Below, piece by piece: positions 1 through 64,000 of a DNA stretch of 64,000 nucleotides. Origin of the DNA: Diplonema papillatum (taxonomy: Eukaryota > Euglenozoa > Diplonemea > Diplonemida > Diplonemidae); the NCBI GenBank assembly GCA_030068145.1, contig JAPJBO010000150.1, forward strand, positions 62,001 through 126,000. The letters run 5' to 3'. The notes beneath the pieces were generated by a model. The model was not told the origin of the DNA. It saw only the letters and a program-made list of their open reading frames with translations, and ran no database searches. Made by a program: the position numbers and the translations under genes. Numbering within the stretch: the stretch's first letter is position 1; every line of letters begins with the position of its first letter.

Positions 1-250
1 CGTGCTGAGAGGAACCGGCTCAGTCGAGCGAGGCGAAGACCGACCCCACCCGGCCAACGTCGTGTTCCTGGCCAACACGCGGGTTCAGAGCGGTGATCTC
101 GGCCACTTTATGAACATTTTTCGAGACTGGAGGTCCTATGAACATGCAATGTGAATAGCCTCTATTCGAGCCAACCCGGCTTTTCTTCATGAAAAAAGTG
201 TATTGTTTTTGGAAAGAGCCGGGCAAGCTTTTTTTTTTCCTCGCAGAAGG

Positions 251-321
251 TATGCGGGTGGCAGAGTGACCGGGCGCCGGCCTTCAGGCCGGTGAGTCCG
301 GGTTCGAACCCCGCCCATGAC
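251..321 (+). other. Degenerate tRNA-like sequence
   Basis: The stretch has an A-box-like segment (TGGCAGAGTG), a GC-rich hairpin (CCGGCC/GGCCGG around TTCA) and a T-arm-like segment (GGTTCGAACCCCG) in the right order. The flanking 7-nt arms do not pair as an acceptor stem and the anticodon arm is one base short. It therefore looks like a tRNA relic or tRNA-derived SINE head, not a working tRNA. A polypyrimidine run ending in CGCAG lies just upstream. Confidence 0.3.
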
Positions 322-479
322 ATTTTTCCGGTCGAAGATTGTTTTCGAGGTTTGTTGCGTTTCGGGGTCAAATGTGCCCGAAAATTGCGTTTTTGGCGGA
401 GTTTCTCAGTATCTCGCGGTATTTGGGTCACCCCGGGAAACGGAGTCGGGCGGCCGAGCTTGCCATCACAGGCCAAACT

Positions 480-1035
480 TGCTACGAGAACCGAACTTTG
501 CTTCACCAGAACTCAGCTTCGTGCGAACTTTGCTTCGTCCGAACTCAGCTGCGCCCGTACCAGAATTTAGCATCGCCCGAACTTTGCTTCGCCAGAACTT
601 AACTTCGCCCGAGCGTTGCTTCGCCCGAACTCAGCTGCGCCCGAACTTTGCTTCACCAGAACTTAGCTCCACCCGAACTTAGGATCACTCGAACTCATTA
701 TCGTTCGAACTGAGCTTCACCAGAACTTAGCTCCGCCCGAACTTTTGCTTCGCCGGGGGGCGGCGGGGGGGGCGCCCACCCGGGTACCAGCGCCAAACTT
801 TTCCCGCACTCGGTGGGTCGGGTCCGGGGGGGGTGTCCCCCCCCGGGTACGAGCACCGACCTTGGCTTCACCCGGACTTTACACCCTGGCCGAACTTCGC
901 TTCGTGCCCGAACTGTTTTTTAGTACCAGCGCAGCCTGAGCGCTTAGCAACGCCCGAACTAAGCATCACTCGAACTTAGCTTCACCAGCATTGCCCGAAC
1001 TTAGCTTCGCCCGAACTTTACTGTTCCCCGAACTT
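480..1035. repeat. Degenerate short tandem repeat (~16-18 bp)
   Basis: Variants of the word CGAACTTTGCTTCGCC (also CGAACTTAGCTTCACC and CGAACTCAGCTGCGCC) recur about two dozen times, interrupted by a G-rich stretch at about 755-870. Reading frames cross it in several phases, as expected for a repeat of this type. The array stops directly before the open frame of the piggyBac transposase. Confidence 0.75.
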
Positions 1036-1038
1036 TAA

Positions 1039-2988
1039 CTGCTGCCTCCAGTCTCGCCACGCGCCGGCCTTAGCCGAGCGCACGTACTTTTTGGCGAGCC
1101 ACCAAAAGAACAGGCGCCGAAGTCCTCCGCAAAGCCTGCACCGAAGCGCCCCGGCCGGCCACCAAAAGAACAGGCGCCGAAGCCCTCCGCAAAGCCTGCA
1201 CCGAAGCGCCCCGGCCGACCACGAAAAGGACCGGCACAGAAGCCCCCCGCAAACCCAGCACCGCGAGGCCGCCCACCGAATACTGAGAGCGCTGCGGTCA
1301 AGGCAGCAGGTGCAGCGATCAAGTCCTTGTCGTGGAGCAGCAAAGTCGAGCCCAACCTCGAATTCCCTTTCAACGCCAAGAAGACCGGACCGAATCCGTC
1401 CTACGACCTTGATGAGGATTCCTCCCCCACTGACATCTTCAGATGCATGTTCACCGACCTGGTGGTCACCCAGATCATTGGGCACATGAGTGTGTATGCT
1501 GCAGGGAAAGAGGGTATCTCGTACGAAGCACCCGATATTGCGGAATTTCTTCGCTGGTGTGCTGTCACATACGCGATGGGGTTGTCCGTGAAACAGGATC
1601 TCTACTCGTACTGGTCCGTGGACCCTATCGAACAATGCGCGTTTTTTTCTGAAACCATGTCCAGGAAAAGGTGGCACGATATTCACAGGACGCTGCACTT
1701 CACAGACCCCCTCAGTGGAAAGAAGGAACACCCGGACCGACTCATCAAGATAAGAGATATTTTCCAGCTTGTGTCTCTCCAATGGCGGGATGTCTATGCT
1801 CCCGATAAAGAACTTAGCTTTGATGAGTCGATCATCAAGTACAAAGGTCGTGTCAGCTTCAAGCAATACATGCCCATGAAACGGCATCGATTCGGTTTGA
1901 AGTGTTTTGTTCTGGCTGAGTCACAGACTGGTTACACATTGGTATCGTCAGTGTATACCGGTAAGATTGACACGGATACTAACCCTGGCCCCGTGAACGT
2001 TGGTGAGCGTGAACTTCTTGCAGCTGCGGCTCTGTATGCATACTCAGGAAGGCACATGTACATGGACAACTACTACACAAGCATTCCCCTCATGCTAAAA
2101 TTATACACCTTGGGATTCCACGCGGCCGGAACTGTCCGCAAAAATCGGAACGGGATCCCACTTTTTAGCAAGTCCCAAAAGAAGCGCGGCCGCCCATCCC
2201 AAGCGGATAAGGCTGCGGCCCCGAAACGCGGCCATTGCCAGTATCGCCAAAGTTCGCCGATCACGTTCTTGGAGTGGGTTGACAAGCGTGAAGTCCGCAT
2301 GTTGTCAACACTCCCCATTGGAACAACAATGACCGAGCTTGAGCGTCGCTGCAAGGGGGGAAAGCGGTTGAAGGTCAGTAAGCCAGACATCGTGGTTGCT
2401 TACAACAAACACATGGGGGGGGTAGATCGCTGCGACCAGTACCTTGCCCGGGCGACACGATTCATGCAGGGCAAACGATGGTATATGAAAGTCTTCTTTT
2501 ATTTGCTCGAAGTGTCTGCGTTGAACAGTTTTATCTTGTACAAGCGTCTTGGTAAGAATCGCGGGTCCTTACCCTTCAAGGACTTCAGAAAAGAGCTCAT
2601 CCGCGGGTTACTTGCTGACAACCGCAGTACTGAGGACTTCAGCCCCGGAACGCGCACACCTCGGGCTAGCGACCACCCGTCGCGCCTGGATGGCAAGTTC
2701 CATGCCATTCTGGAAACAGACACCCGCGTTGCGTGCAAATGCCATGTTCGTTTGGTCAAGACGAAATATGTCTGCAAAACATGTGGCGTGGCTCTGTGTC
2801 CCGCTCCGTGTTTTACCCGGTTTCACACCCTCAAGAACCACCATTACTACGAGCCGGAAACTCCTGGGACCCAGCGCTTGAAGAAACGAGGCGGCCGCCC
2901 TTGCAAGCAGGGGCGCCCTCCCACACTCAAAGGAGTGCGTCTGACGTATACCGAGTCTACTGATGAAAGTGACTGCAGTGGCCAGTAG
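1039..2988 (+). CDS. piggyBac-family transposase with AT-hook extension
   Basis: This is a cut-and-paste DNA transposase of the piggyBac (DDE_Tnp_1_7) family. The frame is open from 1039 (after a stop at 1036) to the stop at 2986-2988, 649 codons. The catalytic aspartates expected for the family are visible: D in LSFDES (codon at 1822), D in YMDNYY (2065) and D in GGVDRC (2425). A C-terminal cysteine-rich zinc domain (CKCHV...CKTC...CPAPC) spans about 2734-2812. Before the core, two to three AT-hook-like segments (KRPGRPPK, KRPGRPRK, RGRPPN) precede codon 1327, and further RGRP or GGRP segments occur inside and at the C-end. There is no ATG between 1039 and 1447, so the true start is missing, lies in another exon, or uses a non-ATG codon. 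Terminal repeats with TTAA targets were not identified. The core is intact. Confidence 0.9.
   Translation: MLPPVSPRAGLSRAHVLFGEPPKEQAPKSSAKPAPKRPGRPPKEQAPKPSAKPAPKRPGRPRKGPAQKPPANPAPRGRPPNTESAAVKAAGAAIKSLSWSSKVEPNLEFPFNAKKTGPNPSYDLDEDSSPTDIFRCMFTDLVVTQIIGHMSVYAAGKEGISYEAPDIAEFLRWCAVTYAMGLSVKQDLYSYWSVDPIEQCAFFSETMSRKRWHDIHRTLHFTDPLSGKKEHPDRLIKIRDIFQLVSLQWRDVYAPDKELSFDESIIKYKGRVSFKQYMPMKRHRFGLKCFVLAESQTGYTLVSSVYTGKIDTDTNPGPVNVGERELLAAAALYAYSGRHMYMDNYYTSIPLMLKLYTLGFHAAGTVRKNRNGIPLFSKSQKKRGRPSQADKAAAPKRGHCQYRQSSPITFLEWVDKREVRMLSTLPIGTTMTELERRCKGGKRLKVSKPDIVVAYNKHMGGVDRCDQYLARATRFMQGKRWYMKVFFYLLEVSALNSFILYKRLGKNRGSLPFKDFRKELIRGLLADNRSTEDFSPGTRTPRASDHPSRLDGKFHAILETDTRVACKCHVRLVKTKYVCKTCGVALCPAPCFTRFHTLKNHHYYEPETPGTQRLKKRGGRPCKQGRPPTLKGVRLTYTESTDESDCSGQ
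1096..1260 (+). repeat. 60-bp direct repeats encoding AT-hooks
   Basis: Two nearly identical 60-bp units (about 1096-1155 and 1156-1215) and a diverged third run in phase with the piggyBac frame. Each encodes PKEQAPKPSAKPAPKRPGRP-type sequence, which is proline/lysine-rich with a GRP core as in AT-hooks. The 60-bp period keeps the frame open. Confidence 0.8.
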
Positions 2989-3739
2989 TTGCGTGAACTG
3001 CCCACCTGCCCCGTACCTCAATTTCCTGCGTCTTGCCCGTTATCTCGCCATCACTCCAACCCCCTACCCCCGGAACGCACGCAAAATGACGTCTGCCGCC
3101 TTTCTTCTTCTCTTTTGCTCAAGCCCAACCTAGGAAGGAAATCTAAACCACGCGAGAAAACAAAAGATTGTCAAGGTTGCGGTGAAACGTTGTCGACGAA
3201 TTAGAGACGGTCATAAGCGAGAAGACGATGACAGACTAGTGCAACATCATGTCAAAATTTCGCCTTCCAAGGGCGGCAATGGAAAGATATGCTTCGAAAT
3301 CGCAAAATTCCAGCCCCAGAATGCCCAAAAGAGCGAAGGCACTCTATAAAAATGAAAAATAGGAAAAAGTGGAAATTAACCTGTAGGTGCTTGGTCGGAG
3401 TTGGGTTAAGTTTCTGTCCATTTTCGCGCCTTCTTCTTCGTAGTTGCAATGAATTGCAACTCGGAAGAGAAGGCTGGCAACGTGTTTGGGAGGAGATGGG
3501 CCTAACGATCACGTTCAATCACGAACAGGTTATCCTCTCCCGGCACGGCAAACAAGAAAATGGCGCTGATGCGAACCGACGTTGGCTCTGAGGTCGGGTG
3601 GGGCAAAGTCCCCGTTGTTAAATTGCCGGGAGAGCTCGACGGAGCAGAAAGCGATTGCCTAATAAGCGGCTACGCAGCGCGAGACCGACGGCTCTGGCAC
3701 CTCACGCAATGTACAGGATGTCTCGGGGAGGTCGGGACC
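2989..3739. other. Spacer with no recognised gene
   Basis: I see no convincing coding sequence. Short frames here lack recognisable domains. If the piggyBac element has a 3' terminal repeat it should lie here, but no mirror of an upstream end was found by eye. Confidence 0.5.
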
Positions 3740-4335
3740 GGACGCCGCTTGTTCTGGAAAAGAGAACGTACAGACGACGACTGGGCCTGTCCAGTTTGTT
3801 GTCACCTGAACAAAAGAGTCGTGCCGGTGGATGGGCTCGGCGGGCTTCCGACCTTGAAGGGACGCAGAAGAGGTGGCCTTGCAGGGCGGTTCTTGAAAGT
3901 CTTCCGGAAGGACCCTGGAAGCTCATGTGCATGCGGACCGGACGCCGCCAGTTCTGGAGAAGAAAACGTACAGACGACGACTGGGCCTGTCCAGTTTGTT
4001 GCTCACCTGAACAAAAGAGTCGTGCCGGTGGATGGGCTCGGCGGGCTTCCGACCTTGAAGGGGCGCAGAAGACGTGGCCTTGCAGGGCGGTTCTTGAAAG
4101 TCTTCCGGAAGGACCCTGGAAGCTCATGTGCATGCGGACCGGATGCCGCTAGTTCTGGAGAAGAGAACGTACAAACGACGACTAGGCCTGTCCAGTTTGT
4201 TGCTCACCTGAACAAAAGAGTCGTGCCGGTGGATGATGAGAGCCTCTTGGCTCGGCGGGCTTCCGACCTTGGAAGGACGACGGAAAGTCTTCCAGGAGGA
4301 CCCTGGGAAGTTCATGTGCATGCTCGTCGGCCAGC
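3740..4335 (+). repeat. Three 201-bp tandem repeats
   Basis: Units begin near 3740, 3941 and 4142 with the word GCCGC followed by GTTCTGG and GAACGTACA. The third diverges after about 4235. The period of 201 bp is a multiple of three, so an open frame from ATG 3560 to TAG 4474 (304 codons) reads through all copies, repeating a 67-residue block with PVDGLGGLPTLKGRR. Both strands stay open across the repeat and no domain is recognisable, so I do not call it a gene with confidence. Confidence 0.7.
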
Positions 4336-4467
4336 CCTCCGCAGCATGGACGGAACTTGGCGCGATGAAGAAGGCCGGTTGCTGCGGGCAAGAGAGCCCA
4401 CAGGCTGTCGTACGATCCTGACAAAGGTCTTGAGGGCCCGCGCGTCTACCTCGGCCGTCTCCGCCGC

Positions 4468-4510
4468 TTTTTAGAGTTAAGTTCGCTTGAAATTCCGGGG
4501 TTTTAGTTTT
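4468..4510 (+). repeat. Copy 1 of dispersed ~50-bp motif
   Basis: TTTTTAGAGTTAA, then TTCGCTTGAAATTCCGGGG. This motif recurs at five more places in the window on the same strand (8123, 17922, 26105, 27816, 31782). Several copies continue into a GGTTTAGGGTCTCCGG-type tail; this one loses similarity after the G run. Confidence 0.65.
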
Positions 4511-4600
4511 TCTTCCTTCTTCTCTTCAATTTAGGGCAGGACAAGAGGGTTGAAGTATGGCTAAAGGCAGCGGGGTGCCTCCTTTACGTCGGGCCAGGAA

Positions 4601-4736
4601 GGTGAACTCCGACGGTATGGAATCGCGGTGTGGTCGTCCAACCTGCAGAACCCGTTCTGCAAGGTGAAACCGCTCCGCCAGTCGCCGGATAATGCCCGGG
4701 CCATGCTCGCATTGGGCAAGAAAAAGACTTTTGAGG
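4601..4736 (+). repeat. 136-bp repeat, first copy
   Basis: It starts GGTGAACTCCGACGGTATGG and ends AAGAAAAAGACTTTTG. A near-identical second copy lies at 4896-5032. The two copies bracket the ~155-bp dispersed repeat at 4740-4895, giving a repeat-in-repeat block. Confidence 0.85.
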
Positions 4737-4739
4737 CCA

Positions 4740-4895
4740 GAATCTCTGAAAGCCCGCACCGGAACCGTACACCGCGAGAGCAGGTGAGCCGGTCCGTCCC
4801 TATCTCTTGAAACTGCATCGAAGTGCCTGCCGCTGTGCATCACAGTGAATCACGGTCCGCCACGGTCTATCAGGTCCATCCCTAGTCCCTAGAGG
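4740..4895 (+). repeat. ~155-bp dispersed repeat, copy 1
   Basis: It contains GAGCCGGTCCGTCCCTATCT, a tract built on ATCACAGTGAATCACGGTC, and ends CCCTAGTCCCTAGAG. The other copies are at 7664-7817 and a shortened one at 11158-11266, all on the same strand. No coding frame is shared among the copies. Confidence 0.85.
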
Positions 4896-5032
4896 GTGAA
4901 CTCCGACGGTATGGAATCGCGGTGTGGTCGTCCAACCTGCAGAACCCATTCTGCAAGGTGAAACCGCTCCGCCAGCCGCCGAGTATTGCCCGCGGCCATG
5001 CTCGCATTGGGCAAGAAAAAGACTTTTGGTGG
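4896..5032 (+). repeat. 136-bp repeat, second copy
   Basis: Near-identical to 4601-4736, with only a few substitutions, and joined directly to the end of the ~155-bp dispersed repeat. It is followed by GAACTACGGGG-rich sequence that also occurs before the next dispersed-repeat copy at about 7606-7640. Confidence 0.85.
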
Positions 5033-6202
5033 TGTGGTCGGTGGGAACTACGGGGGAACTACAGGGAACTGACCTTGGGGTGGTTTTTTTTTTTTTTGTA
5101 GTGGGTTTTTCAAACGCCACGCACCGGCGCCAAACCGGGAGCTTTGGAGTGAGCAAACCGGTTCCTCTTGCTTGGGCTTTCCACAGAAGGGCCAAGCCTT
5201 TTGAAAAATGGAGCCTTCGGGGTGTCGGGGGTGGTGCTTTCGTGACGCCGGGGCATGAAGGATTCGTTGGAAAGTAGACTCGCACGCTATCGCAGGACTC
5301 GCAGAAGTCGGTTGGCTAACGCTTGCAGGACCTAAGTAAATCTCGCTACCGGGCCCCCTTCAACGTTCCCCAAGAGGACTGTAGGAAAAGCACAGTTGCC
5401 ACCATTGCGTGCTTGTACTGGTCCTTGAAAATAATCGCGTTATCGTGACGGATGGCAGAGGCCTGACCGATCGAGATCTGCAGAATATCTTGGACATCCC
5501 ACAGATAAAATTGGCAGCACGCAATCAAGAGTCCGGTGATAGACGAAGATATGTGCTTGAGTCCAACTTGTCTGCATGGAAGGGAAGCTGATAAGAAGTT
5601 ACTGTCTGCATGGAAGGGAAGCTGAGAAGAAGTTACTTCTTCATAAACTGCATGCCCTCACCCGAAGCATGCCATTCAAGGCTAATGTTGTTGTCGGCAA
5701 ACTGCTCTACGATCTCTGGAATAGAAGGATGCAGAGCCCGAAGAACCCAAGGCTTTGCCGTGTCCGAAGTCTCCCTCTCGCCAGCGAAAGAAGCAAACAA
5801 GCCAGAGCCTCTCCTTGCGCGCCATTCCGACACTCCAATCCCTCTTGGGTTTGGGCAAGAAGGTGATCTGCACGTCCTCACGTTCAGAAGCCCAGGTGGC
5901 GTTTGCATCAGCTCCTCTACTCTGGGAGAAACCGGAAGCTCTCCGGAGATGGTACCTGCATTCCAACTCGTCCTCTTGGGAAAGGCCAGTCGACGGCTGT
6001 ATGCAAGTGGGCGGAGGTCCTAGGACTGCGAAGGCGTGACTACCCCACAAGAAGGACTCGCTGTCTCTCTGTTCTGCCCCTGCCGCCATAGCCATCTTAT
6101 CCTCGGCAACGCAACCTTGCCTTCAGCATGGCCATTATGACTGTAATTCTGGTTATAAACCTTGCTCCTCGCTCGGGTTGCCGTCTTCGACCGCGACCGC
6201 CT
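5033..6202. other. Spacer with no recognised gene
   Basis: It holds a T-run near 5087-5098 and a short tandem duplication of about 33 bp near 5570-5640 (CTGCATGGAAGGGAAGCTGA). Overlapping short frames on both strands show no domain, and I see no supported gene. Confidence 0.5.
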
Positions 6203-6335
6203 CTGATAGTTTGGGTTAGAATGCAAATAATATGTGGCGATTTGCGATGTCGCGGTTATCTCTTCGTACGTGATGTGTCATTCTTTCGCCTCTTTAGCTC
6301 GACTTGATCGTCGCGCTCAGGCGCGCGTTGGTGCC
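6203..6335 (+). repeat. Dispersed repeat related to 24471-24592 and 54245-54323
   Basis: It runs from a GGGTTAGAATGCAA start through TCGCGGTTATCTCTTCG to TCAGGCGCGCGTTGG. The same series of words is found inverted at 24471-24592 and, shortened, on the plus strand at 54245-54323. This links the left flank to the reductase array. Its nature is unknown. Confidence 0.65.
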
Positions 6336-6489
6336 TCGCTTCTTCTTCGATTGCTCGTCCAGGTTCATCGGTTGCTGCACCGGCGCTTTCACACGCCGCA
6401 CTTCACTTTCTGGTGCTCGTGGCACACCCGCTCACTCCACTTCGTGTTCCGTAGCGTTGAACACCGCCCATCTCGCCGCACGCTCTGCC

Positions 6490-6993
6490 CTTCCACCTCC
6501 ACACGTAGGGAAAAGATCCATCCGGCCGGGTTTCGAAGCGATCGCGGGACCGCAGACCTTCGCGGCGGTCGGAGGAGAGAGGTGGTTCCAGGCGCTGCAG
6601 TATTGGCTGGATGGGATGTGCTGGTCGGTGGTGGGTGACGTCGCGATGGCAGAGCTCACCGTCGACTTTGAAGTGTGCACCAAACTAGATCTTCCGGGCA
6701 GTGTCGTAGCGACGACGGACGGGACACCGTTGAGCATGCGTGCGAGGGTACTCGCAAAACTTTTAAAAACCGTCGGGGATGCGCTGGAGCGAAACGGCGA
6801 CGGACCGCTTCTGCCAGATAGGAAACTGGAGAAGAATGGGTCGCTGAGAACGGTGGGAGCCCCGCCGTGCCTCACGGGGTACGAGATGAGGCCGATCTTG
6901 CGTGGTGGTAAGGAGACGATGGAAGTGCTCGAGACACAGCTGACGACGGCACGAGTTCAGCGACGAGGCGTGGGGGCGCGGGGCCTCTGGTAG
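6490..6993 (+). pseudogene. LINE (non-LTR retrotransposon) ORF2 remnant, region after the RT
   Basis: The frame reads FQALQYWLDGMCW, then AELTVDFEVCTKLDLPG, and later LLPDRKLEKNGSLRTVGAPP. This pattern (ALQ.WLDG, then a LELxxDFExxTGxxLP-like segment) resembles the stretch between reverse transcriptase and C-terminal zinc knuckle in LINE ORF2 proteins of algae and protists, as I remember them. No RT catalytic block precedes it and the frame stops at 6991-6993, so it is a fragment. The upstream part of the same frame (6304-6490) overlaps a dispersed repeat and is not clearly LINE. Confidence 0.5.
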
Positions 6994-7038
6994 AACATTT
7001 CCTGCTCTCCTTACCGCAGCTGATCCTGTCACTACCTG

Positions 7039-7377
7039 TCAAACCGTGACTCGCAGTCTGTCCTTCCTTCTCATCCTATTCCTTCCTCTTCGGGGCACGC
7101 AGGCGTGCATGGCGGCGTGGTGTTCCACCTCCCCCCGGGTGGCGACCACCGCCCCGCAGCTCGGGTAGACATCGCCCGCGAAACCCAGTTCCGTGAGCGC
7201 GAGCGGCTCGGACTCGCGCATGGCTGCCCACAGGGCGGCAGCTTCGGTGAGGGCTGCCCACCGGATGGCGGCCCTCAGTTCCTCCTCCTTATGGCCGCTC
7301 TGCGCAAGTTGGGGCCGTAATACTGCACCTTTGTAGCTCTTCCGCCCAGGGCCGACTGCAGAAAGTGGTCGCCACAA
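7039..7377 (-). other. Open frame with a CxxC...HxxxxH-like segment, possible element relic
   Basis: A 112-codon frame contains YPSCGAVVATRGEVEHHAAMH. The spacing resembles a zinc-finger half, but the first cysteine of a CxxC pair is replaced by tyrosine. It lies tail-to-tail with the LINE remnant. It could be an inverted fragment of a LINE C-terminus or a chance frame in GC-rich sequence. Confidence 0.25.
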
Positions 7378-7663
7378 AGGAATTACCCCCCGAAATTCAC
7401 CGATTTTGGCCTGGACCAGGTGGCTTGTCTCCTGGGGTCTTTGATCTTGATACGCTCGAATTACCCGAAATTGTCCTTATTTTGTGACGAAAAAGTGCAA
7501 TGTTGCTTGGAAATGCTCTCCAGGACCCAAGGCTGCATACCTGAAGCACTCAGCAAAAAAACAAGAAACGAAAAAAAAAAAAAAAAAAAGACACCCCCCC
7601 CCCCATGTTGAACTACGGGGGAACTACGGGGAACTGGCCCACCGACCACACCATTTGGGGCCA
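7378..7663. other. Spacer with homopolymers
   Basis: It contains an A-run (about 7570-7589) and a C-run (about 7594-7604) followed by GAACTACGGGG repeats. No gene is seen. Confidence 0.5.
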
Positions 7664-7817
7664 AAATCTCCGAAAGCCCGCACCGAAACCGTACACCGCG
7701 AGAGTAGGTGAGCCGGTCCGTCCCTATCTCTTGAAACTGCATCGAAGTGCCTGCCGCTGTTAATCACAGTGAATCACGGTCCACCACGTCTATCAGGTCC
7801 ATCCCTAGTCCCTAGAG
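7664..7817 (+). repeat. ~155-bp dispersed repeat, copy 2
   Basis: Nearly full-length match to 4740-4895, with the same CCCTAGTCCCTAGAG end. Downstream it continues with CTGCATCGGGCGG, similar to the sequence following copy 3 at 11266. Confidence 0.85.
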
Positions 7818-9780
7818 CTGCATCGGGCGGTTCAGTTTCCTCACGTTAATGACTCTCGTAACATGAGGCTAAAAAGATTGTCCCACTATTTGCCCAGGGA
7901 ATTCTGACCATTTCACCTCAGAGTCTACGCCCGCTTAACCCCTACGGTAACTGCACTGGGGGAGGGCAGCACAGCCAAATAACGGAGCGGGGAAGGAGAA
8001 CGGGCCCAAAGGGGCGAGGTTTAAAGTGATGATGATGAGAGTTGTTGGCTCCGACCTTCGACCGTCGTTCCAAGAGCGGGAAAGACCGAACAAGGTCTTA
8101 CCCGAGCACGAGGTCCCCCTTACTTAGAGTAAAAGTTCGCTTGGAGTCCGGGGGTTTTAAGTCTCCGGGCAAAAGGGTTCCTTTAAGGTATCGTGTACCA
8201 GTATGCGTGTCGTATCTGTGGTAGTAGCAGTTGTTTGAATTTGTAATTGCAACAATCTGTGTCGACAGACTGCACAAGCCGCCACAGACTACCTCTTTGC
8301 ACGCGTCGTGTCATGCGTCGGGCGCTTCTTGCCCCGCGTACTGTTTGTCTCCGGTGCGCGCTACACGTCCGAGGTGCAGTTTTATGACGGGGAATCACCA
8401 GATGATTTCGGCGCACTTCCTTTTCTTCCTCGCAAGTTGTTTCCGCGGCCGAGATCTCGACTCCTGTATGTCCCCTGCCCTAGCCTGCTCGTCTTCGCTG
8501 GGTTTGTTGTGGACTGTTCACTTCTGGGGTCTGCTTCTCGTTCGGCTAGTAGCAGTTGTGTGCCTCGTTGTTACTTGTTGCCTTATTTTAGAGCGCGTTC
8601 TCATTTCTTTACGAGATGTGCTCAACGTGTCCGATCTGCAGCGTGTAAATTGCGTCCGATGGAGTTCGAAGTGCCAGCTGCAATTTGATACTCGAGGGGC
8701 TGCCTTGTGCGGAGGTTAGAGAAACAATACGACTACTTCGCTTTCCACGATGCCCTTACATGTCCCTGGACTGCTGGGCAGCATTGCCTCTCTGGTGCCT
8801 GTGCATTTCGTCATGTTGTTGCTGGTAAAGGGGGGGGGGGGGGGGGGGACCGTTGCCCGATGGCCTCTCAGAGGCCTGAGACATCTCGCTTCGGAACTAG
8901 CCATCAGCAACCCAAGAACGGGCCACAGGAACGACAAGAGCGTGCGGGAGGAACAAAAAAACGAAAGAAGGAGCCGGGGGAAGAAGCATGTTGAAAACAT
9001 TCATTTGTTCTTCCTTTTTTTCTTTGCGCACATCCTAGGCGGACCGTTGTTGTTCGGCTTCTTTCCACTGCGCGGGGAATGTGCAAAAAAGACAAAAAAC
9101 AAAAAAGGTGGAAAAAATGCATTTGAGGTGGCTGCGCGCCAAGAGGAAGAAAATAACCTAAATTTGAGATCCCAGTAAGTAGTAGACGAGTGCAGGAGCA
9201 CTATGGTTTGCTTCGCCATAGTCTCCCATCCGTTGAGGCCAATGCTTTGCTGGTGTCGCTTTTCTTCCTAAACGCGTGGGAAGCGCACGCGTTCGCCATT
9301 GAGCGAAGAGTGAAGAGTGGGGGAAGAATATACTGAGCGAAGAGAAAGCGTCCTTTTCTTGGCAAAAAAAAGAGAATCATCACGAAAGAAAGGGCGGGAG
9401 GGGGGGGCGAAAAGGATGTGATTCATCAACAGCGGTTGTAGTGGTCGTAGTATGTATCGTTCTGCTTCGGGGAGCAAGTCTGGAAGTAGAAAGAAAGCCA
9501 TCTTTACCAGCGGCCGAGTGACTGCAGGCGGCCGCAATACGGCGCCGCAAACTGCAGGATGAGTCTGCGCCCGTCCACAACAAAAAGAAATGCAACTTGT
9601 TCACGGGGGGGGATGTGAGGAATAGCGCAGGATTCCTGCGAGAACGAAGTTTTATTTTGTGGGGTGCGGGAGCGTGCCGCCCGCGAACAAAGAAAAGATT
9701 GCACTCGGTGCTGCTCTCTCGCTAATCATCACCCGCGAGAGGGAAGACTGATGAAATGCAATCGCTGCTGCTGGCAGAGC
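7818..9780. other. Long spacer without a recognised gene
   Basis: It contains a dispersed ~50-bp motif at 8123-8172, a ~20-base G-run near 8829-8849 and several A/T runs (9005-9030, 9085-9120). At about 8684-8730, ACTCGAGGGGCTGCCTTGTG resembles the start of the SINE-like repeat at 15126 and 44117. Frames such as 8231-8719 have no domain features. Confidence 0.5.
8123..8172 (+). repeat. Copy 2 of dispersed ~50-bp motif
   Basis: CTTAGAGTAAAAGTTCGCTT, then GGAGTCCGGGGGTTTTAAG and TCTCCGGGCA. Same order and strand as the copies at 4468, 17922, 26105, 27816 and 31782. Confidence 0.65.
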
Positions 9781-10788
9781 TCACATGGCGGCGCCCAGGG
9801 GGACCTTGTTGAACGACGGGTCGACGTACTGCGTGGTGTTCGTCTTGGGCAGGCAGTTGCTGCCGTCCTCGTCGCACGGGACGTTGTGCTCGGTGAAGGC
9901 CTGGAACGTCGCCCAGTACGCACTGCGCGAGGTGCACGCGTCCTCACCTTCAGCCCTCGAGATCCTGAAGTAGCCCATCTCGCCCCAGTACTCGCCCCAC
10001 GAGTTCCTGATGATCCAGTACGGCGTGGCACCGTCGGTACCGAAGCCAACGATCGAGATGGCGTGATCGATACCACCGCACTTGGCCTTCACGATACCAC
10101 CAGAGTAGTTCAAGATCTGGTTCGCGTCGATTCCACCAGCGACGGGTCCACGAGCGTAGATCTCGGCCATGATCTTCTCCGCACCGTACACAATCCCGTG
10201 CTCTGCGATCGTCACGTTCGGGAACTGCGCGATGGCAACGCACTTGCCGCCGTCCGCAGTGAAGGTGCTGCACGTCCTGCACACGTTCTCCGCCTTGCAC
10301 GTCGTGTCAACATCCTTGCAGAATCCTTCCTCCGACTCGCTCGAGCACGCCAAGTACGGGTTGCACGTGTCGTACACAAGTCCGTCCTTGTTCGACTTGA
10401 TCCAGGCGTAGGCCGCACCAGAGCCTCCACCGTGGCACGATCCTGCGTTTCCGCAGTTCAGAATGTGCTGAACGGCTAAGTTGACGTCGATGCCCTTTGC
10501 CTTTCTGGCGATCTTGATCCTGTCTCCGAGAGCAGACACGGCTCCGTGAGCCCAGCACGACCCGCAGTACTGCGGGATGTGCTGGTTCAAGCTCTTCGTC
10601 AGGTAGCTGGTCCCGTTCACGTCGCCCCACGTGAACGACGCGGGCACGTCCGTGACGTACGTGTGCGGCAGCGGGCTCACAACGTGCTCCTTGTACCCGG
10701 CCGCAACCTGTTGCTCGTGGCTCCACACGTCGTTGCGGTGTGCCGCGGCGACAGCCGCGAACAGCGTCATGAATGTCATCGTGCGCAT
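9781..10788 (-). CDS. Cathepsin X/Z-type papain-family cysteine protease
   Basis: A secreted or lysosomal C1A cysteine protease, 335 residues. The start ATG (10786-10788) gives a signal peptide (MRTMTFMTLFAAVAAA) and a short pro-region, as usual for cathepsin X. The HIP insertion typical of cathepsin X is visible as NQHIPQYCGSCWAHG, with the active-site cysteine at residue 78. The catalytic histidine is H242 (GGIDHAIS) and the asparagine N262 (RNSWGEYWGE). The cathepsin X feature of a very short propeptide (about 35-45 residues before the HIP region) is met. A roughly 35-residue C-terminal tail (from TEHNVPCDE) exceeds the usual family end. Family activity is carboxypeptidase-type protein degradation; the substrate here is not knowable. 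No intron is visible. The 5' side is followed about 100 bp later by a 28S rRNA fragment. Confidence 0.93.
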   Translation of the reverse strand: MRTMTFMTLFAAVAAAHRNDVWSHEQQVAAGYKEHVVSPLPHTYVTDVPASFTWGDVNGTSYLTKSLNQHIPQYCGSCWAHGAVSALGDRIKIARKAKGIDVNLAVQHILNCGNAGSCHGGGSGAAYAWIKSNKDGLVYDTCNPYLACSSESEEGFCKDVDTTCKAENVCRTCSTFTADGGKCVAIAQFPNVTIAEHGIVYGAEKIMAEIYARGPVAGGIDANQILNYSGGIVKAKCGGIDHAISIVGFGTDGATPYWIIRNSWGEYWGEMGYFRISRAEGEDACTSRSAYWATFQAFTEHNVPCDEDGSNCLPKTNTTQYVDPSFNKVPLGAAM

Positions 10789-10892
10789 GATTTGTTTTTG
10801 GTTTATCTGGGTGGGAAGATTCTTCTCTTAATTCCGCATAAAGTTTAACAACGCACATAAAACAGAGACTCTGCGAGCAAGGCGTAGAGACC

Positions 10893-11102
10893 CAGAAGAC
10901 CATGTTGAGTTTGACTCTAGTTTGACTTTGTGCAGTGACACGAGAGGTGTAGAATAGGTGGAAGGCCGCAACAATGAAATGCCACTACTCTTGTTGTCGC
11001 TTTACTTATCCAATGATGGGAAGACGGCAGCTGCTCCCTTGTGGGGTTAGGGTCTTCGGATCCGTAGCGTACCCGTTTTCAGCGACAAACGGGCTTCGGT
11101 GG
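10893..11102 (+). pseudogene. Displaced 28S rRNA fragment (domain IV/V junction)
   Basis: It matches the 28S stretch at about 61494-61700 with several substitutions. It includes AGAAGACCATGTTGAGTTTG (functional form AGAAGACCCTGTTGAG), the GTGTAGAATAGGTGG motif and ATGAAATGCCACTACTC (normally ATACCACTAC). It starts and ends abruptly, so it is an rDNA-derived fragment and not a gene. Confidence 0.9.
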
Positions 11103-11157
11103 TTCACTTGCGTTCACTGACCCCTGGAGGGGGAACTTGGGGAACTGGAGCAAAGCT

Positions 11158-11266
11158 GAGCCGGTCCGTCCCTATCTCTTGAAACTGCATCGAAGTGCCT
11201 GCCGCTGTTTATCACAGTGAATCACGGTCCACCACGGTCTAACAGGTCCATCTCTAGTCCCTAGAG
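11158..11266 (+). repeat. ~155-bp dispersed repeat, copy 3 (5'-truncated)
   Basis: It begins at GAGCCGGTCCGTCC and keeps the 3' half of the repeat to CCCTAGAG. It lies about 55 bp after the 28S fragment. Confidence 0.85.
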
Positions 11267-12510
11267 CTGCATCGAATGGCCCGGTGCTGTATTCTTCGGT
11301 CCATCACGGTTAATCAAAAGGGGATGGACCGGCTCAAAAGCGCATGATGAGCACACCACCCGAGCCACACACAAAAAGGAGAATGCGCGTTGGGACGGGT
11401 CTTCGAAGACTGAATTTTTCTGGTTTGCGGTCGTTGTGATCTCGCTTGGTTGGCCCACATCCCGTTCGCTAGTGAGCAAGTTACCCAGGGTTCCGTCTGG
11501 CTGGTCTCTTTCCTTCCCTCTCCGCTGATGATTACTTTGGATTCCAGTGGCGAACTCGATACTCAAGCCAAGATCTGAGCGCAATGACCGGAGACTAAAG
11601 CGAGACCGAGTGCGATGAGGCCAGAAGCTAGCAGCCAATCCCTCGCAGGAGTGTTACCGATGCGAATGATGTGGAACCGAAAACAAACGGGGTCGTGGAT
11701 GGACCAGAATGCCGTGGAAAGGGGGTGATAGAAAAGCCAAGGGGAACGGCGCCGTTGCCAGAGCCCTCCGGGCTGCGCAATGTTTCCGCGTCTTCCGCGT
11801 TCGTTCGTTTGTCCGTCATGGCTGAAGCGCTCCCCCCTTGCAGGCCGCTATGCGTTCGTCAGGACAAGCTCACCCAACCTCAAGAACTCGACGGAAATGC
11901 GGGGATGCCGCAGGGGCAGCACTCGAGTGTCTCGCGGCGAGAAATGCTGAAGCGCGAGTGGTAACTGAGAAGGTGTTGGGATAGTCAATAGTTTCCGTTC
12001 TTCTCTTCGTGATACCGTTTTTTTGTGTCGTCTAACGATGTTGTGTTTCGACCGATATTTGCTCAATTGTTTTTGTTCTGATTGCTTGTTCTCCAATGTA
12101 GCAGTTCGACGCTTGAGGAGATGGGAATTGGTGGACATCCGCGTCGCGTTGGACCCAGGGCAAAAGCCCCTGCAAACGATGTCCGCAAGGGGTGGGTGGC
12201 ACCTCACCCCAATCTGTCTGTCAGTTCTTTCCTCGTTCCATTCTGAATGAATGGAGGTTTCTTGGCAATGATCCCGCTGCAGGTGGGTAACAATTTGCTT
12301 CCTCTGCTGAGAAACCTTGCTCGGAACTGTTGCGAGCAAGAAGGAACCAACTGGTTACTTAAACCACAGCATTTCGCTTGATCACTGCGGTGGCGAGTGG
12401 ATTGTGACGATGCGCTGAGAAAGACCGCGCCTTTCGGTGCAGTCGTGCCGGCTGTTGTATTTCAACAGGGAGGAGAAACGAAAGGGATCGCATTCGTCTC
12501 CGGGCGTGGA

Positions 12511-12511
<1 letters not shown>
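11267..12511. other. Spacer without a recognised gene
   Basis: Short overlapping frames on both strands (for example 11848-12339 minus) have no recognisable domain. I see no support for a gene. Confidence 0.45.

Positions 12512-12541
<30 letters not shown>
12512..12541. repeat. (GA)n microsatellite
   Basis: About 15 uninterrupted GA units lie just 3' of the stop codon of the 209-residue gene on the minus strand. Confidence 0.95.
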
Positions 12542-12568
12542 TGCCTTCCCCCGCCAGGTCTCGATTGC

Positions 12569-13198
12569 TCAGTACGCATTTCGGTTGACGGATTTGTTCC
12601 ATCTCGTGCGTCCGGACGTCGGCCCGTCGCCTTTTCCGTAAGCCTCGACGAACTGAGCGTAGGTACGCGACTCGTCCGCGACAGTGTCGTGTCTCCGCTC
12701 CTTTGAGGCCTCCTGCCACTTGGTGTAGAAGTCCGCCGGCCACAGCTCGTGGAACTCGGTGAGGGTGTGCATTTCCTGGTCTGGGTCGTCAGGGTGCATC
12801 TGCTCCTGCATCGCGGACATGTCGTCCCACCTAACGTGCGCTTCAACTGGGCCGTAATAGCTGACGAACTCTTGGAGTGTGTACGAAGTGTCGTCTCCAG
12901 GCCACGTGCGGCGTTCGGCCGCGGTGTCTGGCTGCCACGTGCCGCGGGCCCACTCATCGATGCACAGCATGGCCCGCCTGAGATTCCGCCAGTCACTCTT
13001 GCTGCCTCCTCGAGCATGCAGGGCGCGAGACATCTCCTGCATCGCTTCCCGCGTCTCCTCCCATTGCGGGTACGACTTCGGCTTCGAGAACTCGAGATCC
13101 GAGAACCAGAGGTCCGGGTACTTCACAATCACCTCCTTCGCTTGCTCCGCATAGTGCTTCACGCCCGGGGCGTCGGGCCGCTTCTTCAAATTCGCCAT
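12569..13198 (-). CDS. Unknown 209-residue protein with repeated EFxxxYG-type motif
   Basis: The ATG at 13196-13198 opens a frame to TGA at 12569. The protein is hydrophilic, with no signal peptide or membrane segment, and rich in W, E, D and R. A pattern of T..EF...Y or T..EF...W followed about ten residues later by W occurs three times: TLQEFVSYYG...RW, TLTEFHELWP...KW and TYAQFVEAYG...RW. The spacing suggests a small repeated structural unit. From memory, similar EFxxxYG...W segments are seen in uncharacterised protist proteins; I cannot assign a function. Composition and the single clean frame support coding. No close neighbour suggests an operon-like link. Confidence 0.6.
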   Translation of the reverse strand: MANLKKRPDAPGVKHYAEQAKEVIVKYPDLWFSDLEFSKPKSYPQWEETREAMQEMSRALHARGGSKSDWRNLRRAMLCIDEWARGTWQPDTAAERRTWPGDDTSYTLQEFVSYYGPVEAHVRWDDMSAMQEQMHPDDPDQEMHTLTEFHELWPADFYTKWQEASKERRHDTVADESRTYAQFVEAYGKGDGPTSGRTRWNKSVNRNAY

Positions 13199-13955
13199 CT
13201 TTCCACTAAGCCTTCTGCTTGCACCTGAGTAAATTTTTTTTTTTTCCCGACGACAACTAGTGTCAGACTAGCCTACCCGAAGGCAGTTCATTCCTTTAGG
13301 CAAGATTTCTCTACCGGCGGAAGTTGTTTGGGTTAACGTCTTTTTTTTTTTTTTTTTTTTTTTTGTCTCGCGCCGTCTCTATAAGAAAAGAAGAATTCGT
13401 AGTCCCGCCTCGTTCGCCCTCTAGGTGTCCCGCTCGCAAAGATAAAACCAAAGCTCTCGATAGTGTCCACGTTTCTCATATCGGCTAATTCGGTGCCGGG
13501 CTTCTTAGACCGAATACGTCGTGATCAGCGTCGAATTTGTTTGCATTAATGTGTGTGGGCCTTTGAAGCGCGGATGATGCCTCTCTCGCGCTGCTCCCCT
13601 TGAGGTTCCTGGCTCATGCAAAAGCGCCGCCGCCCGGGTTAAGGGGTTGCGGCATCAGGCGGCTTCGTTACTTCACTGCCCCCGGCTCTCCCCGGCCTTC
13701 GTCGTCCCGGGGGAGGGTTCCCCGGCCATCCCCCCCCCCCGGCGTGGGGAATGGATTGATGCGTGTGCCGCGGGTTCTTCCGTGCGTTTCTCGCGACGTC
13801 GCCGCTGTCGATGTCGCTGCCGTTGTTGCTGCCGCTGCAGCCGCTGTCAGGGGTTGGTTGACGATCCCGGTCTGCACCCCGCCCGTTGTGGGTCGCGTCG
13901 GCTTTCTTCTCTCTCGGCGTTCGCTAGGATGTCCCAAAGGTGGCGGCTGCCGCTA
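13199..13955. other. Spacer with long T-runs and GC-rich triplet-like tract
   Basis: It holds T-runs at about 13227-13245 and 13341-13364, a GTCGCCGCTG/GCTGCCG-rich stretch at 13798-13850, and a C-run near 13731. No gene is recognised. Confidence 0.5.
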
Positions 13956-14030
13956 ACATGTGAGAACTGCAGGGGGATATCGGACCTGCGCATGAGGTTT
14001 GCAAACTGAACCGCTCAAGTAGGACCTTCT
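13956..14030 (+). repeat. 75-bp direct repeat, left copy
   Basis: ACATGTGAGAACTGCAGGGG to AGTAGGACCTTCT. The right copy is 14641-14715, with one small difference. The pair brackets about 610 bp that include a 57-bp tandem repeat. It could be an LTR-like pair of a small element or a tandem duplication; no coding content lies between. Confidence 0.85.
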
Positions 14031-14466
14031 AGCGCTATTTGTGGATTAGAAGGTCGGTATTTTAAAGTCTCCGGTTGACCGTAGAGGCCTGAGTATGGAG
14101 GGGGGTTGAGAAAAGTAAGAGGGTGCGGCTCGTTTCGGGTGTTGTGTCACTCCGTTGTGAAACCTTGTGACCCCTAACGCGTTTAGAGGGTGCTTGGAAT
14201 TGGGTAGGATATGGTCGTTCTGCTACGGCGTGAAAAGCCAGGAAGTTTCGACTCTTGAGTATGTTCACCGGGTCGCTTCTGATCATGATTGGTGCTACTT
14301 TGATCAAACTCACACTAAGCTGAAACTACCCCAAATTAACACAGTCTATCACAGGCTCGCACAGGCTAACGTAAGGAAGAGAAAGACGAAGACGATGATT
14401 CGAATGAGTGCAAACGCCAGAAGCGCGACACAGAGCGATCAAAGAGGTAGTCATCCAGTGGCTAAT

Positions 14467-14625
14467 GCTACAGATATTCTGCATTCTAACCTCAACCTGT
14501 GCCAACGACTAATGCAGGCCATCGCTACAGATATTCTGCATTCTAACCTCAACCTGTGCCAACGACTAATGCAGGCCATCGCTACAGATATTCTGCATTC
14601 TAACCTCAATCAACGTAGGCCATCA
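14467..14625 (+). repeat. 57-bp tandem repeat, ~2.8 copies
   Basis: Units begin GCTACAGATATTCTGCATTC at 14467, 14524 and 14581. The third is shortened internally. The first two are essentially identical. Confidence 0.9.
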
Positions 14626-14640
14626 CAGGCCATCACGCCG

Positions 14641-14715
14641 ACATGTGAGAACTGCAGGGGGATATCGGACCTGCGCATGAGGTTTGCAAACTGAACCTCC
14701 CAAGTAGGACCTTCT
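14641..14715 (+). repeat. 75-bp direct repeat, right copy
   Basis: Matches 13956-14030. It ends about 75 bp before the first reductase-array unit. Confidence 0.85.
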
Positions 14716-15125
14716 GAGCATGATCATTTGCAAATTTGCCACCTGAAACCACGTCCAGGATTTGGGCTCGGGGTAGTACGGTCAACGAAATCCCCGGGCC
14801 TCGAAACACGCCGGCAACAGCGACGGTGGAATGAAGAGGAAAGGAGGTGCTGAAAGCGGAAGCCTGGCTCGGCGGCAGCTGGCAGTTGCGAAAATGCCGA
14901 TCGAGCGGAGAGGAAAATAGGTCCGTGGCGGAGAACGAAGGGAGCATAACGCGGGGCGGGGGGCGGGGGATGGCTGGGGTTTTCGACCGCGAGTCCACTA
15001 ATAATAAGAGCTCCAGCCGAGCCAAATGGATCGGTGAGTATACGGTATTTTTCTCGGGATAGCAACCGGGGTGATAGCCTTGCGAAAAAGTCCGTTCCCG
15101 TCATTACTTCGATTTGAGAGTGACT

Positions 15126-15340
15126 AAAATACTCGAGGGACTGCCTTGTGCTCATTTCGAAGGAGGCTAGAGGGGGAGAAAACAATACAACTACAAAGTG
15201 GGTCTTTTTTGTTGAACGCTTACGCCCGCCACGAAACCCAGATTTACCTGTGTTTCGTGTGGGCTACAGCACATTTACCTCCTTTGATCTATCGCAACTG
15301 GCAGTCTCCTCAAGCATTTCCTACAAAGCAGGTGCTTATG
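15126..15340 (+). repeat. SINE-like repeat, copy without A-tail
   Basis: Nearly identical over about 215 bp to 44117-44341. It starts ATACTCGAGGGACTGCCTTG and ends ACAAAGCAGGTGCTTAT. The unit 3 copy ends in a poly(A) run, this one does not. The 3' part is related to the end of module A. Confidence 0.75.
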
Positions 15341-16894
15341 CAACATATACCCTCGAAGAATCTGTCTGCGCCCCCTCTGCCTCTTATGTCCGTGGACCGA
15401 AGACACCTTGCTGGTAAACTGCCGCCCCTTTTCCACCACTGCCAGCCAGGTACACAGGCTGGACGTAGTGACACTCCTTCTGGAGGGGACTGGTGTGCGT
15501 GAGTCTAATCGGGGCTTCTTGTGTCGCTGACGCAGGAGACGTTCAGTTCCTCGCTTTCGGAGGTAACCTATTGTGTGGAGGGAGAAGAAGCGGGGGGGAA
15601 AACTTAGTGTAGTGTAGGCAGAACACTGCCTCCGGAGAATCTTTAGGTTCATGTTTAGGCAGAATATTGCTAGCATCAAGTCGTATCGTAAGCTAGGAAT
15701 GAAACCATGAGGAGTTGGAGCCCCCCTGCTGCGCATGTTAGGTCGGGGCTTCTAAGAGCTTCAAGGTGCCTCGGGGAGCTGTCACTGATGAAAACAGTCT
15801 AAAACCGCGTACGGTGTAACCATTCGAGTTGGACAGAGGTTTGCATCCCTGGAAGGGACGAAAAAACAATGTGCAAGCCTACTGTTCGTCAAGGGGGATT
15901 TGTTGCCGGGTGGTACTTTTGAGGACCGCAGCAAACGACTGGCTGGCATGCAACCCACGCTTACCCGAACTACCTTGGAGCAGAAACACGTTTCTGAGCG
16001 GTTTGGTAGGCGCCCAGGCCTCCTAGGCATAGTGGTCAAACAATTCGCATTATCGCATATCATCGCATTTAGGATTTTGGCACCAATTATCGCATTTTCA
16101 TCCAGGATTGTTGGGGTTCACCGTACCTACAGTCCTTTTCTGACCTGTGTCGAACTGCACGCCGTAAAAGGGGGGAGCACTGACCCAGGGCAGCGTTGGC
16201 CGTACACGTTGCGATGCGCGGAAGATATACTTCAGACGCTGGAGCTCAATCTGGAGTAAAAAAGCGGGTGCTACACCGCTTTTTGGGTCTGGGATTTACA
16301 CACGTTGCGGTTGCCCTTAAAAAGTTGCGCCCCGTCGAATGCAGTGCAGAACGGGGTGATAGGCGTCGTTTGATCTCCAAAATCGTTGCTGCCGAAACGT
16401 TCCGAGTCGGCGCTTCGGGTGGAGTAGCTTCGGGCGCTGCTCAGACGCCTCTTTCCGTATCGATTGGCTGAGCTGGAGCTTCTGCCCACGGATCACCGCG
16501 CTGGCAGAGCTTCGACGGCTTCGACCGTTTGATACGAAAAAAGTGTCATGAGCGAATGGGGTGGGGATGGGGATGGGGGCGGGCAAAACATCGTTTAATG
16601 TTCTGAGGCATTTGAAAGAGGAAGTAGCGGTGCAGTCGAAGCAAGTGCGAGGGGGCGGGCGAGGAAGTCTTGGAATGTGGTGTGTGCTCTGGACACCGTG
16701 TCCCATCTGTCACCGTGTTTCGGTTGATTCGATCACGGACGCGCTGGCCACCATCAGCGCGGAACTTGAGTGCTGACAGACAAGGGTTGCCATGTGAGTT
16801 GATTCTGGGGTGGGGCCGACATCGTTTACTGTATAGGAGGGGGTTAGCATTGTTTTGGAGGAAGTTGCAAAAGAAACTAGCGATTGCATTGGGA

Positions 16895-17232
16895 AAACAG
16901 TGTTCTTACTAGTGAAAATTACTAGTGAAAATACCTTGCTAGTGATTTGTCATCACTAGTGAGTTGCTAGTCAAGACTAGTCATTCTGACTAGTGGCAAA
17001 ATCACTCGTAAGATTCTTACCAGTAAAATTACTAGGAGCTGGCCAGCGAATAATGCTTTTTGTGAAGTAATCCCTTTATAGGGGATCTTTTCATTTTCCA
17101 GGAAAGTGGACGCATTTACTAGTAAAAATAACTGGTGCAGTAGTAAGAATGACCAGTGGCACTAGTCATTATTACCAGTAAGATTCCATAGTAAGTAGAT
17201 CACTAGCGAATGGCTTTACTAGTGCACCGTGT
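16895..17232. mobile_element. ACTAGT-rich hairpin MITE, copy in unit 1
   Basis: Dense alternation of ACTAGT, ACTAGTGA and TTACTAGT words makes the segment largely self-complementary. The right end reads ACTAGTGCACCGTGTAC, matching the right terminal repeat of the copy at 40984-41283. The left terminal repeat is not preserved here. The centre contains TTTTTGTGAAG and CCTTTATAGGGG, shared with the other copies. Noncoding. Confidence 0.6.
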
Positions 17233-17921
17233 ACAAACGCGTCATGATTTTGAGGGTCAACTCCGTAGCAAAGCTAGCGAGGCAAGAGGAGTGGCGGGGG
17301 AGAAGGGTTGTAAGAACATGCGCGCGACCCATTGGTTACAAGAAATTACAAGCTGTTTCTCATGCTATGCTGATAACAGGATTACATAACATAGGTTTTC
17401 AACTGCATTCACGCTTTCCACATGTCATGCCAGTTGTGAACCTCATAACAAGCTGGTCGTGCGTGTGCTTAACCCGTCTTTTCACACGCGCTGTGTTGCC
17501 GTCCCTTCCCTCGCGGACAGGCATAGGCGGTAGTTCTCCAACGTAGCAAATGGGTGCCCGCAGACAGGGCAACGACGCGAGTCTCGTTCGTCAGTTGGCC
17601 GGGAATACCCTTGCTTCGAGAGCGCGGGCTAATTCCTCCGGCGATTGCGGCGTCCTTGGCTGATGACATCTGCCCCTCAGTAAGGACGCCTATCGCCCGC
17701 AGGTCGTCGCGGTTGCGCATTCGTGTTGCTTTGCTACCGTTTTGCGTAAGCGCCGTGATGAGATACTTTGGCTGCGGAACCCTACCCTGACGCGTTTCGT
17801 GGACAGGGCAGGTTCAGTTCGTTTAACATGAGGCCGAGCTAGAGCTGGACGAGCAGGTATGACGAGTTAGAGTATTTGGCGAAGTGAGTCAAGTATTTCT
17901 GTGTTCGTTCTTGGATTCCTG

Positions 17922-17984
17922 TTTTTAGAGTTAGAAGTTCGCATTGAGAATCTGGGATTGTAGAGTCTCCGGGCGACCTTCGCC
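17922..17984 (+). repeat. Copy 3 of dispersed ~50-bp motif
   Basis: GTTTTTAGAGTTAGAAGTTC, then GAATCTGGGATTGTAGAGTC and TCCGGGCGACC. A diverged but recognisable member, directly after module B of unit 1. Confidence 0.55.
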
Positions 17985-18332
17985 AAATGGGTTCTTTTTT
18001 CGCAGTGCTCGCGCGGAGCGTGAGGAGTGTTGCATTTCCACGTAGTAGAGTCAAGGTTTTGTACGTGATGACCGGAGGGTGGTAAGTGCTGCATACACAC
18101 ATCTGTCGTGTGTGACGGCAGGGATGCAGAGTGCTGCTTCACGTGTGTTGTGTGATTGCAAGTACAAAAAGTGTATCTCACGTGTCCTGTGTATGATGGC
18201 GAGGAAGAAGAACGCTGCCTTGACACGTGTGATAGCGACATCCGCTCAACAGGTGGCCTCGGCGCAGGGCACATGTAGAGCGGGTACGACTATGCAGGCG
18301 CGCTTCAAGGGTCCTTTGGTTCGACGAGCGCA

Positions 18333-18472
18333 TTGTTGCGGCCTCCCACCTATTCTACACCTCTCGTGTCACTGCACAAAGTCAGACTAGAGTCAAACTC
18401 AACAGGGTCTTCTTTCCCCTGCTGACAGTTTCAAGTCCGTTCCCTTGACTGCTGTTTCGCCAGATAGTAGGT
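18333..18472 (-). pseudogene. Inverted 28S rRNA fragment in unit 1
   Basis: The reverse complement reads GCGAAACAGCAGTCAAGGGA, then GGGAAAGAAGACCCTGTTGA and GTGTAGAATAGGTGGGAGGC, i.e. the 28S stretch at about 61448-61570. There are very few differences from that copy. The equivalent location in units 2 to 4 has no such fragment, so it was inserted after the units were duplicated or lost elsewhere. Confidence 0.9.
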
Positions 18473-19861
18473 AGGGACAGAAGGAATCTCATTGGTCCAT
18501 TCATGCGCGTCTTTAATTAGAAGACGAGGCATTTGGCTACCTTAAGCATTCATGGAGGAAGCTCCTCATGCGCGAGCACTGCGTTTTTTTGATTTGTACT
18601 TTTCCCGTGCTGTGCAAATTCAAAGCGGGGATGCGCTTGCGAGGCCGAGGCGAATACCCGCGCTGGGCGTTTTCGTTGAACTAAAAAGAAGCAAGTAGGT
18701 TTGAGGTGTTTTGAGAAGCTTTGCAATCTACCCAGACTGCTTTTGACGCCACCGGACGGGTGCATCTCACTGCAAAACAGCTGAACGCTCTTCCCTACTG
18801 CATGCAGGCTTACTGCTTGGTTGGTAAGTAATAAGTACCAGTTCCGAGGGATGGATACGAATTTATGCCGAAAGTTCTGTCAGAACCAAGCTGGTACAGC
18901 GTGACACAGAATCGATGCTTGCTGAAAAGATTGGCGCACAAAACCTTTTAGCTTGCACGAAAAAATACTTGAATTCGACCCGTGGATTTTCTGGGATCCA
19001 AGCCGACCCCCCTTTAAGAAGCCCGCCGGTTTCCGGAAGCTTTTTTTTGTGATACCGTCCATCCCGAAGGACGTTTTTTTTTTTTTTTTTGCTTATCGTA
19101 AGGGGAGTGTACTGGATGCAAGCATCTCGAATGGTGCAAAGCTTTGCATCTTTCAAAAACAAAACCGATTAGGCTGAGTGGTTGGCAAGACACAAACGCT
19201 ATTCAACGAGAGTACGTGTGAAGCGGGGAACGAACTCCGCACTCGTGACATAGCTAACTAATCAGAGACGTCATCTCGGCTCGAAAACATCAAATGGTGG
19301 CAATTGATTAAATCGAGAGAGGTGTCGATGAACTTGAGTGTGGGTAAGCAACCAAAGAAAATGCTCATTGTACTTTTTCATTCTTGCATGTTGCTGTTTT
19401 GTGAACTTGCTCGGGAGGTGCTGCCTGGACGCAGTTCGGGGTGTGAGGGCGAGCTTCAAGTGGTTCTATCCGGCTGAATGCCTTCACCACACGACAGCCT
19501 CTGGTCTACCGGCGCGAAAGAGTGGTAACTAGTTTCAGCTTCGTGTGGGCTACAACAAAAACGTCCTCCTCCGCACTGCGCTGACGGCGACCTCGAGTGT
19601 TTCCTACAAAGCAGACGAAGCAGGTGCTTACTAAATCGGAGAGATGAAAAACTACGACGGAAATGTGGCTGAGAGGAAGGAGGAAATAAAGAAGGAAATA
19701 AACGGGAGGGGTGGGGAAGGGTCTCGTGGTTGAGAGCAGAGTAGTAGGTGCTGTCGACCAGACATGAAGCAGCCGGAGACAATACGGTCGGTGTTCGGAC
19801 TTTGAGTGATTGAAGTGAAAAGGGAATTAATCCTTCTTCTCACGCAGCTTTACCGTGAGCT

Positions 19862-22800
19862 TTAGAACTCAAAGGTCTCAACGTGTAGTGGGAGGTGGAA
19901 GTGAGAAGACTCGGCTTCGGCTACTGCAGTCATGATCAACGGGGCAGGGCCGCAGATGGCAACGGCAGATCGCTCGTCGGCATACGTCAGAATGAGCTCC
20001 TTGAAGTCAGGACGGCCATGGTCAATGGTCAGGCGCGAGGACGAGATGTCGGCTTCGTTCAGCGACTGGTGCCCTGTGTACGAGATGGCGATGCGGAGGT
20101 TCGCAAACTTGGCCAACAGAGCTTCGATGTCCTCCAAAAGAAACAGAATGGTGCTAGGGTCCCGCACAGACCACGACAGCAACGCACTCTGCTCAGGCGC
20201 CATGTACGCTGCGATCCCAAGCATCGGCGTGATCCCGATGCCGCCGCATATCAAGACCAGCTTGTCGTGCTTTGTCATATCGAACTGCAGATTTCCGTAC
20301 GGGCCCTCCAACCTCGCGAACACCTTCTCCTTCCCATCGACTGCCAACTTGCTCAATCTGTCGGACCATGTACGCCTCCCCATGTTTTTCACGTAGAACA
20401 CAGCCTTTCCGGAGTCGTGATGCGAGACAACCGAAAACGGATGTGCCTCGGCAAACCCAACTTTCCCGATGCTGATGTACATATAACTGCCGGGGCCCCA
20501 CTTTCGGTCGCCAGTTTCGATTACCAGTTTTGTAACTGCGCCTGAGTAAGATACGGTAACGGGGTATTTGGACGCCTTCTGGTACGTACGAGCGGCGAAG
20601 TCCAAGCATAGAATTATCAAAGGCACGCCGTTGATGAGGTAAGGTCTCCAGCCCCCACTGATGTGCAAGATGGAGAACGTGACCGTCACAATGCTGAGCG
20701 CCACGTGAGACGCCACAAACACAGAGTAAAATTTCCTCCGGAAGAACGGTATCCCCAGCGCAACGAGGATGGTGTAGGCCACCCACGAGACGAAGCCGTA
20801 CAATGGATACACTGTAGTCTGCCCGTCGGTGGTACCGCCTGTGTGGAGTTCTTTGTCGAACAACACTTTGGCCGTCTGCGGCTCGTTTTCGAATTCGGCG
20901 TACATCACAATAGCATGAAGACTCACAAAGACCCATCCGATCAGTCCGATCCAACGGTGCCACACCAGCGTTCGCTCATGAGGCATGGCCATCAGCCAAA
21001 GACAAGGCGAGAGAATCTTTGCTCGCAAGAGGAAGGCAAGTGCAATACAAAGCTGTGCAGGGCCTGCGAAAACTACGCTGACTTGCGCTACTCGACCGCT
21101 GTAGTGGCCGGCATCGCCCACAGCGATAACGACGAGAGCAGCCGTGATGAAAACAATCGACAATACAGAGCCGAGGTAACTCTGCTGAAACACGTATCCG
21201 ATAGACGGACGTGCGAGAATCAGTGCACCGGACGCCAACCCGAGGAAGACGAGGAGGCACAACGATAATATGATATGCCACCATGTTTCTCCTCCAGAAG
21301 CGGTGATAGTCAGCGCGCCGCTAACGACATCATAAGCGATGGAACCAAACGAATCGTGCCAGTCCACAGGGGAAGAAGCACCGGAGGAAGGTCCCGTCGC
21401 ATAGATGAAGTTCACGTATTCATTCGAGATGACAGTGTCTCGCTCAGCATCTCCAGTGTCAAGCAGCCGCGAGAACGTGACAGACCACGTCGAACCTTGA
21501 GCGTTGTATTCCTCGATACGGATGTCTTGCGAGGCATCGGCAGGACACGCAGTCGTTTCCGTGCAAAACCAGTCACTGCAGTATACTGTGCCGGCATCTT
21601 CCCAGCACATCCAGGCATCTGCGGGTACCATCAGTCCGTCGTCGTTCAATCCAAGCGAACAATACCTCCCGGCAGCGCACTCAAACGTGAACCTCACGCT
21701 CGTGTACTCCTCTTCTCGCAAAGGGACACCCTCCCTCCTGTTCGTCGACTCTGAAAAGAACTCGATGCCCAATTTGAATGAGCTGTCCACTGTAATCAGT
21801 CCATGTTCCGCAGGAGTTCTGACGAGGTCCGGTGCAGCTGATTGAGACTGCGGTGGCTCCGGAAAGACGATGGTACCCTGTATCCAATCAGCGATTGCAA
21901 AACCTTCGCTGCTGTGCTTCCTGAAGCCGCCGTCTGTCACATCGCCGATGGCCCAAAGAATAGACTGCGTTTCATCTCGTACGAAGCTCAGATCATCACC
22001 ATCGCTTGTATCCCATGCCCGGGATAACTGCAACCACCAACTGCCGTTGGTCGTTCCTCCAGCCGAAAGCACCGTGACATCTTGCTTGTCATCCACAGTG
22101 GGCGCGGTTAAACTCCCGCCAACGTGTCCGTCCTCACACGATGCAACCACGTCTGCTGCATAATAGCAGATGATTGTGTCGGAGTACGTTTTAGTTTCCC
22201 CGATGCCAATTGCGCAGTAGTGTCCTTCGGAGCACGTCATGTTGATGACTAAGGAGCCGAGAGTCACCTTCCAAGTAACACTGAACTCGTCATTGAAGGC
22301 GAAGAACGGGTCCACCTGCGGTTCCGGAACGACGATGGTGCCGTGTCCCCAATCGACAACTGCAAAGCCTTCGCTGCTGTGCTTCCTGAAGCCGCCGTCT
22401 GTCACATCGCCGATGGCCCAAAGAATGGACTGCGTGCCATTCCGTACGAAGCTCAGGTCATCACCATCGCTTGTATCCCATGCCCGGGATAACTGCAGCC
22501 ACCAGCCGCCGTTGGTTGTTGCTCCTGCCGAAAGCACCGTGACATCTTGCTTACCATCTACAGTGGGTGCGGTTAAACTCCCGCCAACGTGTCCGTCCTC
22601 ACACGATGCAACCACGTCTGCCGCATAATAGCAGATGATTGTGTCGGAGTGCGTTTTCGTTTCCCCGATGCCAATTGCGCAGTAGTGTCCTTCGGAGCAC
22701 GTCATGTTGATGATCAACAAACTGGGAGTCACGTCCCAAGTAACGCTGAACTCGTCGTTGAAGGCGAAGTACGGGGCCCACTGAACAACGCGTCTGCCTT

Positions 22801-23245
22801 CGCTGCTGTGTTTTCGCAATGAGTCGTTGACGACAGTACCAAGAGCCCATATGATAGACTGCGGCTCGCTCGTCACAATTGCTCGGTCTTCGTCGTCGCC
22901 TGTGATCAGTGCCCTCGTGAACTGAATCCACCAAGCATCGCCCGTGCCTCCAGAGTCAACGACTGTGACGTCCTGTACCGTATCTTCGGTCGGTCGCGTT
23001 GGAACACTGCCGACGTGCTCGTCTTTGCACACGGCCACCTCGTTCAAGAAGTAGCATGTGATCGTATCCGAGCTAGCCTTCGAGGCCCCGAATCCAATCG
23101 CGCAGTATCGGTCAGCCGCGCAGGTCATGTTGAAGGCAACGACATCGCCGCCAAGCTCCCACGTTGTATCAAACTCAGGTGAGAACCTCAAACTACCGGC
23201 TTGCGCGGCCGCTAGTGTGCTGAGCACGCCCAACAGGCGGTACAT
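19862..23245 (-). CDS. Multi-DOMON ferric-reductase/NOX-type membrane oxidoreductase, copy 1
   Basis: 1,127 residues from ATG 23243-23245. Signal peptide MYRLLGVLSTLAAAQA. The ectodomain has DOMON-type repeats at about 17-157, 158-307 and 308-466 (each with YCAIGxG..K..SDT and an IxWAxG end) and a divergent fourth at 467-650. A membrane core (about 655-900) carries two H-x13-H pairs, in WHRWIGL...LHAIV and ASHVALS...ILHISGG, as in ferric reductases and NADPH oxidases (two haems). Next are the FAD motif HPFSVVS (~936), the pyridine-nucleotide motif GGIGITPMLG (~1003) and the terminal CGPAPL. By family, it passes electrons from cytosolic NAD(P)H across the plasma membrane to an external acceptor, probably metal. 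DOMON domains bind haem or sugars. No intron. The C-terminus and D4 carry the most copy-specific residues (ECAAGRYCS, YNAQGS). Confidence 0.92.
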   Translation of the reverse strand: MYRLLGVLSTLAAAQAGSLRFSPEFDTTWELGGDVVAFNMTCAADRYCAIGFGASKASSDTITCYFLNEVAVCKDEHVGSVPTRPTEDTVQDVTVVDSGGTGDAWWIQFTRALITGDDEDRAIVTSEPQSIIWALGTVVNDSLRKHSSEGRRVVQWAPYFAFNDEFSVTWDVTPSLLIINMTCSEGHYCAIGIGETKTHSDTIICYYAADVVASCEDGHVGGSLTAPTVDGKQDVTVLSAGATTNGGWWLQLSRAWDTSDGDDLSFVRNGTQSILWAIGDVTDGGFRKHSSEGFAVVDWGHGTIVVPEPQVDPFFAFNDEFSVTWKVTLGSLVINMTCSEGHYCAIGIGETKTYSDTIICYYAADVVASCEDGHVGGSLTAPTVDDKQDVTVLSAGGTTNGSWWLQLSRAWDTSDGDDLSFVRDETQSILWAIGDVTDGGFRKHSSEGFAIADWIQGTIVFPEPPQSQSAAPDLVRTPAEHGLITVDSSFKLGIEFFSESTNRREGVPLREEEYTSVRFTFECAAGRYCSLGLNDDGLMVPADAWMCWEDAGTVYCSDWFCTETTACPADASQDIRIEEYNAQGSTWSVTFSRLLDTGDAERDTVISNEYVNFIYATGPSSGASSPVDWHDSFGSIAYDVVSGALTITASGGETWWHIILSLCLLVFLGLASGALILARPSIGYVFQQSYLGSVLSIVFITAALVVIAVGDAGHYSGRVAQVSVVFAGPAQLCIALAFLLRAKILSPCLWLMAMPHERTLVWHRWIGLIGWVFVSLHAIVMYAEFENEPQTAKVLFDKELHTGGTTDGQTTVYPLYGFVSWVAYTILVALGIPFFRRKFYSVFVASHVALSIVTVTFSILHISGGWRPYLINGVPLIILCLDFAARTYQKASKYPVTVSYSGAVTKLVIETGDRKWGPGSYMYISIGKVGFAEAHPFSVVSHHDSGKAVFYVKNMGRRTWSDRLSKLAVDGKEKVFARLEGPYGNLQFDMTKHDKLVLICGGIGITPMLGIAAYMAPEQSALLSWSVRDPSTILFLLEDIEALLAKFANLRIAISYTGHQSLNEADISSSRLTIDHGRPDFKELILTYADERSAVAICGPAPLIMTAVAEAESSHFHLPLHVETFEF

Positions 23246-23278
23246 GTAGTGCAGAGGATTCCTCTTGTTTTGTTTTCA

Positions 23279-23300
23279 GAAAAGCAACTGTGTGGATGTG
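23279..23300 (-). promoter_or_regulatory. Conserved upstream box of reductase copy 1
   Basis: The word AAGCAACTGTGTGGATGTG (plus strand) is kept about 34-55 bp upstream of the ATG in all four gene copies, while the sequence between it and the ATG varies in length and composition. Likely a core-promoter or transcription-start element; inferred from conservation only. Confidence 0.5.
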
Positions 23301-23659
23301 TGCGCTTGACTACAACATGGTTTTAGCTGGATAGCTACTAAGGACGACTGGTCGGCACCCCTGGTTGAATGACCCGCAGATCGCTGTCTCATTGAATGGG
23401 TAGGTTCCGTCCGTATATAGACAACTGTGGAATGGCGACGAACGACCGCCACGCGGCCTCCGTGGGCCCCTAGGAAGATCTTCGGGTTGCGAAAGCGTCC
23501 AGGCGGAAGGGCGTGTGTGGTGCACCTATCCGAGGCCGTGCATAAACCGTGCGTCTTGAGACGTTGAAGGGACGGGCAGGTGCGCCGGAGTGCCTGCCAG
23601 CTTGGGTGGGCTGGGTGCGAGTCAAGAAGGAATCAAAGCGAACACCGGTCGCCAAGGCG

Positions 23660-24072
23660 GGCATAAAGGAGAAGGAAAGCGAGATCATGGACGTCAAGGC
23701 GCGCGTAGGCGAGGAAGAAAGCGAGATCATGGACGTCAGGGCGCACGTAGGCGAGGAGGAAAGCGAGATCATGGAGTCCAGACGCGCGTAGGCGAGGAGA
23801 AAAAAAGCGGTGAGCATGGACGTCAGGGCGCACGTAGGAGGAAAGCGCGATCATGGAAGTCAAGGTGCACGTAGGCGAGGAGGAAAGCGAGATCATGGAC
23901 GTCAGGGCGCACGTCGGATGAAAGCGAGATCATGGAAGTCAAGGTGCACGTAGGCGAGGAGGAAAGCGAGATCATGGAAGTCAAGGCGCACGTAGGCGAG
24001 GAGGAAAGCGAGATCATGGACGTCCAGGTGCACGTAGGCGAGGAGGAAAGCGCGATCATGGACGTCAAGGGC
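23660..24072. repeat. 42-bp minisatellite upstream of reductase copy 1
   Basis: About ten imperfect units of roughly 42 bp containing GCGAGATCATGGACGTC and CACGTAGGCGAGGAGGAAA. It lies about 415 bp upstream of the start codon. Frames run open on both strands without domains, so I treat it as noncoding. Confidence 0.9.
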
Positions 24073-24470
24073 GCAACCGAGCCCGGCAAGAAGCGTTAAG
24101 ACAGTAGCGACAGTCTCGCCACTGCAGGACCGCCAGGTAGAGCGGAAACGGAGTAGCAGTTGGACTGCACCACGCGCGAAATGTGCACCAGGATCGAAAC
24201 GGCGTGCAACGCCTGCCTCGCAGATGGAAACGCTTCCCGTGTAAAGTAGACGCTGGCACGTTGATCCTGGCTCAACGTTCTCTTGGCGCAGGACACTATG
24301 AGGAAGAAACAACCTCCGCGTTCGCATCGAAGCCAGCATCTGAACGGCGTACGGAGGGCCCATCGAAGCGACGACTCCACAGAAGACACACGGTCATCGC
24401 CCAAGTGCCGTGAAGAAGCGCAGCAGTCGATGAAGTCGGGCGGGTAGTCGAAGGAGAAGCGAAGCACCAA

Positions 24471-24592
24471 GCGCGCCTGACAGCGACGATCAAGACGAGC
24501 TGAAGAGGCAAAAGCATGACACAGCACGTGCAAGAGGTAACCGCGATGCCGGCGATAAGGATCATCGCCTCAGATTCTTTGCATTCTAACCC
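24471..24592 (-). repeat. Dispersed repeat related to 6203-6335
   Basis: The reverse complement follows the same order of words as 6203-6335 (TTAGAATGCAA start, CGCGGTTACCTCTTGCACG, TCAGGCGCGC end). It lies between the copy 1 minisatellite and unit 2. Confidence 0.65.
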
Positions 24593-26004
24593 AAACTGTA
24601 AAGGTGCGCTTCCTGTAGACTGTAGATGTATTCCTCATGCCCGAGTCCGTGCACCTCGTGGACGTGTGACATCCATCTATTCGCATGTGACACCCGTACC
24701 GACGTGTCGAAAGGGCCGGTCGCTTTTCATGGGGCCTCGAAACAGTCGGCAACTGCGTTTGGCAACCGGGAAACAGAGAAGAATTTCGGGAGCCTGACTC
24801 GGCGGCAGCTGGCAGTTGCGAAGAATGCCGATCGAGCGGAGAGGAAGACAGGTCCGTGGCGGAGAACGAAGGGAGCATAACGCGGGGCGGGGGGCGGGGG
24901 ATGGACGGAGGATTCCGACTGCGAGTCCACCAATGCGAAGGTAGAGCTCTAGCCAGGCTAAAAATGGGTGGCCCCCGCAACGGGGCTAACAGAGCCTTCT
25001 GTAGGTTGGGGGACTGAAAAGAGAAAGCCCCAAATGAGTTGCCTTTGCTCACCTGCCTCGTTGGTCAGACCGGAGACACACATTGCCAGTACTCTACCTG
25101 CACCCAGATGCACTGACGTAGCGACTCTTTCTGGCGGTACTGGTCTGCGGGTGCCAAATTGGGGCTTCTTTTTTGCTGATGCAGGGGAAACTCTTAGTTC
25201 AATGTTTAGGCAGAGCACGGCCTCTCATGCGTGGTTGATGTTAGCATCAAGTCTTCTTCTGGGGGAGGAACTCATTGTCTAATGTTGGTAAGGCAGAGCA
25301 CTGCTAGCATCAAGTCACCTCTGCGACAAGTCACAGAGGATAAGAGACTCAGTAAGTGTGTATGTTCGGTTGGGGCTTCTTAGAGCTACAAGACACCTCT
25401 GGGGACAGCTGCTGTTCAGAAAACCGCGCGTTTTAGTATGGACACGGAAACGTCTCCTTCGCTGCGCACTTCCAGGTGCACCCTGCAGCAACCGCTTCCT
25501 CTAACTAAGGAAACGCCGTTTTCTCAAAAAGTTGAAAGCATGGCAACGGAACCAGAGACCCGGAAACATTCCGTTTCCTTGCCACCTTAGCTCTGGGGAG
25601 GGGTCGGTGCGGGTGTATTGGCTTCGAATGCTGCTCTGCAGCTGCAATTCATGAAAACGCGTATCGCCACGGAAACGGAAACGGGAACCGTTTGCGTTGA
25701 CTATCCTAACCCAGGCTTAGGGCAGTGCGGGTGGAGTAGCTGCGGGCGCTGCTCAGACGCCTCTTCCGGTATCGATTGGCTGAGCTGGAGCTTCTGCCCA
25801 CGGATCACCGCGCTGGCAGAGCTTCGACTGCTCCCGCCGTTTGACAAGAAAAAGGTGTCGTGAGCGAATGGGGTAGGGATGGGGGTGGGTACACATCGTT
25901 TAAATGGTTTGAGTGCGGTGGGCATTGCAGAGAGGAAGTAGCGAAGCAAGAGCGGGGGAAAATGTTTCTTGGGTTGGGGGAGGGGGGGGTTAGCAAGAAC
26001 GTGC

Positions 26005-26115
26005 ACGGTGCAGTAGTAAGACCATTTACTAATCATTTACGGGTGATCTTACTCGGAAGAAATCTTACGAGTAATATATTTGTTACCAGTGAACGAGTAG
26101 TGCATTTTTTTAGAG
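26005..26115. mobile_element. ACTAGT-rich hairpin MITE, left remnant in unit 2
   Basis: GTGCACGGTGCAGTAGTAAG matches the terminal repeat of the unit 3 copy and is followed by TTACTAATC/TTACCAGTGA words. The missing centre (TTTTGTGAAGGAATTCC-type) appears inverted at about 26705-26755. Confidence 0.5.
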
Positions 26116-26163
26116 TTAAAGTTTGCTTGAAATTCCGGGGGTTTAGGGTCTCCGTGTGACCGT
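26105..26163 (+). repeat. Copy 4 of dispersed ~50-bp motif
   Basis: The best-preserved member: TTTTTTTAGAGTTAAAGTTT, then GCTTGAAATTCCGGGGGTTT and AGGGTCTCCGTGTGACC. Confidence 0.7.
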
Positions 26164-26790
26164 TCAGGAATGGGTTCTCTTAGAGCAAGAAAGGGCTATA
26201 TGGTTACGGGTTGTATATTTGGTGCACGCTTTCGTTGTGGTTAAGGCTATGTCCGGGACGGTTTGTGACCGACACCAAGTACATTCCTTCGTGGAGTGTA
26301 GTCTTGTGCCCCCCACGTTCTACAAGTTGAGCAGGGGTTGCCTTGTAGCCCGTGCCGGTCTGTTGTCCGCGTTTTATGTATTTTCTCGTAGAGTAGTGCT
26401 TGGGTTTCGTAACACTTGCGGCACTTCACGTGGTGCGGGTTGTTTCCGTCCTAATATAAGGTTTTTTCTGGAACATTTCCGGAGTTGGGGCTTGCACTGA
26501 TAACCGAAGCAACGGACGATCAGCATCAACTGACCAAAGGTGATGAAAATGATAAGGCAAAAGTTTCTTGTTCTTCGCGTGTACAGGGTACAAACCTCTC
26601 TGGGGGGGGGGGGTTCCTGTATTAGCACGGTTTCGTTGGCTTCGGTTTCTCTTTCATGTGCAACCGTTGTTCCAGAAATTTTCCCGTCAGTACAGATATA
26701 CTACTAAAAAATGAAAAGAGCCCTTATAAAGGAATTCCTTCACAAAATGCACCAGTCACTCACGTCATTTTCTAGGGAATTTACTACGAG

Positions 26791-26876
26791 CTATCCAGCT
26801 AAAACCATGTTGTAGTCAAGCGCACATCCACACAGTTGCTTTTCTGAAAACAAAACAAGAGGAATCCTCTGCACTG
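26791..26876 (+). repeat. Inverted copy of the reductase copy 1 leader
   Basis: Reverse-complement match, about 98%, to 23250-23334, the untranslated leader and conserved box of reductase copy 1. It stops just before the start codon region. If the box is a promoter, this copy would point rightward into 26880 onward, where no gene is seen. Confidence 0.9.
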
Positions 26877-27815
26877 CATGTAATGACCAGTGCGCCGTGC
26901 GCTTTTGAATGGATATGTGATAGCACAACACACCGTGTCCTATCTGCACCGTGTTTCGGTCTATTAAGCCACGGACACATCAGGCGGGCCGTCAATAGCG
27001 CGGAACCTGAGTGTCGGTAGACAGGGTAGCAAGGGAGATAATGTATAGGGAAGGGAGAGCATTGTTTTGGAGGTCTTTGGAAAAGGAACTAGCGATGCTG
27101 TCGAAGGGCGGGGAGGTTGCAAAAACATGCACGACTCACTTGTTGAAGGGGTCGAATAATAACCCCTGTGTACTTATTCGATTTGTCGAATACTAAAAAA
27201 GGTTCCGGGTAGCCGAACAGTAGCAGGATCAAAGAGTGGTAGTGTTTTTAGACAGCCAGACGTGTGGCAATCATCTTACACAACGTGTACTATCATGGGG
27301 AATATGTGAAAACATGTATTCGCACAAGTCGTGAACCTCAGAACAAGTGAATTGTGTGCTTAACACCCGTTTTTTGTACATGCGTTGTGTTGCAGTCCTC
27401 CTTCCCCGCGACAGGCATAGGCGGTCTTTCTCCAGCGTAGTAAATGAGCGTCCGCAGACAGGGCAACGATGTGAGTCAGTTGGCCAGGACTACCCGTGCT
27501 TCGAGAGCGCAGGTAGATTCCTCCGGCGATTGCAACGTCCTTGGCTGATGACATCTGCCCCTCAGCAGCAAGGACGCCATCGGCCGCAGGTCGTCGCGTT
27601 GGCGGATTTGTGTTGTTGTGTTTTCCCTTTTTTTTTTTTTTACTGTTTTGGACGTAAAGCGCCGTGATGAGATACTTTCGGCAGCGGAACCCCACCCTGT
27701 GTCTCGTTTCGTGGACACGAGCCGGTTCGGTTCGTTCAACTCGACGTCTGAGCTGGAGTTAGACGTGCGGGTATCACGACTTGGAGTGTTTGGCGTGGGT
27801 TGAGTTTTGCGTCTC

Positions 27816-27865
27816 CTTTTTAGAGTGAAAATTCGCTTGAAACTCCGGGGGTTTAAAGTTTTTAC
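27816..27865 (+). repeat. Copy 5 of dispersed ~50-bp motif
   Basis: TTTTTAGAGTGAAAATTCGC, then TTGAAACTCCGGGGGTTTAA. Follows module B as in unit 1. Confidence 0.65.
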
Positions 27866-28293
27866 TTCATTCATTTTCCCCATGCTTTCTTCGCAGTGCC
27901 CGCGCTTAGAATGCGTGCGGTGGCGCGTGAATTTCAAGTTGCGTGAGATGGCGGCGAGTGGAAAGTGCCGTGGTCCCACATCCGTTGTGTGACGGCGGGG
28001 GATGACAAATGCTGCTTCGCACGTGTCGTGCGTGAAGACAAGCACGAAAGAGTATGTTCCCCATGCCCAGTATGTGACAGCGAAAGCCAAGCAAATGCTC
28101 CTTGACGCGTGCTGTGTGTGCCGGTGACAGTGCCCTCAGCCCTGGACACGCCCCTCCAATGTTAGCGCTTTCCGACTGGGCACATAAAGAGCACGATTGA
28201 CTAAGCGTGGCTATGGGACGTGTTTCAACCGGTACACGTTGGAGGAAGCTCTCTAAGTGCGAGCGCTGCGTTTTTTTTTTTTTTTTTCTTTCC

Positions 28294-31200
28294 CAGGGGT
28301 TATTCTGCCCGCCAGCAAGGCCAAAAATGCTGGCGAAAAAATTTCTTCTGTCAGCGAGAAAATTTTTCTCGCCCTCACGTCGTACAGAGCCCGTCCACCC
28401 GCATCTGTCCTTCCATTCTGAGTCTTCGGCGGTTCGTGGTGCAAGGAGGAAGAGAGAGTCGGAGAATACGTGCGGTTGGTCTGGTGGAAGGGACGGGTAC
28501 AAGTTAACAAAAGAAGAAGTCAAGACAGGACAAGGAGGTGCAGCAAGGTTTCAGGGTAGTGTCAAGTCAATTTTGCGCTTTTTCGCTACCTTCTCCACCG
28601 GCTCAGACTCTCCAGCAAACCATGCTGCCCTTAGGGCTTCGGCTGCGAAGCCAGAAGTAAAAAGGTCGATTACCTCCTCCGCAGTCGCGTCGTCCATCTC
28701 CTTCTCATCGGTGTCTTCGATGAAAAAGAGGGCGCGCAGTGTCGTGTTCAGCATGCGGTTGCGCAGTCGGGTCTTTACACGGGCCAGGGTACTGAACTGG
28801 CGTTCACTTTCTGCAGAGGAACTGACAATGGTCTGTGCCAGTTCGACCAGTTGTCTCAATGGCTGCATGCGGGCACTCGCAGTGCCATCAGGGGCGAAGG
28901 CTTGATACACCGCGTGTGCATTTTTGGAGTATCTTGAGGCGCGTAGAACCTCCTTAAGTAGGGTCCAGTCTCTCACCAGGTCTGCCTCGGTCATTCCGTG
29001 CAAAAGGGGAGTGCCGTGGTCTGTCTTCGTTTCCGAGCGAGTGGTGCTGTATGTGGGTCGAGGCATCGTGTCTGTTGCTGGCACGTCCACTTCATATTGT
29101 CGGTACGTGACCCGGCCGGGCTTGCTGTAGTATCTGTAGAGCTCCCGGATGTGTTCATCCCCCCAGTTTGTAAGGTGCGCGCCCTCTGGCCACGCAATGC
29201 GGTCAAAGACAACGAAGTGCCGAAGAACTTCCTTGGATTCAAACCGGACCGTTGTGGACTTGAGGAGTGCAGCAATGTATGGGGAGGCGATAGTCTGATG
29301 GAATGTGCTGAACGCTGCAGGGGTAACGGCAACGTTGGTCGCTTCGAAGAACGAACGGCGCCAGCAAGTGTAGTATTTCGTGATCTTTTTGGCCCTTTCT
29401 TCCGAGCTTAGTGCCCTCAATTCTGCTTCGAGCGAGTCCACTTCTCTGCAAACATCCGAGATGGTGGTCGCGGTTCCTTGGAAAACAAGAGAGATTGCAT
29501 GCAGCTTTTCCAGAACGTCACACGCAAGTGCAAGACATGCAAAAAATTGCGGCTTACTCACCTCTTTGTACAGGTGCTCTGCGTGGGTGCTGTTCCGCTC
29601 GTTCCAGATGCGTCTAAGGGCTTCGCGTATTGCAGAATACTGCATACGGATGACAGAGACACTTCTCCAGTAGGCCAGCCAGCGTGTATCGGACGGCTCC
29701 ACCAGGGCACGATTCACCTTCTCACACATCGCTGCAAATGTCGGGTCTGCGAATACGCTGCTCAGAAGTAGCTTGTTGATGTCGGAGTCGGAGAAGATCA
29801 GCCAAAGGGCGCGGACGGTTCTGAAGAAGTCTCCCATGAACGCAACTGCTTTTATGCCATCCTGGGCAAGGAGGTTGAGGACGTGGGCACAACACCACAT
29901 GAAGAGCGCAGTAGCATTGATCCCACCGCGAACCTTCTTCTCGGCACCCTGAAACTTCCCAGACATCGCCGAAGCCCCATCAAACGAGCAGGATACGAAC
30001 GAGCCCTTCGGGAGATAACACAGCATCTGCTTTATCTTCGTTGCGTAGCCGGTTGCAGTTTGATCGTGCAGGACTTCAAGGCCAATGAAGCGCTCTTGGA
30101 CAGCATTTCTCCTGAGGTAACGAACGGTGGCCACAAGTTGGTGCTTTCCCGTCACGTCGGTTGTTGCATCTGCTGTGGCTGACCAAAACCGGGACTCCCT
30201 AATCTCGGTGTACAGCCGCTTCTCTAATACCAAGCCGATCAACTCCAGAAGCTCTCTCACCACAGTTGACGATGTATACGTCACATCCTGCTTCAGCCAA
30301 GCACAGAAATCGCGGTCCTGGTGCAAGCAAGAAAAGAAGGATAGCAAGTCGTGCACGTGCACCGTGTGGGGGATTTCCAGGCGTGCGATTTTAAAGATTG
30401 TTTTGACAATCTTGCGCAGTTGAGCCCGCATCTTACTGACACCTGAACGAAGGTTTGTCATAATGTCAGAGACAGAAACATGCTCGGCGGACGTTTCGTG
30501 CTTCTTCATGCGGTTTCGGAGGTGCGTTTGGTCGGCGTAAGGCATGTTGATGAGGACTGCTCTTGTACGCGGAAACTTTTGGCTGCAAACCTTGCACTGG
30601 GCCCCCGCATCTGACACATCGAGCCATGGATACTCGGCAAGCCACCTGTCAACAGTGGATCGCAGAATTTTGCCACTGCCAAATGTACGAAACTTCGTGT
30701 TTTCTTCCGACTCAGGAGCGGGCTCGTCGTCAACAACAATCGGCTCAAATGCCACTGCTGAACCGGACAGGATCACGACCACGACAGCTACTAAAGCAAG
30801 AACGGAAAGTCCGACAAGACTGTCATCATCTGGGTCCGACTCATACTCGGCAACAACCTCGTAGCCTTCAAATGCGGGGGGTTCAACTGCAGCAGGTGGT
30901 GTTGGGATGGCAACTTCTGCTTGAGCGGGCAGGTCTTCGGCTGATGTGCGAGCAGTGAGAGCATTCTCGGCGGCGATCTTCTTTTGAGCAGCATCGTAGG
31001 CCTTCACCTTAGCCAGCAACTCGGCGTTCTTCAGCCTGTTGCTGCCTGTCCCCTGGTTGATGCGCCTGAGGCTTGCTTGCTTCTCAAGCTTCGGTCCTCT
31101 CCAGTTCGCGTAGTCGAACTGGATGGTTTCGTCTGAGGGGCCACGTGCAGCGGCCGCACGGAAACCGAAACTCGCAAGCGACATGTTACTTGGTTTGGGC

Positions 31201-31553
31201 CTGGCTGACTTTGTGTTAAACAAGAAACAAGACAGTGTGTTTGTTAACCTCATCCTGAGTCCCTCTCACAGCCTCCGCGGGCCCGCCTCTGCACTCGACT
31301 GTGCTGTTGCCCGGGACCTCTCGTGCATCACCCAGCCTCGGCCTCTGGCCTCGCCTGCCCTGTCTCGGCCTTCTCGGGCATCACCCAGCCTCGGCCTCCG
31401 GCCTCGCCTGCTGTCTCGGCTCTTGTAGGTGACCCCCCTGACCCCCCACGCAAAAATCCCTTTGGCGAAAAAAATATTTTCGCCAACCCCTTTTCAGATT
31501 TTTTTTTTTTTTTTGGCGAAAAATTTTTTTTTCGCCAAAGGGAAAAACCCCTG
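28294..31553 (-). mobile_element. hAT transposon inserted in unit 2
   Basis: The left end is CAGGGGTTATTCTGCC and the right end, reverse-complemented, is CAGGGGTTTTTCCC. Next to both are subterminal palindromes with GGCGAAAAA/TTTTTCGCC. Units 1 (about 18575-18625) and 3 (about 43005-43055) keep the related site uninterrupted, running from GCGAGCGCTGCG through a T-rich piece into GTGCAA. The insertion is thus defined by comparison. A clean 8-bp target duplication is not visible; the T-rich left flank may have drifted. Confidence 0.75.
28551..31253 (-). CDS. hAT-family transposase (DUF4371/ZMYM-like type)
   Basis: 900 residues from ATG 31251-31253. A second ATG (31182-31184, MSLASFGF) is an equally good start. 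There is a zinc finger at about 220-258 (C-x2-C ... H-x5-H, from CKVCSQKF to HETSAEH). An RNase-H-like core follows, with ATADATTDVTG, CSFDGASAMSG and a CCAHVLNLL segment, and WRSVSVIRMQYSAI resembles the all-alpha insertion. The C-terminal hAT dimerisation region (SSSAESERQFSTLARVKTRL) is complete. Catalytic positions look intact, so the element may be autonomous or recently so. Odd feature: a 24-residue hydrophobic stretch at 146-169 (LVGLSVLALVAVVVVILSG) in the N-terminal linker. No intron or frameshift. Confidence 0.92.
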   Translation of the reverse strand: MRLTNTLSCFLFNTKSARPKPSNMSLASFGFRAAAARGPSDETIQFDYANWRGPKLEKQASLRRINQGTGSNRLKNAELLAKVKAYDAAQKKIAAENALTARTSAEDLPAQAEVAIPTPPAAVEPPAFEGYEVVAEYESDPDDDSLVGLSVLALVAVVVVILSGSAVAFEPIVVDDEPAPESEENTKFRTFGSGKILRSTVDRWLAEYPWLDVSDAGAQCKVCSQKFPRTRAVLINMPYADQTHLRNRMKKHETSAEHVSVSDIMTNLRSGVSKMRAQLRKIVKTIFKIARLEIPHTVHVHDLLSFFSCLHQDRDFCAWLKQDVTYTSSTVVRELLELIGLVLEKRLYTEIRESRFWSATADATTDVTGKHQLVATVRYLRRNAVQERFIGLEVLHDQTATGYATKIKQMLCYLPKGSFVSCSFDGASAMSGKFQGAEKKVRGGINATALFMWCCAHVLNLLAQDGIKAVAFMGDFFRTVRALWLIFSDSDINKLLLSSVFADPTFAAMCEKVNRALVEPSDTRWLAYWRSVSVIRMQYSAIREALRRIWNERNSTHAEHLYKEVSKPQFFACLALACDVLEKLHAISLVFQGTATTISDVCREVDSLEAELRALSSEERAKKITKYYTCWRRSFFEATNVAVTPAAFSTFHQTIASPYIAALLKSTTVRFESKEVLRHFVVFDRIAWPEGAHLTNWGDEHIRELYRYYSKPGRVTYRQYEVDVPATDTMPRPTYSTTRSETKTDHGTPLLHGMTEADLVRDWTLLKEVLRASRYSKNAHAVYQAFAPDGTASARMQPLRQLVELAQTIVSSSAESERQFSTLARVKTRLRNRMLNTTLRALFFIEDTDEKEMDDATAEEVIDLFTSGFAAEALRAAWFAGESEPVEKVAKKRKIDLTLP

Positions 31554-31781
31554 GCGCTGTGCAATTCAAAGCGGGATCTGCTTGCGAGCCCAGGCGAATA
31601 TCCGCGCTGGGCTCTTTCAGAAGAAGAATGAAGGGAAAAGCTCGAGGAACCTCTGCAATTAACCAAGACTGTTTTGGTGCCACTTGAGAAGTACATTTCA
31701 CCCACAATAGAAAGCGGTTCCCTACCGTACTATGCGGGCGGTGCGTAAGAGTGCCAGTTTCGAAGAATGATGGACTGTCGT

Positions 31782-31823
31782 GTTCACTTAGAAATCCGGG
31801 GGTTTATGGCCTCCGGGTGGCCG
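31782..31823 (+). repeat. Copy 6 of dispersed ~50-bp motif (shortened)
   Basis: CACTTAGAAATCCGGGGGTT, then TATGGCCTCCGGGTGGCC. It lacks the central TTCGCTTG part of the other copies. Confidence 0.5.
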
Positions 31824-32692
31824 TTGTAGTAAAGGCTCCTTACTACCAGTGGTGCCAACGGTGTGGGATGGCGTTCATTTCAACTTTTCCGGAAGGTTCC
31901 GGGTGATGGCCTATTGCAAGGTGATCGTACCACGTGAGAGCAAGCATCTGGAATGGTGCGAGGCTTTTGCATCTCCTTCTTAAACAGAACCCCGATTGGG
32001 CTGAGTGGTTGGCAAGACACAAACGCTATTCAACGAGAGTACGTGTGAAGCGGGGAACGAACTCCGCACTCGTGACATAGCTAACTAATTAGAGACGTCA
32101 TCTCGGCTCGAGAACGTCAAATGGTGGCAATTGATTCAATCGAGAGAGGCGTCGATTAACTTGAGTGTGGGGGTGAGCAAACCAAAGAAATATGCTCACT
32201 GTATTATTGTTTTTGCATTTTGCTGCTTTTGTGGGGGGAAACTTCTCGGAGGTGCCGCAACGCAGTTCGAAGGGTGGCGAACTACAAAGTCGGTGTAATT
32301 GGCCGAACGCTTTCACCACACGACAACCTCTGGTCTACCGGCGCGAAAGAGTGGCAGCTAGTTTCAGCTTCGTGTGGGCTGCAACAAACGTGTCCTCCTC
32401 CGCACTGCGCTGATGACGGCAACCTCGAGTGTTTCCTACAAAAGCAAACGAAGCAGGTGCTTATTAAAACGGAGTTGAAATTGAAACTACAACGGAAATG
32501 TGGCTGAGAGGAAGGAGGAAAAACGACGGAAATGAATGGGAGGGGTGGGGAAAGGTTCTCGTGGTTGAGAGCGGAGTAGCAGCGGTCAAGGTGCTAATTG
32601 ACTCCGACAATACGGTCGGTGTTCGGACTTTGAGTGATTGAAGTGAAAAGGGAGTTAATCCTTCTTCTCACGCAGCATGATTGCAGTGAGCT

Positions 32693-35600
32693 CTAAAACT
32701 CGAAGGTCTCAACGTGTAGTGGGAGGTGGAAGGAAGAAGATTCGGCTTCGGCAACTGCAGTCATGATCAACGGGGCAGGGCCACAGATGGCAACGGCAGA
32801 TCGCTCGTCGGCATACGTCAGAATGAGCTCCTTGAAGTCAGGACGGCCATGGTCAACGGTCAGGCGCGCGGACGAGATGTCGGCTTCGTTCAGCGACTGG
32901 TGCCCTGTGTACGAGATGGCGATGCGGAGGTTCGTAAACTTGGCCAACAGAGCTTCGATGTCCTCCAAAAGAAACAGAATGGTGCTAGGGTCCCGCACAG
33001 ACCACGACAGCAACGCACTCTGCTCAGGCGCCATGTACGCTGCGATCCCAAGCATCGGCGTGATCCCGATGCCGCCGCATATCAAGACCAGCTTGTCGTG
33101 CTTTGTCATATCGAACTGCAGATTTCCGTACGGGCCCTCCAACCTCGCGAACAACTTCTCCTTCCTACTTACTGACAACCTGCTCAATCTGTCAGTCCAT
33201 GTACGTCTGCCCATGTTTTTCACGTAGAACACAGCCTTCCCAGAGTCGTGATGCGAGACAACAGAAAACGGATGTGCCTCGGAAAACCCAACTTCACCGA
33301 TGCTGATGTACATATAACTGCCGGGGCCCCACTTTCGGTCGCCAGTTTCCATCACCAGTTTCGTGACTGCGCCTGAGTAAGATACTGTAACGGGGTATTT
33401 AAACGACTTCTGGTACGTACGAGCGGCGAAGTCCAAGCATAGAATTATCAAAGGCGCTCCGTTGATGAGGTACGGCCTCCAGCCCCCACTGATGTGCAAG
33501 ATGGAAAACGTGACCGTCACAATGCTGAGCGCCACGTGCAACACCACGAACGTAGAGTAGAACATTCTCCGGAAGAACGGGATCCCGAGGGCAACGAGAA
33601 TGGTGTAGGCCACCCACGAGAAGAACCCGTACAATGGATACACTGTAGTCTGCCCGTCGGTGGTACCGCCTGTGCGGAGTTCCTTGGCGAACAACACTTT
33701 GGCCGTCTGCGGCTCGTTTTCGAATTCGGCGTACATCACAATAGCATGAAGACTCACAAAGACCCACCCGATCAGTCCGATCCAACGGTGCCACACCAGC
33801 GTTCGTTCATTAGGAATGGCCATCAGCCAAAGACAAGGCGAGAGAACCTTTGCTCGCAGGAGGAAAGCAAGTGCAATACAAAGCTGTGCAGGGCCTGCAA
33901 AAACTACGCTGACTTGCGCTACTCGACCGCTGTAGTGGCCGGCATCGCCTACGGCAATAACGACAAAGGCAGCCGTGATGAAAACAATCGACAATACAGA
34001 GCCGAGGTAACTCTGCTGGAACACGTATCCGATAGACGGGCGTGCGAGAATCAGTGCACCGGACGCCAACCCGAGGAAGACGAGGAGGCACAGCGATAAT
34101 ATGATATGCCACCATGTTTCTCCTCCAGAAGCGGTGATTGTCAGCGAGCCGCTAACGACATCATAAGCGATGGAACCAAACGAATCGTGCCAGTCCACAG
34201 GGGAAGAAGCACCGGAGGAAGGTCCCGTCGCGTAGATGAAGTTCACGAATTCATTCGAGATGACAGTGTCTTGCTCAGCATCTCCAGTGTCAAGCAGCCG
34301 CGAGAACGTGACAGACCACGTCGAACCTTGAACCTTGTATTCCTCGATACGGATGTCTTGCGAGGCATCGGCAGGACACGCAGTCGTTTGAGTACAAAAC
34401 CAGTCACTGCAGTATACTGTGCCGGCATCTTCCCAGCACATCCAGGCATCTGCGGGTACCATCAGTCCGTCGTCGTTCAATCCAAGCGAGCAATACGTCC
34501 CCGCAGTGCACTCAAACGTGAACCTCACGCTCGTGTACTCCTCTTCTCGCAAAGGGACACCCTCCCTCCTGTTCGTCGACTCTGAAAAGAACTCGATGCC
34601 CAATTTGAATGAGCTGTCCACTGTAATCAGTCCATGTTCCGCAGGAGTTCTGACGAGGTCCGGTGCAGCTGATTGAGACTGCGGTGGCTCCGGAAAGACG
34701 ATGGTACCCTGTATCCAATCGGCGACTGCAAAGCCTTCGCTGCTGTGCTTCCTGAAGCCGCCGTCTGCCACCTCGCCGATGGCCCAAAGAATGGTCTGCG
34801 TTTCATCTCGTACGAAGCTCAGATCATCACCATCGCTTGTATCCCATGCCCGGGATAACTGCAACCACCAACCGCCGCTGATAGTCCCTCCGGCCGAAAG
34901 CACCGTGACATCTTGCTCGTCATCCACAGTGGGCGCGGTTAACTTCTCGCCAACGTGTCCGTCCGCACACGATGCAACCACGTCTGCTGCATAATAGCAA
35001 ACAATGGTGTCGGAGTGTGTTTTCGTTTCCCCGATACCGATTGCGCAGTAGTGTCCTTCGGAGCACGTCATGTTGATGATCAACGAACCGAGAGTCACCT
35101 CCCAAGTAACACTGAACTCGTCGTTGAAGGCAAACATTGGGTCCGACTGCGGTGGCTCCGGAATGACGATGGTACCCGGTCCCCAATCGGCGACAGCAAA
35201 GCCTTCGCTGCTGTGCTTCCTGAAGCCGCCGTCTGTCACATCCCCGATGGCCCAAAGAATGGACTGCGTGCCATCCCGTACAAAGTTCAGGTCATCACCA
35301 TCGCTTGTATCCCATGCCCGGGATAACTGCAGCCACCAGCCGCCGTTGGTCGTTGCTCCTGCCGAAAGCACCGTGACATCTTGCTTGTCATCCACAGTGG
35401 GCGCGGTTAACTTCTCGCCAACGTGTCCGTCCTCACACGATGCAACCACGTCTGCCGCATAATAGCAGATGATTGTGTCGGAGTGCGTTTTTGTTTCCCC
35501 GATACCAATTGCGCAGTAGTGTCCTTCGGAGCATGTCATGTTGATGATCAACAAACTGGGAGTCACGTCCCAAGTAATACTGAACTCGTCGTTGAAGGCG

Positions 35601-36079
35601 AAGTACGGGGCCCACTGCACAACGTGTCTGCCTTCGCTGCTGTGTTTTCGCAATGAGCCGTTGGCAACGGTACCAAGAGCCCATATGATGGACTGCGGCG
35701 CGTTCGTCACAATTGCACGGTCTTCGTCGTCGCCTGTGATCAGTGCCCTCGTGAACTGAATCCACCAAACACCGTCCGTGCCTCCAGAGTCAAGGACTGT
35801 GACGTCCTGTACCGTATCCTCGATCGGTCGCGTTGGAACACTGCCGACGTGCTCGTCTTTGCACACGGCCACCTCGTTCAAGAAGTAGCATGTGATCGTA
35901 TCCGAGCTAGCCTTCGAGGCCCCGAATCCAATCGCGCAGTATCGGTCAGCCGCGCATGTCATGTTGAAGGAAACGACATCGCCGCCAAGCTCCCACGTAA
36001 TGTCAAACTCAGGTGAGAACCTCAAACTACCGGCTCGCGCGGCCGCTAGTGTGCTGAGCACGCCCAACAGGCGGTACAT
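32693..36079 (-). CDS. Multi-DOMON ferric-reductase/NOX-type membrane oxidoreductase, copy 2
   Basis: 1,128 residues from the ATG at 36077-36079, which begins the conserved MYRLLGVLSTL signal peptide. An in-frame ATG at 36214 would add 45 residues not shared with the other copies, so I reject it. Layout equals copy 1: DOMON boundaries near residues 156, 313 and 466, helices from ~656, HPFSVVS ~936, GGIGITP ~1003. In the FAD region it reads IGEVGFSEAHPF, like copy 4 and unlike copies 1 and 3, but its linker (LSVSRKEKLF) is unique. Both H-x13-H haem pairs are present, though the second reads VLHVALS. Three predicted glycosylation-type NMTC sites recur in the ectodomain. Its 5' flank leads after 170 bp into a 45-bp minisatellite. 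Confidence 0.92.
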   Translation of the reverse strand: MYRLLGVLSTLAAARAGSLRFSPEFDITWELGGDVVSFNMTCAADRYCAIGFGASKASSDTITCYFLNEVAVCKDEHVGSVPTRPIEDTVQDVTVLDSGGTDGVWWIQFTRALITGDDEDRAIVTNAPQSIIWALGTVANGSLRKHSSEGRHVVQWAPYFAFNDEFSITWDVTPSLLIINMTCSEGHYCAIGIGETKTHSDTIICYYAADVVASCEDGHVGEKLTAPTVDDKQDVTVLSAGATTNGGWWLQLSRAWDTSDGDDLNFVRDGTQSILWAIGDVTDGGFRKHSSEGFAVADWGPGTIVIPEPPQSDPMFAFNDEFSVTWEVTLGSLIINMTCSEGHYCAIGIGETKTHSDTIVCYYAADVVASCADGHVGEKLTAPTVDDEQDVTVLSAGGTISGGWWLQLSRAWDTSDGDDLSFVRDETQTILWAIGEVADGGFRKHSSEGFAVADWIQGTIVFPEPPQSQSAAPDLVRTPAEHGLITVDSSFKLGIEFFSESTNRREGVPLREEEYTSVRFTFECTAGTYCSLGLNDDGLMVPADAWMCWEDAGTVYCSDWFCTQTTACPADASQDIRIEEYKVQGSTWSVTFSRLLDTGDAEQDTVISNEFVNFIYATGPSSGASSPVDWHDSFGSIAYDVVSGSLTITASGGETWWHIILSLCLLVFLGLASGALILARPSIGYVFQQSYLGSVLSIVFITAAFVVIAVGDAGHYSGRVAQVSVVFAGPAQLCIALAFLLRAKVLSPCLWLMAIPNERTLVWHRWIGLIGWVFVSLHAIVMYAEFENEPQTAKVLFAKELRTGGTTDGQTTVYPLYGFFSWVAYTILVALGIPFFRRMFYSTFVVLHVALSIVTVTFSILHISGGWRPYLINGAPLIILCLDFAARTYQKSFKYPVTVSYSGAVTKLVMETGDRKWGPGSYMYISIGEVGFSEAHPFSVVSHHDSGKAVFYVKNMGRRTWTDRLSRLSVSRKEKLFARLEGPYGNLQFDMTKHDKLVLICGGIGITPMLGIAAYMAPEQSALLSWSVRDPSTILFLLEDIEALLAKFTNLRIAISYTGHQSLNEADISSARLTVDHGRPDFKELILTYADERSAVAICGPAPLIMTAVAEAESSSFHLPLHVETFEF

Positions 36080-36113
36080 GTAGTGCAGGGGATTCTTCTT
36101 TTTTGGTTCTTTT

Positions 36114-36135
36114 GAAAAGCAACTGTTCGGATGCT
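36114..36135 (-). promoter_or_regulatory. Conserved upstream box of reductase copy 2
   Basis: AAAAGCAACTGTTCGGATG, the most diverged of the four boxes (TTCG in place of GTGT). Homology with the other gene copies ends here. Confidence 0.45.
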
Positions 36136-36252
36136 CGTTAGGCTTGTCGAGAAGCTGCGATCGCGCGATGCTCACGATTGCGGGAGTCGGAGCTGAGAAC
36201 AGCGAAGAGGACAAAATGAGACTATGTTGACTACGTACAATCGAAACCCCAA

Positions 36253-36840
36253 ATGGACAAACCTAAACCTAAGGAAACCGTACTAATGGGCTCGAAGCAC
36301 CGAAGGGACAAACCTAAGGAAACCGTACTAATGGGCTCGAAGCACCGAAGGGACAAACCTAAGGAAACCGTACTAATGGGCTCGAAGCACCGAAGGGACA
36401 AACCTAAGGAAACCGTACTAATGGGCTCGAAGCACCGAAGGGACAAACCTAAGGAAACCGTACTAATGGGCTCGAAGCACCGAAGGGACAAACCTAAGGA
36501 AACCGTACTAATGGGCTCGAAGCACCGAAGGGACAAACCTAAGGAAACCGTACTAATGGGCTCGAAGCACCGAAGGGACAAACCTAAGGAAACCGTACTA
36601 ATGGGCTCGAAGCACCGAAGGGACAAACCTAAGGAAACCGTACTAATGGGCTCGAAGCACCGAAGGGACAAACCTAAGGAAACCGTACTAATGGGCTCGA
36701 AGCACCGAAGGGACAAACCTAAGGAAACCGTACTAATGGGCTCGAAGCACCGAAGGGACAAACCTAAGGAAACCGTACTAATGGGCTCGAAGCACCGAAG
36801 GGACAAACCTAAGGAACCCGTACTCTAATGGGCTCGAAAC
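36253..36840. repeat. 45-bp minisatellite upstream of reductase copy 2
   Basis: Twelve nearly perfect 45-bp units plus a partial one, each containing GGACAAACCTAAGGAAACC. The period is a multiple of three and both strands are open: plus reads DKPKETVLMGSKHRR repeatedly, minus reads LSLRCFEPISTVSLG. Units differ only at the edges, so expansion is recent. It is 174 bp from the start codon. I see no reason to call either frame a gene. Confidence 0.95.
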
Positions 36841-37532
36841 ACCGAATGGAGCAGTGATCGGTGGAGGACGCAGTGGCCGAGAGCCAAAGGCAAGCCCACG
36901 CAAGCAGAAACGGAGTCGGCACCGGCAGTGACCGGTTAGGAGCCAGTGTCAAACGTTTGCAAACTTACACTTAACAAGATTTATCGGTAACGGACCGACG
37001 GCTTTGGACCGGCGTGGCCGGTGCCGCTGTGTCGGCCACCCGGTGCGATGTCGTCGTGGGGGCGGGGTGTACGCGCCACACGAATGCGGGAGAGGCCGTA
37101 GGCGGGCAGGGCTGCTTGCGGCCTGCCGGCTTGGACACCTTCCAGGAGGGGAGGACCCCCTTTCCTCTATTGGGCATGACACCTTTTCCCGAACTGGGGG
37201 GGTCGTCGCACGCGTCCCTTTCCCCCCCTCCCTCCCTACAGAAAGCCTGTGGGGAGAGGAGAGAGAGAGGAGAGCGAGAGTCACCTGGCAACGACGCGCC
37301 CACCTCTGATACCCTTTGCTCCTGAGCACAACATCTCCATCTCCAATCTGTGTGTCGTGACCCACTGGCGATGCAGGTTCTTTGCATTATTTGCATCCAA
37401 ACGAACCAGCCACAGCTTCACTGAGGGAGTTGGTGCACCACCATAGTCGGCAAGAGGTAAGAGCTCTAGAGCTCCAGGAGGACGGAAGGATCACTACCTC
37501 TCCTGTTGGTAATATGATGGTCAACCTCGCAT
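36841..37532. other. Spacer without a recognised gene
   Basis: GC-rich sequence with a GAGAGAGAGGAGAG patch near 37255. Open frames on both strands (for example 36949-37365) show no domain. Confidence 0.45.
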
Positions 37533-38496
37533 CATAGATGGCCGGTTGATAACGTTATATAACGTTATATAACGTTATAACGGTGATAACGTTATATAAC
37601 GTTATATAACGTTATATAACGGTCGAAAACGCAAAATAACGGAAAAAATAACGCAAATAACGGTTTTTAGAATTTTTCCGATTTTGGCCATGTTTCCAGA
37701 TTTTTGTCATTTTTTCCTCATTTTGGTCCATTTCGGCCATTTTTTCCGATTTTGGCCATTTTTGCCAGATTTTGGTCAATCTTAGCCAATTTTTCCAGAC
37801 TTTTGCCGATTTTTTCAGGTTTTGGCCATTTTGCCGATTTTTTCCAGATTTCGGCAATCTTTGCCGATTTTTCCAGATTTCGGCCATTTTTGCCGATTTT
37901 TCAAGATTTTGGACAATTTTGAGATTTTGGCCACTCTGGCCGATTTATCCAGATCAGTCAATTTCGGCCATTTTTTCCGATTTTTCCAGATTTCCCGATT
38001 TTCCAGATTTTGGTCAATTTCGGCCATTTTTGCCAATTTTTCCAGACTTTTGCCGATTTTTGGATCCCGGTCACAAAAACTGTTCGGAAACAAACCCTGG
38101 TCCGAAAAGAATTCGTAGTAACCGGTCCTCAGGGGTCCGTATAGCCCCTCCCCAGAGCTTTTTCTCTTTTACTTATTTTCTTGCGGACTTCCACCCAAGC
38201 GCGACAAACGCGATCCTTCCGGATTCACATGACTCTTTCACTGTGCGATGTTGTTCTTGGGATGTGGATGTCTGCAGTTTTGGGTTTCCGGCGCGTGTCC
38301 CTCAGTCGGTGGCCCGTAACGGTCGTTTGCAGTGTCCTTCGTGAGGCAGCAGATGTCACCAGCATGATCCGGCCACTGGAGTCCAACTTGTCCAAGCTTG
38401 TCCACTCGGCAGACCGTTGCGTACTATGCCAGTCAGACAAGGTCCCAGTACCAAATATGGGTGCATGATGAGCACGAGACATGCAAAGTCGAGCAG

Positions 38497-38847
38497 TCAC
38501 AGCTGGCGCTTCCCGTAGAACCCAGCCAGCCCGGGGTCGGTTTTCTTGATCCGGTCGATGAATCGTTGTTCCGGGCTCTTACTTGGTGGTTTCGTGACAG
38601 GGAGAACGCTGGGGCCAGTCAATGCCAGGTCGCGGGACAAGGCCTCGACGCGCAGCGTTTCCGCCACCTTCTTCCTTCCGCGTCGCGCCTTTGCAACCGA
38701 GGCGCTGCTGCTGCTGCTGTTGCTATCCGTACTTTCGGCGCGAGGCCGTTTGCGCTGTGTACCTGGGGTCTTCGGCTGAGCTTTCGGCTGAGCTTTAGGT
38801 TGAACCTTCGGCTTCGGCTGGACCTTCGGGGAGCTTTTCGCAGGCAT
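38497..38847 (-). CDS. Small basic Ser-rich protein inside the foldback element
   Basis: 116 residues from ATG 38845-38847. The N-terminus is a run of PKxQPKAQPK repeats, then a basic segment (RKRPRAES), a serine run (DSNSSSSSASVAKARRGRKK) and a compact C-end (EQRFIDRIKKTDPGLAGFY). It looks like a small nucleic-acid-binding or nuclear-localised protein. The frame is open further upstream to 39258, but that part overlaps the inverted subrepeats. Unknown function; it may be captured host sequence. Confidence 0.4.
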   Translation of the reverse strand: MPAKSSPKVQPKPKVQPKAQPKAQPKTPGTQRKRPRAESTDSNSSSSSASVAKARRGRKKVAETLRVEALSRDLALTGPSVLPVTKPPSKSPEQRFIDRIKKTDPGLAGFYGKRQL

Positions 38848-38908
38848 AGTCGATATTCCCTTTGGAAAGACTAGTGTGGCTGAAATCGAAGCGGGTGGGG
38901 CGGTACAC

Positions 38909-38952
38909 GTGTTTTTGTGTTTCCGACGATCCCGAATGGGTGTACAGATTGG
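38909..38952. repeat. 44-bp motif shared with the rDNA flank
   Basis: GTTTCCGACGATCCC, ATGGG and TACAGATTGG occur in the same order here and at 62576-62620, with two or three substitutions. It lies just upstream of the 116-residue frame. Confidence 0.7.
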
Positions 38953-40983
38953 TGTCTTTCGACCTTTTTTTTTTTCCGCGCACGGACTGCCTGTTCGAGC
39001 TTGTGCGGGTTTAAGAAACTCAGACAAGAATAGCTCTGGTGAGGGGCAGGGCATAAATGACCAAAACCCTGGAAAAATCGGCAAAAACGGCCAAAATGGG
39101 CAAAGTCTGGAAAACATGGCAAAACTGGCCAAAAATGACCAAAACCTGGAAAAATCGGCAAAAATAGCCAAATTTTTGAAAAACATGGCAAAAATGGCCA
39201 ATCCTGGCCAAATCGGTAAAAACGGCCAAAATGGGCCAAAATCTGGAAAACACGGCAAAACTGGTCAACATTGACCAAAATCTGGAAAAATTGGCAAAAA
39301 TAACCAAAATTGGCCAAAATCTGGAAAATGTGGCAAAAATGGCCAAAAATGACCAAAATCTGGAGGACAGTGTGACCTCCCATGGATTGGTAAAAAACCG
39401 TTTTATAACGTTATATAACGTTATATAACGTTATAATAACGTTATATAACGTTATTATAACGTTATATAACGTTATTATACCGTTATTATAACGTTATAT
39501 AACGTTATATAACGTTATAACGGTCAAATAACGTTATTTTTCGACCAAAAATGGCAAATAACGGTTTTATAACGGTCAATAACGGTTTTTCTGGATTTAG
39601 GGGGGGGGTAACAAATAACTCCGGGAATAACGTTATATAACGTTATATAACGTTATATAACGGCCATCTATGTCGCATGAAATGAAAATCAAAGACTGGC
39701 AGATGAAAGAGACTGGTATTCATAAGGCAAGAACGCTAGTCACTAGAGTGAGTCAATCACATTCTGAATCGGAGCAGCACTCCGCTCTAGTGACATAGCT
39801 AACTAATCTGGCTTCACAAAGCCTTCAGGGTGTGGTTGGTTCAAAGAAAAAGTCAACTTCTTCGGTTTCCGGGGTAAGGCAGTCATTCAACATTCCCTTG
39901 CGCTAGTGCTATCAGTTACAAAGACGTGTTCTTACTTCTCCCTTTCTTCAAGGCAGCTCTCGTCAGACAATACGAAGAGCAGAAGCTCCCGGCAATTGTG
40001 TGTTTGCAAACGGAGGAATGAAGAGAAAGGAAGGTGCTTAAGCGGAAGCCTCACTCGGCGGCAGCTGGCAGTTGCGAAGAATACCGATCGAGCGGAGAGG
40101 AAGACAGGTCCGTGGCGGAGAAGGAAGGGAGCATCATGAGGGGTGGGGGATGGAGGGGGGATTTGCGACTGCGAGTCGACCAAGACACAAAAGTTAGAGC
40201 TCCAGCCGGGCTAAATGGATGGTCAACTGAACAGGACCAACACAGTCTTCGGTAGGATGCCATGGGGATGCACAACGTAACCCCAAGCAGTTGTTACTGC
40301 ATCAAGCCAGTAGGTGGAAAAGGACGGCAGCTTACTAGCAAGGTTTCTCCGGTCTTCTGGCTAGCGGGTAACGTTTCCGTCTACTCGCAACACTGCTAGC
40401 ATCAAGGCATCTCTGAGGGGGTGTGAGACTGCGTGAGCTGGGGATGAACCCATGAAAGGCTGGTGCTCCCCGCGCTGCGTGGGCTTCTAAGAGCCGCAAT
40501 ATGCCTTTGAAAAGAGCTGCAATCCATGAAAACGCGTATCACCACGGAAACGGAAACGTCTCCGTAGTTGCGCACTTTCGGGTGCACCCTGCAGCAGCTG
40601 GCAGCCTCCTCAAGTATTTCCTACAAGCAGGTGCTTATACAAAAAAAAAACGGAAACGGGAACCGCTTCCGTTGACCATCCTAACCCTGGCTTAGGGCAG
40701 TGCGGGTGGAGTAGCTTCTTCGGGCGCTGCTCAGACGCCTCTTCCCGTATCGAGTGGCTGGGCTGGAGCTTCTGCCCACGGATCACCGCGCTGGCAGAGC
40801 TTCGACTGCTCCCGCCGTTCGACAAGAGAAAGGTGTCGTGAGCGAATGGGGTGGGGATGGGGATGGGGATGGGGGGTGGGCAAACATCGTTTAAATGTTT
40901 AGGCGAGGGTGTTTCTGAGGTATTTGAAAGAGGAAGTAGCGATGCTGTCGGAGCAAGGGAGGGAAGATCTTAGTTTACAGTTT

Positions 40984-41283
40984 ACACGGTGCACCCAGTC
41001 ATTGGAAAAACAGTGTTCTGACTAGTCATATTACCACTGAAAAGTGCTCACTACTGATTTGACGTGACTAGTCATACTGACTAGCCATTACGACTAGCCA
41101 TTCTTAGTAGTGGTCCTGCATTTTGTGAAGGAACCCTTTTATAAGAGTACGGTTTCTTCCCACAAAAGTGGACTCATTTGCTTGTAAGAATGACTACTGA
41201 CAGTAGTCATATGACTAGTAAGACTTATGATTGGTAAGATCAGTAGTAAGTGACTAGTAAATGGCATGACTAGTGCACCGTGT
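40984..41283. mobile_element. ACTAGT-rich hairpin MITE, most complete copy
   Basis: The left end ACACGGTGCACCCAGTCATT mirrors the right end AATGGCATGACTAGTGCACC followed by GTGT, with 11 perfect terminal bases. The inside is rich in ACTAGT palindromes with a TTTTGTGAAGGAACCC centre. About 300 bp, noncoding. No clear target duplication. Related copies lie in units 1 and 2. Confidence 0.65.
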
Positions 41284-41683
41284 AGACAGAACAGGGGAGG
41301 CGGACGTCATGGAACGATATGCGTTCAACAAACAATGTCCTTTCTGCAACCGTGTTTCGGTCTATTTAGTCACCGACGCCTCAGGCCGGCCATCACCAGC
41401 GCGGAACCTGAGTGCCGGTAGACAGGGTAGCGATGCGAGCCTCGTTCTGGATGGAGGTGGGGACATCGCCTAATGTATAGGGAGGGGAGAGCATTGTTTT
41501 GGAGGTATTTGGAAAAGGAACTAGCGATTCCGTCGAGTGAGAGCGGGGGGGTTTGTAACAACACGCACGGCACACTTGCTACAAAATAGCAGGTAATTTC
41601 ATGTGTCATGTTTAGAACGTCCGGCATTACTTGCATTAGCATTGGTTTTAACTGCATTCACGTGTGATCCCATGTTTTCACAT

Positions 41684-42200
41684 TATAATTCGTTGTCATT
41701 TACCCCCCCCCTAGACTTTACCCCCCCCCCTGAAATTTACCACTTTTTTGGGATTTTCGATGTACACTGGGAAAAACAGTGTCTTTTACCCCCCCCCTGG
41801 AACGGTCACGGAACTGCCTGTGAAATGGGGTCTGCAGTGTTCACAAGGGGTCCGGGGCTCTTTCACAGGAGTTCCACAGCCGCTGTGGAGTTCCACCGCC
41901 GCTGTTCTGATGCAAAAGGAAAAGCTAGAGTGCTGAGCAGGCAGAAGTAGCAGCAGGATTCAGGGTCTCGCCATGGCCCAGCATCCACTTTTATGCCCCT
42001 AGCTTCACACTGTCCGGCCCCCCAGGTAGTCTCCGTGGTTAGAGATGGCGATCATAAAGTAACCCTGCAGGTGCCCCAGGACAGTGTCCTTTACCCCCCC
42101 CTTGAGCCTCCTTTCCCCCCCCCCCCCTGGAAATTACCCCCCTCGGCCAAAATTTAGGCCTCAGGGGGGGGGGGGGGGGGGTAAATGACAACGAATTATA
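41684..42200. mobile_element. 517-bp TIR element with poly-C/poly-G ends, unit 3 only
   Basis: The left end TATAATTCGTTGTCATTTAC runs into C9, and the right end is its perfect mirror (G-run, then GTAAATGACAACGAATTATA). Further TTTACCCCCCC words occur at 41716, 41787 and 42091. The other three units lack it: in unit 4 the flanks (CATGTTTTCA and GTCGCAGTTGAGAAC-like) are nearly adjacent at 52998-53045. No coding capacity. The A/T-rich ends make TA or TATA the likely target duplication. Confidence 0.8.
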
Positions 42201-42239
42201 CTGATGCTAAGTCGCAGTTGAGAACCGTATAACAAGTGG

Positions 42240-42640
42240 AACGTACGTGATAACACCCGTCTTTCCAGATGCGCTGTGTTGTGTCCTTTTCCTCACGGAT
42301 AGGTGGAGGCGGTAGTAAAATGAGTGTCCGCAGACAGGGCAACGATGTGAGTCTGGCTTGGCCAGGACTACCCATGCTTCGAGAGCATGGCAAATTCCTG
42401 CGGTGATTGCATCGTCCTTGGCTGATGACATCTGCCCCTCAGCAGCAAGGACGCTATCGGCCGCAGGTCGTCGCGTTGGCGGATTCGCGTTGTTGTTTGT
42501 TTTACCGCTTGACGTGAGCGCCGTGATGAGATACTTTTCGGCAGCGGAAACCCGCCGTCTCGTTTCGTGGACAGGGGGCAGGTTTGGTTCGTTCAACTTG
42601 ACGTCTGAGCTGGAGCTAGACGAGCAGGTACCACGAGATA
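42240..42640 (-). other. Module B, possible coding relic (best copy, unit 3)
   Basis: Conserved in all units (17400-17870, 27330-27790, 53010-53470). On the minus strand units 3 and 4 keep the reading RRPAADSVLAAEGQMSSAKD, then ALEAWVVLAKPDSHRCPVCG (unit 4 GG for CG). Units 1 and 2 retain the first part but shift frame. The RCPVCGHS segment resembles a zinc-knuckle half. It could be an old exon or element tail; no known family recognised. Confidence 0.35.
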
Positions 42641-43099
42641 TTTTTGTAGCATTATTTTGCTGTGTGTTGAGTTTTGTGTTATTTCTCTGCAGTGCCCGCG
42701 CTGAGAATGTGTGAGATGGCGCGTGGGGGTGGTGTTGCGTTCCATGTGCTGAGTGTGGTGGTGGCAAAGGTGAAAAGCAGTGTTCACACATCCATTATTG
42801 TGTGTGATGGCAAGAGGATGAAGAATGTTGCTTCACACGTGTTGAATGTGACATGCGCTCAACAGATGTGAGCTCAGCACAGGACACGCCCCTCCCCACT
42901 AGCGCTTATCGACTGGGCACAGAGAGCGCGAATGACGATGTAAACGCGTCTGTGGGTCCCATGTTTCGACCTGTACAGTCATGGACGAAGCTTTCAAACC
43001 GCGAGCGCTGCGTTTTCTATTTGTGGCTTCCTTTGGTGTTGTGCAATCAAAAGCGGTATCCGCTTGTGAGCCCAGACGAACATCCGCACTGACCTCTTT

Positions 43100-43400
43100 C
43101 GTTGAAAAACACTCGACGTAGCTCCTTCGACTCCGAATGGAAGGGAGGAAATATAGAGGTAAGGGGCAAATACAATACAAACACAATCTGATTTGTTCTT
43201 CGCTTACACCACCGTGTGCTGTTTCCTCACTCGGGACTTTGACTTGTTGTGTTTGTGTGATTTGTCGTGTTGGGGTAGACCCGCATGACCTCACGTCCGT
43301 TCAACACGTGGTTCGGTAGTTACAGCACCTGGGATCCCTTCTGTTCTTTGTCGGGCAGCATCGTCGAGCATTTCCTTTCAAGCTGGCGCTTCTGTAAAAG
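43100..43400 (+). repeat. ~300-bp segment, inverted in unit 4
   Basis: It matches 53515-53815 in reverse complement. It contains a single TGTTCTTCGCTTACACCACC word that resembles one unit of the 1.7-kb minisatellite at 59370, and CATGACCTCACGTCCGTTCA, which directly follows that minisatellite at 61096. Confidence 0.9.
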
Positions 43401-44116
43401 AAATGTGAAAACGGGTTGAAAAAAAGAGAGAAAAGAGAGGACAAGAGAAAAAAGGTACGGAAGCTCTGCAATTTACCCAGACTGCCATGGCCCCACCTGA
43501 GAAGTACTCTCACGGACTGCAGACACCTAACGTACTATTCAGGTGTACCTCTACGTACGGGGAGTAAAAAGTGCCGGATTCACAGGAATATGGACATGAA
43601 CTTATGTCAACATTGTTGTCAGAGCGTGGAAGGTTTCCGCCCCACCACACCTGTTGACGGCAGCATACTTTGCGAGTTTCTGCTGGCGTGTTTTCACCCA
43701 AGAAGCGCAGTGTCCGCCGGCTCGGTTCTGACTTTTCTCGACGTAAACAGTGCATTGCGCTCCCCCGGTCAGAAAAATGGGTAAAACAGCTGCAGGAAGG
43801 AACAAACTCGCCAAACTGACACATCTCTCCTCCCTTATGATCCGAACGTGTCATCACAGGGTTGGGTTTTTAGTCGCGGCGTCAACAGCTATGGCGACTG
43901 CTTGACCTTTCCGGAAGGTTCCGAGTGTTTGCCCACCGTCAGGTAATCGTACCACGTGACTTCGGATGCATTCTGGATGCAAGGAATGGTGCAAGGCTTT
44001 TGCATCTCCGCTATGTTTGTGCGCACTAGCGGAACTCGCCGGCTTTGGTATGTTTCATGTAGTACGCTGCCAGCAACTAACTTTTAGTATCAACAATGCA
44101 TTGTTAACACGCAAAA

Positions 44117-44341
44117 AATACTCGAGGGACTGCCTTGTACTCATTTCGAAGGAGGCTAGAGGGGAGAAAACAATACAACTACAAAGCGGGTCTTTTTTGT
44201 TGAACGCTTACGCCCGCCACTAAACCCAGATTTACCTGTGTTTCGTGTGGGCTACAGCACATTTAACTCCTTTGATCTATCGCAACTGGCAGTCTCCTCA
44301 AGCATTTCCTACAAAGCAGGTGCTTATACAAAAAAAAAAAC
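44117..44341 (+). repeat. SINE-like repeat with poly(A) tail
   Basis: Nearly identical to 15126-15340 but ends GGTGCTTATACA plus ten A. A shortened 3' piece with the same A-tail lies at about 40608-40652. The A-tail and 5' truncation suggest reverse-transcribed insertion. No Pol III boxes recognised with confidence. Confidence 0.55.
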
Positions 44342-45059
44342 CGAAACGGCTGAGTGGTTGGCAGGACACAACGCTATTCAACGAGAGTACGTGTGAAGCG
44401 GGGAACGAACTCCGCACTCGTGACATAGCTAACTAATCAGAGACGTCATCTTGACTCGAAAACATCAACTGGTTGCAATTGATTAAATCGAGAGAGGCGT
44501 TGATTAACTTTGATGTGGGGAAGCAACCAAAGAAAATGCTCATTGTACTGGTCATTCTTGCATTTTGCTGTGTTGTGGGGAAAATGCTCGGAGGTACTGC
44601 CTGCACGCAGTTTTTTGAACGATGCTAATGGTGAACCACAAAGTGGGTCTAATTAGCCGAACGCTTCCAGCACACGACAACCTCTGGTCTACCGGCGCGA
44701 AAGAGTGGCAGCTAGTTTCAGCTTCGTGTGGGTTACAACAAACATCTCCTCCTTCGCAGCGAATGCGCTGACCTCGAGTGTCCCCACAAAGCAGACGAAG
44801 CAGGTGCTTATTTAAACGGAGAGTTGAAATTGAAACTACAACGGAAATGTGGCGAGAGGAAGGAGGAAAAACGACGGAAATGAATGGGAGGGTGGGGAAG
44901 GGTCTCGTGGTTGAGAGCGGAGTAGTAATAGTGTCGACCCGACGTGCAGTACACCGGAGACAGCAGGTGGACTTCAGCAATACGGTCGGTGTTCGGACTT
45001 TGGGTGATTGAAGTGAAAAGGGAGTTAATCCTTCTTCTCACGCAGCTTTACCGTGAGCT

Positions 45060-48000
45060 TTAGAACTCGAAGGTCTCAACGTGTAGTGGGAGGTGGAAGG
45101 AAGAAGACTCGGCTTCGGCTACTGCCGTCATGATCAACGGGGCAGGGCCGCAGATGGCAACGGCAGATCGCTCGTCGGCATACGTCAGAATGAGCTCCTT
45201 GAAGTCAGGACGGCCATGGTCAATGGTCAGGCGCGAGGACGAGATGTCGGCTTCGTTCAGCGACTGGTGCCCTGTGTACGAGATGGCGATGCGGAGGTTC
45301 GCAAACTTGGCCAACAGAGCTTCGATGTCCTCCAAAAGAAACAGAATGGTGCTAGGGTCCCGCACAGACCACGACAGCAACGCACTCTGCTCAGGCGCCA
45401 TGTACGCTGCGATCCCAAGCATCGGCGTGATCCCGATGCCGCCGCATATCAAGACCAGCTTGTCGTGCTTTGTCATATCGAACTGCATATTTCCGTACGG
45501 GCCCTCCAACCTCGCGAACAACTTCTCTACCCCATCGACTGACAACCTGCTCAATCTGTCAGTCCATGTATGCCTCCCCATGTTTTTCACGTAGAACACA
45601 GCCTTTCCGGAGTCGTGATGCGAGACAACCGAAAACGGATGTGCCTCGGCAAACCCAACTTTCCCGATGCTGATGTACATATAACTGCCGGGGCCCCACT
45701 TTCGGTCGCCAGTTTCGATTACCAGTTTTGTAACTGCGCCTGAGTAAGATACGGTAACGGGGTATTTGGACGCCTTCTGGTACGTACGAGCGGCGAAGTC
45801 CAAGCATAGAATTATCAAAGGCACGCCGTTGATGAGGTAAGGCCTCCAGCCCCCACTGATGTGCAAGATGGAAAACGTGACCGTCACAATGCTGAGCGCC
45901 ACGTGAGAAGCAACAAACACAGAGTAAAACTTCCTCCGGAAGAACGGGATCCCCAGCGCAACGAGAATGGTGTAGGCCACCCACGAGACGAAGCCGTACA
46001 ATGGATACACTGTAGTCTGCCCGTCGGTGGTACCGCCTGTGTGGAGTTCTTTGTCGAACAACACTTTGGCCGTCTGCGGCTCGTTTTCGAATTCGGCGTA
46101 CATCACAATAGCATGAAGACTCACAAAGACCCACCCGATCAGTCCGATCCAACGGTGCCACACCAGCGTTCGCTCATGAGGGATGGCCATCAGCCAAAGA
46201 CAAGGCGAGAGAACCTTTGCTCGCAGGAGGAAAGCAAGTGCAATACAAAGCTGTGCAGGGCCTGCGAAAACTACGCTGACTTGCGCTACTCGACCGCTGT
46301 AGTGGCCGGCATCGCCTACGGCAATAACGACGAGAGCAGCCGTGATGAAAACAATCGACAATACAGAGCCGAGGTAACTCTGCTGGAACACGTATCCAAT
46401 AGACGGGCGTGCGAGAATCAGTGCACCGGACGCCAACCCGAGGAAGACGAGGAGGCACAGCGATAATATGATATGCCACCATGTTTCTCCTCCAGAAGCG
46501 GTGATTGTCAGCGAGCCGCTAACGACATCATAAGCGATGGAACCAAACGAATCGTGCCAGTCCACAGGAGAAGAAGCACCGGAGGAAGGTCCCGTCGCGT
46601 AGATGAAGTTCACGAATTCATTCGAGATGACAGTGTCTCGCTCAGCATCTCCAGTGTCAAGCAGCCGCGAGAACGTGACAGACCACGTCGAATCTTGAAC
46701 CTTGTATTCCTCGATACGGATGTCTTGCGAGGCATCGGCAGGACATGCAGTCGTTTGAGTACAAAACCAGTCACTGCAGTATACTGTGCCGGCATCTTCC
46801 CAGCACATCCAGGCATCTGCGGGTACCATCAGTCCGTCGTCGTTCAATCCAAGCGAGCAATACGTCCCCGCAGTGCACTCAAACGTGAACCTCACGCTCG
46901 TGTACTCCTCTTCTCGCAAAGGGACACCCTCCCTCCTGTTCGTCGACTCTGAAAAGAACTCGATGCCCAATTTGAATGAGCTGTCCACTGTAATCAGTCC
47001 ATGTTCCGCAGGAGTTCTGACGAGGTCCGGTGCAGCTGATTGAGACTGCGGTGGCTCCGGAAAAACGATGGTACCCTGTATCCAATCAGCGATTGCAAAA
47101 CCTTCGCTGCTGTGCTTCCTGAAGCGGCCGTCTGCCACATCGCCGATGGCCCAAAGAATGGTCTGCGTTTCATCCCGTACGAAGCTCAGATCATCACCAT
47201 CGCTTGTATCCCATGCCCGGGATAACTGCAGCCACCAGCCGCCGTTGGTCGTTCCTCCTGCCGAAAGCACCGTGACATCTTGCTTGTCATCCACAGTAGG
47301 CGCGGTTAGCTTCCCGCCAACGTGTCCGTCCTCACACGATGCAACCACGTCTGCCGCATAATAGCAAACAATGGTGTCGGAGTACGTTTTCGTTTTCCCG
47401 ATACCAATTGCACAGTAGTGTCCTTCGGAGCACGTCATGTTGATGATCAACGAACCGAGCGTCACTTCCCAAGTAACACTGAACTCGTCGTTGAAGGCGA
47501 AGAACGGGTCCGACTGCGGTGGCTCCGGCCAGACAATGGCACCCTGTCCCCAATTGGCGACAGCAAAGCCTTCGCTGCTGTGCTTCCTGAAGCGGCCGTC
47601 TGTCACATCACCAAGAGCCCAAAGGATAGACTGCGTGCCATCCCGGACGAAGCTCAGATCATCACCGTCGCTTGTATCCCATGCCCGGGATAACTGCAGC
47701 CACCAGCCGCCGTTGGTCGTTCCTCCGGCCGAAAGCACCGTGACATCTTGCCTGTCATCCACAGTGGGCGCGGTTAACTTCTCGCCAACGTGTCCGTCCT
47801 CACACGATGCAACCACGTCTGCCGCATAATAGCAGATGATTGTGTCGGAGTGCGTTTTCGTTTCCCCGATACCAATTGCACAGTAGTGTCCTTCGGAGCA
47901 CGTCATGTTGATGATCAACGAAGGGGCAGTCACCTCCCAAGTAACACTGAACTCGTCGTTGAAGGCAAAGAACGGGCCGGACTGCGGTGGCTCCGGCCAG

Positions 48001-48914
48001 ACAATGGCACCCTGTCCCCAATTAGCGACAGCAAAGCCTTCGCTGATGTGCTTCCTGAAGCGGCCGTCTGTCACATCCCCGATGGCCCAAAGAATAGACT
48101 GCGTGCCATCCCGTACGAAGCTCAGGTCATCATCATCGCTTGTGTCCCATGCCCGGGATAACTGCAGCCACCAGCCGCCGTTGGTCGTTCCTCCGGCCGA
48201 AAGCACCGTGACATCTTGCCTGTCATCCACAGTGGGCGCGGTTAACTTCTCGCCAACGTGTCCGTCCTCACACGATGCAACCACGTCTGCCGCATAATAG
48301 CAGATGAATGTGTCGGAGTGCGTTTTCGTTTCCCCGATACCGATTGCGCAGTAGTGTCCTTCGGAGCACGTCATGTTGATGATCAACGAAGGAGCAGTCA
48401 CCTCCCAAGTAATACTGAACTCGTCGTTGAAGGCGAAGGACGGGGCCCACTGCACAACGTGTCGGCCTTCGCTGCTGTGTTTTCGCAGTGAGCCGCTGGC
48501 GACAGTACCAAGAGCCCATATGATAGACTGCGGCGCGTTCGTCACAATGGCACGGTCTTCGTCGTCGCCTGTGATCAGTGCCCTCGTGAACTGAATCCAC
48601 CAAACATCGCCCGTGCCTCCAGAGTCAAGGACTGTGACGCCCTGTACCGTATCTTCGGTCGGTCGCGTTGGAACACTGCCGACGTGCTCGTCTTTGCACA
48701 CGGCCACCTCGTTCACGAAGTAGCATGTGATCGTATCCGAGTTAGCCTTCGAGGCCCCGAATCCAATCGCGCAGTATCGGTCAGCCGCGCAGGTCATGTT
48801 GAAGGCAACGACATCGCCGCCAAGCTCCCACGTTATATCAAACTCAGGTGAGAACCTCAAACTACCGGCTCGCGCGGCCGCTAGTGTGCTGAGTACGCCC
48901 AACAGGCGGTACAT
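45060..48914 (-). CDS. Multi-DOMON ferric-reductase/NOX-type membrane oxidoreductase, copy 3 (extra DOMON)
   Basis: 1,284 residues from ATG 48912-48914. It has four canonical DOMON units, one more than the other copies, plus the divergent last one: boundaries near residues 158, 314, 470 and 623, then helices from ~812, HPFSVVS ~1093 and GGIGITP ~1160. The extra domain comes from an in-frame 468-bp (156-codon) tandem duplication: the blocks at 47511-47978 and 47979-48446 are almost identical and both read GAIVWPEPPQS. The first membrane-proximal haem pair WHRWIGL...LHAIV and the second ASHVALS...LHISGG are intact. It shares KVGFAEAHPF with copy 1 but RHTWTDRLSRLSVDG with copy 4. Predicted role as for the family: transmembrane electron export. 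Confidence 0.92.
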   Translation of the reverse strand: MYRLLGVLSTLAAARAGSLRFSPEFDITWELGGDVVAFNMTCAADRYCAIGFGASKANSDTITCYFVNEVAVCKDEHVGSVPTRPTEDTVQGVTVLDSGGTGDVWWIQFTRALITGDDEDRAIVTNAPQSIIWALGTVASGSLRKHSSEGRHVVQWAPSFAFNDEFSITWEVTAPSLIINMTCSEGHYCAIGIGETKTHSDTFICYYAADVVASCEDGHVGEKLTAPTVDDRQDVTVLSAGGTTNGGWWLQLSRAWDTSDDDDLSFVRDGTQSILWAIGDVTDGRFRKHISEGFAVANWGQGAIVWPEPPQSGPFFAFNDEFSVTWEVTAPSLIINMTCSEGHYCAIGIGETKTHSDTIICYYAADVVASCEDGHVGEKLTAPTVDDRQDVTVLSAGGTTNGGWWLQLSRAWDTSDGDDLSFVRDGTQSILWALGDVTDGRFRKHSSEGFAVANWGQGAIVWPEPPQSDPFFAFNDEFSVTWEVTLGSLIINMTCSEGHYCAIGIGKTKTYSDTIVCYYAADVVASCEDGHVGGKLTAPTVDDKQDVTVLSAGGTTNGGWWLQLSRAWDTSDGDDLSFVRDETQTILWAIGDVADGRFRKHSSEGFAIADWIQGTIVFPEPPQSQSAAPDLVRTPAEHGLITVDSSFKLGIEFFSESTNRREGVPLREEEYTSVRFTFECTAGTYCSLGLNDDGLMVPADAWMCWEDAGTVYCSDWFCTQTTACPADASQDIRIEEYKVQDSTWSVTFSRLLDTGDAERDTVISNEFVNFIYATGPSSGASSPVDWHDSFGSIAYDVVSGSLTITASGGETWWHIILSLCLLVFLGLASGALILARPSIGYVFQQSYLGSVLSIVFITAALVVIAVGDAGHYSGRVAQVSVVFAGPAQLCIALAFLLRAKVLSPCLWLMAIPHERTLVWHRWIGLIGWVFVSLHAIVMYAEFENEPQTAKVLFDKELHTGGTTDGQTTVYPLYGFVSWVAYTILVALGIPFFRRKFYSVFVASHVALSIVTVTFSILHISGGWRPYLINGVPLIILCLDFAARTYQKASKYPVTVSYSGAVTKLVIETGDRKWGPGSYMYISIGKVGFAEAHPFSVVSHHDSGKAVFYVKNMGRHTWTDRLSRLSVDGVEKLFARLEGPYGNMQFDMTKHDKLVLICGGIGITPMLGIAAYMAPEQSALLSWSVRDPSTILFLLEDIEALLAKFANLRIAISYTGHQSLNEADISSSRLTIDHGRPDFKELILTYADERSAVAICGPAPLIMTAVAEAESSSFHLPLHVETFEF

Positions 48915-48951
48915 GTAGTGCGGGGGGATTCCTTTTCTTCGGCGGTATTTG

Positions 48952-48973
48952 GAAAAGCAACTGTTTGGATGTG
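48952..48973 (-). promoter_or_regulatory. Conserved upstream box of reductase copy 3
   Basis: AAGCAACTGTTTGGATGTG, 38 bp from the ATG. Similarity to the copy 1 flank continues to about 49030 (GACGACTGG), the longest shared upstream stretch among the four genes. Confidence 0.5.
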
Positions 48974-49444
48974 TCTGCTTGTGTACAACATGCTATTAGC
49001 TGGTTCGCTACTGAGGACGACTGGTTGGAATTCTTGACCGGTACCATCGGAAACCTTTGTAATTACGTACGCTTCGTCTTTGGAAGAAGTTTCCGAGGCG
49101 GTCGTAGAGGTTGACTAGATGCTAACGAAACACGCAAATCCCTGTCACGCAGTGTCATTGGAATTGACTCTTCCTTTTTTGATACCGTCCCACCCCAGCT
49201 GGTTCCACATCCTAGGTGAGGAAACTCTGTTCGAGGAAGCCACACACTGCTTCACTCGGAATGGTTAGTTCCCACCTGCAAGTCGGAAAAGTCGTTCCGT
49301 TGCCCAGACACTTAGTATGTCCCTGTAAATCGAGTGATCTCCGTCACCGCCGAAATGCCAAAGGAAGCCTGGCGAAAGCGACTGCCTTGACTTTCGCCGT
49401 ACCGGCCGCCACTGAACCCAGATTTTAACCGTGTTTCGTCCGGG

Positions 49445-50450
49445 CTAACGACGAATAATTCCGGAAGCATCATTTTGGGCCGCTTTCGTTCGCAAGTCGC
49501 CGCGAAGCTGCGCAAGACGCACCCTGCTTTCGTCGAAGTCGAGACTCATCGCATCCTTGGGCATGACGCCGCATAGAGCCATGCATGGCTTCATCTCGGG
49601 CTGCCGAGCGAGCACACCCGGATACGCGCCACGCACGTCGCTCCACTTCACGCAGTCCCACCACATGTGGTGTTCGTCTTCCGGGACGCCCGCGTCGCAG
49701 AATCTGCAGGTTGCTTGCTCCCGTAACGTCGCAGTCAGGTTGCTTGCTCCCGTAACGTCGCAGAATCTGCAGGTTGCTTGCTCCCGTAACGTCGCCGACA
49801 GGTTGCTTGCTCCCGTAACGTCGCAGAATCTGCAGGTTGCTTGCTCCCGTAACGTCGCAGACAGGTTGCTTGCTCCCGTAATGTCGCAGACAGGTTGCTT
49901 GCTCCCGTAACGTCGCAGAATCTGCAGGTTGCTTGCTCCCGTAACGTCGCAGACAGGTTGCTTGCTCCCGTAACGTCGCAGAATCTGCAGGTTGCCTGCT
50001 CCCGTCGCAGACAGGTTGCTTGCTCCCGTAACGTCGCAGACAGGTCTCCTGTAACGTCGCAGACAGGTCTTCTGTATCGTCGCAGAACCGGCTCACGACG
50101 TCGACTGCCTTCTGCACAGCGGGCTCGCTGTTGCGTGCAGAGTGGCGTCGTCGGCATACGACTCCGACGCCACCGGCACCGCCCTCAGCATCAATGACAA
50201 CAGCGCGTTGATCAGGATGACCGAGATCGGGCGGCCCTGCAGGATGCCGTTGGTGACCTCAAAGTAAGCCCCACACCCAGCGGCAGCTTGAACCGTCGTT
50301 TCAGCCCGCGGTACATCGTTTGCAACGGCTTGTGGATGCGGGCGTCCAGCCCTATCTCCACCAAATTAGTAAGGGATTGCATTAGTACTAAATCGTCCCT
50401 CGGGACTACTGACAGGCCTTTAACTACCCTGAGCAGCGCACTGTGCACGT
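49445..50450 (-). pseudogene. LINE reverse-transcriptase pseudogene split by a minisatellite
   Basis: Reading leftward: LVEIGLDARIHKPLQTMYRG in one frame, then, one frame over, AYFEVTNGILQGRPISVILI and SYADDATLHAT (catalytic YADD, 50148-50159). A further frame change gives AVQKAVDVVSRFCDDT. These match RT palm segments of non-LTR retrotransposons. After the minisatellite (49700-50060) the frame reads TCRFCDAGVPEDEHHMWWDC, a C-x2-C-x8-H-x5-C zinc knuckle typical of a LINE C-terminus, ending at 49445. At least two frameshifts and loss of the thumb region make it dead. Confidence 0.75.
49700..50060. repeat. 29/34-bp minisatellite upstream of reductase copy 3
   Basis: About a dozen units of GTTGCTTGCTCCCGTAACGT followed by CGCAGACAG or CGCAGAATCTGCAG. 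It begins about 785 bp upstream of the start codon. Units encode RFCDVTGASNL or LRREQATC on the minus strand, matching the LINE sequences RFCDDTEDL and TCRFCDAG on its two sides. Confidence 0.95.
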
Positions 50451-51105
50451 GTTGCCATTAGCCGTGCTTGCGCACGTGGACGGGACTTCGACTTCGATCC
50501 TCTCCCCGCCACCAATGATTTGCATTATTTGCATCGAAGCCATCACAGAAGCACGACACGGTACGATCGAAGAGGTGGCGCTGGGGGACACTGTCTACGG
50601 CAGGGCCCCGGACTCCTGCGTCTCGGCGAAGACATTTCCAACAGATGGGCGCATTCGCCTTCGACCTCAGGGAGTGCGCATTCGCCTTCGACCTGATCGC
50701 CCTGGTCTCAGTCCTCGCGGACCTGTAGTGCGTTAGTCTCTTCGCAATTGACACCTAATTCGACTGGGTGTCTGAAGGGCCGGTTGCTTTTCATCGGGCC
50801 TCGAAACAGCGGGCAATTGCGTTTGCAAACGGAGGAAGGAGGAGCTTGCGGAAGCCTGACTCGGCGGCAGCTGGCAGTTGCAAAAGAATACCGATCGAGC
50901 GGAGAGGAAGGTCCGTGGTGGAGAACGAAGGGAGCGTAATGCGGGGCAGGTGGGCGGGTGGTTGGATGGGGGGATTTCGACTGCGGCTCCACCAATACAA
51001 AAGTTAGAGCTCTAGCCGGGCTAAACGGATGGCCCCTCAACGGGGCTAACAGAGCCTTCTGTAGGATGGGGAGCTGAAAAAAGAATAGGCGTGTGTTTGT
51101 TTGTA

Positions 51106-51545
51106 GGGTAAGGTGCCTTAGGGGACTAGTCCCAATGTGAAATGTGCCCTTAGGGGACTAGCCCCACTTGGAAATTGTTACTTTGACTTTTGTCAGGGAA
51201 ATGCACATAGCAAATTTTGAGCAAATCTTTGAAATTTGCTCAATCGAACGGCCAAAATCTGGCAAAATCGGCCAAAATCGGCCAATACTGGCCAAAATCC
51301 GAAAAATCCGAAAAATCTGAAAATTTCCGAAAATTTGCGAAGTACACTTCCCTGGCAAAAAGTCCAATGAAATTGGTTGCCCTTCAGGGACTAGTCCCCT
51401 AAGGGCACATTTTCATTGGGAACTACTGGGAAATGCACTTCGCAACTTTTTTGCAAATCCTTACCAGGAATTGTAATGCAAAATAGGGACTAGTCCCCTA
51501 AGGGCACATTTCACATTGGGACTAGTCCCTTAAGGCACTTTTCCC
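51106..51545. mobile_element. 440-bp MITE with 9-bp target duplication (MULE-like)
   Basis: It is flanked by perfect 9-bp direct repeats TTGTTTGTA (51097-51105 and 51546-51554). The terminal inverted repeats are about 58 bp: left GGGTAAGGTGCCTTAGGGGA, right mirror GGGAAAAGTGCCTTAAGGGA, then both CTAGTCCCAATGTGAAATGT and GCCCTTAGGGGACTAG. A 9-bp duplication is characteristic of Mutator-like elements. The interior (51247-51300) carries GGCCAAAATCTGGCAAAATC subrepeats like those of the foldback element at 37533-39672. No coding capacity. Confidence 0.88.
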
Positions 51546-51557
51546 TTGTTTGTACGT

Positions 51558-51614
51558 GCCGGGGGAGGATTAGCCTGCTAGTGAGTGAATATGCTCGTTA
51601 GGCTAATCATCTCC
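51558..51614. repeat. Imperfect hairpin next to the MITE
   Basis: GGGGGAGGATTAGCCTG pairs imperfectly with TTAGGCTAATCATCTCCC about 30 bp later. Not explained by the shared unit modules. Confidence 0.5.
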
Positions 51615-53514
51615 CAAACACGCTGCCAGCGTTCTCTTTCGTGTTTACAATGCATTGTTACTACGAAAAAGACCCAAAAAAGTTGTCTTTGCACACCTGC
51701 CTCGTTGGTCAGAGGACCGGAGACACCTTGCTAGCAAACCGCCGTCCCTTCTCCACCAGCCAGATATACCGGCTTGATGCAATGACTTTCTGGAGGGGAC
51801 TGGTTTGGGTGTGCCAAAAACGGGTTTTATTTTCGCTGAGGCGGGGAACACGTTTTGGTGCCACACTACCGGAAGCAACCTGTCGATGAAAGGCTGGTGC
51901 CCCCGCTACGCACGCTCGATCGGGGCTTCTGAGAGCTACGAGATGCCTTAGGGGGCAGCTGCCACTCACAAGAACGCGTAATATGGTGTGATCCGGTGGC
52001 GTTACTTGGGCGGACAAGGGGTGTACTCGGTCACGGGAAGTACTAAATGCAAAAAAAGTATCGCCAGAAATCGCCATTTTCCCCTATTTTGGGGTAGCAT
52101 GGGGGTGTACTTGGGAAAATACTTGGGAAGTTCACGGGAATTACTAAATGCGGATATATCGCCAGAAATCGTCATTTTCCCCTTTTTGGGGTAGCAAGGG
52201 GGTGTACTTGGGAAGTACTTCGGAAGTTCTTGGTAAATTCATGGGAAGGTAAGTTTTCTACGGATCACACCACAATACAACGGAAACGGAATTGTCTCCG
52301 TAGTTACGCACTTCCAGCTGCACCTGCCGCAGCCGAATCCATGACAGTATGATAACGAAAACAGGGAACGTTTCCGTTGACTCGCTGTCTTAGCCCTGGC
52401 CTAAGGTGGTGCGCAGAGTAGCTTCAGGCGCTCAGACGCCCCTTTCGTATCGATTGGCTGAGCTGGAGCTTCTGCCCACGGATCACCGCGCTGGCAGAGC
52501 TTCGACTGCTCCCGCTGTTTGATACGAAAAAGGTGTCGTGAGCAAATGGGGTGGGGAGGGTGGCGAGCATCGTTTAAATGTTAAGTTAAACGGGCATGCC
52601 TTCGGGGCATTTGAAAGAGGAAGTAGCGATGCTGTCGGAGCAGGAGGAGGCGGGCTGACGTCTTGGAATGGTATGCGTTCAACACACAATGTCCTTTTTG
52701 CAATCGTGTTTCGGTCTATTAAGTCACCGACGCCTCAGGCCGGCCATCATCAGCGCGGAACCTGAGTGCCGGTGGGTAGCGATGTTAGTCTGGTTCTGGG
52801 GTGGGGCCGACATTGCTAAATGTCGAGGGAGGGGAGAGCATTGTTTTGGAGGTATTTGGAAAAGGAACTAGCGATGCTGTGGAGTAAGAACGGGGGTTTG
52901 TTAGACCACGCACGACGCACTTGCTACAAAGTTTTTCATATGTCATGTTCATAACATCAACACAACGAGTACTACCATCGGGTTTCACTGTATTCACGTG
53001 TGATTCCATGTTTTCAGCTGTTTTGCGAAGTCACAGTTGTGAACCTCATAACAAGTGGAACGTATGTGTCTAGCATCCGTCTTTTCACATGCGCTGTGTT
53101 GCGGTCCTTTTTCCTCACGGACAGGCATAGGCGGTAATCCAGTGGAGTACATGAGTGTCCACCGACAGGGCAACGATGTGAGTCTGGCTTGGCCAGGACT
53201 ACCCATGCTTCGAGAGCACGGCAAATTCCTGCAGCGATTGCATCGTCCTTGGCTGATGACATCTGCCCCTCAGCAAGGACGGTATCGGTTGCAGGTCGTC
53301 GCGTTAGCGGATTCGCGTTGTTGGTTGGTGTTACCGTTTGACGTGAGCGCCGTGATGAGATACTTTTGGCAGCGGAACCCCGCAGCTCTCGTTTCGTGGA
53401 CAGGGGCAGGGTTGGTTCGTTCAACTTGACGTCCGAAGCTGGAGCTAGACGAGCAGGTGTCACGAGTTAGTTTGCAGTGAGTTGAATGTTGCTGTGTTGT
53501 TTCTTTAAATAATT

Positions 53515-53815
53515 TTTTACATAAGCGCCAGCTTGAAAGGAAATGCTCGACGATGCTGCCCGACAAAGAACAGAAGGGATCCCAAGTGCTGTAACTACCG
53601 AACCACGTGTTGAACGGACGTGAGGTCATGCGGGTCTACCCCTACACGACAAATCACACAAACACAACAGGTCAAAGTCCTCAGTGAGAAAACAACACAC
53701 GGTGGTGTAAGCGAAGAACAAATCAGATTGTGTTTGTATTGTATTTGCCCCTTACCTCTATATTTCCCCCCTTCCATTCGGAGTCGAAGCAGCTACGTCG
53801 AGTATTTTCCACTTG
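53515..53815 (-). repeat. ~300-bp segment inverted relative to unit 3
   Basis: Reverse complement of 43100-43400 with only small differences, sitting between module B and the CTTCACATG segment. Confidence 0.9.
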
Positions 53816-53944
53816 CTTCGCAGTACCCGCGCTGAGAATATATGTGTTGGCGCGCGAGGAGTGTTGCGTTCCACATGCTGTGCGCTGTGTGTGATAGCGG
53901 CGAGGGTGGAAAGTGCTGTGTGCACACATCCTTTGTTCGTGATG

Positions 53945-54135
53945 GCGAGATTGAAAGAGCTGCTTCACATGCCCCATCTGTGATGGCAAGACTGAAGAAT
54001 GCTGCTTCACATGCCCCATCTGTGATGGCAAGACTGAAGAATGCTGCTTCACATGCCCCATCTGTGATGGCAAGACTGAAGAATGCTGCTTCACATGCCC
54101 CATCTGTGATGGCAAGACTGAAGAATGCTGCTTCA
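53945..54135. repeat. 42-bp tandem repeat, ~4.5 copies, unit 4 only
   Basis: Units contain TGATGGCAAGACTGAAGAAT and GCTGCTTCACATGCCCCATC. Units 1 to 3 have only one or two diverged copies of this sequence (for example 18108-18160, 42800-42845). The amplification is private to unit 4. Confidence 0.9.
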
Positions 54136-54244
54136 CACGTGTTGTAGGTGACATGCCCTAGCGAGCGCGAATGATACGCAAACGCGTCTATGGTTCCCGT
54201 GTTTCGGCTGAGCCAATTCATCCGCTGCCCGATCGAATGCTGTC

Positions 54245-54323
54245 GAGAATGCAAAGAATCTGTGGCGATAATCTGCATCGCCGGCGTCGCGGTTATCTCT
54301 TCGCACGTGATGTGTCAGTTTTG
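54245..54323 (+). repeat. Shortened copy of the 6203-6335 repeat
   Basis: GAATGCAAAGAATCTGTGGC, then TCGCGGTTATCTCTTCGCAC and GATGTGTCAG. A fragment of the sequence recurs at 54384-54413. Confidence 0.6.
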
Positions 54324-55796
54324 TAGATATAATCGAGCGAAAATCGAGCGGTCTCCAGTGATCGCCGCGGAATCGTTTGGGTAAAGAATCTGTGGCGAGA
54401 ATCTGCATCTAATCGCGTAATCGAGCAGGTCCAGGGGGGTAGTGAATTGGCTCAGTTTCGACCTGTTCAGTCATGGAGGAAGCTTTCAAAGCGCGCAATG
54501 TACCCAGACTGCTATGGCGCCACTTTAGAGGTACATCTCACGAACTGCACAAAGCCGTTTCCTACCGTACTCTGTACGTCGGTACGTATGTACAAGTGAA
54601 CCCAGGTCCACAGGATTATGGACATGATCTTATGTCAAGAATGTTGTCAGAGTCCTTGGAAGGTTTCGTTCCACACCTCTTCACAGCAGCACACTTTGCG
54701 TGTTTTCTTCTGACGTGTTTTCACACAAGAAGCGCGGTGTCTAAACACCGGCTCGGTTTGCATCTCACTTTTCTCGACATATACGGAGCCATGTCCCTCT
54801 ATGGATTGCGCTCCCCCGGTCGAAAAAGGGGGTAAAATAGCTGCAGGAAGTAACAAACTCGCCGGCTACATCTCTCCTCCCTTCTGATCTGAACATCAGT
54901 CATCACAGGGGGTAAGGTTTTTAGTCGCGGCGCAAACGGCTACGGCGACTGCTGGACTTTTACGGAAGGTTCCGTGTGGCGTCTTATCGCAAGGTGATCG
55001 TACCACGTGGCTTCGGATGATTCTGGATGCAAACATCTGGAATGGTGCAAGGCTTTTGCATCTCCTTTAAAAAAAGAAACCCGAAACGGCTGAGTGGTTG
55101 ACAAGACACAGACGCTATGCAACGAGAGTACGTTTGAAGCGGGGAACGAACTCCGCACTCGTGACATAGCTAACTAATCAGAGACGTGAACTCGTCTCGA
55201 AAACATCGAATGGCGGCAATTGATTAAATCGAGAGAGGCGTCGATTAACTTGAGTGTGGGTAAGCAACCAAAGAAAATGCTCATTGTACGTTTCATTTCG
55301 CATTTTGCTGTTCTGTGGAAAAAGTGCACGGAGGTACTGCCTGTACGCAGTTCGAAAGATGCTTGGGGCGAACCACAAAGTGGGTCTAATTGGGCTGAAA
55401 ACTTCCACCACACGACAACCTCTGGTCTGGCGAAAGAGTGGTGGCTAGTTTCAGTTTCGTGGGCTACAAAAAAAAGGTATGTCCTCCTCCGTACTGCACT
55501 GATGGCGGCAACCTCGAGTGTTTCCTACAAAGCAGACGAAGCAGGTGCCTATTAAACGGAGAGTTGAAATTTGAACTACAACGGAAATGTGGCGAGAGGA
55601 AGGAGGAAAAACGACGGAAATGAATGGGAAGGAGTGGGGGTCTCGTGGTTGAAAGCGGAGTAGTAATAGTGTCGACCTGACGTGACGTAACCGGAGACAG
55701 CAGGTGGACTCCAACAATACGGTCGGTGTTCGGACTTCGAGTGACTGGAGTGAAAAGGGAGTTAATCCTTCTTCTCACGCAGCTTGCAGTGTGCCT

Positions 55797-58700
55797 CTAG
55801 AACTGGAAGGTCTCAACGTGTAGTGGGAGGTGGAAATGAGAAGATTTGGCTTCAGCTACTGCAGTCATGATCAACGGGGCAGGGCCGCAGATGGCAACAG
55901 CAGAATGCCTGTCTGCATACGTCAGAATGAGCTCCTTGAAGTCAGGACGGCCATGGTCAATGGTCAGGCGCGAGGACGAGATGTCGGCTTCGTTCAGCGA
56001 CTGGTGCCCTGTGTACGAGATGGCGATGCGGAGGTTCGTAAACTTGGCCAACAGAGCTTCGATGTCCTCCAAAAGAAACAGAATGGTGCTAGGGTCCCGC
56101 ACAGACCACGACAGCAACGCACTCTGCGCAGGGGCCATGTACGCTGCGATCCCAAGCATCGGCGTGATCCCGATGCCGCCGCATATCAAGACCAGCTTGT
56201 CGTGCTTTGTCATATCGAACTGCAGATTTCCGTACGGGCCCTCCAACCTCGCGAACAACTTCTCTGCCCCATCGACTGACAACCTGCTCAATCTGTCAGT
56301 CCATGTATGCCTCCCCATGTTTTTGACGTAAAACACAGCCTTCCCAGAGTCGTGATGCGAGACAACAGAAAACGGATGTGCCTCGGAAAACCCAACTTCA
56401 CCGATGCTGATGTACATATAACTGCCGGGGCCCCACCTTCGGCCGCAGGTTTCCATCACCAGTTTCGTGACTGCACCGGAGTAAGACACGGTAACGGGGT
56501 ACGTAAACGCCTTCTGGTACGTACGAACGGCGAAGTCCAAGCATAGAATTGTCAAAGGCACGCTGTTGATGAGGTAAGGTCTCCAGCCCCCACTGATGTG
56601 CATGATGGAAAACGTGACCGTCACAATGCTGAGCGCCACGTGAGACACCACAAACACAGAGTAAAACTTCCTTCGGAAGATCGGGGCTCCGAGCGCAACG
56701 AGAATGGTGTAGGCCACCCACGAGAAGAACCCGTACAATGGATACACTGTAGTCTGCCCGTCGGTGGTACCGCCTGTGTGGAGTTCCTTGTCGAACAACA
56801 CTTTGGCCGTCTGCGGCTCGCCTTCGAATTCGGCGTACATCACAATAGCATGAAGACTCACAAAGACCCACCCGAAGAGTCCGATCCAACGGTGCCACAC
56901 CAGCGTTCGCTCATGAGGGATGGCCATCAGCCAAAGACAAGGCGAGAGAACCTTTGCTCGCAAGAGGAAAGCAAGTGCAATACAATGCTGTGCAGGGCCT
57001 GCGAAAACTACGCTGACTTGCGCTACTCGACCGCTGTAGTGACGGGCATCGCCTACAGCAATAACGACAAAGGCAGCCGTGATGAAAACGATCGACAATG
57101 CAGAGCCGAGGTGACCCTGCTGGAACACGTATCCGATAGACGGGCGTGCGAGAATCAGTGCACCGGACGCCAACCCGAGGAAGACGAGGAGGCACAACGA
57201 TAATACGATATGCCACCTTGTTTCTCCTCCAGAAGCGGTGATTGTCAGCGAGCCGCTAACGACATCATAAGCGATGGAACCAAACGAATCGTGCCAGTCC
57301 ACAGGGGAAGAAGCACCGGAGGAAGGTCCCGTCGCATAGATGAAGTTCACGAATTCTTTGAAGATGACTGAGTCTCGTTCAGCATCTCCAGTGTCAAGCA
57401 GCCGCGAGAACGTGACAGACCACATCGAATCTTGAACCTTGTATTCCTCGATACGGATGTCTTGCGAGGCATCGGCAGGACATGCAGTCGTTTGAGTACA
57501 AAACCAGTCACTGCAGTATACTGTGCCGGCATCTTCCCAGCACATCCAGGCATCTGCGGGTACCATCAGTCCGTCGTCGTTCAATCCAAGCGAGCAATAC
57601 GTCCCCGCAGTGCACTCAAACGTGAACCTCACGCTCGTGTACTCCTCTTCTCGCAAAGGGACACCCTCCCTCCTGTTCGTCGACTCTGAAAAGAACTCGA
57701 TGCCCAATTTGAATGAGCTGTCCACTGTAATCAGTCCATGTTCCGCAGGAGTTCTGACGAGGTCCGGTGCAGCTGATTGAGACTGCGGTGGCTCCGGAAA
57801 GACGATGGTACCCTGTATCCAATCAGCGACTGCAAAGCCTTCGCTGCTGTGCTTCCTGAAGCGGCCGTCTGTCACATCGCCGATGGCCCAAAGGATAGAC
57901 TGCGTGTCATCCCGTACGAAGCTCAGGTCATCACCATCGCTTGTATCCCATGCCCGGGATAACTGCATCCACCAACCGCCGTTGGTCGTTCCTCCAGCCG
58001 AAAGCACCGTGACATCTTGCTTGTCATCCACAGTGGGCGCGGTTAGCTTCCCGCCAACGTGTCCGTCCTCACACGATGCAACCACGTCTGCATAATAGCA
58101 AACAATGGTGTCAGAGTGTGTTTTCGTTTCTCCGATACCAATTGCACAGTAGTGTCCTTCGGAGCACGTCATGTTGATGATCAGCGAACTGAGAGTCACT
58201 TCCCAAGTAACACTGAACTCGTCGTTGAAGGCGAAGAACGGGTCCAACTGCGGTGGCTCCGGCCAGACAATGGTACCCTGTCCCCAATCGGCGACAGCAA
58301 AGCCTTCGCTGCTGTGCTTCCTGAAGCGGCCGTCTGTCACATCGCCGATGGCCCAAAGGATAGACTGCGTGCCATCCCGTACGAAGCTCAGGTCATCACC
58401 ATCGCTTGTATCCCACGGTCGGGATAACTGCAGCCACCAGCCGCCGTTGACAATCCCTCCGGCCGAAAGCACCGTGACATCTTGCTTGGCATCCACAGTG
58501 GGCGCGGTTAACTTCGCGCCAACGTGTCCGTCCTCACACGATGCAACCACGTCTGCCGCATAGTAGCAGATGATTGTGTCGGAGTGCGTTTTCGTTTCCC
58601 CGATACCGATTGCGCAGTAGTGTCCTTCGGAACACGTCATGTTGATGATCAACAAACTGGGAGTCACGTCCCAAGTAACACTGAACTCGTCGTTGAAGGC

Positions 58701-59180
58701 GAAGTACGGGGCCCACTGCACAACGTGTCTGCCTTCGCTGCTGTGTTTTCGCAATGAGTCGTTGACGACAGTACCAAGAGCCCATATGATGGACTGCGGC
58801 GCGTTCGTCACAATTGCACGGTCTTCGTCGTCGCCTGTGATCAGTGCCCTCGTGAACTGAATCCACCAAACATCGCCCGTGCCTTCAGAGTCAACGACTG
58901 TGACGTCTTGTACCGTATCTTCGGTCGGTCGCGTTGAGACACTGCCGACGTGCTCGTCTTTGCACACGGCCACCTCGTTCAAGAAGTAGCATGTGATCGT
59001 ATCCGAGTTAGCCTTCGAGGCCCCGAATCCAATCGCGCAGTATCCGTCAGCCGCGCATGTCATGTTGAAAGCAACGACATCGCCGCCAAGCTCCCACGTA
59101 ATGTCAAACTCAGGTGAGAACCTCAAATTACCGGCTCGCGCGGCCGCCAGTGTGCTGAGCACGCCCAACAGGCGGTACAT
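55797..59180 (-). CDS. Multi-DOMON ferric-reductase/NOX-type membrane oxidoreductase, copy 4
   Basis: 1,127 residues from ATG 59178-59180. The in-frame ATG at 59453 would add 91 residues coded partly by the minisatellite, so I do not use it. Domain layout is that of copy 1. Differences: one alanine codon is missing in the third DOMON (CYYADVVAS for CYYAADVVAS, near 58090); the FAD region is IGEVGFSEAHPF as in copy 2; the C-terminus reads DRHSAVAICG and ends VETFQF where the others end VETFEF. A cysteine replaces aspartate in METCGRRWGPG (others METGDRKWGPG or IETGDRKWGPG). Haem histidine pairs, HPFSVVS, GGIGITP and CGPAPL are all intact. Probably functional. Confidence 0.92.
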   Translation of the reverse strand: MYRLLGVLSTLAAARAGNLRFSPEFDITWELGGDVVAFNMTCAADGYCAIGFGASKANSDTITCYFLNEVAVCKDEHVGSVSTRPTEDTVQDVTVVDSEGTGDVWWIQFTRALITGDDEDRAIVTNAPQSIIWALGTVVNDSLRKHSSEGRHVVQWAPYFAFNDEFSVTWDVTPSLLIINMTCSEGHYCAIGIGETKTHSDTIICYYAADVVASCEDGHVGAKLTAPTVDAKQDVTVLSAGGIVNGGWWLQLSRPWDTSDGDDLSFVRDGTQSILWAIGDVTDGRFRKHSSEGFAVADWGQGTIVWPEPPQLDPFFAFNDEFSVTWEVTLSSLIINMTCSEGHYCAIGIGETKTHSDTIVCYYADVVASCEDGHVGGKLTAPTVDDKQDVTVLSAGGTTNGGWWMQLSRAWDTSDGDDLSFVRDDTQSILWAIGDVTDGRFRKHSSEGFAVADWIQGTIVFPEPPQSQSAAPDLVRTPAEHGLITVDSSFKLGIEFFSESTNRREGVPLREEEYTSVRFTFECTAGTYCSLGLNDDGLMVPADAWMCWEDAGTVYCSDWFCTQTTACPADASQDIRIEEYKVQDSMWSVTFSRLLDTGDAERDSVIFKEFVNFIYATGPSSGASSPVDWHDSFGSIAYDVVSGSLTITASGGETRWHIVLSLCLLVFLGLASGALILARPSIGYVFQQGHLGSALSIVFITAAFVVIAVGDARHYSGRVAQVSVVFAGPAQHCIALAFLLRAKVLSPCLWLMAIPHERTLVWHRWIGLFGWVFVSLHAIVMYAEFEGEPQTAKVLFDKELHTGGTTDGQTTVYPLYGFFSWVAYTILVALGAPIFRRKFYSVFVVSHVALSIVTVTFSIMHISGGWRPYLINSVPLTILCLDFAVRTYQKAFTYPVTVSYSGAVTKLVMETCGRRWGPGSYMYISIGEVGFSEAHPFSVVSHHDSGKAVFYVKNMGRHTWTDRLSRLSVDGAEKLFARLEGPYGNLQFDMTKHDKLVLICGGIGITPMLGIAAYMAPAQSALLSWSVRDPSTILFLLEDIEALLAKFTNLRIAISYTGHQSLNEADISSSRLTIDHGRPDFKELILTYADRHSAVAICGPAPLIMTAVAEAKSSHFHLPLHVETFQF

Positions 59181-59220
59181 GTAGTGCGGGAGATTTTTGT
59201 CTTCTTCTTGAGTTTTTTTG

Positions 59221-59242
59221 GGAAAGCAACTGTGTGGATGTG
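59221..59242 (-). promoter_or_regulatory. Conserved upstream box of reductase copy 4
   Basis: AAGCAACTGTGTGGATGTG, identical to the copy 1 box, 41 bp from the ATG. Upstream homology to the other copies ends just beyond it. Confidence 0.5.
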
Positions 59243-59369
59243 TGGGCTTGAAAACAAAGTGATTTTGCGACAACCAATTGCTGCTCCCTTGGAGACAGCA
59301 TGTGTTACAGCGAAAAAGAACGATGGCAGCAGCTTTACCAGAACACATGCAGGCTAAATCGCGTAAGTA

Positions 59370-61090
59370 GTTGTTCGCGTACACTATCGTGTGTTCTTCG
59401 CGTACACCATCGTGTGTTCTTCGCTTACACCATCGTGTGTTCTTCGCGTACACTATCGTGTGTTCTTCGCGTACACCATCGTGTGTTCTTCGCTTACACC
59501 ATCGTGTGTTCTTCGCTTACACCATCGTGTGTTCTTCGCTTACACCATCGTGTGTTCTTCGCTTACACCATCGCTGACACCATCGTGTGTTCTTCGCTTA
59601 CACCATCGCGTACACCATCGTGTGTTCTTCGCGTACACTATCGTGTGTTCTTCGCGTACACCATCGTGTGTTCTCGCTTACACCATCGCTGACACCATCG
59701 TGTGTTCTTCGCTTACACCATCGTGTGTTCTTCGCGTACACCATCGTGTGTTCTTCGCGTACACCATCGTGTGTTCTTCGCTTACACCATCGTGTGTTCT
59801 TCGCTTACACCATCGTGTGTTCTTCGCTTACACCATCGTGTGTTCTTCGCTTACACCATCGCTGACACCATCGTGTGTTCTTCGCTTACACCATCGCGTA
59901 CACCATCGTGTGTTCTTCGCGTACACTATCGTGTGTTCTTCGCGTACACCATCGTGTGTTCTCGCTTACACCATCGCGTACACCATCGTGTGTTCTTCGC
60001 GTACACTATCGTGTGTTCTTCGCGTACACCATCGTGTGTTCTCGCTTACACCATCGCTGACACCATCGTGTGTTCTTCGCTTACACCATCGTGTGTTCTT
60101 CGCGTACACTATCGTGTGTTCTTCGCGTACACCATCGTGTGTTCTTCGCTTACACCATCGTGTGTTCTTCGCTTACACCATCGTGTGTTCTTCGCTTACA
60201 CCATCGTGTGTTCTTCGCTTACACCATCGCTGACACCATCGTGTGTTCTTCGCTTACACCATCGCGTACACCATCGTGTGTTCTTCGCGTACACTATCGT
60301 GTGTTCTTCGCGTACACCATCGTGTGTTCTCGCTTACACCATCGCTACACCATCGTGTGTTCTTCGCGTACACTATCGTGTGTTCTTCGCTTACACCATC
60401 GCGTACACCATCGTGTGTTCTTCGCTTACACCATCGTGTGTTCTTCGCTTACACCATCGTGTGTTCTTCGCTTACACCATCGTGTGTTCTTCGCTTACAC
60501 CATCGTGTGTTCTTCGCTTACACCATCGTGTGTTCTTCGCTTACACCATCGTGTGTTCTTCGCTTACACCATCGTGTGTTCTTCGCGTACACCATCGTGT
60601 GTTCTTCGCTTACACCATCGTGTGTTCTTCGCTTACACCATCGTGTGTTCTTCGCTTACACCATCGCTGACACCATCGTGTGTTCTTCGCTTACACCATC
60701 GCGTACACCATCGTGTGTTCTTCGCGTACACTATCGTGTGTTCTTCGCGTACACCATCGTGTGTTCTTCGCTTACACCATCGCTGACACCATCGTGTGTT
60801 CTTCGCGTACACTATCGTGTGTTCTTCGCTTACACCATCGCGTACACCATCGTGTGTTCTTCGCGTACACCATCGTGTGTTCTTCGCGTACACCATCGTG
60901 TGTTCTTCGCTTACACCATCGTGTGTTCTTCGCTTACACCATCGTGTGTTCTTCGCTTACACCATCGTGTGTTCTTCGCTTACACCATCGTGTGTTCTTC
61001 GCTTACACCATCGTGTGTTCTTCGCTTACACCATCGTGTGTTCTTCGCTTACACCATCGTGTGTTCTTCGCGTACACCATCGTATGTTAT
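59370..61090. repeat. 23-bp minisatellite (~75 units) upstream of reductase copy 4
   Basis: Units of CGTGTGTTCTTCGC plus TTACACCAT or GTACACCAT/GTACACTAT. Short variants CGCTGACACCAT and CGCGTACACCAT are interspersed in recurring blocks (starting near 59572, 59860, 60227, 60664), giving a partial higher-order pattern. It begins about 190 bp upstream of the copy 4 start codon and ends just before a unit 3-like segment and the 28S sequence. Long frames across it are repeat artefacts. Confidence 0.97.
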
Positions 61091-61186
61091 TTTCTCATGA
61101 CCTCACGTCCGTTCAACACGTGCTTCGGTAGTTACAGTACTTCGGGTCCCTTCAGATTTTTGTCTGGCGGCGTCGTCGATGGGTCA
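61091..61186 (+). repeat. Segment shared with 43285-43375 and 53540-53635
   Basis: CATGACCTCACGTCCGTTCA, then GTAGTTACAG and GGCGTCGTCGATG. In units 3 and 4 the same sequence follows the single-copy relative of the minisatellite unit, so array plus flank come from one source segment. It is joined directly to 28S sequence. Confidence 0.85.
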
Positions 61187-61994
61187 GTCGGTCCTAAGGC
61201 AAGGTGTAGTTGCTCGCCTCAAAGCTGCCACTGAGCTTGCAGGATTGCCGAAAGAGAATGCATGAACATTCCGCAACCCGGATGCAGAGATCCAAAGTGG
61301 TGACACATTGACGATTCTGTTGACCATGTCCACAGGCCCCGGATGATGCAGCCGTCTCTTTTTGAAGGAAGGGTTGACCCTTGAAACGCTTCACGCGGGG
61401 ACAGGGTTAACTATCCTGGAAAGCTGCACTTTCTTCGTGTAGTGGGGGCGAAACAGCAGTCAAGGGAACAAACTTGAAACTGTCAGCGGGGAAAGAAGAC
61501 CCTGTTGAGTTTGACTCTAGTCTGACTTTGTGCAGTGACACGAGAGGTGTAGAATAGGTGGGAGGCCGCAACAATGAAATACCACTACTCTTGTTGTCGC
61601 TTTACTTATCCAATGATGGGAAGACGGCAGCTGCTCCCTTGTGGGGTTAGGGTCTTCGGATCCGTAGCTTATCCGTTTCCAGCGACAAACGGGCTTCGGC
61701 TCGCGAATCCTCGTTTGGAGACACCAGTCAGGTGGGGAGTTTGGCTGGGGCGGCACATCTGTTACACATTAACGCAGGTGTCCTAAGGCAAGCTCAGCGG
61801 GAACAGAAATCTCGCGTAGAGCATAAGGGTAAAAGCTTGCTCGATACACGATCTTCAGTACCGATCCTCGGTGTGAAAGCATGGCCTAACGATCCTTTGG
61901 TCTCGCTTCATGTTCAAGGGATGAAGCCGGAGGTGACAGAAAAATTACCACAGGGATAACTGGCTTGTGGCAGCCAAGCGTTCATAGCGACGTT

Positions 61995-62026
<32 letters not shown>

Positions 62027-62074
62027 ACCTAGACAAGCAGAATTGTCTAAAGGTTGGATTGTTCACCCACTAAC

Positions 62075-62107
<33 letters not shown>

Positions 62108-62320
62108 CCAGGTTGGTTTTACCCTACTGTTGGAGAGAGAGCCCATCGGGCCAGCGCATTCCGACAGCAATACAGGGGAGATCGCATTCTCTTGCATCGG
62201 GCCGTACCGTTAACCTAAAAGCCTCTGGCCAACAGAACAATGTAGGCAAGGGAAGTCGGCAAACTGGATCCGTAACTTCGGGAAAAGGATTGGCTCTGAG
62301 GATACATGCGGGATTGTCAG
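61187..62320 (+). pseudogene. Scrambled, incomplete 28S rRNA
   Basis: Three blocks are recognisable from conserved 28S words. Block 1 (61187-~61445): AGTCGGTCCTAAG through GAACATTCCGCAACCCGGAT. Block 2 (~61449-62132): GCGAAACAGCAGTCAAGGGA, GAAGACCCTGTTGAG, TACCACAGGGATAACTGGCT, AGACCGTCGTGAGCCAGGTT, to ACCCTACTG. Block 3 (~62195-62320): AGGGAAGTCGGCAAACTGGA, TCCGTAACTTCGGGAAAAGG. In a normal 28S, block 3 belongs between blocks 1 and 2. The GGTAGCCAAATGCCTCG region and the sarcin-ricin loop (AGTACGAGAGGA) are absent. I therefore call it an rDNA pseudogene and not a working rRNA, although individual blocks are highly conserved. Confidence 0.85.
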
Positions 62321-63028
62321 TGCGGGTCAGGTCTGGGATCAGATTGAAGGTGCTGTGAGTGGCGCTCTCGGGTGCTACCCGCGGGTCTTGTCCAGAACGG
62401 GAAGCCCCCACGTCAAAGACTTTGAAGCCGGCCGCTCTGTTTCACGCGCCGTCACTGTTCAACCGTTTACGCTGCGCGTCTGTTTGTTACCAGCCTGCGG
62501 AAATTAAGAGACGTGGGAAGTGGCAATCCAAAAGGGAAACAGTGTGAACTTTTTTTGCTTTTTTTGTGCGGTTTTTTGTTTTTTGTGTTTCCGACGATCC
62601 CGTATGGGCGTACAGATTGGATTTTTCTTTTTTTTTTTTTTTTTTTGTAAGGTGAAGGAAAATACGGGAGAGGGTCTCAGTATCTCTCGCTCTCAGACTT
62701 TCCTTTGATGTAGCTTGAGTCTGTTTTGGTTGTATGAATGGACAGTGTGCCGTGTTTATTTTATAGTGTTGCGAAGGGGGAGTCTCTCGTCGGCGCACGG
62801 AGAGGGACAACAGCGCGGGCACTGAGCTCACATCTATCCGTGCTCTTTTTCGACATAGGGGGGGTTCCCAAACGCAAATGCCACACTTGGTGCGCGCCGC
62901 TAGGTCATTCCCGCAGAACTGGGATGCACGCTGTCTGGCGAATAAGACCTTGAGGGCTCAAGCCGCTTTTTTTGTTTTTTTGCGGGTTTTCTTCTTTCTT
63001 TTTTTTTTTTTTTTTTTTGCTCAGGGAC
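62321..63028. other. Post-rDNA spacer with T-runs
   Basis: Probably the remaining 28S expansion segment or spacer to about 62520, then T-runs at about 62630-62646 and 63000-63018 and the 44-bp motif at 62576-62620 shared with the foldback element. No gene is seen. Confidence 0.5.
62576..62620. repeat. 44-bp motif shared with the foldback element
   Basis: GTGTTTCCGACGATCCCGTA, TGGGCGTACAGATTGG. See 38909-38952. Confidence 0.7.
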
Positions 63029-63168
63029 CAGGGATTATCTTGCGAGCACAAGAAATTTGCACCAGAAGCTCCTGTGGTTAAAAAACCTTTTTTAACCGGC
63101 CTGTTGTGAGAATTAAAAAAAAAAAAATGGTGAAGAAACCTTTTTTTAACCATGCAGGATAATCCCTG
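63029..63168. mobile_element. 140-bp hAT-type MITE
   Basis: Terminal inverted repeats CAGGGATTATCTTGC (left) and the mirror CAGGGATTATCCTGC (right) are flanked by perfect 8-bp direct repeats TCAGGGAC (63021-63028 and 63169-63176). An 8-bp duplication plus CAGGG ends is the hAT signature. The inside has a GGTTAAAAAACC/AACCTTTTTTT palindrome. Noncoding; about the smallest size expected for a MITE. Confidence 0.9.
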
Positions 63169-64000
63169 TCAGGGACTTTCAAATCCTTTTTTAGGAAGCT
63201 GAATCAGGGGGTTTTCCAAAACACCACTTGAGGGCCAAACCCGTGGTGATAATATTCTCCTCCTTGGTGTGCGTCTCGTGCTGTAATTAGCTCCAGTCTC
63301 CGTGCTGCGTAAAAGGGTAAGTAGAAAACGAACCAACTGTTAATGATCTTCGTGTGTTTGCCACATTTCCATCGTGGCGCCGCAGGACACGGAAAGCTAG
63401 GGGGCGGGATGGTGAGCGTGAGCGGTTGTGTGGGGGGGGGCGAGAGACCCTGTTTCACAGTATATCAATAAAATTGACTGGCAAACTTTTTTTTCGACCG
63501 CATTTTTGTGCCTGTCTGAGTCTGGTCTGCGTTCTCGTGGCTCGTTCCCACGGCACTGGAAACCCCGAACCCACAAAACTCATAGAACCCACAACCCACC
63601 GCTGCCACAGCTCTCCATACAAAATCCCTTTAGGCTAAATTAGTGGAAAAAAAAAACCTTTTCGCCAGGCCGGTGTTCAGGGCGTTTTTGAGACTTATAT
63701 TTTGATGCGGACTGTGTGCGCGCGATCAGCCGGCTTGCCGGCTGATTAAATTTCGAGCTCTTCTTGTTTACCGGCAGACTCGCACAAAATCAGTCGATTT
63801 TCAACACGTGTAAGCCTTGGCTATGCCGCCCATGGAGCGGAATCAGCTTGACGCACCGGCAACATGTTGTCGCAAACCCCTTCTGATCGGCAGACCTTCC
63901 AAAAAATCAGCCGCCCAGTTTTTCAAGAAATTTTTTTTTTTTTTCGGCTGAAATCAGCCGCTTTTTCCCTTAGCGCGAACACTGTGCGGACATGGAATGC
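63169..64000. other. Low-complexity right end without a recognised gene
   Basis: It contains a TCAGCCGGCTTGCCGGCTGA palindrome (about 63727-63746), several AATCAGCCG/CGGCTGA words (63900-63962) and A/T runs. These could be ends of another inverted-repeat element cut by the window edge. No coding region is supported. Confidence 0.4.

What the first reader, a model, noticed from the sequence alone, without database searches (positions are those of the whole stretch)
14790..59242. Four-unit tandem amplification of a transmembrane reductase gene
Direct reading shows four near-identical 3.4-3.9 kb genes in the same orientation at spacings of 12.8, 12.4 and 10.7 kb. Each sits at the right end of a unit with the same ordered noncoding modules (D, C, B, A). 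All four copies keep intact frames and catalytic motifs despite heavy transposon traffic in the spacers, which suggests selection for copy number, for example for iron or copper uptake.
Basis: partly seen in the sequence, partly recalled or inferred. Interest (0 to 1): 0.8.

Follow-up and report, generated by a model that had tools for sequence, protein, structure and literature searches.

The report
Tandem multi-DOMON ferric reductase genes
A eukaryotic genome carries four near-identical intact copies, side by side, of a membrane enzyme that probably pushes electrons out of the cell; they belong to a larger gene family whose outer, probably heme-carrying domains have been multiplied up to eighteen times in one protein.

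Summary
Four intact, intronless minus-strand genes (1127, 1128, 1284, 1127 aa) lie in one orientation, 12.8, 12.4 and 10.7 kb apart, each at the right end of a unit (8.5 to 11.5 kb) that repeats the same ordered noncoding islands. Distinct SNPs and insertions argue against an assembly expansion.

Each protein has 4 or 5 N-terminal DOMON domains, a ferric-reductase membrane core and FAD/NAD domains. DOMON-ferric reductases with one or two DOMONs are in print (PMC3591440). This genome has 25 ferric-reductase-domain places, at least 19 DOMON-bearing; the largest single-exon frames carry 16 and 18 DOMONs, most with a Met/His pair like that proposed to hold heme b in such domains. In the four window genes all 13 distal DOMONs have Lys instead of Met and keep His; only the membrane-proximal DOMON keeps both.

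Gene bodies are under purifying selection and one pair shares a conversion tract (G1-G3, 22 silent sites). Selection for copy number is not shown. Islands C (a stable 119-nt hairpin) and D occur at five places in the genome, four here and one in a sister unit; their function is open.

The parts
19862..23245 (-). G1, DOMON-ferric reductase gene, 1127 aa, 4 DOMONs
32693..36079 (-). G2, DOMON-ferric reductase gene, 1128 aa, 4 DOMONs
45060..48914 (-). G3, DOMON-ferric reductase gene, 1284 aa, 5 DOMONs
55797..59180 (-). G4, DOMON-ferric reductase gene, 1127 aa, 4 DOMONs
47044..48453 (-). Three 468-bp DOMON repeats of G3 (the other three genes have two)
14795..15031 (.). Island D, unit 1 (also about 24676-25025, 39991-40259, 50737-51085)
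   Evidence: five places in the genome
16438..16556 (.). Hairpin of island C, unit 1
   Evidence: five places in the genome for island C
25750..25868 (.). Hairpin of island C, unit 2
40728..40846 (.). Hairpin of island C, unit 3
52432..52547 (.). Hairpin of island C, unit 4
16693..16885 (.). Island B, unit 1 (also about 26926-27142, 41299-41680, 52653-53016)
17431..17912 (.). Island A, unit 1 (also about 27327-27812, 42205-42644, 53024-53473)
28551..31265 (-). hAT-like transposase frame inside unit 2
23669..24075 (.). Minisatellite, 42 bp, 5' of G1
36265..36850 (.). Minisatellite, 45 bp x 13, 5' of G2
49693..50086 (.). Minisatellite, 63 bp, 5' of G3
59370..61088 (.). Minisatellite, 23 bp, 5' of G4

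Best explanation
The window holds a tandem array of four functional genes for an NAD(P)H-driven membrane reductase of the ferric-reductase type with an outer DOMON array. Electrons go from NAD(P)H to FAD, across the membrane by hemes held by four histidines of the membrane core, then to a heme b in the membrane-proximal DOMON, and from there, directly or along further DOMONs, to outside acceptors such as ferric or cupric ions. In most other members of the family the distal DOMONs also keep Met/His and could form a multi-heme relay; in the four window genes the distal DOMONs have Lys in place of Met. The array arose by tandem duplication of a unit of about 8.5 kb; its genes are kept alike by purifying selection and, at least for G1 and G3, by gene conversion, and the rest has drifted except in short noncoding islands. 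Shown: array, domain make-up, motif and ligand residues, selection, one conversion tract. Inferred: heme occupancy, direction of electrons, substrate, localisation.
For: DOMON, Ferric_reduct, FAD_binding_8 and NAD_binding_6 above curated cut-offs in all four. In 18 family members aligned, three membrane histidines are invariant and the fourth is kept in 17; HP, GP.G, G.G.T and CGP of the FAD/NAD part are kept in 18 of 18. The proximal DOMON has Met and His in 4 of 4 window genes; the Met column aligns with residue 74, Met, of cellobiose dehydrogenase 4qi3 in a weak match, E 0.16; 5 of 22 sampled DOMONs also match the CDH cytochrome profile. PMC10784544 (passages) proposes a DOMON Met90/His174 heme pair in the ferric and cupric reductase HYP1. 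dN/dS 0.23-0.34. Conversion: 22 consecutive silent polymorphic codons shared by G1 and G3, reached in 0 of 2000 permutations.
Against: No structure, expression or activity data; structure prediction was off. Sequence searches of solved structures gave one significant DOMON match, dopamine beta-hydroxylase, E 2.5e-4, which is not a heme protein as far as recalled, and otherwise weak matches. Distal DOMONs of the window genes lack the Met ligand. The other five gene pairs gave no significant conversion tract (p 0.16-0.99). One of six copies of the clade is broken. Superoxide-making activity was not tested.
Confidence: 0.62

Rival explanations
1. The protein is a NOX-like enzyme that makes superoxide outside the cell, and the DOMONs serve for sugar or wall binding rather than electron transfer.
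For: The FRD superfamily contains NOX, and DOMONs are said to bind heme or sugars (PMC3591440 and PMC10784544, passages); distal window DOMONs lack Met; solved chains matching the flavin part include NOX2 and DUOX1, besides ferric reductases and flavohemoglobin.
Against: Met/His kept in 77 of 89 DOMONs of the other members and in the proximal DOMON of all four window genes; no EF-hand among the Pfam matches.
Confidence: 0.17
2. It is an extracellular electron donor for copper enzymes that oxidise polysaccharides, as cellobiose dehydrogenase is recalled to serve LPMOs, not a part of iron uptake.
For: CDH-cyt profile matches in C150b (E 1.2e-18) and in 5 of 22 sampled DOMONs.
Against: No LPMO was sought in the genome; the membrane core is of the ferric-reductase type.
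Confidence: 0.12
3. On copy number only: the tandem copies are passive products of recombination without a benefit of copy number. This does not exclude the main explanation.
For: Conversion tract; six of six copies of the clade have a minisatellite within 1.5 kb of the 5' end against 11% of random stretches; a neighbouring papain-type protease gene is also in tandem; one of six copies is broken.
Against: Amino-acid changes are held down, and five of six copies are open.
Confidence: 0.5
4. The array is an assembly artefact.
For: Two pairs of other ferric-reductase places have identical scores on different contigs, so haplotype duplicates may exist in this assembly.
Against: The copies lie on one contig with dS 0.106-0.143, different insertions and different junction sequences.
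Confidence: 0.03

Closest known systems
DOMON-bearing eFRE subfamily of the ferric reductase domain superfamily (PMC3591440, passages: Naegleria gruberi, Albugo laibachii, Phytophthora infestans)
   Same: N-terminal DOMON(s) fused to a ferric reductase core with FAD and NAD domains
   Different: One or two DOMONs there; 4 or 5 in the window genes and 1 to 18 in the family here; Met replaced by Lys in the window's distal DOMONs
CYBDOM proteins such as HYP1 (PMC10784544, passages)
   Same: Outer DOMON with a proposed Met/His heme pair behind a membrane heme core; ferric and cupric reduction
   Different: Cytochrome b561 core fed by ascorbate there; FRE/NOX-type core with FAD and NAD domains here
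Cytochrome domain of cellobiose dehydrogenase (PF16010)
   Same: Some family DOMONs match the profile
   Different: One cytochrome domain on a soluble sugar oxidase there (recalled)
NADPH oxidases (NOX, DUOX)
   Same: Membrane heme core plus FAD/NAD domains
   Different: No EF-hand or peroxidase-like domain among the Pfam matches; DOMON array outside

Membership tests
FRD superfamily, eukaryotic FRE/NOX core | Ferric_reduct, FAD-binding and NAD-binding domains in this order | tested here: met
   above curated cut-offs in 4 of 4
FRD superfamily, eukaryotic FRE/NOX core | four membrane histidines | tested here: met
   all four present in G1-G4; in 18 members three are invariant and the fourth is in 17
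DOMON-eFRE subfamily (PMC3591440) | N-terminal DOMON fused to the core | tested here: met
DOMON-eFRE subfamily (PMC3591440) | one or two DOMONs, as described there | tested here: not met
   4, 4, 5, 4 in the window; 1 to 18 in the family. This is the reported range, not a stated requirement of the subfamily
DOMON-eFRE subfamily (PMC3591440) | common ancestry with the named members in a tree | not testable with these tools
   those sequences are not held
CYBDOM | cytochrome b561 domain | tested here: not met
   no such Pfam match up to E 0.01
heme-b DOMON cytochrome | Met and His pair, membrane-proximal DOMON of the window genes | tested here: met
   4 of 4
heme-b DOMON cytochrome | Met and His pair, distal DOMONs of the window genes | tested here: not met
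   13 of 13 have Lys and His
heme-b DOMON cytochrome | bound heme | not testable with these tools
   needs protein
calcium-controlled NOX | EF-hands | tested here: not met
   none among Pfam matches up to E 0.01
NOX (superoxide-making) | signature residues named in PMC3591440 | not tested
   not mapped onto these proteins

The most novel reading that the evidence does not exclude
A eukaryotic outward electron conduit built of up to 18 DOMON b-type cytochrome domains on one NAD(P)H-driven reductase, whose length changes quickly by tandem repeat gain (12 units of 492 bp in one gene, neighbours 98.6-99.6% alike), with a natural Met-to-Lys axial ligand change in the distal hemes of the amplified window genes that would lower their potential.
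Probability: 0.25. Interest if true: 0.85.

Novelty: new variant of a known kind. Interest (0 to 1): 0.58.

Why it matters
Long multi-heme relays outside cells are known from bacteria (recalled); if the DOMON arrays here carry heme, a eukaryote has built a comparable relay from another fold, with repeat number as an easily changed length. The Lys-for-Met change in 13 of 13 distal domains of the amplified genes makes ligand tuning directly testable with single recombinant domains. The array is also a compact case of conversion and constraint in genes against drift in spacers, with short conserved noncoding islands of unknown role.

Tried and rejected
Islands as coding exons: tested in ungapped blocks of at least 45 columns with five sequences; the best frame in C, B or A had p 0.14, while the coding control reached p 0.01. 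Island D had no such block and was not tested. Islands as known RNAs: no Rfam match at gathering score in the units; the weaker search (E up to 1) matched none of the islands. tRNAs: none found by a bacterial-code ARAGORN run.

Island C as a structured RNA by covariation: of 43 pairs in five sequences none has both sides changed, six have a one-sided change, seven are broken or gapped in one sequence; on a longer four-sequence alignment one of 60 pairs had both sides changed. The hairpin therefore rests on stability (z -4.2 to -6.0), not on covariation; and among 1065 windows of 120 bases of the whole window, 2 to 8 fold at least as well by energy. Islands A (four copies) and D (three copies) mostly do not fold better than shuffles (z -2.1 to 0.8). 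Hairpin as source of a small RNA against the reductase: no match of 15 bases or more within G1-G4; two 19-base, 89% matches in C171 members at E 4, and short matches elsewhere at E 0.3 or more.

Viral origin: no relative of P0002 in viral contigs, one distant reductase, 25%, for the wider profile. Prokaryote relatives: four distant loci, 22-33% identity, not followed. Organism: no light-harvesting family match (1 of 14 controls rang), no elicitin match (no control rang, so no evidence of absence).

Full report
1. What is there. The window is G000:C150:62001-126000 of a 271-Mb genome in 2910 contigs with eukaryote-type LSU rRNA fragments. Four homologous blocks of about 4.2 to 4.7 kb at 91-93% identity in the long alignments each hold one long minus-strand frame: G1 1127 aa, G2 1128, G3 1284, G4 1127 from the shared MYRLLGV start. 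G3 is longer by one 468-bp DOMON repeat.

2. Units. To the left of each gene (downstream of it, since the genes run leftwards) lie the same islands in the same order, D, C, B and A. In a four-way alignment conservation is high in D, C and A, weaker in B, and near background between them. Unit lengths are 8515, 11458, 8991 and 8514. Unit 2 carries a hAT-like transposase frame (28551-31265) at a place where units 2 and 3 are otherwise colinear. Identity in 150-base steps is mostly 90-100% in the gene body (lowest 85%), mostly 77-95% in the 3' flank (lowest 72%) and 41-54% in the next step outwards.

3. The protein. All four show DOMON, Ferric_reduct, FAD_binding_8 and NAD_binding_6 above cut-off. 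A signal-like N-terminus is seen by eye only. Membrane histidines and FAD/NAD motifs are intact in all four.

4. The family. A protein search of the genome finds near copies on C504 and more distant ones on C150, C171, C172, C39, C71 and C7 (35 of 50 candidates scored, so a lower bound). A search with the Ferric_reduct model gives 25 places (27 of 27 candidates scored); by coordinates 19 of them are DOMON-bearing places; the other six were not examined for DOMONs. The counts run from 1 (C71a) to 16 (3102-aa frame of C7) and 18 (3369-aa frame of C172). Pfam finds DOMON plus Ferric_reduct in 6 of 6 further members submitted (one was given without its N-terminal part) and DOMON in 22 of 22 sampled domains. 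In the 3102-aa C7 frame twelve 492-bp units are 98.6-99.6% alike between neighbours; the thirteenth compared is 51%. Not all arrays are so young: four C172 units are 31-68% alike between neighbours by ungapped comparison.

5. Ligands. The column that holds Met in 89 of 112 DOMONs holds Lys in 17; the His column holds His in 100 of 112. Met and His together are in 83 of 112, Lys and His in 16. Leaving out the window genes and the two C504 copies (23 domains), 77 of 89 have Met and His. In the window 13 of 13 distal DOMONs have Lys and His and 4 of 4 proximal ones Met and His. The Met column aligns with residue 74, a Met, of cellobiose dehydrogenase 4qi3 in a weak profile match (E 0.16); better matches are the dopamine beta-hydroxylase DOMON (E 2.5e-4) and nitrite oxidoreductase subunit C (E 0.043). 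That Met74 is the heme ligand in CDH is recalled. The alignment does not reach the His. Two single DOMONs gave no DOMON match among solved structures. PMC10784544 (passages) proposes DOMON Met90 and His174 as the heme pair of HYP1 and compares His174 with His176 of 4QI3. Lys is kept in DOMON 1 and DOMON 2 of the same gene, which are only 49% alike; this fits a kept role, but also common descent after one loss. Met-to-Lys ligand switching is known from cytochrome c (PMC12188557, passages); that Lys lowers the potential is recalled.

6. Selection and conversion. Pairwise dS is 0.106-0.143 and dN/dS 0.23-0.34; by region dN/dS is 0.21-0.39. G1 and G3 share 22 consecutive silent polymorphic codons, alignment codons 1024-1254, reached in 0 of 2000 permutations; the other five pairs are not significant. 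dS is uneven along the gene, 0.04 in the proximal DOMON and 0.19 in the distal repeats; this fits exchange, but misaligned repeats could raise the second figure. One sister copy on C504 is open (999 aa), the other is broken by a frame change and a stop. In a tree of 18 reductase tails the six form one supported clade.

7. Islands. Searches with C and D find five places each in the genome, four here and one on C504, all candidates scored. A has the same five at or near full length plus 29 partial matches, mostly of about 100 bases. B was not searched in the genome. C folds into a long hairpin, -54 to -59 kcal/mol, z -4.2 to -6.0 in the four units, 0 of 200 shuffles as good; the minus strand of two copies gives z -5.2 and -4.1, so the transcribed strand, if any, is unknown. 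By energy alone it is among the 8 best of 1065 windows, not the best. Covariation is lacking and no coding signal was found in C, B and A. They are conserved noncoding parts of the amplified unit; a small noncoding gene is possible but unproved.

8. Junctions. All six copies of the clade have a minisatellite of period 20 or more within 1.5 kb of the 5' end, with five different periods (42, 45, 63, 23, 56; G4 and the broken C504 copy share the 23-bp one), against 1363 of 12415 random 1.5-kb stretches outside the genes (11%; contigs weighted equally) and 0 of 8 other members, six of which had less than 1.5 kb of flank. This was noticed after the fact and the two 23-bp cases are not independent.

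9. Mechanism. Best reading: NAD(P)H to FAD to the membrane hemes to the proximal DOMON heme to outside ferric or cupric ions. Shown by sequence: domains and ligand residues. Inferred: heme, direction, substrate. The DOMON-reductase fusion is known with one or two DOMONs (PMC3591440, passages). Searches of the paper library listed no paper whose title or shown abstract describes longer DOMON arrays on this core; most listed papers were not opened, and subscription journals and protein databases were not searched, so priority is not claimed.

10. Verdict. The tandem array is real; as a gene amplification it is of an ordinary kind. What lifts it is the family: DOMON arrays of up to 18 domains with likely heme ligands kept, and a ligand change in the amplified branch.

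Noticed in passing
window 61428-62136, 10918-11093, 18497-18618: Fragments of eukaryotic LSU rRNA (the third below the gathering score). The first lies beside the 23-bp minisatellite; a similar minisatellite with the sequence next to it, but without the LSU part, recurs at C504:117979-118714 beyond the broken C504 copy.
   Followed up: partly
window 9781-10827; C150:56658-57809 and 59947-61137: Papain-type cysteine protease gene in three tandem copies, about 97% alike, left of the reductase array.
   Followed up: partly
window 15126-15343 and 44115-44331: Dispersed repeat of about 218 bp found at dozens of genomic places (one search scored 40 of 3880 candidates), inside units 1 and 3.
   Followed up: partly
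window 43106-43399 and 53515-53808: A repeat of about 294 bp, 96% alike, in opposite orientation in units 3 and 4, also at C150:58928-59230.
   Followed up: no
window 1039-2988: Open frame of 649 aa with a DDE_Tnp_1_7 (piggyBac-type) transposase domain.
   Followed up: partly
window 37549-39537: Inverted-repeat element with CGTTATATAA repeats and GATTTTTGCC-like runs, between units 2 and 3.
   Followed up: no
window 23669-24075, 36265-36850, 49693-50086, 59370-61088; C504:102461-102653 and 113022-113493: Minisatellites 5' of every copy of the clade, mostly unrelated to each other; possibly recombination-prone promoters.
   Followed up: partly
G000 C359/C1812 and C225/C2021: Ferric-reductase places with identical scores on two contigs each, perhaps haplotype duplicates in the assembly.
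   Followed up: no
L042-L043 (C171:17981-27257): Three stretches with long minus-strand frames made of short tandem repeats (period 43 in two of them).
   Followed up: no
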